From: Owenia fusiformis
Lineage: Eukaryota > Annelida > Polychaeta > Sabellida > Oweniidae
Direction of reading: 5' to 3'
Length of the DNA: 64,000 nt
Assembly (NCBI GenBank): GCA_903813345.2
Contig: CAIIXF020000011.1
Span: 34,464,166 to 34,528,165, forward strand
The notes beneath the pieces are model-generated. The model saw only the letters and a list, made by a program, of their open reading frames with translations, did no database searches and was not told where the DNA came from. Positions within the stretch are counted from its first letter, which is position 1. The number at the start of each line of letters is the position of its first letter. Positions 1 to 64,000 of this stretch are shown in pieces. Both the position numbers and the translations under genes were made by a program.

Positions 1-1519
1 TATATTCATATGGGTGTTATTCAGTTATATTCCATGTCATATTTTATGTTCTCTATGTAACTTTAACTTGTGTAAGTTCTCTCTCTTTTATGTATCCAAT
101 GTTATTGTGATTCATGTCAGATTTTATTAATAAAATGTTCATACATGTATACATTACTCTTGTTCAGTTTATCCATTGATGACCTAAGATTTAAGGTGTC
201 TTTATCTTGATGACTTTTGGACCATGATGTCAAAATACAAGCCTACATGTATGATGTCAGCCTACATGTATGATGTCAGCTTACCTTTGCTAGAATATAT
301 CAATCAATAAATATGTACAGTATGTGTAAGTGCCAAAAGAGTAAACATCACAGATTGTTAAAATCTTTACATCAGACCTCTTTTACATCAGGTTATTAAG
401 CTCAACCTGCTATAAAAACAAAATGATTTTTTATTGACATTTAATCTCTATGATGATCTTGTAGGACTTTAGAATGTTAATCCTTGCTCTCACATTGTAT
501 TTAAAAGTTTTTATGCTTTGACCACTCTACTTGTATTCTTCATCTTTTTACATTACATTACACAGAGATGTAATTTCCTACGTTTGGAGAGCCCAATGTT
601 AATAAGGCGCTGGTGTTAATGTTTGTTTTTGTTTGCTATGAATAGAGTCAATAGACACATTGGGTTTCTTGTTCCCCAGACTTCAGTAACACATCATGCA
701 AATAATCATCCTCAAAAACCTAATTGAAAAAGTTACGATGGCATCAACTCATATTCATCAAGGGACAGTCTTGTAGGTAGTTGACAGTTATATTGAGCAA
801 CCATAGCGTACCATAAGTTAATGGAGGTAAGATGGGTTTCACCTGTCTTTGATATACACTGTTGGTTAAATATATGGAATATTGGGCATTTCGCAAAAAT
901 CAGTATATTGTCTTTACTATAAAAATTCCAAAATTTTACTTTTATAAAAGTATGCATTGCATAATGCAAGAATTGTTCTAAAATGTCCTGTTAAAAAAGC
1001 TGTTGCAGGTAACCTTTATTAGTTGGAGGAATATGCCCTTTTCAGAATATTCTCCAAGATCTCAATGGATTCTGACATAAATTCCAGAGAAATGAAAAAT
1101 GTTGTTCATTACAAATGCGTTTAATTTATTTTTCCTGGCCAGCTTCTGGTCTATGAATAATTGAAAAATTTCCATTCATTATATGAGATGGCATTGAAAA
1201 ATAGGAAATCAATAGTAATTCCATATTTATGAGTAACGGTGTAGTATCCACTGCTATAAGTCATTGGCCTATTTCTCATCTACATTGGAATTAATAAGTT
1301 TTTACTATATCAATGGAGAGTTAATAGTCATATTTTCTTTAATGATTTTTTTAATGTCTTTCGAGGTAAATGCTTGTAATTTATAAAGATGTTAAAGGTT
1401 TAGAAATTATTAAGACATGGCTTGTGATGTTTGTCTTGCATTATGGGCAATTTGAAAGTGGAGGACGTCGTGGGGCAATATTTGGAGCAAAAGCTGAAAG
1501 CCTATGAATTTCATCAGCT

Positions 1520-1593
1520 ATTGCCCCGAACCGGTCCGTCTTCTCGCTGCAAGCAGATTGCCCCGAACCGGTCCGTCTTCTCGCTTCAAGCAG
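1520..1593. repeat. Two-copy 37-bp tandem repeat flanked by a 10-bp inverted repeat
   Basis: The 37-bp unit containing GCCCCGAACCGGTCCGTC occurs at 1520-1556 and 1557-1593 with one mismatch. It is bracketed by GAATTTCATC (1506-1515) and its exact inverse complement GATGAAATTC (1594-1603), so it may be the loop of a small hairpin element. Confidence 0.7.
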
Positions 1594-2162
1594 GATGAAA
1601 TTCTTTGTCACAAAGTTTGGCATTTTTTATAAAATCAAACGTGCGTCATTGAAACTCACAAGATGTAAATAGCATGTCATTTACATCATACCTTGATGGG
1701 GAAAAATAGATCTTATATGTTAGAAGTTGACAGTCGTTCTCGAGAGAAGAGCATAAATGCGCATTTAGAGAGTTTTGGTCCATTTAAAAATCTGTAAAAA
1801 ATTGGGGTACTTAAAAGCATCGGGAGGCATCATATATTTCAAATTAGACACGAGGAAGTCAATATTGAACAAGTTATGGCTGTTTTAAATTCAAATAAAA
1901 CCGTTAACCCGTACCGGTCCAGCTTTTGACCCGTACCGGTCAATTTTCGTTAGCTGCGTATACCAAGGGTGCAAATTGAACAGTATTATGTCAAAGCTCA
2001 AAAGAATTAAGTCAAAGAATGAATCAATATTTTGAATCACAAGTATAGCGACACATTTCTTAAATTCAATTCTCCCTCGTGTCTAAGTGGTTTAGGTTGC
2101 AGAATCATCGTTATGATAGTCATTTCAACAAACAAAGACTCCAGTTGACATATTATATACAA

Positions 2163-2168
2163 TTTATT
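2163..2168 (-). promoter_or_regulatory. Candidate poly(A) signal for PSMD13
   Basis: AATAAA on the minus strand, about 660 bases beyond the PSMD13 stop codon. It is plausible by position only; AATAAA is common by chance in AT-rich DNA. Confidence 0.25.
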
Positions 2169-2826
2169 TCTATCAAAAGTATTGGATAGTTCACAACTGA
2201 AACTATCAAACATTTTCCACATATTTCAATTTGTCATCTTTTGAATTTTAAAACATCCATTGCATGGGGTTCCTGTATCCACTCTCTCCCCCTCACATCT
2301 TCCTCACATATAACCCTTTGGGAGCAGAAGTAAAGACACAAGAATATAGGGCAATCATATAAGATATCAGACTTAATCTCTATTCATAGGTTAATTGTCT
2401 GTTCTTTTCTTTGGGAATGCTGATCATATGAAGTTTTCCATGCAGAAATTTTGGTCCTTGTTTTCTGGGTCTAAACTCCAAATCCTATTTACTATTTAAA
2501 TATCTTTTTTTTCACTTATAAATAACCAAATGTCATTTATACAAGAGACTGCAGTCCTTTCAAAGGATGGCTACTCCCTGCACTCAGATATTAAAGGAAT
2601 TTTAATCCATCATCACAGCCCCTGATTATTTTTAACATTCTTATTCTGGTAATATTAGTTAATGATAACATAGATTGCATCTTGTTTCAATCTCTGGAGA
2701 TCTTAATCCCAGGTACATGTACTCTTAATCTGTGAAATTATAATTCTCAGAAATTCTTCTAATCACCAGGGGTTCTAGTTCTTTTACTAATCAATATAAG
2801 TAATTTTAGTCCTGGTGATGTTACTC

Positions 2827-2925
2827 CTATAGCGTTAGAATGTCCTGTGCTTTACTCTCCAATAACATTTCCATTGATTTGACATCTGTGATCCACTGAT
2901 TCAATCGCATCTGCATGGTGGCGAT
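2827..2925 (-). CDS. PSMD13: PSMD13 terminal coding exon 9
   Basis: 99 nt after acceptor TTTCCAG. Encodes [17 protein letters not shown] then [15 protein letters not shown] and a TAG stop at 2829-2827. The QAHDILT-like ending is the family's conserved C terminus. Confidence 0.93.
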   Translation of the reverse strand: MATMQMRLNQWITDVKSMEMLLESKAQDILTL

Positions 2926-5900
2926 CTGGAAATAAATAAACAAATACGTAGATTAACACTTTGTACAATTCCCGAGAACTTGACTCTTTTCTCATAATAT
3001 TTATTATTATATACGTATATCAGTTAAACTTTTTACAATTTACACTCTTTATATGAGACACATTTCTTTGATGTCCTTTTATCCAATTAGAATGTGAAGT
3101 CAGAAAATCAGAACATACATATTCTGCTTTTAAGTAGCTGACAAACTCCCCAAAATATCCACGAAAGCTTCATTAAATGGTTCTGGATTATCAATAGTGG
3201 TGCATGCAGTATATGGTCGTAAGAGTCACATTATTGATATGATGTAGTGAGAACCTTGAATAATTGTGTCGAATCCAGTGTTAAGTATCGTGACTCGCTC
3301 AAGTCTGTTTAAGCCACTATAGCGAACTAATTCCAACTAACTTATATGTTTCAAAGTGTAAATATAATATATGAAGTAAGACAATTAAAGTGTAGTGTTG
3401 AAATAGGAGAAAGTGAGTAATTGTTTTTGAAGTGAACTTTTTCTTATTTTCTTTCCTAATTTTTAAAGAATAGAGACATGAAAAGACTTTTTAAATTGAA
3501 TTATTTAATTTTTAATTGATCCAAATGTTTTATTTTCTGGCATTTCTTTTAGATACCTGTCCTTCAAAATCACATTACCATGAAGAGTTTAAAGTGATAC
3601 ATAGCAAAGAGGCCCTACCTGTTGTAGATCTAGTACCCTTGGTTGTACCCAGGTCATCTGCACCTTCTGGTCAACTTGGTCAATTCTACCCTTCACTAAT
3701 TGAAGCGACAGTGCCTTCATGACCAGGAGTTCAACTTCGCCTAATGGCAGCTTGGTTTCTGCTGAGATTTCTTCAAAGGATAGTTGTCTGTTATTGGCTG
3801 GTCTTTTAAAGGTCATCTGTAAGATCAATTCAAAGTTCATCATGTACCATTTTAAGGCATTCAAGGATTGATGCTATCAAGTCTCTTTCAGAAAAAGATT
3901 CACTTGAAAGTATTCAATTTCGCCTTTAGACTTCAATTCAAACCATTGTGGGTTTGATTGAGTCTCTACTATCTAAGAAGCGTCAGATAAAGATACAGAC
4001 TACATTATTATAGCTTTGTGCAGGTATGTATTTTTGCATTTTTGAAGATATGTCCAAACCCTGTCTTTACTGGGGATGTACTGGGCATAATTAACAAACA
4101 ATATCAGCATATTATTTAAAAGTTGCATGTAATACATGATTCTTGGTCATTTTACCTCCATTAGACACAGTAAAGAGATTTTCTGTCTGAGAGGAATCTC
4201 CTGAGCTGCAAGATCTGGTTGTGTCTGCCATTGTGGCTTTAATGCTTGGAATTTGGCCAGATCTCCACTATTGAAAGCATACAGAGTGTCCACAAGCCAT
4301 TGTTTTTCTGTATTCCTCAGTGTGTCTAGTATAGGGTGAGCCAACTGAAACGGAACATAATAGAGTACATTTTTTTCTAAAGGTTTTACACAGAATATTA
4401 TTCAAGAGCTACTCACATTTACTTCTTAAGACATATAATGGCAGAGATCACGGTAGACGTTCGCCATTCGCCAATTGCGAATTTTCGAAAGAGGTGGCGA
4501 AAAATATATAAAGGTATTTCGCAGTTATGGCGAATTAGAGGTGTCACGGTTTCCCGATATTGAACGAATTTCGGTCCAGATGCTTCGGTTCGGGACATTG
4601 GACAGAAAGGGTTAATATCGGGTCATAGATTCCTTCCCTAAAATGCATAAAAACCTGTATAAATAGCGAGGAACACCTCCGATTTCGTTCTGAAAAATTA
4701 AATATTTTCACTTACCTCGTACCTAGATTACACTTCTTTGCATGAAAAGTGTTATCAACGGACCCGCGATTTCAGGTAGATGGTAATGCTTGTTCGTAAA
4801 TTTCTTCATCGTCGTTCGCAAATTGAGTGCATTATCAGAATGCCGGATGTAGGAAAGAAATTGGAAAATCGAGCCGGCATCTAAGTTGAAAAAGTCCGCA
4901 GTTTGGAAGTATTTTGGGACTCCGATATCACAAGGTAAACGAATTGGTGATATTTCACCGTGCAGACTATGTGAAATGCCGATCACATTCGCGGCAGATG
5001 CTTTACATTCAATTTTAATTGACGTTTTTTTTATTTCTGAATATGATTTTGAAAAGTGAAACTGAAAGTGAAACTGTCATCATCAGGCATTGCATCATTT
5101 TTCATGTTCTGCCCGTCCCGTCCCGAATGTAATGTGTCGAGACCATTTGTACCGTTCCGTACCGTACCGAAATTTTCTTGGACCGTGACACCTCTATTGC
5201 GAATTCCCTTTTTATGGTTTTTCAAAATGGCTAATTCATATTTTGGTTGGCTAAAAAAATTTTGGAAGATTTAGCCACAATGGCTAACAAGTTTTTTCAA
5301 CTATCGTGATCTCTGATAATGGAGGATCTTTTCTTTATGTATCTCATTGATCACTATGGTAACATGAATACACTTTTGTGATAGAATTAGTATGTGTAAA
5401 GGTGATTCCTTTGTATTTCTCAATTTCTACTACTTCTCATATAGAAATCTAACCTCTACCTCTACTTACCAGCTCTCCAAAGTTGTACACCCCCTCCCCT
5501 ACCTAACCTCTACTTACCAGCTCCCCAAAGTTCTACACCCCCTCCCCTACCTAACCTCTACCTCTACTTACCAGCTCTCCAAAGTTGTACACCCCCTCCC
5601 CAACCTAACCTCTACCTCTACTTACCAGCTCTCCAAAGTTGTACACCCCCTCCCCTACCTAACCACTACCTCTACTTACCAGCTCTCCAAAGTTGTACAC
5701 CCCCTCCCCAACCTAACCTCTACCTCTACTTACCAGCTCCCCAAAGTTCTACACCCCCTCCCCTACCTAACCTCTACCTCTACTTACCAGCTCTCCAAAG
5801 TTGTACACCCTCTCCCCAACCTAACCTCTACCTCTACTTACCAGCTCTCCAAAGTTGTACACCCCCTCCCCCAGTAGGGCAGCCAGGGCAAGATTAAATG

Positions 5901-8900
5901 CCCTCTCTAACTGGTCTGAAACTGGAATAAAACACATTATACTCATTAATTGGAGAACAGTAATGAGAGAGTCTGGCTTATCCATATAACAGTACAAAGT
6001 AACAGTAATGGGATATAATAAAGACAGATCTTGGATTTGAATTTTGTTTATCTGGTCACATTGTAGATTTAAAAGTGATGTATTGGCCACCCCGCAGATT
6101 TACACAAATGACACATATTTACATGGTAGGTTTCTTAGGCCTGTAGGGTTCGGTGGGTTCGAGCAAACCTGGTCTAAAATTCTTTCAAAATCAAGCAGTT
6201 TTTCACCATTCTGAGTACTTTTCAAATGAATTTGACCATTTTTGGGCCAAAGTTGTCAAAAGTGAACCCCCCTTGAATTTTTCAAAAGTTGAACCCCCTT
6301 GGCAAATCCTAGCTATGGGCCTGTTTCTCACCTGGAATTTCCTTGAGATCAATACATCCTAGAAAACGCAGAGCATCTTTATAATACTCAGCATGGTTCC
6401 CCATTAACTTGTGGTAATTGCTGGAAAGTTCGTAAAATCTTCCGTGAACTGAGGTAACGCCATCTATAGTCTCTAGAAGTTGGTCTGTATCTTCTACAAG
6501 TTTCTGAAAGAATATTTTTGGAATTATCTAGTTTTCTATCCGAAGTACACAACACAAAATATCACTTTGACAAATCCTTTCACTTCTACTTCCTCTAAGT
6601 CTTTTCCCATCTCCTGACAACTGTGCAGAACTTTGTGATTTTAAATATGTTGATATTTGGGCAATAGTACCACATGGGGTTATGTGAGCTTTAAGGAGAC
6701 ATTTACTTGTGCCATTTTCTCTTTATCCTTTAAATTATCCGACAATACTTATGAACAAAGGAATGGGAATATGCCCTGACAGAGAATAGACCTAAGCGGG
6801 CCTCCAGTTGTAAATACAGCGAAACATGTAAAGTGAAACACCTCTAGAAGTAGAATACTATAGGTCTGTGATTAGTTATTCAGGTTTTTTTAGGGGCTTA
6901 CCAAAATTATCAAACATGACCGGATCTTGGTCAAATTTCATACTTATGATGTACGAAAGATTTGTGACAAATTTTATTTGTTGTTGCTATGGTAACTATG
7001 TCTCTCTTGTTGCCATAGCAACGGTAACTTCAGCTGGTTAAGTCTACTGTAGACGCCCAAGATTACCATATTACTTAAATCTGACACCATATTTGGACTC
7101 AGCAGGTCAAAATTACCTAAAATTGAAATTTTCATGAAAAAATTCAAATTTTATATAAAGATACAACAGTTTATTTCTTACTATGCAGGTCTGTAAGGAC
7201 CCATATAAAAAACTCAAATTTAGCAGTTTTTTGAAAATTAAAAGAAATTAAATAGATAAATAAATGTTGTGCAACAGTATCAAATATTGTCAAATCTTCA
7301 ACACTTTACATAACAACGATGTATGATGACCTCCAAACATTTCTTTATGGTTGTTGCTATGGTAACTATGTCCACCTTGTTGCCATAGCAACAGCAGTTT
7401 CAGTTGGTTTGGTCAACTGAAGACCTCTCGGATTATGTTATCTTTAAAATCTGACACTGTTTTTGGACTCAGCAGGTCATTTATACCTTGTATTGAAGTT
7501 TTCATAAAAATATTCACATTTGAGGAAAAGATACAGCATGTTATTTCTTATTATACAGGTTTTTAAGGTATCGTATAAAAATATCAAAAGTGATTTTTAG
7601 AAAACAAAAACTAAATTAATTAATTGATAAATAGAAGTTGAGCAACAGTATCATACATTGTCCAATTTTATTCACTTTTTAGACCAATGACGTTTGATAA
7701 CATTCTAATATTTTTATTTGGCCATTTCTATGGTAACTATGTCCACTTGGTTGCCATAGCAACGACTGATTTAGTTGCCTTTGTCAACTGAAGACCTCCT
7801 TAATTATGTCCTTTCTAAAATCTGACACCATTTTTGGACTCAGCATGTCATTTTTTATCTATTCCTGAGATGTAATAAACATATTTCGATTTTACAAAAT
7901 TATATTACATGTTAAAGTTTACTATGCAGGTTGGTATGTAGGAAATAAGGATCTCTTTCAATACATTAATGACTTTAGAGAAAAAATAATGGATGTTGAG
8001 AAGAACCATCAAACACTGTTCGGTCTTAATCAATTCTTTTTCTGATGATGTGTGATGACCTTTTCATATTTCTGCTTGATTGATGCTATGGCAACTACAT
8101 GTATGTCCACTGTGTTGCCATAGCAACGATGAATAAAGGTGATTTTGTTCATTGTATAGCCGCAACTACAAGGTTACAGAAATATAACAATCTGACACCA
8201 TATTTGGAATTAGTTAATCAAACTTACCTATTGTATATTAAAATATGGAAACATTTTTTTAAGATACTAACTTTTTACAGCATATTGATGGTTACTAAGA
8301 AAATTTAAACCTAGGAAATGACAACAATTTATGAACTTTAAACCGAAAAATTTAACAAAATATGTCTTTCAGATGTCATCGAACACTGCCAAAATCTCAA
8401 ATTTCACGAGTCAACTTCATGTGATTACTGTATGACATATCTATTTTTGTTACTATGGAAACCAGGTGTTGGGTTAACCATAGCAAGAGTTATCCAACGT
8501 GATTTGATCTCTTCTAGACACCCTGGATAATGCTATGATAAAATTCTAACACTATATTTGGACTCAGCAGGTAACCTTTAATATAAATGTTCTAATACAG
8601 TATCATGAAGAGATACAACATGTCATTGGTTACCTTGTTGGTTTGAAGTTTGAACATTACAAACCATTCAAATTGCTCAATTCGATAAATTTAAGAAAGT
8701 TCAGAAACCATAGATGGTAAGGAGCAGCCATCAAAAATTGCATAATTATAATACATCCATACTTTTGGCATTAAATAACTTTGATATTACTGATTTGTCA
8801 TTGCCATGGTAACCACTAGCTTGTTTTACCATAGCAACCGTTGTTTAAAGTTAATTTTTTCCATTGTAGACAAACTGGATTATAGTATACTTAAAATCAG

Positions 8901-11900
8901 ACACCATATTTGCAACCAAGAAAAAATTGTTCACTATGTTTTTTACAAATATTCATAAATATGGATTATTTTGGGAGGGTTGAGGATTTTAATATACAGA
9001 CACACAAATTAATCAATATTGTTTCATAATGCTTTTACATTTTTATTTTTATTGTTGCTGTTGTACCAAAGTCCTCCATATAAGAAGTTAATTTTTTGCT
9101 GTGCAGTGTGCACATCTTCAAACACCCAAGAAGTGTAAAATGCACATAAAAGAGTTCAAGAACAAGCACTTACATTCACCAATGAATAGTTATACTTAAA
9201 TTTTAACCAGTGTACAAGCACCAGCACAACTGCCGCCAGTATGAAATAAATTATATAGATAAATCTTCTCAAGTTCACATGGTGTATATAATATCTATGT
9301 AAGATAAAAAAAATAATCAGTGTGGCTTAATGAATAAGAGATGATGAATAAAATTTATGAAACTGCATAACAAATATAAAACTCATCTGGATATAATAGG
9401 GTGAACTTTTACTTACAATATCTTAAATACTCTTGTAAGAATCTAGCTACTGTAGATACACTTAATTTGGCTCCCGTTTTAATATGACAGATTGGCGGAT
9501 TCAGAAAATCCGCCAAATAAGAATCCATCAAATTTCAGTTTGGAATTTTTGTCCAATGCACTTCAGAAATTAAACTCCATGGGCCCCTTTTCCTGACAAT
9601 ATGTCATCAATTCTACATTATTCCAAAAGAAATACAGAAAATATTTTTGTAAAAACCTGTCCTAATGACATAAACATCTACAAAAATTAAAGAGCCACCA
9701 ATATTTAGAATTGAGCAAATCCGTCAAATTGAGTAGCATCAAAATAAGTGTATCTACAGTATAATTGCACTTAAATAGCTATTAACATGTTTGTTTAACA
9801 ACTCCTACGAGATCAAAGATGAGTGAAATTGATATTGAACATAGTTCAAATCAAGAGTCTAGTTTGCAGTCTTTTTATAATTGACAAAATCTAAGACCTC
9901 GTCCTCTGATATTGATTCAAGTCAATGATGACAACAATTGTTAGTCATAAGAATTACAAACCACTATAATTTTTTTAGAAAAGCAAGGGTTATGAATACT
10001 GTACTCCTGGTAATTTTTGCATGGTATTATATTTTGCGCTTTAACGAGTTGTGGAAAATTCACAAAATATAATAGCCACAGAATTCCAATAATTCTAATT
10101 CGTGAAATACAAAATTCCACGGAATTAGTTTCATTTATTCAATAAAAGAAATTAGAAAAATAAGCTGAAAAAATTTTGAGAAATTACAAATCCACGAAAA
10201 TTAATAATTGCAAAGTTTAAAAAATTGAAATTTAGTGAAAATTAAGTAGGAAAAGATCAAGGAAATCAAAAGCCTTGACTGATGTAGCTTTAAAAACTTG
10301 GTCCATTGTCATCATCCTCATTCGAGTCATGATGCATGCCAACTTTATGTTTATGTTAATTTAAGATAGTTTTTTCTATATTTCAGATGTCACTTTATGA
10401 TAACATGAAGGTAATTTTAAATTTGAGTGTGATTCAGGTCATGACGGTGATCATCAGCACAGAAGTTATTGATGATAGCCCATGCACACTCAATAGATTA
10501 GAATCCAAAGTGATATTTGGTTGTGAACAATTTCACATTCACGAATGGCATAACCTGGACTTTAAACAGATGGAATTACTTGTTAATCCAAATATATCTA
10601 CAAACACAATGTTGGGGGATAATCTCAAACATTTATTTTAAATGTGATCAAAGTAAAGATACATGTACAAAGTATCATACATTTCGCCACCCTTATACAA
10701 TCTTGTATTATACATCACATAGGAGTGGGCGGGTGGGAGCAATTTCTGCTAAACTTAAAAACTATGGCTGCTGTACACATGGCTTAAACATTAACAAATC
10801 AGCAGACAGCATGCCCCTTACATCAATGAACAATAACAAATATCCTATTTAAAATCAAATAAAACTTGCAGTCTTATTTTTATATTAAACAGATGGAATT
10901 ACTTGTTAATCCAAATATATCTACAAACACAATGTTGGGGGATAATCTCAAACATTTATTTTAAATGTGATCAAAGTAAAGATACATGTACAAAGTATCA
11001 TACATTTCGCCAATTGATATCCCCAAACATTACTCTACAATTGAAGCTCCTAACAAGAGAGCTTTAGAAACCTTCACATTCATCTCTTCCTGTATTGTGA
11101 CATAACGTTCATAGCAGTTGGATGCCCAGTCTCCTCTCAGTTTGATCAATGCAACTGGAATCCCAAGGGAGAAGGCAAATGAGCAACCTCCTCTACGAAA
11201 CGAATGGCCACTGTACAATTTGCTGTCTATACCAACCTTATCAAGGCACTCTTTCAAGCGCCCTACAAACAAATTATATGTTAAACTTGTGATTCTATCA
11301 TTTTCCCCTACAAAGGAGAACAATGGACACTGTCCACTCCCACCAGGTATCCTGCTTAACATATTCTTGATAGCAGCCACAGGATCTAAATTAACCTGAC
11401 AATCAGCCAATCCACAAAGTGGAATTTGAAGAACTTTCTGACCAAACTGAATAGTTTTTGAATGCCTAACAGTAAGTAGTATCTCATGCTCAGACTTAAA
11501 ATTCACATCTGATATCAACAATGTTTTCTCACATGCTGTTTTAATACACTTAGGTATTAAGGTAGATTTTCTCATAAATGTGTAGAATGCTACTAAGCAG
11601 GCTGCCCAAAAAGCAGTGTCAAGATTGGATGTTGTAAGAACACTAAAGATAGCCTGTAGTAATTTTGGTGTGATTGGAAGCTTTTGTTTTGGAGGCTTGC
11701 CATGTGTTCTTTTTATCCCTTTTAACATACCCTTTGCATTCGTTCAACTTCACTTCTTAAAAGAGAGCTCCGTCTTCACTCTTTTAAACTAAAATAAACC
11801 TGTGAACTCACCGCGCCAATCAGTGCTCGTCGGCCAAATTTGACCGACGTTCTATACATGGTCATTCCTTCTGACGTCATCGTTAAGCCCGGAATTGACC

Positions 11901-14900
11901 AATGACAATTCAGAATTTATTTTGGCGCGTGTTTCCTCAATCTCGCTGATTGGTAGAAGAAAGGTCAGCGCGTAGGTCAGAAGTGATTTATTACCCGAAC
12001 TGTCACCGGCACCTGTTGTGGGGGCGGTGCTACTAAACTGTAATATGGTTTCTACTAGGCAGAGTGTAGTTTAACTAAACTCTGCACTCAGGGTACTTTT
12101 AACACTGTCTTGTAATCAAAATTGAATAAAGGGTTAGCTATCCCTACACATTCATGCATAATCCTTACCATGTTCATATAACCAGGAATGCTTGTAGGAT
12201 TAAGTGTTCGAGCCAGAAATGTCATATATGCCACAATAGTCATTTGTGTAGCTGGCACAGGAACTAAATTAAAATAAGTACAGAACCTCAAATAGACCAA
12301 TCGCATTGATTCATATGTTTTCTTAGTTGAATCTGCATATGCTGCCTGTCTATACCCAGAAGTCTCTTTAATAAGGTCATTCCACTCACTTAACAAACCT
12401 GCAATACAATATTATGAGCAGAATAAGACATATGCCCATACAAATTAAAAAACAGTTCTTTGTTATATATGTTATAATATAGAGGCACCTTAACTACTTT
12501 ACATAAGCTATTTAAACAGTTTTTCTCTGTCAATCTGCTTATAATATCACTGACAAAGTTAGCTTTTGTATTAATGTAGCGAGCAGTAATATGAAAGTTA
12601 TATTGAACTGATAGCCAAAACAATGTGCGGAGCCATTCCATGACAGTTTTGTTCTTGCTGGTTCCTTTATTAATTTGAAACATTGTAGCTATATTATCTG
12701 TATAAACTACTATATGAGTGTCTCGCCAGTATGTAGCCCAGCGTTTTGCTGCTAGGACTACAGTTATAAGTTCCTTCTCATTTATGTGTAAATCAGCCAC
12801 TGAAGGATAATCTGCAGACCAATTAACATAAAACCAGTCATTTGCATATGCCGCACCAGCACCAGCAAGGCATGAGTCACTTGTAAAAATTCCATTGGGA
12901 GGAATATCCTCAATAAATGGAACAGCGTCTTTGGATTGTTCATATAAAGTAATGCAATCCTTCCACCATTGTATATCTGCGCGTGCTTGCTTGTTTAATC
13001 TTGTGTGATAGTTTCTGCTTTTAATTGAACACATCAGGTTGATTATGCGCCGGAGGAATGTACGGCCTCCACGTATCACCTTTGCCGCCCAGTTCAATTT
13101 CCCTATCAATTTTTGCAGCTCAAGCTTTGTAGCAGATTTTTTATTAATCCATTTTGTCAATAGCATATGAAGGTTAGATACTTTCTCAGATGGTAAGCTT
13201 AGTGTACGTTGTTTACTGTTAATCTGCACTCCCAAATAAGTAAGTTCCTGGCATGGTCGGACTACTTTTTCCCAACTTATACTGAAACCAAGATTTTGGA
13301 GTAAGTTAATCAATTCAGTGTATCCTTTTCCACACTCCTCTTTGGAGTTACCAGTCACTAAGAAATCATCTAAGTAAGATATAACAGAAAAACCCCTGCG
13401 TTTCATCATCCTTGTCACAGAGTTTGATAACTTAGTGAATATATATGGAGCTTTTGAACTTCCAAACATCATACGAGTATCAACTAAATATGTTGGTTCT
13501 TTATGACCTGAGAAAGTCCACTGTAGACCTGAAATATCATAGCACGAGTCGTGAATGCTTACACTTCTATATGCTGCCCGAAGGTCTACCTTCGCAATGT
13601 ATCCATTCACTGGTATTAATTTTAATGCACTATCAATGGTTTCATAAACAAATGGATCATGAGAAACATAACTATTCATGCTAAAATTCTCCGGCCGACT
13701 CCCATCATGAATTAATCTCACTGAACTTCCATCATTTTTTAATATTGCTCCAAGTGCACTAACTATTTTTGGCTTGCTAGACACACAGACATAAGCGCCA
13801 TCCTTTATTTCACGTAAAATTTGTTTTTCTACTAGATCTTTGTATTGCTCCACCGATTTGTTATTGCGCACAAAAACATCCTTCACTGTTGAGAAATCAT
13901 CAATTATTTTAAATCCATCCCTTATGCCCTGTAATATGTATTCGCGATCAATATCATTCCGAAGTTCTTGTTCCCATACATCTAGTTTACTGCTGAGTGG
14001 GCCGGTTACGAAAACGAGGCGGAACGTCCGTGTTTGTATTCCTTTGGGGTGGATTATCTTGGGATTCCACTACCCCGGGTGTTGAGACTTGAGCAGCATG
14101 CTGACTCTCGGGGTGATTCCCATTACATGTTGCACAAGTATGACTATACTTGCACCTAGGACCATATGTGCAGACTTTCTTGTTGTAATCATTACACTTT
14201 TGTTGCCATTTGCTCCAACCTGCTTTCACACGTGATGGTTCTTGAATGGATACGAGGTAATGATCTTTGAAATGTTTGTTAACATCACTCCATGCGACAT
14301 TTTCTTCCGCTACGTATCTACGGTGGACGTCATCCAAGATCATGACCGAGCTAACAGTATATTGTTGTAAATAATCTCCAACCTTTGTTGTATATTCAAT
14401 ATAGTCCATCAATGTTTCATATGATATTCCATCTTTTAACAGTTTTTTCATAATTCGGCCATTAGCAGCTGTCCACTGTGCCACTGTCACTTTCTCGACA
14501 GAGATCTTAGGGTTTTTTGATGGCTGCCATGCGAGTACAACAGAACCAGCTTTGAATAATGGCACTTCAGGCTCCGCACGGTATGATTTGGTCACGAAAT
14601 CAGGAATCAATAAAGGCTTACCCTTTCTCTTTCATGCCAACATCACGTGCACCAGCGCCAGAGTTGTCATTCTGGGCCAATGTCTCCGGTCTTTCAAACA
14701 TATTGGAGATGAGATCGTTCAACTGGCTGTCTTTTTGCAAGTCCTTCATTGTAGTTTTAGTCGAAGGTCCTTTTGTAAATGCCTTTTCCTCATCGGCCTC
14801 GGATAGCTTGTGATTATCAGTTTTTAATTGTTTTATCTCTTTTTCTAGTAATTATAGTTCTCTTTGTTCTAGTAAGGCATCTCTTTCTTTGGTGAGGTCT

Positions 14901-17900
14901 AATTTCTTTTGAGTTTGACCTTTTTCTATTTCTGATTCCGATTCTAAATCCCATTTTGGCAATTTTTCAACGTCCTTTTGCCTATTTTTCCTTGTTTTCT
15001 TGGTGCTACCTCCCATCTTTATCTGGTATATATAGAATTGTCAATCAATGTGTACAAAATGTTCAATTTTTGGGATTGTAAGCACAATTTCAGCAATTTC
15101 TGCTAAACTTAAAAACTATGGCTGCTGTGCACATGGCTTAAACATTAACAAATCAGCAGACAGCATGCCCCTTACATCAATGAACAATAACAAATATCCT
15201 ATTTAAAATCAAATAAAACTTGCAGTCTTATTTTTATATATAATTTCATTGGACAGCTTACTATATGGATGTATCCTTCTCGATAACAGGATGCTAGATG
15301 TAGCAGTGTATCAGAATCTCTTTCAATCTCTTTTCATTCAAATTAATCCACTAGAACCATATACATATTATCGGTAACTTTACATATGCTCTTACTGTCA
15401 CCATTTCATCCAGATATCCATATTCTGAACGATAGTACATAATTCCTATGTATCTTTGGCATACAGCTTTAGATGCTCGAGTCTATTGTTTTTGTTGTGT
15501 CATTGCCGAGCTAGTCTTTTGGAATATGTACTGCATATCCAGGATTGCCAAGATTGCCATGTACATGTACGTAATGGGAATAAAACTTGTTTTCAGAGGT
15601 TGAGATGATTCGTCAGTTGAGAAATCCTGAAATGGTAAAATGTATATTCCGTATATAATTTCAAAGGAAATGTTTTTGTTTTTTTACAGAATTCAAATTT
15701 ATTTCTAATAATCAATACAATAGAATACATATGAGCAACTTGCCATTGTTGATAAGTCAACACTATCGGCCATTGGAACAATGTTAATAAAATAAAAATT
15801 TATATTAAGAAATACACAAAGGAAATTGTATAAGAGATGTATAAGTCAAATGATCTATAAAAACTCCACAGTATTTACCTTTCTATATGATATTCATGTT
15901 CTTATAAAAAATTAGTGAAAAGTTTATATCTAGTCTTTTGGATACAAACCTTGTGATACAAACAACTGTGCTTACATGTAGGCCTATTCATACTGAATAC
16001 TGTACACTGATGAACTGGCAAGCTTGGTGCGGAAAGTCACTTTCATCTGCTGATTTTCCAGTAGGTAATTTTCAAACTGCATAGCCAGGATTGCCAAGTT
16101 TTCAGAGGGCGAGATGATGCATTGTTGGAGAAATCCTGGAATTGAAAAATGAATGTTCATATTATACACCATTCTACATAATGGTAATATCAGATCATAT
16201 TAATGAATTTGATAATTATCAAAACTATAGTGTATAGGAATAATTTCATTTTTATTAAAACTATCGCTTTTATTGCTATATGTTAGAAAACTTCAGGACT
16301 GATCTGAATTAGTTTTTCTGATTATATCAGATAATATTGATGATAGTGCTAATTTTGATAAATATCAAAATCATCAATAATATCTGATAATGTTAATTTC
16401 ATATGTGCCCTGTAGGTTATTCCATACTCCAAATTTATCAATAATTGATGATTATCAAATTTATTGACTAATTTATCACTACTAGAATTTATAGCTATTG
16501 ATAAAAGTGAGTTTCTGCACCTAAATGGAACTGCCTGTATATTGGTATGAGTAATGTATATTTTGAAAAAAGTAAATGTCACACTCCGATGACTGATATG
16601 AACTTAAGAATAAAAACAAGTCTTGCATAAACCCCTGGTCTTTTCCCAATCAGTCATTTTTAAATTGACCAATATGTAGACCAATATTTCCATACAGTGT
16701 CAAGGGATCAAAGGAAGAGACTGAAATATTGTTATGCAATTAATTCAATATGGGATAATCATATATCTCGTATTAATATTTTATTGTATTTTATTTATCA
16801 ATTTACCTCAGTGTAAAGCTGCTTGTGTCTGCTTGAGACCCGGGCTTGAGATTGGATTTTCAGCAAAAATCAAACAAATTGTTCCATCAAACTAGTCGTC
16901 GTTATCGTCCATAAATAAATCAGGCATCTGTCAGATGTACTTGGGACGGCTTATTGATAGTAAGTATCGATCTAGCAACTCAAATACGGCAAGATTCATC
17001 GTTAAATAGACAGAACAACGACGTAATGTACAGAAAACTGAAATTTCACGTTGACCGGAAATTGTTGAAAATCTCTACCGGATTACGTTACAAGCGACGT
17101 CCTATTGGTCAATTCACATTGGCGCTAACGTAGCCATCTTTAAAACTCCAAATTTTGTCAATAGTCAAATGCGGTAAGTAATTATTAAAAATTAGGGCTA
17201 TAAATCGAAAATGTGCTCGCATAAAATCATTTTCTGGTATCTCTAGTATTGCCTCGAACGCTTTTTTCGTCAATTCGTGCTAAATTGAAGATTTGTTTGT
17301 ATGAATGCGGGAAACAAAAAATTCATCGAAATTAACAGTTTTCCAGCGTTCATTTCTTTATTAATGATCCGATTTTAACGATCATACTCATTTTTGTGGG
17401 GAAGGATATGCTTAATCTCTATGGAAAATATCAAGTCAATCCATGCGCTAGATCAAAAGATCCTGCGAGCGAAGTGCATTTTACACTTACTCTGTTACGT
17501 GCAGACGCCGGGGGTCATTTCCAAAAATTTCTAGCTTGTTATATAAAACTTAATGAACTTGTTTATATGATCGAATATGAATATTTATTGATCAGTGGCA
17601 ATAAAATAAGACCCCAAAGTACAAAAACCTGAATAACTAATCACAGACCTCTAGTACTTCTGTTAGTAGAACACTTTTTCAAGTCCCAAGACCAACCGGT
17701 TTAATGTTAAATGAGCCTCTATAAGTGGAACACTCCCAAGTGATACACTTTTTAGAGGTACCAAAGGTGTTCCACTTAGACAGGTTTTACTGTATGTAAA
17801 GCAATTTGGCGCATACTAAATGCACTGAGTCCAGGGCTTAAATCCTTAGATAACATACAGTGAAACCTGTAAATGTGGAACACATCTGTAAGTAGAACAC

Positions 17901-20900
17901 CTCCCAAGGTACCAAAGGTGTTCCACTTAGACAGGTTTTACTGTATATATGCATCCCTCACCTTTGTTTCTTCTAAGTTCTTCTGCCTGAGAAATATTGT
18001 TCCTATGGCTGTGAGACAGAGAACTGTTGCTTCAGTACTGGCCTTAACTTTGTCTTTTAGTTTGTCAAGGAATGAAGAGGCTTCATTTGGATCTATAAAT
18101 ACAGTGTCATAAAATTCATCAGCCCATTCATGGGTAAAAGGCAAAAAGGTAGCAATTGCCTAGCAACAGAGGCTGAAAATTACTTAACATCATATTACAT
18201 TACTTAACATGAACATTTAACCCTCTAGGTATGAGGCAGGGAGGTGAGGCAATAGCCTGTGTATGTTTTTTATGGAATCAATGGCCCAATTTATATGCCA
18301 AAATGTCCTCTATCTACATATGTGCATGTATGCTTAATCATCATCGTGGGAATCTAATTTTGTTATATTTCAAGGATATTTTACAAAGACTGTTCAAAGT
18401 CAACAAGACCTATTTGAGAAATGCTTAAAAAAGTACTTGCAGTTTATTTTATTTATGGCTAGCTGTGAATTCTGACTAAATAACATTAGAATTTTAAAAA
18501 AAAATTCAAAGTCTTTCAAAAACCACTTTTGAAATTAAAAAATGTCTTTCAATCATATCTCCCTGTGTCCCTCAAAAAATATCATACCGTATATCAACAA
18601 TTGTAAATTTTTGGATGATTGGGATTAAAAAATGTCTTTCAATCATATCTCCCTGTGTCCCTCAAAAAATATCATACCGTATATCAACAATTGTAAACTT
18701 TCGGATGATTGGGATTCGGACCATTGAGATTTGAATGAATGGGATTCGAACAATTGATATTCTGATGAATGGGATTTGGACCATTTGGATTCTAACCCAT
18801 GGGATTCGGTCCATTGGGATTCGGACCAACATTGTGTCCCCTCTGGCCCTTCTAACACCCAATGCTGCCATCTATTCATTAATTTCTCTATATCTGCATA
18901 GCAAATGGTTATTAGGTTGTGTGTCAATCTAACCTTAGCCTAGTCTTTTGATTGCTTTTTTAGGTCTTATTGACACACCCCAATTGAAATAGACTATAGA
19001 TAGTTCTTCAAACATGCAATCGAACGAAAATTAATTCTATGTATGTAGACATAATTTAAGCTGAACTTATGAGAGTTCAGCTAGACATGGATGAGAGAAA
19101 AACAAAGTACACATATACAGTAAAACCTGCGAACAGGGAATGCTCTTGGGACTGGAGGAAAGTTTCCTTGTTCAGAGGTTTTCCCTATAGAGAGGGGCCG
19201 CACTTTCAGCAAACTCAGAATTGCCGAATAAGCATTTTTTGTATATATACTTTGGGCATTAATTGATTTTTCCAATGCCGACTCCATACTCGGTTGCTAG
19301 ACCTTGTTGTGAGTTGTGACATCTTGGAAGATGTATGAAGTACTCCCACCTCCCTCCTTTAGCTGAGGGTAAGGAGCATTCTCCTGATGTTGATTTTAGC
19401 CGCTGCTGCTGGCGTATGATGATGTGTAGTTGTTGTAATTATTGATAGATTTGGCTCAACATGACACATGTACTTATCTGTTATCTCCATTAACAATTGT
19501 GTCAATCCCTAGATTATCACAACTGATTAGATGTAATTAGGTTTGTTGAAAGGAAGAATAAGTGTCATGATAATTAGTAACAAACAGATTAGTATTAGTT
19601 TTAAAATATATCAGGGTAATTAACAGTGGGTGGGATGCTTCATCATGTAAACAATTGGCTTATCTTAATCTCAATCATATTAATCCAACCTTTTTAGAAT
19701 CAGATATTGGCTTAAGACTTTCACACCTCTGAAAAATAATGGAATATACAGTGTCACCAATATTCCATATTCCTTGTTCACAGGTGAATTTTCATGATTT
19801 GCACCAAAATAGTGTTCCTTGTTCCCTGTTCACAGGTTTTCCCTACAGAGAGGGTCCGTTAACATGTAAGTCAATGGAAAAATATTTGGTTCTTTTGAAA
19901 AGCATTCCTTGTTCATAGGTTTTCCCTACAGAGAGGTATTCCATCGGACAGGTTTTACTGTATTGTGAAACTTCTGAGAAGTGATTTATAATCTAATACT
20001 CCTAGAATCGATGATATCACTAAAAACAATTGCAACCATCAAGAGCCGATCAAAAATATTATTCCACTATGCAAGCTAAACAGCAAACGACACAGAAAAA
20101 TACCTTGCGCTGATCAATACAACTGTATTTGCCTGACACTCCGACATTTCAAATTCAACAAGCTCATGGCAGACCATATTGAAAGGTATCCCTCAGGGAA
20201 GTATTCTTGGTCCCTGTCTCTTCAATATCTTTATAAATGACATATTTCTAGCCTTGAAGAACTGTAATTTATATAACTATGCTGATGACAACACAATCTC
20301 TGTGATTGGTGAAAACAAACAATCAGTTCTTCAAGACCTGGAATCACAGTCTTCTCTTGCCATCAACTGGTTTAATCAAAATAAAATGCTGGCAAACCCT
20401 GATAAATTTCAGGCTATGGTGTTACAATGTTCAAGGATTAACTCCAATTTCCTCCCAGATACTCTAACTTTTGGCAATTCTTCAATTCAAACAGAGCAAT
20501 CTGTGAAGGTCCTTGGAGTAACCCTTGACAACAAGCTCACTTTTAATGATCACATTAAAGAATTATGCATTAAGGCAGCACGTCAAATCAATGCCCTTAA
20601 ACGGCTTTCAAATTTATTAGACATGAAAAGTCGCATGACAATATTTAAGGCCTTTGTCTTGTCACACTTTAATTATTGCCCGATAGTATGGCACCACTGC
20701 GGCAAGACAAATGCTCTTAAACTGGAAAAGCTCCAAGAAAGATGTCTCCGATTTGTTTACAAGGACTATGAGTCTGATTATGATACTCTTTTAGACAAAT
20801 CAGGCCTGCCCACCTTAACTCTAGGTAGACAAAGGCAGATAGCAATAGAAACCTTTAAAATCATAAATAATCAGTCTCCTAGTTACCTTAACGACATGCT

Positions 20901-23900
20901 TCAGGAGCGTACATCTAGTTACAATTTACGTCACAAAAATACTCTAAATGTTCCATCTTTCAATACTGTAACACATGGCAGACACTCTTTTAGAGTTGAT
21001 GCATGCTTTATATGGAACAATCTACCCAATGATCTCAGAAGTTGTGTATCTCTTACAGAGTTCAAAAAACTAATTAAATCATGGAACGGTGAAAACTGCA
21101 AATGTGCAATATGTAAATGTAAAATGTAAACCTTTCAGATTCTCTGTGCCACTATGTAAATGTATTTTAGTATGACATATGATTTTTTAGTATTTATCTT
21201 GTTAACACTGTTACATGTTTTAAAATTTTATTTTAAAGATTTCTATGTCTATATGTCGGTCAATAGCGCTTGCGCTAATGTTTACTGTACAAAAATTATC
21301 CGACTTGAAATAAATATTGATATGATATGATATACTTACTAAGATTGATCAACTATTATAAAAATGCCGTATAATGCAACGGAGTATATGAGACCTTCTG
21401 AGATATACTACACTCAAGATAGTATAGGAGTAAGGTTCACTGATGGGAATTTCCTAAGTGATGTTTACTACAGCATAATTGAAGGCAATCTTAATCCAAA
21501 TGAGGACATTCCACCTTTGACTGTTGTCTATCATGATGGTAAACCATTTGCACTGGGATGCAGGCGTTTGTATATATACAAAAAACTTGAGGAGCTCGAT
21601 GTTATTCGTAAAGTTATCGTTGAAATAAGCACCCCACAGAGAGAAAGTCATAGATTCCAAAAATTGCTGACTACACAAAATGGCGGGACTTCGATCGAGC
21701 TGAGAGGGCGTTTCAGAGAAAGACGTGCATACGTTTATCCATGGGAGTTCTACAAAAACAGATATCACTATGAAAATTGGACTAAAAGTGAGAAGTTCAA
21801 GGCTAAAAACAGAAGTAAGTAATTCCAGTAAACATACAGATGATGAATATGATATCTTACCAAATATTTTGCACATTTGAATTATCTGAGTGAGCGCCTA
21901 CCAAGAGAAAAAATATCTTTCGCCGAATCTCTATTAGTCCTTGTTGAACCACTGTTTCAAATACCAACACTCAAATATCTACATATCTTGACAAATGAAA
22001 AAAAATATAATTGTCTTTTCTTGTTAAGATCAACTTTTAAGTATACTTCAGTCACAATTTCAGAGAGCTGAAAAATCTAATTCAGTGATGATGTATCATG
22101 TTTTGTTAGAGATATAAATTCAGCTCAACTATTATTTCAAGAATCAGACCACTTTTATCTTACAACAGGTTTAAAATTAAATAAAGAAAAAACAAATGCA
22201 ATGTGGATTGGCTCAAATAAAAACAACATTGAAACGCCATTAAACATAACATGGCAAATAGGGGAAAATGCAAAAGTGAAAATTCTAGGAGTTGGGTTTT
22301 CAAATCAATGTTCAGCTGCACAGATTGAGGAGAACTGGTTACCAAAAATAATTAAAATGGAAACGTTGATAAAAAATTGGAGTAAACGTAATCTCACATT
22401 GAAGGGTAAAATTACTCTTGCAAAAAGTATAATAGCCTCACAAGTGACATCACTTTTAATGTCATTCAAAGCTCCAGATAAATATTTGGAAAGAATAAAT
22501 AGTATCTTACATAAATTTATTTGGGGGAGTGAAAAAGGAAAAGATAGAATAAAAAGAAATGTTTTAAGACAAAGTTATGATAAGGGAGGTTTCAAAATGA
22601 TAGATATTTTTGTAAGTCAGGATGCACTCTTAATGACATGGGTTAAGAGAATTGTTGCAATTGAAAATTCAAATTCAAAATGGAAAGGAATAGCGCTACA
22701 TTACTTAAACAAATGGCGAAGATATTTTTAAATATAATACAAATGAGCGAAACCTTAAATCAAAAATAAAGTTAAAAGAAATTCCAGTTTTCTATGAATA
22801 TTTAGTTAGTATTTGGCTTAAATATCAACATGTTAACAAGATCATAAAAAATGGGACAAGGCAAAAGAAAATGGACGATTTTGCAATATGTGCAATTTAA
22901 ATCAAATTGAATCAATTGAGCATTTTCTATGCCACTGTGAATATTATCATGAAGAACGTTTGGGTTAAACAAATTTTACAATGAGCATTTTGGAATGATG
23001 AGTGATTAAGACACTATGGTAATTGCTTGTGAGAACAATTATCTTTCATTGCAAGTTTTGCCAATCATCCACGCAATGTTCCTAAAAGGGACATTCCTGG
23101 CCAGACCATTTCTATCCTGATATGGTAGCCTTAATCATATTTATGCTTTCCATATTTAGCAAAACATGGGAAAACGTTTTAATATAGTCAATATTGATCA
23201 TTTAAAAAATGTAGTACTCATTTCCAGGAAGCTGCCATCTTTTAAGATTTCACTCAGGAAGTGATGTCACCAACTCTCAACTTTCATGACCTTGCCTAAA
23301 ACAATCTAAGAAAGTAGCACAAAATCGCTTCTAGACAAGTGGTCCTTACTTTATGTACAAAAATATCTTCAGAGCTTGTCAGCTTAAAATAAAAGAAGAG
23401 GTTCTTAAAAGGATTAAATAGTAGACAAAATTGAAAAATAATATTCAGCTGGTTTTGTAATTCTTAGTAGCTCCTTGCCTCATATTATATACAAAGTTGA
23501 GAGTCAATGACATCACTTCCTGAGTGAAATCTTAAGAAGATGGCAGCCTACTGGAATTGAGCACTACATTTTTAAGTGAGCAATGTTGACCATATTAAAA
23601 CATTTTTCCGTGTTCTGCTAAACATGGTAATCATATATATGGTTGTAGCTACCATATTAGGAGAGAGATGGTCTGGCAAGGAATATTCCTTTAAGAGAAA
23701 AGCCTCACTTGCAAATTAAGAGTCTTATACAACTTTGAAACAAATTATAAACATGATTAAATAGCTGAACTTTGTAATAACTTTTTTTTATAATATTATA
23801 CTTGTAACAATAATTTAAAAATAAGACAGTGTGCCATGCTTATAGTATTCACATACCAAATGAACAAAACGCTCCACTACTTTTCGAGTTATAGTAATAG

Positions 23901-26900
23901 TAAAAACTTTAAAATGGCCGTCTACCAAAAGTGTCATTAGACAGTATTCACATACCAAATATGAACAAAATCACTCTACTACTTTTCAAGTTACAGCAAA
24001 AAATGTAAAATAGCGTGTAAAGGCCACCATTTTTCAAGATGGATGCCACGTGCTTCTTCGATATCTACATTTCTAGCTTTATTAATGTCCTATATAATTT
24101 TTTTACATTTAAAACATATTGCTATTATAGTTTTACATATTGTACCTAAATTACTGTAAAATTGGCACTAAAATGGCCAGCATTTTTAAATGAGCAGCCA
24201 TTTTGAAAATCGGCTTTCAAGCAGAACTTCTACCCCAAGAGGGTATATGTGTACAAAATATGAACAAAATTGGGCCAACGGTATTTGAGGTTCTGCCCAG
24301 ACAGACAGAGGCGTTCCCTATATCCCTCCAAACTTCATTCGATGGGTTAACTATTTTTGAATTCCATTGACAGAAAGATGGGGTTATAGATTATAAATAG
24401 ATTTCTTGGAGTGCCAAACTTCCTACTTTATCGAACCATGTTCTTACTCTAACTAAGGCAAAATTCTCTCTCTTTCAGGACGTGCTAGATCAGAAGCAGG
24501 ACTAAGAAATCAACATGATGAACAGAACAGAGCACAATCAGCTTCAAGAATGAACAACAGACAGTCTGTACAGAATACAAGACCAGCTTACGATCAAAGT
24601 GACCAACGAAGATCGAGACCAGTTAACGGAAAAATACCAGAAACTGTATATGATTATGAACGGCCCAAAGCGTATACTACACCAAGCATACCATCGTATG
24701 AACCTACACCGAGGATAACATCGTACGGCACTGAAAACCATAAATCAAATGCAACACAAAGTGTGTCAGCTACAAGAATGAACAACAGACAGTCTGTACA
24801 GAATACAAGACCAGCAAACGATCAAAGTGACCAACGAAGATCGAGACCAGTTAACGGAAAAATACCAGAAACTGTATATGATTATGAACGGCCCAAAGCG
24901 TATACTACACCAAGCATACCATCGTATGAACCTACACCGAGGATAACATCGTACGGCACTGAAAACCATAAATCAAATGCAACACAAAGTGTGTCAGCTA
25001 CAAGAATGAACAACAGACAGTCTGTACAGAATACAAGACCAGCTTACGATCAAAGTGACCAACGAAGATCGAGACCAGTTAACCAAAAAATATCAGAAAC
25101 TGTATATGATTATGAACGGCCCAAAGCGTATACTACACCAAGCATACCATCGTATGAACCTACACCGAGGATAACATCGTACGGCACTGAAAACCATAAA
25201 TCAAATGCAACACAAAGTGTGTCAGCTACAAGAATGAACAACAGACAGTCTGTACAGAATACAAGACCAGCTTACGATCAAAGTGACCAACGAAGATCGA
25301 GACCAGTTAACGGAAAAATACCAGAAACTGTATATGATTATGAACGGCCCAAAGCGTATACTACACCAAGCATAACATTGTATGATACAACAAGCTTAAC
25401 ATCGTATGATACTACACCAAGCATAGCAGATAGCATGACATTGTATGATCATATACCAAGAATAACAGCATATGATTGTTATGAATCGGATGATAGTATA
25501 CCAAGCATAACATTGTATGATACTATACCAAACATAAAATTGTATGATCCAACACCAAGCATAGCATCGATTGATAGCATGACATTGTATGATCATATAC
25601 CAAGAATAACAGCATATGCTTGTTATGAATCGGATGATAGTATACCAAACATAACATTGTATGATACTACCCCAAGCATACCATCGTATAATACTACACC
25701 AAGGATAACATCATCTGCCACTGGTAACCATACATCAAATGCTACACAAAATGCATATATAACTGAGAGCTTTAGTTCATTTACCGATATAAATAGGATA
25801 AGACAAGATAACCCACCAAATTCTGGAAGTGGCGCATACGCAAAACAAAAGAAAAAATCAAAATCATGCCCTGGGTGCACAATACTTTAGAATTTGTTTA
25901 ATTTGCTGACAAGTTCAATATTGTAATATGTGCCCAAAAACCTAATAAACTACATCTTAGTGAGAGGGTAAAGGTCCATGTGCAGTATGGCAAGTGATTT
26001 TAGATAGTCACCATCTAGACCATTTGTATGACATATTGATTGGAGCAGGTGTGTTCCATTTCAAGCCTCGCTTAGTCCTGCTAAACATTGATTGGTTACT
26101 TAAAAGTAATAATATGTCAGAGACTCAGTAGTAGGATTCGTTTTGCAGATGATGAGTCGCTGATTGAAGCTTTTACCAACAGTGTGTATTCAATCGCTAA
26201 GAATGGACTTCAGCATTTTTTTCGGTTCATTATACATTTATTTCAATCATATTGCAGTCAAAAGAGTTACACAGGTCGCTGCCTAGCGCAATGTGCATTA
26301 CAGGCTAGCATTTTGAAATGAATATAAATTAAATTAATTTAATTAATTGAGTGAGTTATACATATAAATGTGCTAACTAGTAGCCTACACCTAATGGTGA
26401 AAAGTAAATCAAAATAAAATAGGTTAGGTTAAGCTAAGAATAAAATCAATGAACCTTCCTTTTAGTTGAGAATCTTGTTGAATTGAGAATGAATTTTTGA
26501 AAATTAAAAATTCAATTTTGTCTTGTCCACTGAGATGGGTCTCAAGGTTTTGCTGCTCAAGGGTTTCTTCAAGGTTTTTCCTTTGTGTTGAATGGCGCTT
26601 ACATTGCAGAATCAGGTGTTTAGGGGTTGCACTCTTACCACAGACACATAGATTAGTTGTGTTGGGAAAATTATGAGCAAACTTTTGTGACTCAAAATAG
26701 AGTCCGCATCTAATTCTGTTTAAGGTAATTTCTTGTTTTCGAGAAAGATTGAGTTTAGAAGTTGTATTGAAGTCATTAAACTTTGAAGATTTCTTTTTGA
26801 TTTTACTTTTGAACAAAGAGATGGTGGGAGTAGACCTCTCTTCTAGTGATAACTTATTCCATTCAGAGATCAATCTTAGCACTGGTCCATTAATTAGTCG

Positions 26901-29900
26901 TGCACTTGATTTAACCGGTATTTGGAAAGGTCTATGGGTTCTGAGAACCCTTCTTTGCTCAGATTTATAATGGTCAAAACATTCAACAATATAATCGGGT
27001 GCCATATTTCTACAAATTTTAAACATAATAATGAGATTTTTGTCTCTCCTTCTGGACTCAAGTGGTTTCCACTTCAGGCAATCAAGAGTTTTAAGAGTAC
27101 TTGATCCATGTAATGCCCCAGAGCAGCTGAGTGCTGCTCTATAGTGCAATCTGTCTAGTTTTATCAAATTTTGAGCTGTGCTTGAGCCATAGATTGAACT
27201 ACAATAGTCCAGGTGTGGTAAAATAAAGGAGTTATATATAAGTTCAAGGTGCCTAGATTTTAATTTATAAGATAGTGATTTCAGTGGATTGAGTTGTTTT
27301 TGCACCTTGCTGGCAAGTTCACTTATATGTACATCAAATTTTAAGCGGTGGTCAAAAGTGAATCCCAGGTGTTTATGGGAAGTTTTGTATGGGATTTCAA
27401 CACCTTCAAAGAATAAGGGCATAATGTCAAAATTATTAATATTCTTGGGTTGGAATATCATGTGAGCACTTTTTGATGCTTTAAATTGTAAATGCCATTT
27501 AATAGACCACTGTTCAATTATGTTCAGATCATGTTGCAGGTCAAAGGTTTGGTTATCATCGATATTGAAAGAGGCATAGGCTGACGTGTCGTCCGCATAA
27601 ATATAACATTCTGATCTGAGGTTGTCAGGAAGATCGTTTATGTAGATGAGAAATAGGAGTGGCCCAAGGACAGATCCCTGAGGTACTCCTGTGTTAATGT
27701 ATCCGATATTTGAAAAGTTCGATTTTACATCATCAACTGTTACACAGATTTTTCTTTCTGAGAGGTAGGATTTAAGAAGTGTTAGGGTCATACCAGAAAT
27801 TCCGTAAGATTCTAGTTTATGGAGAAGTAGAGAGTGCGGAACAGAATCAAACGCAGAACTGATATCAAGGAAACAGGCATTTACACATTTCCCTTTTTCG
27901 AATTCATTCAAAATAAAGTCAATGATAGCCGTAATTTGGAGTTCAGTATTATGACCAGCTAAGAATCCGGATTGTTTTGCAAAGAGTAGTTTGTTTCTAA
28001 AAATATGCTCGGTAATTTGAGAGTGGACAACTGTCTCCAGGATTTTTGAAAATCCTTGAAGTAAAGTTATAGGTCTATAATTTTCAATAGCTGATCTGTC
28101 GGTTTTTTTGAAGATGGGGATGGTGTTGCCTTCCTTCCATATAGTTGGAAATTCTCCAGTCTTGAAGATAAGATTAAAGAGGTCAGCAAGCTTAACTGAT
28201 AGTGATGGGGAAGCTAATTTGATCATATCATTGGTTACATTATCTAAGCCAGCTGCTTTATTCTTTTTTAGTGATTTAATAATAAGGTCAAGGTCTTCTG
28301 ATGATGTGCTTAAGTTATCCATTTTGATATGGGTTCTTTTATTAAATTGTGGGAGTGAATGGTCAAAATTGTGGTCAGTGTGATATTTTGATGTAAAAAA
28401 AGATAGAAACAAATTTGCCTTTTCAAGGCTTGTAGTTGCAAGTAGATTCCCAAAAATCAAAGAGGGAAATCCAGTATAGTATTTTATATTTAAAAGTTTT
28501 TGAATGATTGCCCAGTATTTGTTGTTTCCATTATTTTCTGCCTCAAGGTTGTCACATATTTTGGAATGGTAATTTTCTTTTGCTTCAGTGATTTTATCTT
28601 TAACTTGCTGAGCTAAAAGTTTATAGTTATCATGGTCAATCTGCTTATTTGAATTTTTGAACCGTTCATAAAATTGTGATTTTTTCCTAATCAGGTGTTT
28701 AATATCGTTATTTATCCAAGGTTGATCTTTTGAATTAAAGGTAGTTATTTTATTTGGAATGTTTTGTTCAAAGATGTTAAATACATCTCTAGTAAATGTT
28801 TCTGTTAATTGGTCAATATCATTGCATTCATTATATCTTTGTTCAATGTTTATGTCAAATATTTGGCTGTTTATTCGCTCTATGTTAGACTGGTCATACT
28901 TCCAAATACGTTTTTGATGTTTAGAAGTTCCTAAAATTTTCATTGGAAATGTAAGTTCCAATGTTGAATGGTCAGTACAGCCTATTGGATGAGTCACTTT
29001 AGATTCCCTTATCAGATCAGGTGAATTAGTTATTGCTAGGTCAATACATGATCGTGATTGATTAGTTATTCTTGTGGCTTCATGGATAAGTTGAACAAGG
29101 TTACATTCCATCAAAATTTCATCAAGTCTTTCCCCATTTGAATCAGTTTGCCCCTTAGACCACCATTTTTTGTTCTTAGAGTTAAAATCCCCATTTATCA
29201 GTAGGTAATCACACTGGCATTTAGAGGCCTGCTTAAAAGTGTTTTCAGCGGTATCAAAAAATATCTTTTCTTGATTTTTATCTAAATTTGGAGATTTGTA
29301 GTAAATCCCATATAAAATTTTAGTATTTTTATATTTAATCTCTACCCAAATGCAGTCTGTGGTATCTAGGTCAGGTCTTGGTTTCACCAATAGTTCGGAC
29401 TTCGGCATGTGTTCAATGATTGGATAAAAAGATGCAATAAATGCATAGCCCATGGTAGGGACTATTTTGATGGAGAATGAACATTGATACTGCACCAAAT
29501 AAAAGTCTTCATTAATGTTAAACCCCTGGTTAAAACTCTGTAATAATACCACATTGTTTGACAAGAAATTGTATTTATTTATTTATTTTATTAAAGTGTC
29601 ACTTGTATCATATCATACAACCAGCCCTATCTGGGCTTATGAGACACATTTGAACATTTTAAAATAACTAGTTATTGTTTAAAAATAAAGTCTTTCCTGA
29701 TCTGCATTATGTCAATTAAATACTGACCAAACATCTTAGTGTATCTTTTACTTTTAAAAATGTCACTTAAAGTCAGACTCTCTATTTCCAATTTTTCAAA
29801 GAACTCATTTCTTTTTTTCCTATATGCACTACAATCAAAAATAAAGAAATTGTAATAAACAGTGATTTTATTCAGCTCGCCTACCTCATTGTCCTGTTAC

Positions 29901-32900
29901 TATGGTAACCAAATGTCATAGTTAATATTATATTTTTTCAATGATATTAATACAATACCAAGCTATCATATACATGTTGCTCCTGACCTAGTATGAACAA
30001 AATCCACCAAGAACTATTTTTTTTAGATAAAACGGTGGAGAACTTTTGGATCAACCCCCGTACATGTATGCTTAATCATCATCATGGGAATTAGGGTGGC
30101 TCAAAAGGAGATATTTTGGTGTAGAGATTTAGGTAAAATTTGATAAAATTTAGGGGTCCCCCACTGACCCTAAATTTTCTGTTTTTTGGCAGAAATCTAC
30201 CAAAATGCATAACACTATCACTGGGAATCTAATTTTGTTATATTTCAAGGATATTTTACAAAGACTGTTCAAATGCTGATTTGAGAAATGCTTAAAAAAA
30301 TACTTGCAGTTAATATTTTTTATGGATAGCTGTGAATTCTGACTAAATAACATTAGAAATTTTTAGAAAAATTCATGATTTGTCTAACAAAGTCTTTCAA
30401 AAACCCCTTTTTGAAATTAAAAAATGTCTTTCAATCATATCTCCCTGTGTCCCTCGAAAAATATCATACCTTATATCAACAATTGTAAACTTTCGGCTGA
30501 TTGGGATTCCGACCATTGGGATTTGGACGAATAGGATTTGAATCATTCAGATTCTGACGAATGGGATTTGGACCATTTGGATTCTAACCCATGGGATTCG
30601 GTCCATTGGGATTCGGACCAATATTATGTCCCCTCTGCATAGCAAATGGTTATTGGGTTATGTGTCAATCTAACCTAGTCTTTTGATTGCTTTTTTAAGG
30701 TTTTATTGTCACAACCCAATTGAAATAGTAGTCTATAGACGTTGTTCTTCAAACATGCAATCTAATAAAAATTAATTCTATGTATGTAGACATAATTTCT
30801 GATAAGTGAGACTTCTGAGAAGTGATTTATAATCTAATACTCCTCGAATCTAATCGATGATATCACTAAAAACAACTGCAACTATCAAGAGCCGATCAGA
30901 AATATTATTCGCAAGCTAGACAACACGACACACAAAAACACAACATCGTGCTGATCAATACAAATATCTTTTACTGACACTCTACTATAACTTATTATAC
31001 TACACAATATTATAACTAAGACTGATCAACTGTTATAATAAAATGCCGTATAATGCAACGGAGTATATGAGACCTTCTGAGATATACTACACTCAAGATA
31101 GTATAGGAGTAAGGTTCACTGATGGGAATCTCCTAAGTGATGTTTACTACAGCATAATTGAAGGCAATCTTAATCCAAATGAGGACATTCCACCTTTGAC
31201 TGTTGTCTATCATGATGGTAAACCATTTGCACTGGGATGCAGGCGTTTGTATATATACAAAAAACTTGAGGAGCTCGATGTTATTCGTAAAGTTATCGTT
31301 GAAATAAGCACCCCACAGAGAGAAAGTCATAGATTCCAAAAATTGCTGACTACACAAAATGGCGGGACTTCGATCGAGCTGAGAGGGCGTTTCAGAGAAA
31401 GACGTGCACACGTTTATCCATGGGAGTTCTACAAAAACAGATATCACTATGAAAATTGGACTAAAAGTGAGAAGTTCAAGGCTAAAGACAGAAGTAAGTG
31501 ACTCCAATGATGAATATGATATCTTACCAAATATTTTGCACGTTTGAAGTGAGAGCCTACCTAGAGAGAAAATATGACTTCTCAGAATCTATATAAGTCC
31601 TTATTGAACCATTGTTTCCCATACTGATTACACATAAATATCAATATGATAAGGTTCAAGAGGTCATCAACTCATCATATTTAACTCCCCTATCATTACA
31701 GCTTGACTTTTTGACAAAAGTTCTATTTAAACTACTTAGACTTCCTTCACCAATAAAAAAAATATAATGTCTTTCAACTTGTTAAGATGGCAGGTTATGA
31801 CTGGGTTGTTCGCAACCTGCATAATATTGCTAAAACAAAAACTCAAAATTGAACACTGTACTAACAGTAATTTTAATATATTTTTTATATTACAAGGTCA
31901 ATCTATTTTGAGAATTTTTATGTAATATTTTAAGTTTGGTGTATCTATAGAATCTATTCTTCTGAGATTTATCGTTATCTGTTGACAGTCATCAAGTCAA
32001 ATCAATAGATTCAGCTCATTTTTGAAATATAACTATTTCTAAATTCCATTGACAGATAGATGGGCTTAGTTAAATAGATTCTTTGAGTACCAAACTACCT
32101 ACCATAATGAACCATGTTCTTAACATAACTGATACAAAAATTTCAAGGCAAAATTCTCACTCTTCCAGGACGTGCTAGATCAGATTCTGGACCAAGAAAT
32201 CAACGTGATCAACAGAGCAGAGCACAATCAGCTACAAGAATGAACAACAGACAACCTATACAGAATACAAGACCAGTTTACGATCAAACTGACCAACAGA
32301 GATCAAGACCAGTTACGCGAAAGATACCAGGGACAACTATATATGATTATGAACAACCCACAGTGTATACTACCCCAAGCATACCATCGTATAATACTAC
32401 ACCATGGATAACATCATCTGCCACTGGTAACCATACATCAAATGCTACACAAAATGCATATATAACTGAGAGCTTTAGTTCATTTATCAATATAAATAGG
32501 ATAAGACAAGATAACCCACCAAATTCTGGAAGTGACGCATACGCAAAACAAAAGAAGAAATCGAAATCATGCCCTGGGTGTACAATACTTTAGAATTTGT
32601 ACTTGCTGACAAAGTCAATATTTCAATATGTGGCAAAAACCTAATAAACTACATGCTAAGGAGAGGCTTGAGGGTAAATGTCCAAAGTATGTAAGTTTTA
32701 TATTTAAGCAAGGCACTAACATGTGCAATGTCATCACCTGCCATTTGTTACAGATGCTGACTACCATAAACAACCAAACACCATCCACAATAAAGGTGGA
32801 TACTATTACAATATGTCACCACTTGTGGTGGCGGCATAAATATCACTCAATTACATTTTTGGAGATATGGAATAGATCCAGAAATATCAGCAAGTTATTC

Positions 32901-35900
32901 ACTGAAAGTTAAAATTTGCTTATTTTTAATTTACAATATACTGTATAACTTCACACTTTTCATTACAGTAACTTTGTGCAATAATTTTGAAGTAGAATTG
33001 TAGACAATTTTATGTAAAGCACAGCTGATTCAATATACAGCGAACTGAATTCAATTTTATTTCATAGTCTTGTCTCAAGACTGTGTATTCCCCATGTTGG
33101 GAAGATGAAGTACAAGGGGAGGTTGAGTATACAGTCTTGAAGCAAAATTATTTTCTTACAAATGATCTTTTTTATACATACTTCAAATTTATTTCTATAT
33201 ATCAAGGTTTTACAAATGATAATGATAACCTACATAACATCCTGCTTGACACCCAGTGGGCATACACTACAGTGTAACATCATAAATTGTATCTAAATAA
33301 CATTTGATAGAAAGCACATGTAGGAGATATGTTGTGAATATTTGTAATTGTAACTGAATGTCCTATCTGAAATCCAATCCAAATATTAGTGCTTTTGTAT
33401 TTTGTATATATATATTGTCAAGCATATATTCTTATGTTTATAAACTTCTTATGTACATGTCCATGTTTATTACATGCTTTATTATACTGACTGAAACATT
33501 TTGACTTAGAAACATCTTTCTTTCTAATTCAAGATAAGGCATAAAAAGATTTTATGAAACACGTCTTTGTTAATGAGACGAAATATCATTGATTTCTGCA
33601 TGTTGTACAGAAATACTAAAAAATATTCCTTAAAAATAATATATATTTGCATAGGATATACACACATGCATCCTCACAGTTTTGCACATGAACAAGGGCA
33701 TTTTTCTTATCAAATACGTTCCTTTATCTTAATATATTTTCAAAAATGTCAAAGTCAAACACTTCATTTATTTGGTTAAAGATGGATAAATGACAGCTAT
33801 GAGGGTGTAGACTTCTAAGATATACCTAAGTGGACCCATTTCTCAGAACTTTAAACATCTACTTTTAATATAATATTTTTGTGATTTAGAAAGGAGCGGT
33901 CAATATGCTAATGAAAGTACACACACATAATAAATTGTGTGTTTTGGGAAGGAGGTAAAATTCCAATATGTCTTGTTGGGAAACATACTTGGAGAAAAAT
34001 TAATGAATGTTTAGTTACATTTCAGGGGGATGGTTATTCAGAATTGTCAATAATTGCATTTTGAGATATAAGCTTCAAATATTGACCTAGTTTCTTACTA
34101 TATCAGCATTTATCAGATTTTATTCCTGTTGAAGGAAATCAAATAAATACACTGCCAAATTTTATAAAAATATGCTTGAATAATTGTTGAGTTTCTGCTG
34201 TAGATTTTTAAAATTTTTTACTGTAGTTTAAAACAGAAAAGATGCTAAACTGTACATAACTACATGTATTCATTTAATTTAGTATGTTTAACATGTATTT
34301 ATTTACCCTAGCCTTTGCTTTGTTAAACATATTAATTGTTTTTTTGTCAAATAAATGTTAATTGTTTTATAGATATTTATAACTCAAATAAAAATTTGAA
34401 GAAAATCAAAAAGATCTTACCTTGTATTTGTTTTATGACGTACATGAGTATTTCTACAAGGGACAATGGGTTGATTCTGTGCTCAAAGTCAGCCAGGAAA
34501 TGCTCATATAACTGAAACACAATGAACATTTTCATTAAATAACATGTTTTCTCACGTGATCTGTCACTGGTCCCCACGTGGCTCGTTTTGGTGCATTAGA
34601 TCATGACATCATAATGCCAAAATGTTTTGTTATTTGTTTACACAACAATCATATGGTTGCCGTGACGTTGTGATTACTAAGGAACCAATAAACCAACGCC
34701 GTATTTTGTATATGACGTTACTAATCACGTGGGGGCCAATTTGATGGATCAGTTAGTTTTATTTCGTTATCTATGACCGTTAGCAGTTATCTAACATTTA
34801 TTTTATAATGGCTATCCCAAGAACTCTACGTTGGGTTTACAATGGAGAAAACCGCATTTTTGTAGCTGCAAGTTGAGAAAAGCTATTTCATTTGTCCTTT
34901 AAGCTGTCAAATTATCAAATATGTGAAATATTTACCTCTATCAGTCCAGTCCCTTTGTCAAAGTAAGGATTTTTTACAAATTCCTGTAGCTCCAGAGTCA
35001 GTTGATGCCATAATCTAGAAATAAAGTAAAAATAAAACAAAGAATAAAACATAATTAATACAGGGCAAGTGAAAATAAAGTTACCATCTTACATTCATTA
35101 CAGGATTGGTATCAATATGGCAAACTTAATTAAACACATTTTTCTGTTAATCCAGCCATCAAAAATTCTGAAAATTTTACACATTCTCAATTCAATGATC
35201 AATTTTTGAATGGCAATGCTTTAATTTCCAAAAAGATATATACTTTTCTCTATGTTGTTTTAAAAAAACATCAGACACTTCTTTTGTTCTCAGTATCATA
35301 TGTTCGGAATGATATGAAACATCTATCCGAACCTCATTGGAACAAAATGACATAACAATAACATATACACAACATGTTTAGATCTCTCAGTATTGTAATT
35401 GTACAGAGGAAAGTTTGGTTTATTAAAAAAAACATTTTGTCAATAAAATAAAAGGTTAACTTTAATTTTTTTTCTATTTTTGGGTTTTGTTCTAATTTTT
35501 TGAATACTTTTTGTGAAATGAACCAAACTTTCCTTTGTATAACTATATCATTGAGAGGGCTAAGAAAATGTTATGCTATTTCTAGACACACTGGTGTCCC
35601 ATTAATCGAGAGAGCCTGTTCTTTAAGTATTCATTTATATTCTAGGATAAATGCCTAAAACATTCATAGTTTTGTTCTTGTAACATTTTTTGAGACACTC
35701 TGTGATATATTATCCTGTAACTAAAATTGCCATACATTGTCTAGAAATAGTGTGTCATTGACGATACCGAAGACGCTATATTGCAGCGATTCACGACCCA
35801 ATATGATCGGAATTGAGATTTCATATGATACATCACCACAAGAGCATAATACATGCACAAAATTACCGACCATAATGTCCCATGAAACGAAAACCAAGTG

Positions 35901-38900
35901 ATTGAAGAGTTGAAGCGATGGTTGTGTTTCGCCATTTGTGGCAACGGTATCTGACTTGTTTACCGTTGTCAGGCTATTCCGGTGTGAGAAAGGACTGTGT
36001 TTTTTTTTACAGAATGTTTTCAATAATTGGTTTGAGAGAAAAACAATGTGAATTCAGTTCACCATTTCGATACCAATCCTTTAGGAACTGTTAATTTAAG
36101 AAAATCAGACACACAGTGGTAAATAGAAAAGAAAAATGGTCACCATGAAATAGTGGTGGGAATTGCCCAAATTTTCTGACTCGATTACCGGGACCAAAAT
36201 GACGATAAATCTAATAAATCGAGTCTTTCAAAGTTTTTAAAGGGATCACATTTATCGATGTTAGTGGTGTAACCAGTGACTTGGGTAATCGACTAGAACT
36301 CGAATGAGCCTAGAAAAATGATCAATCAATTGAAAATTTGAAAATCGTGATCCTGAAAATTTCTGAGAAAAATGGCGATTTACCCTCCATATTCACAATT
36401 TAAGCTAGAATTGTAGCTGCCTTTACGTTTTTCTAATAAATTACATACTTCTGACTATATTCTACGGATTGTTTTGTTGATTTAATGGTCAGTTGATGAG
36501 AATAAAGTATGAGAATCGTATTCATTGCTTTTTATGTTTGTTTGTATCCGGTATGTCGCATACGCATATGTATTTTGACAGAAGTGGGAATTTCAAAGTC
36601 AAAAATAAATATAAGGGGTAAATATTTGCTAATATACGGTAAATGTACGTCTAAAACATCCAAAACGGAACTCAGTCCGTTCAGAACTACATCATTGAGT
36701 GGTCATTAAACCAAAAGTCGATGTAAGTAGTGACAAATGCCTTGATTTTCCAGGTTCTAATTTTCTCAATTTATTAATAAAATAATCGCCAAAATCGTCT
36801 ACTCGATGTTTTACATGCTACATACATTGGTGGAACATCTCTGTGGAATACTTCTCAGAGTCCCAAGCCCAACTGACTATGTTAAATGAACCTATGTATA
36901 TAAGTTAGGTTACATTGTGAAACTATTTTATTCTAAATAACGCCATAGTTGGCTTCTAGGGTACCCAGTTTGCCATTATTTGGTATCAAAATAAAAAGGA
37001 GGAGCTCAACTTTTATTTTAATTATGAAAATAGCGATGTAGGGCAAAATAGTTCCAGTGTGAGCATGTTTACTACTCCTGTGCCCGTCATCTCATAATTG
37101 AGCAAATGGTAGCAAACGTGAGTTACAATAAATGGATGCTGATATCTCAAAAAGTAACCAGATTCCCTATAATTTGATGTACTCGATCAATCGAACCCCC
37201 ATATGAACAGGTACATTTTCATATATAACACTATGGGGGATAAGCGTTTCATAAAGTCAAAACAGTAATGTTTGTGAGTACTTTGAATTTAAAAGATAAG
37301 CAATCAAAAGACCAAATTGAAAGAGTTTTATGTAAAAATAGAAACATTTATATTTATCCTAACTTTTGTATATTTTAGTTTGTTTTCTAGTTTAGCTATC
37401 ATATCTGTGTCCTCTTATATCTTGATACTTCTCTGCCATGTTATTTTCGGAAAGATTAACATGGCTAAAACTCCTTAAATTACAAAAGGCCACAGCATTG
37501 CTGCACATTATACATTACTATCTGAATTATACAAAGTTAGGATAAATATAAATGTTTCTATTTTTACATAAACTGTTTCAATTTGGTCATTTGATTGCTT
37601 ATTTTTTAAATTCAAAGTACTCACAAACATTACTGTTTTGACTGTAACCATATGTGCAAAGTAATGTTCAGAATTTTCAAATTTTGTGTTGGATTACGGT
37701 ACTCACACCTTATGCTTCATCATGAACAAAACAAAGCTGATATGGTTTAATTGAAATTACAGTTTCGCACTGTAGTCTAAAGTGGGGGACAAAAATAAAA
37801 CTCAACGTTCACAAGTTGTCACAATGAGCTTATTTCCAAGTTTCGTGTCTCAAACTCTCCCAAGCGATAGAAAAATAATTCCCGTTGACTAAAGTAGCAC
37901 AATAAATGAATCCAAAGCTTCATACCTGCAAATAATGGATAAACCCTACCAAATCGAATGAATGTTTTCATGAATCGCCATGTTTGTTATCCAAGGATGG
38001 TTGACTCCCAGAATGCAACATCAGGGGCCGTGAATTCGTACGATCCGCGATCCGATCCGGATAAATTTTATCTTCTAGGATAAATCTTGGATTACTAATC
38101 CGATAAATATTTGGTGAATTCGTACGATCCGAGGATTATGAGGGGGAATCCCCAAGATTTATCCAATTTGCATTGGAATTCGGATAAAATTTATCCAAAA
38201 AGTAATCCACCTCAAGAGGTGGATTGAGATTTATCCTGAGATTAATCCCAGGATCGTACGAATTCACCGATTTTTGGATAAATTCTTGGATTAATCCCAC
38301 AATGCATCATTACCATGACGAAATTTATCCAGATCGGATCGCGGATCATACGAATTCACGGCCCCAGTTAACCGTATTTACTCATGACAGGTTTCAAAAT
38401 GGCGGAACAGCATTTTGAAAGCTGGCACGTGTCATGTTGCATTCTGGGAGCCAATCCTCCATTCCGGCGCAATCGGGCGGCAAATCACCTCAACATTTGA
38501 AGAGTCGTCATAACATGTGAATATCCAATTCAACTTTTGAAGTTCTTATTTGTCATTAGGGACACAAATTCCACTATATTTGGACTTACTAAGACGGAGA
38601 AAATAGAGCACTGAATACACTGAGGTAAGAATTTATTATTACATGTGCGACAGCATGTAATTTTCATAGCTTTTGCAATTCTTTATGATCCCCACTGTAC
38701 ATGTATTTGTTGTTGATCAATCTCATAGATTGAGAGTGCGGGAGGACATATCACATACTGGTAGAAAGTAGATCCATGGTTAAAATAATCCCATTCCCTT
38801 ACTTTTCAACTTCAAGTGTACTTTGTTCTTTAAAACCTACAGAGCGGTATCAACAGAGACAAGATCTTAGAATTCCCAAAAAATAAACATTTATATGGGC

Positions 38901-39100
38901 GATAATAAAGGTGGTTTGATGATTCACAAAAACCGGTCATTTTTTCCAGGTGATTTCTCGGAAAGTTTCGGGTCAAATACCCAAAAAATCGTATCTACTT
39001 ACTTCTTATTATATAGCGTCTCTAAATTACTGAAAGTTGTGGCAATATCTCCCTTAGTCTTCGTTTGCTGCTCAGCTAAATAAGCGCTAACATCCCTCAT
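2827..39100 (-). CDS. PSMD13: 26S proteasome non-ATPase regulatory subunit 13 (Rpn9), nine coding exons
   Basis: Structural subunit of the 19S regulatory lid of the 26S proteasome, acting in ubiquitin-dependent protein degradation in cytosol and nucleus. Coding exons in transcription order: 39100-39003, 35014-34936, 34511-34421, 18092-17962, 6503-6332, 5921-5842, 4344-4156, 3816-3619, 2925-2827. All junctions are GT-AG and the phases join exactly, giving 1137 nt (378 aa; the human protein is 376 aa). Family landmarks in order are [97 protein letters not shown] and [10 protein letters not shown]. The last third is the PCI domain (helical repeats plus winged helix) that assembles the lid. Introns 1, 3 and 4 are unusually large (4, 16 and 11 kb) and full of transposons; intron 3 hosts two antisense genes. 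Intron 6 begins with a donor-site minisatellite. No frameshift or stop was found. Confidence 0.97.
3619..3816 (-). CDS. PSMD13: PSMD13 coding exon 8 (PCI winged-helix part)
   Basis: 198 nt, phase 0 at both ends. Encodes [34 protein letters not shown] and [14 protein letters not shown], the most conserved part of the family. Donor CAG|GTAGGG. Confidence 0.96.
4156..4344 (-). CDS. PSMD13: PSMD13 coding exon 7
   Basis: 189 nt, phase 0 at both ends. Encodes [16 protein letters not shown], then [17 protein letters not shown] and KISLLCLME. Donor GAG|GTAAAA. Confidence 0.95.
4442..5315. mobile_element. Outer non-autonomous TIR element in PSMD13 intron 7 (hAT-like)
   Basis: Left end CAGAGATCACGGTAG and right end CTATCGTGATCTCTG are near-perfect inverted repeats. 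They are flanked by an identical 7-bp direct repeat ATAATGG (4435-4441 and 5316-5322). No transposase ORF. A second TIR element sits inside it. Confidence 0.75.
4537..5196. mobile_element. Inner hAT-like non-autonomous element nested in the 4442-5315 element
   Basis: Left end TAGAGGTGTCACGGT is the exact inverse complement of right end ACCGTGACACCTCTA. The flanks TGGCGAAT (4529-4536) and TTGCGAAT (5197-5204) form an 8-bp target-site duplication with one mismatch. The short TIR and 8-bp duplication are hAT features. The 660-bp interior has no credible ORF. Confidence 0.78.
5450..5880 (-). repeat. 54-bp minisatellite of PSMD13 exon-6 end plus its 5' splice site
   Basis: Eight copies. On the minus strand each holds the exon-6 tail GTGTACAACTTTGGAGAGCT, the donor (CTG|GTAAGT) and the first intron bases. 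The plus-strand motif ACTTACC recurs at 5464, 5512, 5566, 5620, 5674, 5728, 5782 and 5836: six spacings of 54 bp, and one of 48. The copy at 5836 is the genuine exon boundary. All eight donors are intact. Read on in frame past the true donor, a TAG follows after six codons. Confidence 0.92.
5842..5921 (-). CDS. PSMD13: PSMD13 coding exon 6, source of a donor-site minisatellite
   Basis: 80 nt encoding [16 protein letters not shown] then [10 protein letters not shown], ending CTG|GTAAGT. Two AGs lie at the acceptor; the upstream one (TATTCCAG) is required by frame, since the downstream one would break the reading frame. The last part of the exon and the first bases of the intron are repeated seven more times downstream (5450-5841). 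Confidence 0.93.
6137..6325. repeat. Interspersed repeat, copy 1 (second copy at 40418-40610)
   Basis: Shares GCAGTTTTTCACCATTCTGA and the following 100 bases with 40418-40610. Ends carry imperfect inverted AGGCCTGTAG/CTATGGGCCTG. Its right end lies within about 10 bases of the PSMD13 exon-5 donor. Confidence 0.65.
6332..6503 (-). CDS. PSMD13: PSMD13 coding exon 5
   Basis: 172 nt after acceptor CTTTCAG. Encodes [18 protein letters not shown], then [13 protein letters not shown] and [18 protein letters not shown]. The donor CCAG|GTGAGA splits a Val codon shared with exon 6. Confidence 0.95.
6880..8910. repeat. About six diverged ~370-bp tandem units carrying paired X-box-like palindromes
   Basis: Each unit has a GTTGCTATGGTAAC-type palindrome, about 12 bases, then GTTGCCATAGCAAC, and about 80-100 bases later a TCTGACACCATATTTGGACT block. 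Clear motif positions are 6983-6996/7009-7022, 7353-7366/7379-7392, 7725-7738/7750-7763 and 8082-8095/8114-8127; weaker units lie near 8450 and 8811. The 370-bp spacing between units 1 and 2 is exact. The palindromes fit the published RFX X-box pattern (GTNRCC..RGYAAC). It lies in PSMD13 intron 4. Confidence 0.8.
9448..9761. mobile_element. MITE with TACTGTAGAT terminal inverted repeats
   Basis: Left end TACTGTAGATACACTTAATT and right end AAGTGTATCTACAGTA are inverted repeats, with no ORF between. Related elements at 48683-49027 and 56419-56789 share TACTGTnnAT and TTAATTTGG at both ends. Confidence 0.7.
10562..10689 (-). repeat. Ngaro split repeat B2 (3' terminal)
   Basis: 128-bp copy, same as 10885-11012; starts TTAAACAGATGGAATTACTT on the plus strand and ends CATACATTTCGCCA. 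Confidence 0.9.
10738..10885 (-). repeat. Ngaro split repeat A2
   Basis: 148-bp copy of 15092-15239 (starts AGCAATTTCTGCTAAACTTA on the plus strand), with about one mismatch. It abuts the 10885-11012 repeat. Confidence 0.9.
10885..11012 (-). repeat. Ngaro split repeat B1
   Basis: 128-bp copy of 10562-10689, immediately downstream of the recombinase stop codon in element orientation. Confidence 0.9.
11030..12396 (-). CDS. Ngaro-like tyrosine recombinase, split by a putative 365-nt intron
   Basis: N-terminal part 12396-12097 (SAM-like, [20 protein letters not shown]) and catalytic part 11731-11030. A GT-AG pair at 12096/11732 removes 365 nt in phase 0 and restores one frame. The catalytic tetrad is visible: Arg in [10 protein letters not shown], His-Arg in [14 protein letters not shown], and Tyr in [10 protein letters not shown]. 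It performs strand cleavage and circular-intermediate integration in this retrotransposon class. The interrupting segment is GC-richer than its surroundings and could instead be an insertion. Confidence 0.85.
11732..12096 (-). promoter_or_regulatory. Intron or insert in the recombinase gene, dense in promoter-type motifs
   Basis: Within this 365-nt segment are a CRE palindrome (TGACGTCA, 11872-11879), several CCAAT/ATTGG boxes (for example near 11818, 11898 and 11950), an E2F-like TTTGGCGCG near 11924 and a GC box (GGGGGCGG). Such clustering resembles a core promoter. Whether it drives anything is inference. Confidence 0.4.
12390..13985 (-). CDS. Ngaro-like reverse transcriptase / RNase H
   Basis: Open from the gag overlap to the stop at 12390, without an obvious ATG at its head (starts within [14 protein letters not shown]), so expression by frameshift or re-initiation is likely. 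RT motifs: [22 protein letters not shown] (motif A Asp), [12 protein letters not shown], then the catalytic YLDDF. RNase H motifs: [14 protein letters not shown] (Asp), [14 protein letters not shown] (Glu), [12 protein letters not shown] (Asp) and [11 protein letters not shown] (Asp). It copies the element's RNA into DNA. The catalytic residues I can place are present and the frame is intact. Confidence 0.92.
   Translation of the reverse strand, partial: LDVWEQELRNDIDREYILQGIRDGFKIIDDFSTVKDVFVRNNKSVEQYKDLVEKQILREIKDGAYVCVSSKPKIVSALGAILKNDGSSVRLIHDGSRPENFSMNSYVSHDPFVYETIDSALKLIPVNGYIAKVDLRAAYRSVSIHDSCYDISGLQWTFSGHKEPTYLVDTRMMFGSSKAPYIFTKLSNSVTRMMKRRGFSVISYLDDFLVTGNSKEECGKGYTELINLLQNLGFSISWEKVVRPCQELTYLGVQINSKQRTLSLPSEKVSNLHMLLTKWINKKSATKLELQKLIGKLNWAAKVIRGGRTFLRRIINLMCSIKSRNYHTRLNKQARADIQWWKDCITLYEQSKDAVPFIEDIPPNGIFTSDSCLAGAGAAYANDWFYVNWSADYPSVADLHINEKELITVVLAAKRWATYWRDTHIVVYTDNIATMFQINKGTSKNKTVMEWLRTLFWLSVQYNFHITARYINTKANFVSDIISRLTEKNCLNSLCKVVKVPLYYNIYNKELFFNLYGHMSYSAHNIVLQVC
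13987..15016 (-). pseudogene. Ngaro gag-like ORF, broken
   Basis: Coding traces begin at ATG 15016 with a Lys/Glu-rich, probably coiled-coil N terminus. One in-frame TAA interrupts this part (near 14850) and a frame change occurs near 14615. From 14610 a 207-codon open stretch follows with a Cys/His cluster ([20 protein letters not shown]), a zinc-finger-like nucleic-acid-binding motif usual for gag of this group. The stop at 13987 overlaps the RT frame. Role inferred from position and the Cys/His motif. Confidence 0.7.
15092..15239 (-). repeat. Ngaro split repeat A1 (5' terminal)
   Basis: 148-bp copy of 10738-10885. It defines the 5' end of the element in minus orientation, about 75 bases upstream of the gag start region. 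Confidence 0.9.
15240..15983. other. Intronic DNA with a damaged copy of the 16.0-16.1 kb exon-like segment
   Basis: The minus-strand stretch around 15620-15520 repeats parts of the 15984-16135 segment (AGGATTTCTC, TCATCT, CTCTGAAAAC and GGCAATCCTGG shared) but contains an early stop. No other coding signal recognised in this part of PSMD13 intron 4. Confidence 0.35.
15984..16135 (-). pseudogene. Exon-like open segment of unknown protein, possible nested gene or relic
   Basis: After an acceptor-like AATTCCAG on the minus strand, the segment encodes [20 protein letters not shown] then [20 protein letters not shown] and a TAG stop. Composition looks protein-like and a diverged copy lies 500 bp away, but I recognise no family and cannot place upstream exons. 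It could be a terminal exon of a gene nested in PSMD13 intron 4 or a processed relic. Confidence 0.3.
16320..16392. repeat. AT-rich inverted repeat
   Basis: ATCAGATAATATTGATGAT (16326 onward) pairs with ATCATCAATAATATCTGAT (ending 16388) around a short loop. No further context. Confidence 0.55.
17000..17178 (+). promoter_or_regulatory. Promoter-like patch followed by an ATGCG|GTAAGT first-exon-like signal
   Basis: A locally GC-richer patch contains ATTGGTCAAT (CCAAT box), CGACGTCC and GGCGCTAACG, then AAATGCG|GTAAGT at 17167-17178, which reads as a start codon plus two bases and a strong donor. I could not find a matching downstream exon. Confidence 0.3.
17646..17794. mobile_element. Partial TIR repeat (ACAGGTTTTACTGTA end)
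   Basis: The right end CAGGTTTTACTGTA is shared with 17856-17945 and 19116-19962; the left inverted end is degraded. The AAGTCCCAAGACCAACCGGT region has a relative at 36830-36900 (GAGTCCCAAGCCCAACTGAC). Confidence 0.5.
17856..17945. mobile_element. 90-bp palindromic MITE next to PSMD13 exon 4
   Basis: TACAGTGAAACCTGTAAATG at the left pairs with ACAGGTTTTACTGTA at the right; GTGGAACAC and GTGTTCCAC extend the palindrome. TIRs of the TACAGTnAAACCTG type recall ISL2EU-like transposons (from memory, unchecked). It ends about 14 bases downstream of the exon-4 donor. Confidence 0.65.
17962..18092 (-). CDS. PSMD13: PSMD13 coding exon 4
   Basis: 131 nt encoding [17 protein letters not shown] then [17 protein letters not shown], matching the DPNVALTFLEKTREKVK region of the human protein. 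Donor AAG|GTGAGG. A small TIR repeat (17856-17945) ends only about 14 bases into the intron. Confidence 0.93.
18706..18832. repeat. Degenerate ~15-30-bp tandem repeat (GGGATTCGGACCATT type)
   Basis: GGGATT(C/T)G(G/A)ACCATT recurs several times. The homologous array in the second copy of the duplication is at about 30500-30625. Confidence 0.7.
19116..19962. mobile_element. 847-bp TIR element present only in duplication copy 1
   Basis: Left end TACAGTAAAACCTGCGAACA and right end GACAGGTTTTACTGTA are inverted repeats. Internal TTTTCCCTA(T/C)AGAGAGG motifs recur. The flanks rejoin in copy 2 (about 30790-30815) without it, so it inserted after the duplication or was lost from copy 2. No transposase. 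Confidence 0.7.
20142..21340 (+). mobile_element. 5'-truncated CR1/Jockey-type LINE
   Basis: Open frame 20179-21129 encodes the second half of a reverse transcriptase: [20 protein letters not shown] (finger/palm), the catalytic box in [25 protein letters not shown], then the usual C-terminal region ([24 protein letters not shown]). The 5' half of RT and the endonuclease are missing. The 3' end runs into a TATGATATGATAT tail. It sits about 25 bases upstream of the start codon of the ParB-like gene copy 1 and is absent from copy 2. Confidence 0.85.
21364..21814 (+). CDS. ParB-like/CaaX gene copy 1, exon 1
   Basis: 451 nt from ATG to a strong donor (AGAA|GTAAGT). It encodes the folded domain and differs from the exon at 31043-31493 by only three residues (Phe/Leu, Tyr/His, Asn/Asp), so the duplication is recent or gene-converted. 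Confidence 0.7.
21364..25890 (+). CDS. ParB-like domain / Tyr-rich repeat / CaaX protein, copy 1 (expanded)
   Basis: Two exons, 21364-21814 and 24479-25890, joined AGA A|GTAAGT...TTTCAG|GA in frame: 620 aa. Residues 10-100 ([52 protein letters not shown]) resemble small ParB/sulfiredoxin-like domains that carry a GxLyxLdNRRLxxFK signature; here the DN pair is GC. Residues ~110-150 are basic. Exon 2 is disordered: four 76-aa repeats ([28 protein letters not shown]), then shorter LYDTTPSI units. The C terminus KQKKKSKS plus SCPGCTIL is a polybasic stretch and a CaaX box with Leu, predicting geranylgeranylation and membrane anchoring. It lies antisense within PSMD13 intron 3. Family assignment is inference from recall; function unknown. 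Confidence 0.68.
22084..22975 (+). mobile_element. L1/Tx1-like LINE fragment (RT C-terminal part), degraded
   Basis: Open frame to 22731 encodes [68 protein letters not shown] and [11 protein letters not shown], typical of the region after the RT palm in L1/Tx1 LINEs. Downstream, in broken frames, [19 protein letters not shown] is the C-terminal Cys/His motif. It is located in the intron of the ParB-like copy 1 gene. Confidence 0.75.
23081..23695. mobile_element. Foldback element with ~200-bp inverted arms
   Basis: The left arm (about 23081-23283, CATTCCTGGCCAGACCATTT) pairs with the right arm (about 23493-23695, AATGGTCTGGCAAGGAATAT-like) over nearly its whole length, including GTGATGTCACCAACTCTCAA against GAGAGTCAATGACATCAC. 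The roughly 210-bp loop has no ORF. Confidence 0.8.
23820..24350. repeat. Diverged repeat with internal ~115-bp near-tandem unit
   Basis: TATTCACATACCAAAT..GAACAAAA and CTACTTTTC(G/A)AGTTA recur at about 23849 and 23943. A third relative around 24250 reads AAATATGAACAAAATTGGGC. Probably an old dispersed repeat; class not recognised. Confidence 0.5.
24479..25890 (+). CDS. ParB-like/CaaX gene copy 1, exon 2
   Basis: Begins after TCTCTCTTTCAG. The first residues [20 protein letters not shown] lead into the 76-aa repeats, and the exon ends with the CTIL CaaX box and TAG. The intron phase is identical in the second copy (32169). Confidence 0.68.
24550..25370 (+). repeat. 228-bp in-frame tandem repeat inside exon 2
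   Basis: Units start at 24550, 24778, 25006 and 25234 (the last diverges after about 135 bp). They differ at only a few bases, indicating recent expansion or homogenisation. Each full unit encodes six tyrosines. The paralog at 32240 has a single diverged unit. Confidence 0.95.
26033..26131. repeat. Interspersed repeat shared with 53626-53722
   Basis: Both copies contain GATTGGAGCAGGTGTGT, TTTCAAGCCTCGCTTAGTCC and TAATATGTCAGAGACTCAGT. No coding; class unknown. Confidence 0.7.
26330..29570 (-). mobile_element. Jockey/CR1-superfamily LINE with near-complete ORF2
   Basis: A 1046-codon open frame (29564-26424). The N-terminal endonuclease (missing its first segment) shows [27 protein letters not shown] and [12 protein letters not shown]. 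The reverse transcriptase shows [74 protein letters not shown] and the catalytic YADDT. The C terminus has [10 protein letters not shown] and the Cys/His motif [17 protein letters not shown]. No stop or frameshift, so the copy is young. The 3' end runs into an AATTAAATTAATTTAATTAA-type tail. It lies in PSMD13 intron 3, same strand as PSMD13. Confidence 0.92.
29573..29895 (-). mobile_element. 3' end of a second LINE, abutting the 5' end of the previous one
   Basis: On the minus strand a short frame encodes [20 protein letters not shown] and then [20 protein letters not shown] with a stop, the type of C-terminal tail seen in LINE ORF2. A GC-richer 3' UTR follows (GCCCAGATAGGGCTGGTTGT) and then an AAATAAATAAATA tail. 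The tail ends exactly where the other LINE's open frame begins. Confidence 0.65.
31043..31493 (+). CDS. ParB-like/CaaX gene copy 2, exon 1
   Basis: 451 nt, same start and donor context as the exon at 21364-21814. Almost all differences between the copies are single-base substitutions. Confidence 0.7.
31043..32593 (+). CDS. ParB-like domain / CaaX protein, copy 2 (short form)
   Basis: Exons 31043-31493 and 32169-32593 splice in the same phase as copy 1 (AGA A|GTAAGT...TTCCAG|GA), giving 291 aa. The N-terminal domain is almost identical to copy 1. Exon 2 has only one 76-aa-type unit ([20 protein letters not shown]) and the same end: a Ser/Thr-rich stretch, KQKKKSKS, and the CaaX box CTIL. This short form is probably nearer the ancestral length. 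Its 5' flank is uninterrupted by a LINE, so if only one copy is expressed, this is the better candidate. ParB-like assignment is inference. Confidence 0.68.
32169..32593 (+). CDS. ParB-like/CaaX gene copy 2, exon 2
   Basis: 425 nt after TCTTCCAG. Encodes [20 protein letters not shown] onward and ends in the CTIL CaaX box with TAG. Confidence 0.68.
32641..34420. other. AT-rich intronic DNA, nothing recognised
   Basis: Remainder of PSMD13 intron 3 between the duplicated gene copy and exon 3. No ORF with coding character, no clear terminal repeats. Confidence 0.5.
34421..34511 (-). CDS. PSMD13: PSMD13 coding exon 3
   Basis: 91 nt after acceptor TTTCAG. Encodes [18 protein letters not shown] then [12 protein letters not shown]; ends with one base of a split Asp codon at donor CAAG|GTAAGA. 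The following intron is 16.3 kb and contains the two antisense ParB-like/CaaX genes and several LINEs. Confidence 0.95.
34556..34760. mobile_element. Probable MITE with CACGTG-containing inverted ends
   Basis: GATCTGTCACTGGTCCCCAC at the left pairs imperfectly with the inverse of TCACGTGGGGGCCAATTTGA at the right. About 205 bp, in PSMD13 intron 2, upstream of exon 3 in transcription direction. Confidence 0.5.
34936..35014 (-). CDS. PSMD13: PSMD13 coding exon 2
   Basis: The acceptor TTTCTAG precedes an A that completes a Lys codon split across the intron. The exon encodes [18 protein letters not shown] followed by DKGTGLIE, and the donor is GAG|GTAAAT. 79 nt. Confidence 0.93.
35400..35541. 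mobile_element. Short AT-rich MITE
   Basis: TACAGAGGAAAGTTTGGTT at the left is the near-perfect inverse complement of AACCAAACTTTCCTTTGTA at the right, with a low-complexity loop. In PSMD13 intron 1. Confidence 0.75.
35721..36023 (-). pseudogene. Possible piggyBac-like transposase fragment
   Basis: A minus-strand frame (35944-35741) contains [20 protein letters not shown] followed by MTHYF, resembling the YW...M...F segment early in piggyBac-family transposases. A second overlapping frame is also open, so the true frame is uncertain. No complete catalytic DDD core is present. Weak call. Confidence 0.25.
37254..37642. mobile_element. Foldback element with ~115-bp arms
   Basis: The left arm 37254-37373 (AGTCAAAACAGTAATGTTTG ... 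TTTATATTTATCCTAAC) is the inverse complement of the right arm 37529-37642 (GTTAGGATAAATATAAATG ... AACATTACTGTTTTGACT) with few mismatches; loop about 155 bp. In PSMD13 intron 1. Confidence 0.85.
37995..38459. mobile_element. Outer palindromic element enclosing a second palindrome
   Basis: GACTCCCAGAATGCAACAT at the left is matched inversely by ATGTTGCATTCTGGGAGCC at the right. The centre is occupied by the 38024-38365 element. Confidence 0.7.
38024..38365. mobile_element. 342-bp palindromic element with GGGGCCGTGAATTCGTA ends
   Basis: The ends GGGGCCGTGAATTCGTACGA and TACGAATTCACGGCCCC are inverted repeats extending through CCGCGATCCGATC. Internally, GTGAATTCGTACGATCC and its inverse recur and GGATAAAT/ATTTATCC blocks alternate, so the element can fold over its whole length. 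Confidence 0.85.
39003..39100 (-). CDS. PSMD13: PSMD13 coding exon 1
   Basis: Begins at ATG 39100-39098 with residues [11 protein letters not shown], aligning with the N terminus of the family, and ends at a strong donor (AA|GTAAGT) in phase 2. The encoded end, LETLYNK, matches the conserved LEELYTKK region just before the LWHQLTL block. It faces the ASB-like gene start 337 bp away. Confidence 0.88.
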
Positions 39101-39437
39101 GATGGAAAACAAAATTTCATAAGTCTCGAGTTTTCTCTGAAAGTCTCGTAGACCCCTTGACATTAAGCAGATGAACATGTAAAATTATAAATAACTCACC
39201 ATTAACCAGTACACAAATCAATGGTCAACTCTAGTTACTAAATGCTTTTATATCAAGACTATGTGCATTTTCTTGGAGTTGTTTTATTTGTACACAAACA
39301 ATCCCTAAAATGAAATCACCAGTTTGTCTTATAAGAAGGGGTCTGTCATTGAAAAAATCATAACAAAGATTTTGCACAATTTGCGTCGTATTAATTGAAG
39401 AATTTCTTCATTTTACCAGAACTGTACTCCGGTAATA
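39101..39437. promoter_or_regulatory. Probable bidirectional promoter between PSMD13 and the ASB-like gene
   Basis: The two start codons point away from each other across 337 bp. The segment is not repetitive, unlike both flanking introns. No TATA box or known motif was recognised with confidence. Confidence 0.55.
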
Positions 39438-39442
39438 ATGAG
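39438..39442 (+). CDS. ASB-like gene exon 1 coding part (ATG + 2 nt)
   Basis: Start codon directly before a strong donor (AATAATGAG|GTAAGG). Only this upstream ATG was found that supplies the phase exon 2 needs. The 5' end of the transcript is unknown. Confidence 0.6.
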
Positions 39443-42400
39443 GTAAGGTACAAATTACAATACACATATTTACTATTTAGTAAGTAGTTCACATATCTGT
39501 CTTTCAAACATCTAGAATTTTACTTTTAATGAAGCAAACATTTTAGAAATTAGTTTTTGTGCAACATGATTATGGATGTCACATTGACATTCTTTGTTTC
39601 CTTTGTTTGTCAACTAAGTTAGATACCAAAGATGACAACATAAAGAACATATAGAACCATTAATTAATTAATTTTATTTATTTGAATACTTTATGGGTAT
39701 TAATGAGAACATTGACTGATAATGGTTCTGTTATGTTATTACTCATATTTATAATATAAAGTGTTTCAAAAATGAAATTTACAAGTTGGCGAAATTGATT
39801 AATTATATACTAAAGTAACAAAGAACAGTCTCATGGGTGATGACTCAGCCATTACCATAGGTGAAATACTTGGTATCACAACTCAGACTCACTCATTCAA
39901 TTATATTTTATTACAGGCACAATTACATTGTGTAACATGGTTACATCTTGAGAAATGTAACTTAGTATTTGGAATTTTTGAGAAATGCCAAATACTAAGT
40001 TGATGAAGACACAAAATGAAATTTTATGGTAAGGGCTGATGTGAAAAAGTCAGTCAATCACAGTGGGAATTGAACTCACAACTCTTTCCTAGCACTAAAC
40101 TAGGTTGGACCCAAATATTGTGTTTTTGCAAAACTATTTTTACATCTATAGAATGTGTAACTCATGACAAAGTTTTTCTCTTTCAGATGATCGATTATCT
40201 CTCTGATAAATGACCATTTGTGTGAAGTATAGGTGAAATAATTATGCAATGCATCATATTAGACCTTGTATTGCATATTTGGTATACATTTGGTAACTGA
40301 AGTAAACTGACATATTTATAAAATAGGAAATCATTTAAGATAATGAAATGTTCATAAGAAAAAATATTTCCAAATTACATTGAAAATAAACTGTCATCAT
40401 GCAATAAAGTAACCAGGGGGGGGGGGGGGGTTCGATTGGTTCGAGCAACCCCCCCCCCCCCGTCCACAAAAATTTCAAAATCATGCAGTTTTTCACCATT
40501 CTGAGCACTTTTTAAGTGTTTTGGTCATTTTTGAACCAAAATTGTCACTAAAAAAACATTAGGAATTTTTCAAAAAGTGTTTTTTGGCAAATCCTGGCTA
40601 CAGGCCTGAATATCATATCAATCTGATGTTGTTCACTCATCTCTCTGCTTTGTTTCCCCTATAATTAAAAAGTGATGGATTCTTCTCTCATTGTCCATTT
40701 CTTTTCTTCAGTGATGATGCTCTACAATTCGATGACTGGGAGGAACCTACCAAAGAACAACTCAGCCATGCTCTACTCCAAGCTGTCAAGTCTAACAATG
40801 AACAGTATGTTCAGCTTCTAGTTGAAATGGGAGCTGATACTAACTATGAGGGCCCAAACAGGACCACACCCTTAATGTGTGCAATTAGGTACTCAAGTTT
40901 TGTAACTTTTATTGTTCTTTGTATTTGTTTGTATGATAATAGATTTTCAGCAGTAACATCATTTTGCATTTAATTATTTGTTTATTTTGTCTGTAATATA
41001 AATTATGATTTTATTTAGAATATAAATTATAATGTCTTTGTTATTTATTTTATCATTGCCTAATGGACACATCAGATGAACTTGAGATGGTTAGTTTGTT
41101 GGTCGTTTTGTTTAATTGGTGGGCTTATGGGTTGGTTGTTTTGTTTAATTGGTTGGCTTTTTAGTCAGTTGATTTTTGCCATAGTTTAGTAGCCATCTCA
41201 ACCCTAAATCCTCAAGCTCATTAAGTTGAAACCTTTCATCCAAATATTTTCGTGTCATATACCCCGTCTCCTCTGATCTTGGTATGACCCATGCCCATCC
41301 TATAAGCCATCATTTTTATTTTTCCAACTTATACTCTCACACCTATTCCAAGTACAATATTGATGTCATCCTGTGCTGTAAGGTGTGTATCATGCATCCA
41401 TCTGTCCATCTTGGCTGGATAGATGTCATCAAAATTCCAGGAAAACTGCTTATCTGTTCTGTCACAGATGCAAGAGTAGACTTGGGCCAAAATGCTGGAT
41501 AAATTACTTTGTGGCCATTATGAACTTTCTTTAAGAGTGTGATATTTATCACTCTGTGTCTTATTTCTAATAACCCATGAAGTTCATTATTTTAGGGATG
41601 CTGAAGCTAATGTAGATCTGGTGAACATTCTCCTATCTGCAGGATGTGACCTCAACAAGAAGTCTAAGTTGGGAGACACTGCCCTCCATGAAGCTGTCAA
41701 GGCCAGGTCAAGAGGTATGTAACACATACAGATCTAAGAAATCGATGTATAAAACATCAGAGGAGTATGGTTTAGATTGTTTTCTATTTCTTTTGCCATT
41801 TCTTATAGTTTCCAATTTTTGTCTAATTGAAAGCCCATGGTGTTAGGTGGTTGGTGTCTGTTACAAATGGCAGATGATTACATTTTGCATGTCAAGCCTT
41901 GCTACATTTTGATGTGGGTTTGAGAAATCTCAATAAGCAGAATGAATTGTGTTTTCAATCTAGTTGTGCAAAACACAACACTTCAGATGAATTTACCACA
42001 CATGAAGAAATCGTGATTGACTGAATAAATTGGATGTGTTTAACAATTACATGTAATTATTTAAGAAAAAATTTATCCTGCATTTCAGAATGTGTTGAGA
42101 TTCTCTTATCAGCAGGGGCTGACGTCAACATCCAAACATTTGATGGTATCACTCCTCTACACATGGCTGCTGAGGATGGCCAGTTACGCATCATTAAGCA
42201 GTTCATTCAAGCAGGTTGCGACGTTAACTTAAAAAGCCACAATGGAGCCTCAGCATTGCACTTTGCCGCAGTATATGACCACATGTCTTGTGTGAATGAA
42301 TTACTCCAGAATGGTGCTAACCCAGATATTATGGACAGGCGTAGAAGGACTCCATTAATGTATGCATTAGAGCGAAATAATGAAGAAGTTGCAAATCTGT

Positions 42401-43344
42401 TGCTCGATCATAGATGTTCGTTGAATATGCTCACTGATAATAAAGATAGTGTCTTGCATAGTGCTTGCCTAGCTGGCTGCTTGAATTGCGTCAAGAAACT
42501 GATTTCTTTGGGCTCGAAAATAAATGCCAAAAACTTGTATGATGATACGCCAGCAGTTTATGCAGTAATGAATGGCCATGTGGACATATTGAGATATCTC
42601 ATTCAGCAGAAATGTAACCTTGAGTTTTGTAATAAGGAAACTGGGAGGTCTTGCATGCATGTGGCAGCTTACTACGGCCATGTTGAATGCTTAGATGTAC
42701 TAGTTGAAGCAGGTTGTGACATAGATGCTTTAGATTATGATCACAACACTCCCCTGATGGATGCTGTTTGTGAAGCCCAGGTTGAGTCAGTCAAGTACCT
42801 TATTGAGAAGGGTGCTAATGTCAACAACCAAAACAAACAAAATGAAACTCCAATATTATGTATTGATGTTGAAAAACCAAATACCTTCACAATCGCAAAA
42901 CTCATAATCCAGGCCAACTGTGATTTGAGATTCTCAAACGAAGCTAAAATTGAGAACCCTTTTGATTCTGCATTGAGGATGGGTAGGTTCACAGTTGCTA
43001 AACTGCTTGCATATGCAGGTTGCACAACTTCATTCATTGCCCCAAAGGATCTGAATGATCGGCGTTTTGACCCAAATAGAGGCCATATGAACTGGCTTTG
43101 TGAGTTCAACTCAAATGCACGCTCGCTAACTGAAATTAGTCGATTAGCAATAAGAGATACTCTCAGGGAGTACAAAACATGCCCTAAACAAATAGACCTG
43201 CTCCCAATCCCCATCACTTTGAAGCAGTTCCTGAAGTTTGAAGATCTTGATGATTTGGATTTTGAGTTTGGGGCCAGGGGGTCGATGTCTCAATCCACCC
43301 AAATGATGCCAGGACATGCCCCTGCATTGGCAATTCCGAATTAA
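39438..43344 (+). CDS. Ankyrin-repeat and SOCS-box (ASB-like) protein
   Basis: Predicted substrate-recognition subunit of an Elongin BC/Cullin-5 ubiquitin ligase. Exons 39438-39442 (ATGAG only), 40712-40888, 41596-41714 and 42089-43344, all GT-AG, join in frame to 518 aa. The start was chosen because ATG AG|GTAAGG is followed by an acceptor whose first base completes Ser (MSDDALQFDDW). About ten ankyrin repeats follow, e.g. DGITPLHMAAEDGQLRIIKQ, NGASALHFAAVYDHMSCV and RRRTPLMYALERNNEEVANL. Residues ~443-486 are the SOCS box: a BC-box-like SLTEISRLAIRDTLRE, then a LPIP Cul5-type box and LKQFLKFED. A 32-residue tail follows. I cannot say which vertebrate ASB it corresponds to. Confidence 0.88.
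40418..40610. repeat. Interspersed repeat, copy 2, with G14 and C13 tracts
   Basis: A run of about 14 G and a run of about 13 C flank TTCGATTGGTTCGAGCAA. The rest matches 6137-6325 (GCAGTTTTTCACCATTCTGA). It ends about 100 bp before ASB-like exon 2. Confidence 0.7.
40712..40888 (+). CDS. ASB-like gene exon 2
   Basis: 177 nt after TTTTCTTCAG. Encodes SDDALQFDDWEEPTKEQ, VQLLVEMGADTNYEGPN and RTTPLMCAI; donor ATTAG|GTACTC. Confidence 0.9.
41596..41714 (+). CDS. ASB-like gene exon 3
   Basis: 119 nt encoding DAEANVDLVNILLSAGCDLN and KLGDTALHEAVKARSR, one ankyrin unit. Acceptor ATTTTAG, donor AGAG|GTATGT. Confidence 0.9.
42089..43344 (+). CDS. ASB-like gene exon 4 (most ankyrin repeats and SOCS box)
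   Basis: 1256 nt after GCATTTCAG, beginning ECVEILLSAGADVNIQ and running to TAA at 43342-43344. The apparent ATG at 42034 is intronic and should not be used. Confidence 0.93.
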
Positions 43345-46179
43345 GTATTATTGGTGAACTATTGAGGTGCATTGGATAGAGACCTGCAGTAGACACAGAG
43401 GCTAATTGGCTCCAGAGGAGGATAGAAATGATTTTCAAATAAAGATGGCAGGCCAATCAGTTTTTTTTAGATAAGACACTGCTGCCATCTTTATATCAGC
43501 CTTAAACCTGTTGCAGTTGACATTAAACACTGCATTCATAATTCATGTTGAGCTTATGGTTAAAATGTGCAAGATTTCAATGCCTTCATATGATGCTTGA
43601 GTGTTGACAATGTACTTTAGCATGATTACGGTTATTATTGCATATTGATATTCTAAAGAGCATGGTTACACTTTAAGAAATGGCCTGCTTTAAGGAATGT
43701 ACATGCTAAGTAGGCAAATGAATAGACGAGGCAGATCTAAGCCAAAGAGGATATTACACATTTATTTCTATGGAACATTTCACAGTTATAGTTAAAAGAA
43801 AAAAGTAAGATTTCTTTAGTTTTGTTGCTAGCTCATTGCATGGACATTAGATGGACTCCTGATAATTATTCCAAATTAATTGCTTTGTAACATATTAATT
43901 GGCGAACCACGATTATATTACACCATGAGTAAATTATATAAGTGATGCAAACCATAACTATGCACAAAATGCAAAATTTATGACAGTTATATGCAAATCA
44001 TGTCCATGTGTAAATGAAAGAGGAATGGGACTTCTACATAAGGAGCTATTCTCATTAATGACGTATTATATAGGTCTCTGCAAACTTAACATATTTTAGT
44101 ACAGATTTTCATGTCATATCTAAAATGAGATTATTTGAAGAACATTTCCTATATTATTTGAAATTGTAATGTTAGTTGTTTGAAAAAAATTGCACATGTC
44201 CTCAGCCATCTCACCCCCACTCCCTATTGTATCAGCTTGTCTTGAAAAATATGCTCATTTGATTTTGGTCAAAATTGGATACGTTTGTATTATTGGTACA
44301 TTGGCATTAAAATTCCCAGTGTTTAGCTAAATGGGCAAATTGCACAATTTCAAACTCTATCAAAAATTAGAGCCTTCCTGAAAAATTAGAGCACCTATCA
44401 AAAATTAGAGCACCCTTCTGGTGGCACGTGGCTAAGGGCTTGGAAGTGCATACTTTTACAATGTATGTATTATGTTGTAATGTAATATGTATATGATTTA
44501 TTGATGTATTTAAAGGCAAATGTGTTTGATATTGTACCAGCATTTACTTAATAATTTGCATTTTTATTAGGATGTAATGACATGTGCAGGTGCAATTAAT
44601 ATTTGCAGGTGCAATTATTCAGAATCTTAGCTGAACATACTGTACTTATCAGTATTTTATATATTGAAATGCTTATTTTTTAATTTAATACTTGTATTTA
44701 TGTTAAAATATACTGTCATCATAGTGAACATAAGTGTCTTCCATTTTATAAGACACGTTTTGAAAGTTGCCATAAAAAATGTTATTTTCGTATTCAAATT
44801 ATTATCTCTACAAAAAGATTACATACCCGGTAGTTTTTACTTTCAAAAAGTATAGTGCAATATATGTACCTTTACTTAGATAAATAATTGTAGTAAATGT
44901 AAAATATTATTTGAAAAATTCTTTAACAAAGAATATGCCTTGTCGACAAACAGTTTGTATATAAATGTCTTTACTTACAGATGGTCATGCTATAAGGCAT
45001 ATGATATTATAATACACTTACCAGCTTAACACATTCAATATGAAGAACATGCTTGTATTTTATATCTATTTTATATATATGGCATTTTAGTAGCTTACAT
45101 TCAGTATTGTTTGGAAAAACTATATACAAAATAACATGCTAAATAGAATCTTTAGAACTCAGCTTTTGCTAGTAAAAATGTACATATTGTGCTTGTCTAT
45201 TTTCTATACATTATTCTTATAAAATGTAAATGTAGTAGCAATAGTAATTGTATTTTAATAAGCTAACTATTGTAGATTTGTAGTGTATTGTACACATGCA
45301 TTCAAGTGACAATATATTTGGAATAAATTAGCTAAAATGATTCTTTGCCTTCATTTATATATAGTAACAACATTAATAAGTTGAAATATTCACTGTATTA
45401 ATTCCCCCTTATATCGCTGTTCTTGAAAAATTTTGACAAAAGTTTAAGGCATTAAAAAGTGATGAATTTAAGACACATCTCATGTTATTTTCCAATAGGG
45501 AAAACTCATTGGGTCCATTGTTTTCAATTTGATCTTTCAATTTTCATTCACCTTTGAAGAAGATATATATCGATATATTCTTTCATAATCTATTCATTCA
45601 ATAAAAATGAGAAAAACAAGATCCTCTTTTCAGAAAATAAGTCAAATATTAATCAATGAGTTTTCTTTATGGCAAAACAACATCCAATGTTATTTTCTCA
45701 TGTGGAAAACTTATCTGATCCATTGTTTTCAGGCTAATTTTGGTCACCAAAATTTGATATCTTCCCAATTAGGCCATTCTACCTTTCAAAAATTTTGAGA
45801 TATCTTCTTGTAATATCTATTTATACAATATGAGACCACCATTATGTTAGTCTCAGGCAATAGAAATGAGAAAACAAGATCACTTTTTAAGAAGTACAAT
45901 CATGGGCTTTCAACAAAACAGCAAACTCACATAACAGCCCAGAGATTTGCTTGTGATGTCAATAAGAAAAAGCACAAATCAACTACATGGGGCTAAACAG
46001 GCTCATATATGTTGCAATTGTCTGTAAACAATATATTCTAATTCGTATTTGCTTACATCGTCAGCACACAAATAAAAATATTTTCATTTGGTGTCCGCAT
46101 ACAGACTTAGAAACTAGATAAAATAGGAAGTAAAATCCTCTAAAATTTCCGCACATTTTACTGGTTTTTCAACAAAACA
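43345..46179. other. ASB-like 3' UTR and intergenic DNA
   Basis: AATAAA at 43438-43443 is a likely poly(A) signal for the ASB-like gene. A small triplication of AAAAATTAGAGC lies at about 44355-44405. No gene recognised up to the SFT2 start. Confidence 0.5.
43438..43443 (+). promoter_or_regulatory. Candidate poly(A) signal, ASB-like gene
   Basis: AATAAA 94 bases after the stop codon. Confidence 0.45.
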
Positions 46180-46242
46180 ATGGACAAGTTGAAGAAGGCA
46201 TTAAGCCGAGATAATGACGAGGAAGAAGGGATCGTTACACAG
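46180..46242 (+). CDS. SFT2-type gene exon 1
   Basis: 63 nt, [20 protein letters not shown] plus Gln, donor CAG|GTATGT, phase 0. Confidence 0.92.
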
Positions 46243-49200
46243 GTATGTAATGCGAGATTTACCTCTGATAAAACGTTTGGAAGTGCAACATGTGAAGCTT
46301 TTTTCACGCCTCCTTTTTTTTCATTTATATTTCACACTGACACTTGTTGATCGTTGTAATTACATTCTTATGTATTTACTGTTGGGTATTAGCTATTACA
46401 TAAGGTTTTGAATGCATATTAGATATTATGTAAGATTGTGGAGAAAAAATCATTTCATTCTGGCCATGTAGGCATTCTTATTCATCAACATCAGTTCAAT
46501 GAGTCATAACACAGGAACATGTAGGACATCTATTAGTTAGTGTTGTCCCGATGCGCCATGATCATACATCGCTGCATCGGCAATTTTCAGGAGTAAACAT
46601 CGATATACATTGCGATGTACATCGGGAAAAAGTCTGAGAAAAGAGCACTGAAATACAGAATGCTTATGCACTAAAACAGTGAACGTAACAAATAAATAAT
46701 AGTACTCTGGTACATCCGGGTACTTCCGATAACAGTGAAATGAAAGTAAAGTAGAATTTTTACGAGCTTAAACAGTTTTAAAGTGAAAGAGTATCAGAGA
46801 AGATTGAAAAATGAGCTAAGACATGAGAAAGGTTACTTCCTGCGAAAGCTATTTGGATTTTGATATATAATAGCTTTCCCACGGAGCATTTGGACAGCTC
46901 AATGATTGTGACCTTTGAAATCGAATTAAGTCGATCAGCGGCTTACTTTTGGTCTCTAACTGTGTCTTACATCAGTATCATCAATCCGTGTAAGTATTAG
47001 AGCGCTGAAATACTTCTTTTTCGATCAAAACTTGTAAATTGTTCATCGAGTGAATGTTTTTTAGACCTATTTCCAATATGGCGGTTTGCTAGGAGCGAGA
47101 TACGCAGCGAACGAAATGAATTTTGAGAATTAGTTAGGTTCGGACAACCTCCGGAAATGTCCGAAAATGTCCGAGCAGAAAACGCCATATTGGAATTCGG
47201 CAGTAAAAACATTCACTCGACTAACAATTACAAGTCTTGATCGAAAAGGAAGTACCTCAGCACTCCAATACTTGCACAGAAGGATGATAATGATGTATAG
47301 CATAGTTAGAGAACAAAAGTAGGCAGCTGATCGACTTAATTCGATTTCAAAGGTCACAATCGATGAGCTGTCCACTTCTCCGTTTGAGAGCCATAAGTTT
47401 CAAAATCTAACATGGCTCTCGAAGTGAGTAAGAGAAAGGTATGACATTTGCGTCAAAATGAGATAAGAAAGGGTCCTTTTTATCAAATTTTATTTTTTAA
47501 AACATCAATGTTTTGTTTCAGGCATCGATGCATCGCCAGAATCAGTTTTGGCAATGTACATCGCGATGTATCGATTAATCGCAACAACACTACTATTAGT
47601 ACTCCTCTGAATGAAGGCTGTATTCTTATATAGAACGAAATACAGAAAGGAATGTAGGCGATTTTTTGTCTTTTTCCAACCCATGATGCATCAGCACCTG
47701 TTTCTCATTGACAAATTTCAAATTCTCAAACTCACCTTTTTATATATTTCTACCTCAATATTTCATCAATCAACTCCTGGTCTGCTCCAGGTAACATTGA
47801 AGTACTTCAAATTAATTAGGATAGTAAAACAAGTATTTTTGATAGTTACGATATTTTGGCACTAAAACATACCAAATGAACATTTTGTGGTTTGATGGGA
47901 CATCACACTTAAGGCATCCAGGACTACAGTAGTCCTGAAGCTAGATAGTCTCACAAATCCACCACTTCAAATCACATAATCTTCAACACATAGACATGGT
48001 CCTCTTAAATGTCAGATAAAAATCATTTACGAAAGATGGCAGATCTTATAAAGATTAGATAATCTTGTAGAGTTCAGTTTTTGTGCACAAAGTTCACATG
48101 GAAGGTTAAAAACTACACATTTCAAGAGACCTATTAATATGAGATTTTAAAAATTTAAAAACAAAGAAAAGTTAACAAAACTTGAACTTAATTGAATTGT
48201 GTTTATCAAGTATTTTCTGAATAGTACTATATGTACTTTTATGTAGCAGCCTATTAAGGAATCAACGACTCATGATCATATAATCCAGAGGTTCAAAAAT
48301 GAAAGTGAAACTAGCTCATAATAGCTTTTCTAGGTAATCTGCCAGACAAATTAATTTCGTTGTAAATATGTTCTTCTGTCAGTACCATGTTTAGTCTGAA
48401 ATACATGTAAGTTTTGGTGCTGGTGTTTCTGATCTGTTATGAATTATTTGTGTATTGTCAGGGGTATAGTCTTTGAAATCAAGGCTATAGGGATTCCATA
48501 TAATATGGTAAATCCACTCTTAATATCACAAGTTTCTTGAACATATGGTTTAGAACAAGGTTCCAGACTCATAACTACCTTAAGCTTTTAAGCATGTACC
48601 TGGTTAAAACTTATAACAGCAGAATGTTGATGTATGGTCATGTAGTCTTGCGTTATGTTATCTTAAATGCTTCTTGTTAGCATACTGTCAATTGCTTTAA
48701 TTTGACGCTATTAAATTTGGAATATTGGGCAAATTTTGAAATTTTGGCTGATATCTAATTTAGTGGGTTGACCCATTAATAAAATCTTGATATTGGAGGG
48801 CTAGCTAGGAAGTCACATGGCCAAGTTACTCTTGGGCAACATATACATGTATATGAGCTAAAATGTAAAAAATGGGGTGACAATTAAAATATTGATAGAA
48901 TTTTCAATGAGACTTGAGGTTCCGGGAATTTTTTTAAAAGATTGACGGAAACTTAATTGGGCAGTTTTTATCAATCCGCCAAATACACCAATTAAAATAG
49001 TTGTCAAATTAAAAGTGATTTACAGTACTCCTTTATGAAATAAAATATGCCAGCTGCCCTTTTGAAATGAGTTTATTTTGCAATCATACAAAGATGTCAT
49101 ATTACATATACTGTCCATGATGCAGTCTCTTCTCTACAATAACAGAATTGAATAGGTCAGGAGTTAGTGTGTATTGTTTCATGAGACATGTCAGTTTGGG

Positions 49201-52200
49201 TAATCTGTTTTTACCTTTCAGGTTTTTGCTAAAAAATGTTGGCTTTGGAAATATAGTTCCATAAACATACTAATTATGCTTTAATATGCTTTAACATCAT
49301 GCAAACATATTTCCCACTCTTACTAATCTGCTTTTGCATGATGAACCATGATTTGAAATGTAAAATAGAAAGGAATATAGAGGATAATATAGAAATAAAG
49401 TTAACAGGCAATTATAAAGACATTTCTAAAACTACAACCCTTCGATAGTCCAGTGCATACCCCCCCCCCCTCCTCTTCCTCCTACATGTATTTCACCTCT
49501 AAATGTGAAGTATAATATGAGAGAGGGGAAGTGGAGTTCCAGAAATTAGATGGCAAAACAAACTAATGTAAGCATGTAAGAACAGTATTAAAGTACCTCC
49601 ATGGTGACAGGTCACAGGTTAAGCTTGTGCTGTGCTAGATATGGTCTAGCTACAAGCCTTTGTGACCCCTCCCCACTACATACCTCCCCCTGTGTGAGAA
49701 GTTTTCATACCTGTGTAGTCAAGTAGTAGGAGGGGGGGGGTCACAGGGGCTTGTGGCTAGACTATGCTAGATAACAGGGTGTGGCATAAGCGCTGCTCCA
49801 GTCTAATTTTACAATAGACCAACTGATAATTTGCATGTATATGTTTTTTCCCATACTTGGACGTGTTACGGGTACATAAAGCCGGTTTGTAAAAACTTAT
49901 ATTTTCATCAGCGGGCAGATATAGCTTTACATCCTGCTGCTCCGAGCGGGCAGATACAGTATATAACGTCATAATCTCTGTTTCCGTATTGGTTCTTTTT
50001 TGTAACGTTCGCATACTGTAAACGACAATGGAGAAAAACGCAGACAATCACGATCTGTTTGATGCTTTAAAGAAGGGAAGGAGCAGTTAAAATAATTCCA
50101 CGGTTGGTTGCAAAGTTTCTGAACTTTGGCCAATTGAACAATGTGATTGGTATGGGATAAACAGATCATCCTATAGTCGGTTCAGGATATTGGGATTATC
50201 CCTTGGCCAATATAATATATCTACCCTCGGGACCTACGGCCCTCGGGCAGATATATCATATAGGCCTCGGGATAATCCCAATATCCTGAACCTCATATAG
50301 GATAATATCAATATAGGTGATAGGCAAATAACATGCAACCTGGTCTATATATTTTGATTAGTTGATGTTTAAACTGAGTCAGATAGGGTGCTCAGTAAAG
50401 GCTTTTAGACTGAGGCTATCTGATTTGCTTTCACCTCATTTGCCTCACTTTGTAACTTAGCCTCCCTTGGCACTTACAGACAGTGTAGATTTGCACAAAA
50501 TGTTAAGATTTTATTATGATATACTGTGAAAAGAAATTTTGGTCTACAAAAAAACTGTCGCGCACCCTGCTTTATGACACACCCTGACTGATATAGTGTT
50601 CTGTTTGTATTCGTAGTCACTCCTTGGGGACACATATAGCCAGGTAAATTATAACTAAATCTGATTTTTTGCAGAAATTTGTGAATGTTGTAACATTAGC
50701 TGCAAAATAGTTTAAAACGTGAAATACGTTGTAAACAATCTGATGCACAGCCCCCAAAATATGGTTAATTTGGTAAATGTATAAGGTGAATGGAGCATGG
50801 GTTCAGGTTGATATTTTTGGGCCATGCATTAGACTGTCGTACTGTACTTTACCATACCATACAATACTTTACTGTACTGTACGGTACTAGTATTTAAAAA
50901 TGCATGTTTTTTCTAACACTTAACATCAATTTTTATTTTTTAAATTGTTGCAATTTTAGATTTAAATTACATTTTACTAAAGGTTAATCTGTCAATTTAA
51001 TTGCAATATGCTTATTTGTGAATAGACTAAACAAGCCTCTTTATTATAGGATCACATTTATTTGTATTAGATTTCATTTATACCAAATAAGCCTTTATTC
51101 CCTCAATTTATTATTAATGTTTATTAATATCGTCTAAATGACAATTTCTATGCCTGTGTCACAAAGCAGTTTTAAAATTTAACTTTACATCAACAGGTAT
51201 AGAATTAAGAAATATAGACCGAAAAGCAGGGGTTATATCGTCGAATACAACCCGCAGGGCTAGGCACAAACGTTTTCTGTACCACGAACGACGGAAGGGA
51301 GTGAGGGGTTCGAAAGCTTTTGTGCCTAGCCCCAAGGGGTGTATTCGACGATATTACCCCTGATCTGAGGTCTATATTACGATTCGAACATGAAAACTCA
51401 CCAAATTGTTTCGAATATTCATCATGGTCCACCATTCCTACGACCCATTGTTATGACGTCACACATTACACGTATTAACTGGGTTATTGATCTCGAATAT
51501 AACCCAGCTGAAGCATTGACTTTGTTTACAGTTTATAGAAGGCGTGAATACAGTCATGTTCGAATGGCCTCTAAACCCTAAAGAAGCACATCTGAAATTT
51601 CCATCCCACATCACTTAAAATCAGAGTGACTAAGTCAGATCATACTTTGTCTTTGTCGAGATTCAAGTTCTAAAGCCCCCCCCCCCCCTTCTTACCTTAA
51701 AGTGCTCATTTTGTTCATTAGCTAAATAAAAGGGACTGTTTTGCACAATTAACACTCTAACTCAACTAACTGCACTAGCTATAGGTAGATAGAGTACTAG
51801 ATAGAATTGTAGCCAGGATTGATCTGGAATTGTAGTTTCTCTTTAATATTATATTAACAGTTTCTTTCAATTATAATGTTGATGTGATAACTCAACTGTG
51901 GTTTTATACGACAAGTAACAATCAAGTAAAAAAAACAGTCAAACCAATCAACCAAATAAACAAACAATCAGACCAATCAATCAAACTGGGTATTTTTGGT
52001 ATCATTAAATAAGATCGTGTTGTTTCTAAATCTGAGAATTATTTGTTCAATAAATGTTATTTTGAGTTCTTTTGTGTATTTCAGATCTCTGATGCCAGCA
52101 CACTTAGTTTTGCTACACGACTGAAGTGTTTCGCAGCTTGCTTTTGTATCGGAATTGTACTCTCAATTATAGTAAGTTGGACCCTACCCTACATAAGACT

Positions 52201-55200
52201 GATAAGATATATCCTTACAGAGAACTCTATGGATCTGTGACTATGGTCATTCTATTTGTTCCTTGTGAAAACTGATATTAGCCACGGATCCACAAAAAAT
52301 AAAAAAGTCCTAAAATATTTCATAAAATGTTTGGTTAAAAAATGACAAAATATCTGAAATGTTGCAAAAGAAAAATTAAAAATACTTTCCATTAAAAATC
52401 CAGGGTAGAGTAATGATGAGGTACATTGGACCTCTAACAGACTTCCCCTGTGACTTGCATTCAGCTAAATTGTTTTTTTCTTTACAGGGTACAATATTGC
52501 TGTTTTTCCAAAACTGGACTGGATTTGCCATCTTATATACTATAGGAAACGTAGTTGGATTATGCAGGTATTTCAAACATAAATCTTAAATTTTTCGAAA
52601 ACTAGTCAAGATTTTAGGTTTTCCAATTTCCTTGATTAATATTAGCCCTTTAAATATAAAATGTAATGTTTTTGCAACTCTTAGATTATATTAATATTAC
52701 TTATCCCAACTTAAACGTTTGAAATGTTGAAAACTTGAAATTGAGCATCCACATATAGAATACAGTACAATGTATGTAAAAATAAATAAGAAGAAATTTT
52801 ATATCCTATTATAGCATTATCAAATAATTATTTTCAGTACCTGCTTTCTAATGGGCCCCCTCAAACAAATAAAAAAAATGTTCCAAGAAACAAGGCTGAT
52901 CGCCACCATTCTAGTTTTTGTAAGTATTTGTATAATATACTGCTTTTTTATGATGGTCGTACACCATTATGAATTGAAACAGCCATTTTTGAGCTAAATC
53001 TTTAAACTTGTTGGGTACTTAACCTGTATGTACTGATTTTCTGTACCTTATTAAACCATTTGCATTCTATGTTAGAACCCTATGATCAAATGTCACTGGG
53101 TGTATTATGTGGAGATATCATTTCATTATTGCCCAGTGGGGCAAAGGGGTGTAACGTCGACGTAACTTGGACACTTATTTATTAGAAGTAGAATTTCCGT
53201 TTTCCGCCATGTTTGATTTCTGGAATAATTAAAATCTCCCGATATCTTGATACATGCGAGAAAAAAAACATGGCTTCCCCTAGATCGGAAATTAGAGCAA
53301 ATAAACAACAAGGTGTCAAAGTTACCCCACATGTCGAAGTTCCCCCAAAATGGTTTCAACGTTACACCCCTTCGCCATATTGGTCATATTATGTAAATTA
53401 ACACTGAACATTAATATTTTTATGTAAAATGTATTTTTTGTAAATTTTTATGCTCTTATATATAATTTGAATGTCTATGTAACTTTTGCATACTGTACAA
53501 ACACAATCTATAACTATCTGTATTGTCAATTATATGTCAGAAGACAGACTGACATGATTACAAGTCAGTAAAAGAGTTCTGTATATATTATGGTGGTTGC
53601 ATTTTGAATGACCATTTGAATGACGTATGATGATTGGAGCAGGTGTGTCCACTTTCAAGCCTCGCTTAGTCCTGCTCAAAATTGATTGGTTAATAATATG
53701 TCAGAGACTCAGTGACTCACACTCCTCGACCCTTTAACTTTTTGCAATGATATCTCTGGTTATTGCCCCCTCCCTCAATCTTGTAACCTGCAATTTATAC
53801 TTGGTTTCTTTCCTCAATTAAATATGATCAGTGAATTATATTAATAAATTCATAACTTCAATTGTAATATCAGATCATCAGTTAATATATGTTTAAAGAT
53901 CTATGACTCTTCAGTTGTAGTATGATAAGTCAATATGTTATGTTTATTTTTCAGGTAATGATGGCATTAACATTATGTGCTGCTTTGTGGGTATGTACTT
54001 ATATTCTTAGCCTTCTTTTCCCTTTTCCTTCTTCCTTCTTTTCTTTATTCATGTTTTTTTTCAGAGAACGTAACTAGACTTACTACCAGAATTTAGTCAA
54101 TTATACATGGGCGTGGCCAGGTGGGTGGGTGTGACGGTTGCAATCGCATCCCCCCCCACCTCAACAAAAAAAGAAAAAAAGCAATTTTGTAAAATTTGTA
54201 GACAATTTTTTAACAAATTATAGTTTGAAATACTAAGAATGCACCATATACAATGTAAATTTTTAAAAACTTTTGAGTCACTTGTTTCACTCGCAGTGAT
54301 GCAAACTAAAAAAATCACACCCTCATTGACAATATGTAAATGAATTTCCTATTTTCAAATAGAACTATCTATGGTGAAATATCTGACATCCAAATTAATC
54401 CTTGACAAATAGAGGTACTTGCATATTTGGCATCATCTGTATCTGTTGACCTTCTTGGAAGTATTATAACATTCATGTTTCATATGAAAAGTTTGTTGGA
54501 GGAATTGACAATACTGTACATGAAAATCAGACAAATGTTGATAGCATAATTGCTCTGTGTTGTGTTGTCTTAAACTGTTTTGTTATCTAAATCTATTATG
54601 ATACACCCTTGTACATTTTGGATTTTCATTTGAAATACATGAAAAAATTGTATCCAATATTTTCAAAAGATGTTGTAAAATATGTGTTGTTCTAATACAT
54701 TTCATTTTTTCCTTTCAGTGGCATATTCCCATCCTTGCAATTATATTCTGCATTCTTCAGTTCCTAGCGTTGACGTGGTATGCCATATCATACATCCCAT
54801 TTGCAAGGTAAGTCTCAACATCTACATGGTATGCCATATCATACATCCCATTTGCAAGGTAAGTCTCAACATCTACATGGTATGCCATATCATACATCCC
54901 ATTTGCAAGGTAAGTCTCAACATCTACATGGTATGCCATATCATACATCCCATTTGCAAGGTAAGTCTCAACATCTTCATGGTATGCCATATCATACATC
55001 CCATTTGCAAGGTAAGTCTCAACATGTACGTGGTATGCCATATCATACATCCCATTTGCAAGGTAAGTCTCAACATCTTCATGGTATGCCATATCATACA
55101 TCCCATTTGCAAGGTAAGTCTCAACATCTACATGGTATGCCATATCATACATCCCATTTGCAAGGTAAGTCTCAACATCTACATGGTATGCCATATCATA

Positions 55201-55813
55201 CATCCCATTTGCAAGGTAAGTCTCCACATCTTTGTCTTCTTCAGGATGTGGTGACATATTGCTTCCAACTTTTTAATTACAGATGTTTGGCATTGTTACA
55301 GAATCTGTAACAATTGTAACACTTATGTAACAATTTGCAATGAGTTAAGAAGTAATCTTTCGATTAATTTGACATTTCTCCTGTCAACACATTTAGACAT
55401 AGAAAGGCACTTTAATTGAATTGATAATATCATATCATAAGGGAGGTCAAGCCACATTCTTGGTGATATGTTAAGTGGGATAACCCAATAACAGGAAATG
55501 TAGTGAATTATTATTGTATAAATATTCTATTTATTTAATGGATGTCACATCTTTGCTGATGGTTGGTTGGTGTCAGGAAAAGTTCATAGCAATTGTTGAA
55601 AAAACATAGTTAATCTCATCATGGCTACCCGCTCTCCCCCCTCCCAATATAATGAAATTTTAGAGAGTATCCCTTCTTCAAAATCAACTTTCTTCAAAGG
55701 TGTCATTTACTACCCCACTGAAAACTTCTGAAAACTGACACATTATGATTCATATTTTATTTAATTTTAGGGATGCTGTAAAGAAATGTTTTGAGGGTTG
55801 CATTGGGAGCTGA
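46180..55813 (+). CDS. SFT2 domain-containing vesicle transport protein (SFT2D1/SFT2D2 type), seven exons
   Basis: Small four-pass membrane protein of the Golgi, implicated in retrograde fusion of endosome-derived vesicles with the Golgi. Exons 46180-46242, 52085-52171, 52488-52567, 52838-52919, 53955-53990, 54719-54807 and 55771-55813 total 480 nt (159 aa, the usual family length) with perfect phases. Landmarks: the acidic N terminus [33 protein letters not shown], membrane segments [44 protein letters not shown] and [16 protein letters not shown], the conserved [17 protein letters not shown] loop and [15 protein letters not shown] near the end. Exon 6's 3' end and its donor are amplified into a nine-copy minisatellite. 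I cannot choose between SFT2D1 and SFT2D2. Confidence 0.95.
46538..47592. mobile_element. hAT-like non-autonomous element with internal foldback
   Basis: The left end TAGTGTTGTCCCGATGC and the right end GCAACAACACTA are inverted repeats flanked by a perfect 8-bp target-site duplication CTATTAGT (46530-46537 and 47593-47600). The interior has two ~190-bp arms in inverse orientation (about 46886-47080 and 47180-47375, sharing CGAATTAAGTCGATCAGC-type sequence). No transposase. It lies in SFT2 intron 1. Confidence 0.92.
48683..49027. mobile_element. MITE of the TACTGTnnAT family
   Basis: TACTGTCAATTGCTTTAATT at the left and AATTAAAAGTGATTTACAGTA-type inverse end at the right. TTTAATTTGAC occurs inside both ends. 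In SFT2 intron 1. Confidence 0.6.
49635..49770. repeat. Hairpin with ~45-bp arms
   Basis: CTAGATATGGTCTAGCTACA ... GTGACCCCTCCCC at the left pairs with GGGGGGGTCACAGGGGCTTG ... TAGACTATGCTAG at the right. SFT2 intron 1. Confidence 0.75.
50165..50303. repeat. Hairpin element with GC-rich centre
   Basis: GGTTCAGGATATTGGGATTA (50178 onward) is perfectly matched by the inverse ending at 50292 over 24 bases. The centre is CCCTCGGGACCTACGG followed by CCCTCGGG. Confidence 0.85.
51211..51378. repeat. Hairpin element with ~60-bp arms
   Basis: AATATAGACC, AGGGGTTATATCGTCGAATA and GGGCTAGGCACAAA at the left are mirrored by TTTGTGCCTAGCCCC, TATTCGACGATATTACCCCT and GGTCTATATT at the right. Confidence 0.88.
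52085..52171 (+). CDS. SFT2-type gene exon 2
   Basis: 87 nt after GTGTATTTCAG; encodes [17 protein letters not shown] and the start of the first membrane segment; donor ATA|GTAAGT. Confidence 0.95.
52488..52567 (+). CDS. SFT2-type gene exon 3
   Basis: 80 nt after [30 protein letters not shown] then NVVGLC; donor GCAG|GTATTT splits a Ser codon. Confidence 0.93.
52838..52919 (+). CDS. SFT2-type gene exon 4
   Basis: 82 nt after [30 protein letters not shown] then IATILVF; donor TTT|GTAAGT. Confidence 0.95.
53136..53383. repeat. Palindromic element in SFT2 intron 4
   Basis: GGCAAAGGGGTGTAACGTCG at the left pairs with CAACGTTACACCCCTTCGCC at the right, with further inner matches (GACAC/GTGTC, GCCATGTTT/AACATGGC). 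Confidence 0.7.
53626..53722. repeat. Interspersed repeat shared with 26033-26131
   Basis: Same core (TTTCAAGCCTCGCTTAGTCC and TAATATGTCAGAGACTCAGT). Confidence 0.7.
53955..53990 (+). CDS. SFT2-type gene exon 5 (36-nt small exon)
   Basis: Only 12 codons ([12 protein letters not shown]) between TTTTTCAG and TGG|GTATGT, phase 0. Required to join exons 4 and 6 in frame and matched by the family's FTLCAALWW stretch. Confidence 0.9.
54719..54807 (+). CDS. SFT2-type gene exon 6, source of a donor-site minisatellite
   Basis: 89 nt after TTTCCTTTCAG; encodes [20 protein letters not shown] then YAISYIPFA, ending GCAAG|GTAAGT. This first donor must be used: every later copy lies beyond an in-frame TAA formed across the donor (GCA AGG TAA). 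Confidence 0.93.
54774..55233 (+). repeat. 51-bp minisatellite of SFT2 exon-6 end plus its 5' splice site, nine copies
   Basis: Each copy contains TGGTATGCCATATCATACAT, CCCATTTGCAAG|GTAAGT and CTCAACATCT. Donor Gs are at 54808, 54859, 54910, 54961, 55012, 55063, 55114, 55165 and 55216, exactly 51 bp apart. All nine donors are intact, and only the spacer after the donor varies appreciably. The first copy is the real exon end. Confidence 0.96.
55771..55813 (+). CDS. SFT2-type gene terminal exon 7
   Basis: 43 nt after TTAATTTTAG; completes Arg and encodes [13 protein letters not shown] and TGA. A likely poly(A) signal AATAAA is at 56292-56297. Confidence 0.9.
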
Positions 55814-58800
55814 GAGGGACCCATCATTTTGGACAATGGAAAACTGTCATTTCATGAAATGGAAAACTGTTATTTGGAACAAAGTGGAACATTTTATAGT
55901 GGACAATTTGTGACCTATAATTTTGTATACAGGACCTTAGATATTGTACATATTGTAAATTGTAACAAGATTATAGATTGGTGCCTTAATGTTTATATGT
56001 ACATAAAATGGTAAGACCAATAGAAGATACTCATTCATTCAATTAAAGTAAAACACTTCAATTGTATTGTTCGGATAATATAATTCCTTATAATGTAATT
56101 TTAGTAATTCTACTAAGTTTATTTTTGATTTTGAAGTGATTTGATGTTGGGGTAGTTTAAAGGGGTTATTTATTTTATTTTCTTACATTGTTAAGAAAAT
56201 GACAAAATGTGATCATACTGTAGCTTTGTTATCATATTGTAACTTTGTTGTATTATATTATATATTCTGTCATACAGTGTAATTTTGTATGAATAAATGA
56301 GTAGACATGCAGCTAGCTAAATTAGTATTGTGAAATTATTTTCTGGAAATATTCTCAATGAAGAAATTCCTAAATCAAATGTTTTACACATGGGGATGAC
56401 AAACATACAACATTGGCATACTGTAGATTGGGTTAATTTGGCACTATTTAAATATGCCATTTTTAGCATATTGGCAGCTATTTAATTTGGCAGACACAAG
56501 GGCTTGGATATTGCTCTGATGCCACAACTTCCATATACATGTACACTCTACAAAATGTTACACCCATTCCTTCAATTTAACTACTATATCTAGTAATTGA
56601 AGCGATTTCCCTGAGCCAATTTAGAAGTGATATGTTCTGATTATCACCCTTATCCTTTTCAGATTTTAAACCAGAAGTGACTTAAATACACCATCCTCTC
56701 TAAATTTTGGAGATGTGTAATGGCAGTTTTTTCTATTTCACCAAATACACAAAATTAAAGCAGGCACCAAATTAACTCAATCTACAGTACATCCTATAAG
56801 AGAACATTTTATCATTGTTAACAATTATTTAGTTATGACAATTTTCAGATTTATAATTTTTCTATCGCAAAATTAATCTTATGAATTAAAAGATCCAATA
56901 TCATTCATTTCCGTGCCTATGTTTCAAAGTTTCTAAAATCCCCCCCAAACCTAATTGGTTATTCGAGGAAATACAGAGGCCTTAATTTTTTCATAGTCCT
57001 TAGTAATGAACCTGGATATGCACATTTTTCAGCTTTAGAGAACCTATGACAAAGTCATCCAACTCCTAATATTTAGTACAGTAAAATCTGTCTCATCTGA
57101 ACTGCACTGGGATCAGCCAAAAGTGTTCCTATTTCTGGGAATATGCATTTCAGATATCCCTCCTCCCAGGACAAAGTACCATACCAAAATCCCCTCCCCT
57201 GGGACAATACTGCATGTCCAGTTCCAGACTCTCCCTTTGTGTGTGTGTGGGGGGGGGGGGCTCGCACAAACCTTTGAAGGGTGCATTAAAATATCAGAAT
57301 GCCTAAATCTCCTGAGTGCACTACAAGTGTACTTAAGTTAACATATGAGCATGGCTTTACAGAGCTCTCTGGATCTATAAATGTGGATGTGCTAGGTGTG
57401 ATCCAAGCCATGTGAACTTGTATTCTATAGGTCATGCTTGGGTAATGACCGGTCATGCTAAATTTAGTATAAATGGCCTTAAAGTAGGAGATGAACATGT
57501 TGTCAATGAAAACCTGGAAAAATAAAAACCAGGCACGGAAATGGAAACCATCAGAGATCTGTCATTGACTGAAGTAGAATGTTTAAACCATAATTCTTTT
57601 TGCATGTTACCTGTCTAAAAAAAAAAAAAAAACATTTTTTCCTGGAATTTGATACTGTTCGTAGAATTTGATATATATTGTGATGACAATATGTAATATA
57701 ATACGATAATCGATTATGCATCACAATCTTCCTTGATTTATAATCCCACCAACAATGGTTGAGTACAGATATAGATAATATGTTTGTCTGTTCTTTCGTC
57801 TGTCTGGTTAATGCTCAAATACCAGTTGTCAGATTTAGTTCAAAGCTTACAAGCTGATGCCTTTAACGCATTGGACATCCGACCTTAGGATAACTTCTCG
57901 GGATCGAGAATCGCTGTCACCCTAAGACATTTTTGGCTATGACTTGAATACAACTTTACAAATTGATCCAACTCTAGACATATTGAAAATTATAATTATG
58001 CTTTATAGTGACAAACCCTGTCCAAGGGAGAATATCAAAAATGGCCTCATACTTAAAAATGAACACCCATTTTTATGTAATTTTCATAAAAATAGTCTAT
58101 ATCAAGAATTCTGTGACAAATGGATCAAGACTAGTTTTTCATGTCACCATCACAAATTATGACATATTGTCTTCAACTGTTTTGTGGACAGTGTTCAGCA
58201 GTTGGTGTTTGGCTTTTGGTGTTTGCTGCTAGGTGGTCAGCATCTGTAACAAATGGCAGGTAGTGACATTTTGCAATTTAATGCCTTGTTTTATTCTGCA
58301 ACTAGACTTTTAGTCCCTTTTTGAATTGTCATTATAACAAGTATATGGGAGGACGGACAGATAGATGGAGTGAGTGAGGGGATGATTCAAGACGAGGCTA
58401 ATCATGTGACCAGGCTCAGTTATACCCGAAGCGTAGCAGATTCTGTTACAGGAGGGGGGGGGGGTGAATTGTTTGAGCCTCTTTGTTGGAAATAGTAATT
58501 ACAGTTCTTTAAAAATCAAGTTATTTTAAAATCAACAAATGAAAACACAAATACTTTTGTTCATGATTAAATGTTATATTTTTTTTCTATTGGAAGACCC
58601 TGCAACCATTTTGTAATTTATATTATATATAATCTATAAATAGTGATTTTTAAAAATTGAATTGAAAAAAAATAATTAAAAACATGTTATAACAATTTAA
58701 AAATGTGTACAAGAAGATAATAATTAGTATGCATATCATTTACATAAAGTAATATAGTAATTAGGACCTGCCTAATATTATGTTCTATTAAAATAATCAC

Positions 58801-58933
58801 GCTCTGTTATGAAATTAATCATGTTTCTATCTATAAAACTATTAACCTCATCTAATATCTTATCTTGCATCATTTGTAAATATTAGAGCTGTAAAATCTA
58901 AAATAAAAAAACAGTTGCATTGATTAACATGTT
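55814..58933. other. SFT2 3' UTR and downstream intergenic DNA
   Basis: AATAAA at 56292-56297 is a plausible poly(A) signal. Beyond it are a MITE (56419-56789), a TACAGTAAAATCTGTCT half-element at about 57077, a G-rich tract near 57249 and an A15 run near 57618. A block around 58200-58290 resembles 41840-41890 (AACAAATGGCAG, GACATTTTGCA). No coding sequence recognised. Confidence 0.5.
56419..56789. mobile_element. MITE of the TACTGTAGAT family
   Basis: TACTGTAGATTGGGTTAATT at the left is inversely matched by AATTAACTCAATCTACAGTA at the right. TTTGGC/ACCAAA extend the ends. Confidence 0.8.
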
Positions 58934-61900
58934 ATAGACTGCGGACTATTCTGTAGAAGTGCTCTAGAAATGGATCTCGCTTTTCATGGAAGGTCACACA
59001 TTCCAACATATTTCAAACAATTTGTATGATTATAATAGACACTTTCTGGGTAGTTGGACTTTATGTAGGGGTGGCAAAAGGCCCTCAGGCCAATTTATAC
59101 CCCTACCCCAACAAAACCTTGGGGGTACTTTAATACCACCCAATAAAAATAATACTAATGCATATCAGATATTCATCGTTTTATAGTGGGTAGGGCATGC
59201 CATGGTTAGTCAGTGCCAGAAATTTCCAATCTCTGACTTATATGGTTACCATGGAAACAGTATTTATATCTCACAATCTTCTCAATTTGACCCCGTCCCA
59301 AATGTGTCCTTAAGTTCTCAAAGTGAAATATTTGCAAATCTGTTTGGATTTTGTGGCTGCAACTTTGTCAAAAGTTGAATTAATATGTATGTATTCACAC
59401 TAAAGCACTAAAAACTTGATATAATGATCTCATAAATTAATAATATTTATCAAATGTAGTCACACACAACTGCTTTTAGGGAAAAGTGGGCGTGGCACTT
59501 TTTGGTACTTGTGTAATTGTTGCAGCATTAAATGAAAAATACTTATTACACTAACAACAATTGACATTTAATTAGCATCTACTAACATTGTGTAACATTG
59601 TAGTATGTTCATTATCATTATTAGATACTTTAAATATTTTATATAAGTGTTATCATGACCCTTCCCTATCATAGGTCATTAATGGTCAAATTAACTTTTA
59701 AGTCCTAGAGGTCCTTAGTCTTTTTAGCTTGTCAAAGTCATATTCATTGACTTGAAGCTAGAATATAAATAGATTCATTGATCAAGAGCTATGAGTTAAA
59801 ATTGATTAATACATTTGTCAGGGTTAGAGCCATTTTATGCAATTGAAAAGTAATGGACCGACACTGATCAGTACCAAGTGAAGGTAACAGCCGTAACCTT
59901 CGCATCTAAGATGGCGGACAGTAATTGTCGATTTTGATATTTTTAATTTTCATTGAATTAAACTACTTTAGAGTTGATGTTATGCTTTGACATTTGCACC
60001 AAATCAGGCTTAAATGACATTGGAACCATAGATGTAGTAAACATGAATAAACGATATGTGAAATGTTATGCCCTGCCTTAATACATAACTAAGATTTTCT
60101 CGGATAAATGGTGTCTTACAATTGACTAACTGATTCTATTATCAACATCAGGTAATGCATGATCTATCCAATGGATTAACGAAAATACTTGATTCCAATA
60201 TGGCAAAATAAATTACTAGTATTCCATGTATGAATTGCTTAGTGCATCATTTTGCAGATATTACATAATGCATTCATTGACTCATGGTCAACAAGGTACG
60301 GGTAAAACTCCTTTTAGTATTTCACAAAATAATGAAATATAAACAATTTACACATTTCTGAAATGCTGTACCTTTAGTGATTCCTTCGACCTGGAAAGTG
60401 GTTTGTTATGTTAAAACTTAAAATAATATCTAAACAAATCTGTTTAGTGTATAAAAACAATAAAAGTTAATATGTTTAATATCAAATATTATTAGACATA
60501 TGAATATAACCTAAAATAAGAAATCTTGTTCTCGTATTCCATTTTAAAATTGGTTGAATGATTTTGGCACAGTAGAAATGATGGTCATGATTAAATATTA
60601 TATGTAATATGCCCTGATGCTGTAACATCAATGGTCCTTTATAATCAGGTATGACTGAAATACTGGACAAGATCTTATAAGGTTACAGTTTCCATATAAC
60701 GTATGTTCCATATTACTACCCCAAATCTCCATTATGTAAGTTTATGAGTCATTATCCCTCATAGTTTATTATGGCAAATGCCTATCCTTGTCTAGAATAT
60801 GTCATTTTATCAATTTTATAAACAAGTATACAATTACACGCCCCCCCCCCCCCCTCCCACACCAAAACTCCATTTTCTTTATCAAATCTTTCTACCTCTA
60901 TCTGTTATGATTCACTGTCAGGCTTCTCCAATTTTCCATACTGTCAAGTAAACATCTAAATAGGATAGTTCTAGCTATTGCTGTTGTTTTGAAATGTTGA
61001 CTTTTCTTGGGGAAATATTGTTTCAATTCTGACAGAAGTTTTTAGCCAATATCATTCAATTTATCAATATCCAAAGAAAGTATGCAGAAAGTATGCATTT
61101 TGTTTGTGCCTGTATTTTCATCATGTGTACTTATTAAGACAGCTATATTTAAACGTAAATACATTAAAACATGATACATATAATCTTTTGACAATTTCTT
61201 CAGTAAAGTGGCCATTTTGAGAAATGATATATAGCTTGTACCTTTGTTTGATGCTCAACAAGATGTTCGACTGGATTTGCCTTTGTCTAATTCATATATA
61301 TACCAAATACGAGAATCAGAATCTTATTCTACAAAATGGGTGTTCATGGAAGTAGCACTAATTATTGCATCATTGCTATAAATCGTGTGATTTGATTGGC
61401 TAATTCAGAACCATGTGACTAAAAATACCAGCGTATTTCACAGCTCACTGAATTATTTCCATATTTAAAAGACGTATTGTCCAGCGTTTTGCCCGCCTGG
61501 GGATTCTGACAACTGCACTTTCAATGATTTTTGCAACATGTATTACCATCGCCCTACGGGCTGCGGGCAATACATATTGCAAAAATCATTGAAAGATGAA
61601 CAGGTATTGCCCTCCATAGAATGAAATATTTGCTTAACATTTCTTACTGTTTCGGGCTTAATATCAATTTTGTTATAAACTGAACAAAGCGGCACCTTTA
61701 ACATGCAGCTAATTCTCCCATCTAACCAAGATAGCCTCTTTTAATATATCGAAATTTAAAAATTGCCTCTGATTCAATTTGTTCAATCAAATCCAAAATG
61801 GTAATACCTTTTTACTGTTTCGAACTTCCTTATATTTTATACCATTGGGGTAGGATGTTTGTCTCTTTCAATTAATGCTTTCACCAGAAACATGGATATC

Positions 61901-63447
61901 ACTAATTTTGATTCATATTTAAAATGGTGTGCATGAATAGACCTGTGTATTTTATACCAAATAGAGACACTTCCCTGGAGAGTTCTAAATCTCTATATGT
62001 TAACAGCCTAGTTCCAACATCCCTTGTTGACTTTGCTTCCATATTTCCTGTGAAGCCGTGGAACAGTTCTCTTGTTCTTCACAATTTTCCATTTTAATGT
62101 AACTCAATGAATAAGGCCAATTCATATCACTGGCTTCCCTAGGTCATTTGAATTCCTTGCAATTTTTAAATCAGCAATAAAGAATAATGGGTTAAATTAT
62201 CAAATAATGAAAAAGTTGCAAATTATGAGATTTGTTATATAGCTTCGAAATCTTGCTGAAGTGTAGTTTAATTATAGGTTAACAGGCTAAATTCTCATTG
62301 AGATTTTAAAGAATCTTAAACATTGACTTATTGTTTCAGTGGTCCTATTAAAGTTCATGTGTACACAATCTGAACAACATCCAGTTTCAAACACTTCTGA
62401 TTATCATCAAGTTTCAAACACAATCTGAACATCATCAAATTCAATGCAAATGCAGTTTCACTTTAATCCAACAGAACGAATATGGTAAATCAATAGACTT
62501 AGTGACACATGTCAAGTCAATGGTAAATACTTGTATCTAGCCCAACTAGCACAAGTGCTGCCATCTACCGACTAGTATCAATCCATCTATCCATATACAT
62601 AGCACCTAATGAGGTCACGACTTCAAGTAAAGCTTTTTCCCTTGTCTATGGTAAAAAATAAGTTAAACAGAAAAGTTAGTTTGACACCATTGGTGATGCC
62701 CACCTTGTATGGTATAGGGATAAAAGGAAAGTTCATGATAACACTTACATAAAATAATTTAAGTATCTAATAATGATAATGAACATATTACAATGTTACA
62801 CAATGTTAGTAAATGATAATTAAATGTCAATTATTGTTAGTGTAATATGTATTTTTTGCTTAATGCTGCAACAATTACACAAGTTCCAAAAAGTGCCACG
62901 CCCACTTTTCCCTAAAAGTAGTTGTGTGTGACTATATTTGATAGATATTATTGATTTATTGGAGCATTATATCAACTTTTTAGTGCTTTAGTGTGAATAT
63001 ATACATATTTATACAACTTTTGACAAAGTTGCAGCCACAAAATCCAAACAAACTTGCAAATATTTCACTTTGAGGGCTAAGGGACATATTTTGGAGGAGG
63101 TCAAATTGAGAAGATTTTGAGATATAAATACTGTTTCCATGGTAACCATATAAGTTAGAGATTGGACATTTCTGGCACTGACTAACCATGGTATGCTCTG
63201 CCTACTATAAAACTATGAATATATGACATGCATTAGTATTCTTTTTATCAGGTGGTATTAAAGTACCCCCAAGGTTTTCTTAGGGTGGGGGTATGAATTG
63301 GCCTGAGGGCCGTCTGCCACCCCTACATGAAGTCCAACTACCCAGAAAGTGCCTAGCATAATCATACAGACTGTTTGAAATATGTTGGAATGTGTGACCT
63401 TCCATGAAAAATGGAAGTTGCAATTATCAGAGTAGTCCACAGTCTAT
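58934..63447. mobile_element. 4.5-kb structure with ~740-bp inverted terminal arms
   Basis: The left arm (58934-59672) and right arm (62712-63447) are inverse copies with moderate divergence. Paired landmarks are ATAGACTGCGGACTA with TAGTCCACAGTCTAT, TTGGCCTGAGGGC, AAAAGTGGGCGTGGCACTTT and AAGTGTTATCATGA. The 3-kb interior has no ORF I can defend. Long TIRs with a non-coding core suggest a non-autonomous DNA transposon of unknown class. No target-site duplication was identified. Confidence 0.75.
61518..61595. repeat. Compact hairpin inside the 4.5-kb structure
   Basis: CTTTCAATGATTTTTGCAAC and GTTGCAAAAATCATTGAAAG-type inverse arms flank the GC-rich centre CGCCCTACGGGCTGCGGGC. Confidence 0.85.
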
Positions 63448-63710
63448 TAACTATCTACTATTAACCTGTCTACAAGGAACAATACAGATGGCATTCTATG
63501 CACACAGATGCCATACATTACACACACCACTGCTGTATCCTATCAAGCAACACGTGAGCTATTCATCAAACTATCACTGACATGATCGCCATAAGTTCCC
63601 CTTGTATTATTGCTGCAATTGCAATTGACTTGCAATGGGTTTGATGAATAAGGACTCTGTGTGTTTGGAAAAGTCATATATACATAGGTACCTTATACAT
63701 GTATACTATG

Positions 63711-63860
63711 AGGTTATATAATGGTTCTTTCTGTATATCGTGTTTATACTCGAGTGAGTATATGATATATTCACAAGTGAGCGTAGCGAACGAGTGAATA
63801 TATTTTATTCTCACGAGAGTATAAAATTCACGATATACAGAATGAACCATTATATAATCT
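63711..63860. repeat. Hairpin element with GTGAGCGTAGCGAACGAGTG centre
   Basis: TTATATAATGGTTC and CTGTATATCGTG at the left pair with CACGATATACAG and GAACCATTATATAA at the right. Inner arms TTATACTC/GAGTATAA and AATATA/TATATT continue the stem. Confidence 0.88.
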
Positions 63861-64000
63861 TATTATGCCACTTTAAGTTCAATTACAGTTGATTCGAACA
63901 CAATCATAACAATTAAAAACCATAAAAATATCCCATAGCCAACTCAATAATGCTGATGTTGATCTCGAACCATTTTTATGACGTTGCTTGATTCTAGCAA

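Follow-up and report, generated by a model that had tools for sequence, protein, structure and literature searches.

The 64,000-nt stretch of Owenia fusiformis DNA analysed here (contig CAIIXF020000011.1, positions 34,464,166 to 34,528,165; hereafter the window) raises the question of why two of its genes, PSMD13 and an SFT2 gene, each carry a minisatellite laid across a 5' splice site. A preliminary description had reported that both arrays repeat an exon end together with its donor, and had read them as one lesion shared by unrelated genes. The arrays themselves were confirmed by TRF; they lie on opposite strands about 49 kb apart, and the longest string common to their units is GGTAAGT. The features concerned are as follows (window coordinates).

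5449–5871, minus strand: PSMD13 minisatellite (TRF: period 54 bp, 7.9 copies, 92% matches)
5842–5871, minus strand: the 30 exonic nt of the first (genuine) PSMD13 unit, upstream of the donor (open frame 5821–6099, minus)
4345–5841, minus strand: predicted PSMD13 intron, ~1.5 kb, by sequence reading from the first donor to the unrepeated acceptor CGTTTCAG ahead of LAHPILD
54776–55231, plus strand: SFT2 minisatellite (TRF: period 51 bp, 8.9 copies, 97% matches)
54719–54807, plus strand: SFT2 exon, with the first unit as its 3' end (sequence reading; Pfam Got1/Sft2-like, 1e-05)
54808–55770, plus strand: predicted SFT2 intron, 963 bp (sequence reading), with the unrepeated acceptor TTTTAG, then the last coding exon

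In PSMD13, identified by the Pfam domains PSD13_N (4.4e-15) and PCI (2.9e-11), the unit consists of the exon end (...VYNFGEL) and the donor GTAAGT. A word search in the array gave eight donors, with the first intron base at 5841, 5787, 5733, 5679, 5625, 5571, 5517, and 5469 (plus-strand coordinates), that is, a spacing of 54 six times and then 48, and the array forms the initial ~0.4 kb of the intron. The SFT2 unit is likewise an exon end plus GTAAGT, repeated as nine donors from 54808 to 55216 at a constant spacing of 51, and the array occupies 424 bp of the intron (54808–55231). In both genes, the genuine exon end is copy 1, and the remaining copies are intronic. GTAAGT, the word used to find the donors, is unbroken in all 17. 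In each gene, the first donor alone preserves the frame: reading past it gives VSRGRG* in PSMD13 and AGG TAA, an immediate stop, in SFT2, and later donors lead to stops in both. The PSMD13 copies also have substitutions common to non-neighbouring copies. Mis-assembly that inflates the copy number is an extremely unlikely source of such arrays, since the copies differ by substitutions, in PSMD13 also by the one shorter spacing, and since many unrelated genes have similar arrays (see below).

The preliminary description had linked the arrays to the birth of introns through tandem duplication of AGGT-containing segments (Rogers-type). AG|GT is indeed present in the units, and it has been proposed that the comparable structures of lancelets give rise to new introns (PMC3087553). 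However, this link does not fit PSMD13 or SFT2, because the acceptor lies outside the array and is unrepeated; in each gene, the array is only part of a longer intron, and duplicated copies do not supply both intron ends. Neither intron appears newborn as far as its sequence can be read, and we regard this origin as highly improbable.

Whether such arrays are a general property of splice sites was examined by sampling the genome by word pattern, with two strong donor words and a control word rather than an annotated intron set. The unit counted was the distinct locus among the matches listed, in contig order, and raw match counts were set aside because one long array yields many matches. Site totals are estimates, all single-site samples were drawn from a single contig, within its first 5.1 Mb, and exon-end status was mostly judged by eye and not blind. 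From the first donor-word set (18 loci listed), four loci with periods of 17–20 bp and one locus made up of two dispersed copies were omitted, and from the second (18 loci listed), two with periods of 29–31 bp; the UDP-glucose dehydrogenase (UGDH) locus of the latter was already in the sample. For the control word, 13 of 19 loci were retrieved. The exon end stood in the outermost copy at 16 of the 20 retrieved donor-array loci and 7 of the 15 further ones, as judged by eye (23/35). Several loci have Pfam support, namely, Muted (5.9e-15), a ligand-gated channel (2.4e-15), UDP-glucose dehydrogenase (1.5e-10), and MRPL52 (7.6e-07). The sampled units are mostly 38–67 bp long, and the copy number ranges from 2 to more than 10.

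Among the matches listed and with exon ends judged by eye, 18 arrays were found at ~2,120 true exon ends (0.85%), in comparison with 9 at ~4,960 occurrences of the same words away from exon ends (~0.18%) and 5 at ~2,717 occurrences of the control word (~0.18%; controls not matched for genic DNA). The ratio of true donors to background among these matches was thus 4.9 (1.9–13.5), the same-word test for periods of 34–64 bp gave p = 9e-05, and the excess was repeated in each of the two donor words (p = 0.0016 and 0.021). With loci of any period, the ratio was 2.4 against the same words (p = 0.009) and 1.9 against the control word (p = 0.055). A second neutral word, TGGAATGA, gave at least six arrays, and none of the four that were partly retrieved (L116–L122) was placed at a border. 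The TGGAATGA array at C1:15745726 has an acceptor-like CTCAG inside its unit.

These figures bear on an alternative, namely, that arrays arise evenly along the genome, exonic ones are lost and border ones tolerated, so that the pair in the window is a coincidence chosen afterwards. Among the matches listed, the raw loci are similar in number (18 for a donor word and 12 for the control in the same range), as are the three-copy searches on C1 (5 donor and 4 neutral-word arrays), and the all-period ratio to the control word is compatible with such survivorship. Nevertheless, the same-word comparison, for both period ranges, the replication in two words, and a Pfam scan described below all speak against it, and we consider it rather unlikely. 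The preliminary description had likewise held chance to be improbable; within the window, the pair is a post hoc pick, and the test of that view is the genome sampling. The enrichment at donors that it had anticipated was found relative both to the same words in other places and to one control word, in small and partly hand-judged samples, the comparison being with these words rather than with random intronic positions.

A composition-based coding score, in two versions, was tried as a replacement for judgement by eye and was rejected, as it gave low values to exons with Pfam E-values near 1e-15; arrays (4/35) and single sites (11/65) above the 95% point of the null did not differ. It was replaced by a Pfam scan of all open frames of at least 20 codons, the output of which is families, with sites then assigned by hand from domain matches and reading. 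The scan supported 10 of 35 arrays and 7 of 65 single sites (p = 0.026). For this count, 3 of 41 array references (L008, L010, and L017) were moved by hand to the first donor of the array, DUF4322 (arrays; no site assignable) and RVT_1 (single sites; transposon) were excluded, and two kinase families among the single sites were counted as one site. Taking these as two sites gave p = 0.042, and adding DUF4322 gave p = 0.021. When the six omitted short-period donor loci were scored as not real, the comparison became 23/41 versus 21/65 by eye (p = 0.013) and 10/41 versus 7/65 by Pfam (p = 0.057).

The excess was not confined to donors. True 3' borders were recognised by eye at 8 of the 20 retrieved acceptor-word loci, so that both 5' and 3' borders are affected in this genome; Nup93 (5.5e-16) and FERM_C (1.8e-15) are among the Pfam matches at acceptor arrays, and one more acceptor array was met in a random region. 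The acceptor count covers C1–C8, with 24 loci, of which four were omitted, and lies outside C9–C12 and the small contigs. Among the matches listed, 8 acceptor arrays in ~1,295 sites correspond to a donor/acceptor ratio of 1.4 (0.3–5.2; p = 0.55), a range wide enough for a few-fold difference. The preliminary description had raised the possibility of a mechanism that preferentially duplicates exon–intron junctions, for example through replication or R-loop problems at U1-bound sites, or of selection for U1-site clusters. Arrays are in excess at donors as a donor-specific mechanism would predict, but because the acceptor rate is similar, a donor-specific lesion is unsupported; the border excess lends a U1 cause no special support, and we judge such a mechanism quite improbable. 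Collectively, these results suggest a few-fold excess of tandem arrays at true borders, at both intron ends, over look-alike sequences.

The arrays probably belong with the splice-junction minisatellites that are known in lancelets as 'mirages', that is, border-spanning duplications grown by turnover and largely harmless. Presumably, a short tandem duplication by chance spans an exon–intron border, and ordinary repeat turnover then enlarges the array; the copy numbers of 2 to more than 10 and the substitutions shared by non-neighbouring copies in PSMD13 fit this course. Exon and splice site survive in the outermost copy, with the surplus copies on the intron side. Splicing would use the first donor, or the last acceptor at 3' borders, and the surplus copies would be removed with the intron, so that the arrays may do little harm. 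The likeliest reason for the excess may be that unique transcribed DNA beside exons forms or retains duplications more readily, while duplications entirely within exons would be mostly purged by selection. A stronger reading, in which both border types act as hot spots where short tandem duplications arise several-fold over background through a germ-line process linked to transcription or splicing, and form a genome-wide class beyond lancelets, is one we hold as doubtful. If true, the border excess would tie one class of tandem duplication to gene structure, with a bearing on minisatellites and intron change, and it would suggest that lancelet mirages are one instance of a wider phenomenon.

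Lancelet mirages are described as minisatellite-like tandem duplications at exon–intron borders of Adh3, globin, troponin C, and PGBD5 (PMC3087553, PMC3902484), at both borders, with units of 10–160 bp and normal splicing suggested by RT-PCR (PMC3087553). Like them, the present arrays are direct tandem repeats with minisatellite-sized units that cross the border with AG/GT, affect donors and acceptors, and keep the genuine border in the outermost copy. In the cited reports, however, mirages appear gene by gene, with splicing and instability demonstrated and the PGBD5 repeats described as imperfect, whereas those here come from many genes of one genome with a rough rate and are known from the sequence of one assembly. 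Border arrays are thus already known from lancelets, and what is added is a rough frequency in one genome. In human genes within segmental duplications, internal tandem repeats of the minisatellite type are also reported at exon–intron boundaries and can alter splicing (PMC2812944); they are described in recent primate paralogues, vary between copies, and include some novel introns, whereas the genes here are ordinary and the intron pre-existing. Intron gain or complex introns through tandem duplication are described for potato RdRp (PMC4974935) and Lipomyces stwintrons (PMC7138796), where, as here, the tandemly duplicated segment contains a splice signal, but where the intron is new or nested rather than old with its own acceptor.

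A regulatory role, in which use of a later donor gives unproductive or altered mRNA or clusters of U1 sites aid the intron, would accord with the 17 intact donors, with the stops that later donors bring in both genes, and with the reported link between C. elegans intronic minisatellites and splicing choices (PMC4039745). However, unit length and read-through differ among genes, the affected genes appear unrelated, and intact donors need no selection because the copies are so alike; we therefore regard such a role as very improbable. Whether or not the arrays are largely harmless, ordinary genes in which a splice site is present in 2 to more than 10 nearly identical copies provide a natural test of how the spliceosome chooses among equals, and the surplus sites may be raw material for alternative exon ends.

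The preliminary description had also stressed unit lengths divisible by three, which holds for PSMD13 and SFT2, with no coding use there, and is not general. A script counted 11 multiples of three among 25 periods (p = 0.18), and a recount, which changed L008 from 195 bp to a spacing of 65 and L138 from 39 bp to a spacing of 38, gave 9 (p = 0.46); multiples of three are without excess. On read-through, a stop lies ahead of the next donor in 13 of 25 donor arrays, so that frame alone is no bar to later donors in the other 12. A bias of units toward exon sequence, seen with TRF edges, was gone with symmetric extension (0.55 versus 0.47 expected, p = 0.12, n = 25), in which several periods were counted as doubled. 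In acceptor units, measured by the same extension with doubled periods, the exonic part was under expectation in 8 of 9 (p = 0.04), from which no inference was drawn. The GC content is 34% in the window and in the random regions.

The two tandem arrays that the preliminary description had placed at the exon end and donor of PSMD13 and SFT2 were confirmed in the window (C11:34464166–34528165, in an assembly of 498 Mb and 525 contigs), where each starts in an exon end and runs into a predicted intron as follows.

5449–5871, minus strand: PSMD13 minisatellite, 54-bp unit, 7.9 copies, 92% matches, starting in the exon end
5841–4345, minus strand: PSMD13 predicted intron, about 1.5 kb, acceptor unrepeated, read from the sequence
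54776–55231, plus strand: SFT2 minisatellite, 51-bp unit, 8.9 copies, 97% matches, starting in the exon end
54808–55770, plus strand: SFT2 predicted intron, 963 bp, of which 424 bp are array, acceptor unrepeated, read from the sequence

Both gene identities are backed by Pfam (PSMD13: PSD13_N, 4.4e-15, and PCI, 2.9e-11; SFT2: Got1/Sft2-like, 1e-05). Each unit comprises exon end and donor (...VYNFGEL/GTAAGT in PSMD13 and ...SYIPFA-AG/GTAAGT in SFT2), and the sequences are indeed unrelated, GGTAAGT being the longest string common to the two units. As read from the sequence, the genuine exon end is the first copy in both arrays, the remaining copies being intronic. Read-through beyond the first donor meets an immediate stop in SFT2 (AGG TAA) and a stop after six codons in PSMD13 (VSRGRG); in these two genes, therefore, normal protein would come from the first donor only. 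A stop precedes the next donor in 13 of 25 donor arrays, and this pattern is thus not general. The suggested relation to intron birth fits neither gene, each predicted intron ending at an unrepeated acceptor; nor is a unit length divisible by three supported as a rule (9–11 of 25 donor arrays), and a preferred junction position within donor units was likewise unsupported. Two substitutions are common to PSMD13 copies 3 and 7, a pattern such as block-wise repeat turnover would give.

The genome was then sampled by pattern searches for paired words with gaps of 25–55 bases. The donor word CAGGTAAGT occurs 4,020 times and its reversed control TGAATGGAC 4,455 times, with 205 versus 85 paired matches. 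Because long arrays inflate match numbers, loci were counted instead: among the matches listed, from C1 to C8:16.84 Mb (~61% of the assembly), there were 18 distinct donor loci versus 12 control loci. An own period of 34–64 bp was seen at 12 of these donor loci, 10 of them located at true exon ends and 2 elsewhere, and at 5 control loci (9 over the whole control match list). Judged by eye, a coding exon ended at the first donor in 16 of the 20 array loci fetched among the matches listed (all 8 in a list of three-copy matches and 12 from the paired matches), and 15 of 40 single sites looked true, all 40 coming from C1:0.4–5.1 Mb and a few being copies of one dispersed repeat. The latter fraction gives an estimated ~920 true donors in the range, so that arrays occur at 10 per ~920 true donors (1.1%), versus 2 per ~1,530 other CAGGTAAGT sites (p = 0.0016) and 5 per ~2,717 control words (p = 0.0009). 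No exon border was seen at the control arrays, 13 of whose 19 loci were fetched and scrutinised less closely than the donor loci; one sits inside a long open frame. Short-period control-word arrays in three sampled stretches (L133, L125 and L134) lie within long open frames and are possibly coding repeats.

A second donor word, AAGGTAAGT, occurs 7,130 times. Seven of 15 loci fetched, out of 18 among the matches listed, were at true exon ends, UGDH from earlier sampling making eight; 6 of 25 single sites looked true by eye, with a seventh possible and one a transposon. Arrays thus numbered 8 per ~1,200 true donors versus 7 per ~3,430 others (p = 0.021). Pooling both words gave 18/2,120 (0.85%) at true donors versus 9/4,960 (0.18%) elsewhere, a ratio of 4.9 (1.9–13.5), and a ratio of 4.7 (1.8–14.8) versus the control word, true-fraction uncertainty being drawn into both. 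The period limit fits the searched gap, yet was imposed once the lists had been seen; with all listed loci of any period, the first ratio drops to 2.4 (p = 0.009) and that versus the control word to 1.9 (p = 0.055).

The donor exons were also scanned with Pfam, using all open frames of at least 20 codons upstream of the donor and E up to 0.001 (41 frames from 31 of 35 array loci; 66 from 51 of 65 single sites). Host domains were matched at 10/35 array loci versus 7/65 single sites (p = 0.026; 0.021 to 0.057 with alternative counting), the array exons including Muted, a ligand-gated channel, UDP-glucose dehydrogenase, MRPL52, an NLI-interacting-factor phosphatase, caprin, FANCI, an immunoglobulin domain and a kringle. 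Gene names for the other array loci are presumed. A composition score, itself insensitive, showed no difference between arrays and single sites. Upstream of a tetraspanin-like donor array (L002, C1:442046–443246), a larger segment with acceptor and exon is itself repeated.

Acceptors behaved similarly. The acceptor word TTTTTCAGG occurs 14,155 times versus 8,571 for its reversed control, an excess to which a dispersed element with inverted copies contributes. Inverted pairs of the word ~180–190 bp apart (C1:1161156/1161347, 1207774/1207957, 1449723/1449902, 1784394/1784585 and 2568867/2569058) resemble such a palindromic element, which inflates the word count. Eight of 20 array loci fetched, out of 24 on C1–C8, end in a true exon start, some with Pfam matches to Nup93 (5.5e-16), FERM_C (1.8e-15) and a zinc finger, and 3 of 20 single sites looked true by eye. 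The resulting 8 per ~1,295 true acceptors versus ~7 (by eye, period 34–64) per 7,340 corresponds to a ratio of 6.2 (1.4–34.7), falling to 3.8 (p = 0.006) or 2.8 (p = 0.02) if all 12 other fetched or all 16 other C1–C8 loci are counted, and losing significance (p = 0.17) if the true fraction is 38%. The donor/acceptor rate ratio was 1.4 (0.3–5.2). The proposed excess at donors over the same words elsewhere is thus likely, in small samples, but is not donor-specific.

In fourteen random 10-kb stretches (TRF, period 34–64, at least 90% identity), the arrays amounted to a single two-copy array and a single satellite, numbers too small to derive a rate. In one random region (L072:358–10000, C2), a 61-bp satellite of at least 157 copies occupies the remainder of the stretch. 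In another random region (L075:1957–3299, C3), a 112-bp array of 12 copies crosses a putative acceptor and exon start, its final copy entering an open frame that ends at a donor-like GTAAGC.

Collectively, the interpretation is partly supported: an excess at exon borders is likely and is supported by samples that are small, mostly hand-judged and with controls unmatched for genic DNA. In appearance the arrays are ordinary minisatellites crossing a border, and they are probably tolerated since the exon is kept intact by the outermost copy; the excess may come from more frequent hits at borders or from better survival of duplications there. The same feature is known in lancelets as mirages. It is described for Adh3 and two globins, where many units contain AG/GT, RT-PCR suggests that splicing is normal and Adh3 is somatically unstable (PMC3087553), and also for PGBD5 and troponin C (PMC3902484). 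A genome-wide count of border arrays was not found in the open-licence literature searched, which is weak evidence of absence; what is added here to the known mirages is a rough frequency for one genome.

Elsewhere in the window, a 477-codon open frame (24457–25890) carries an in-frame 228-bp repeat of 3.7 copies and a C-terminal CTIL resembling a prenylation box. It has a shorter relative at 32129–32593, and 21349–21822 and 31016–31501 form another related pair. Open frames at 11030–14631 and 26424–29582 (minus strand) read like reverse transcriptases, one with a tyrosine recombinase, which we take to be DIRS-like, and the other a second long reverse transcriptase.
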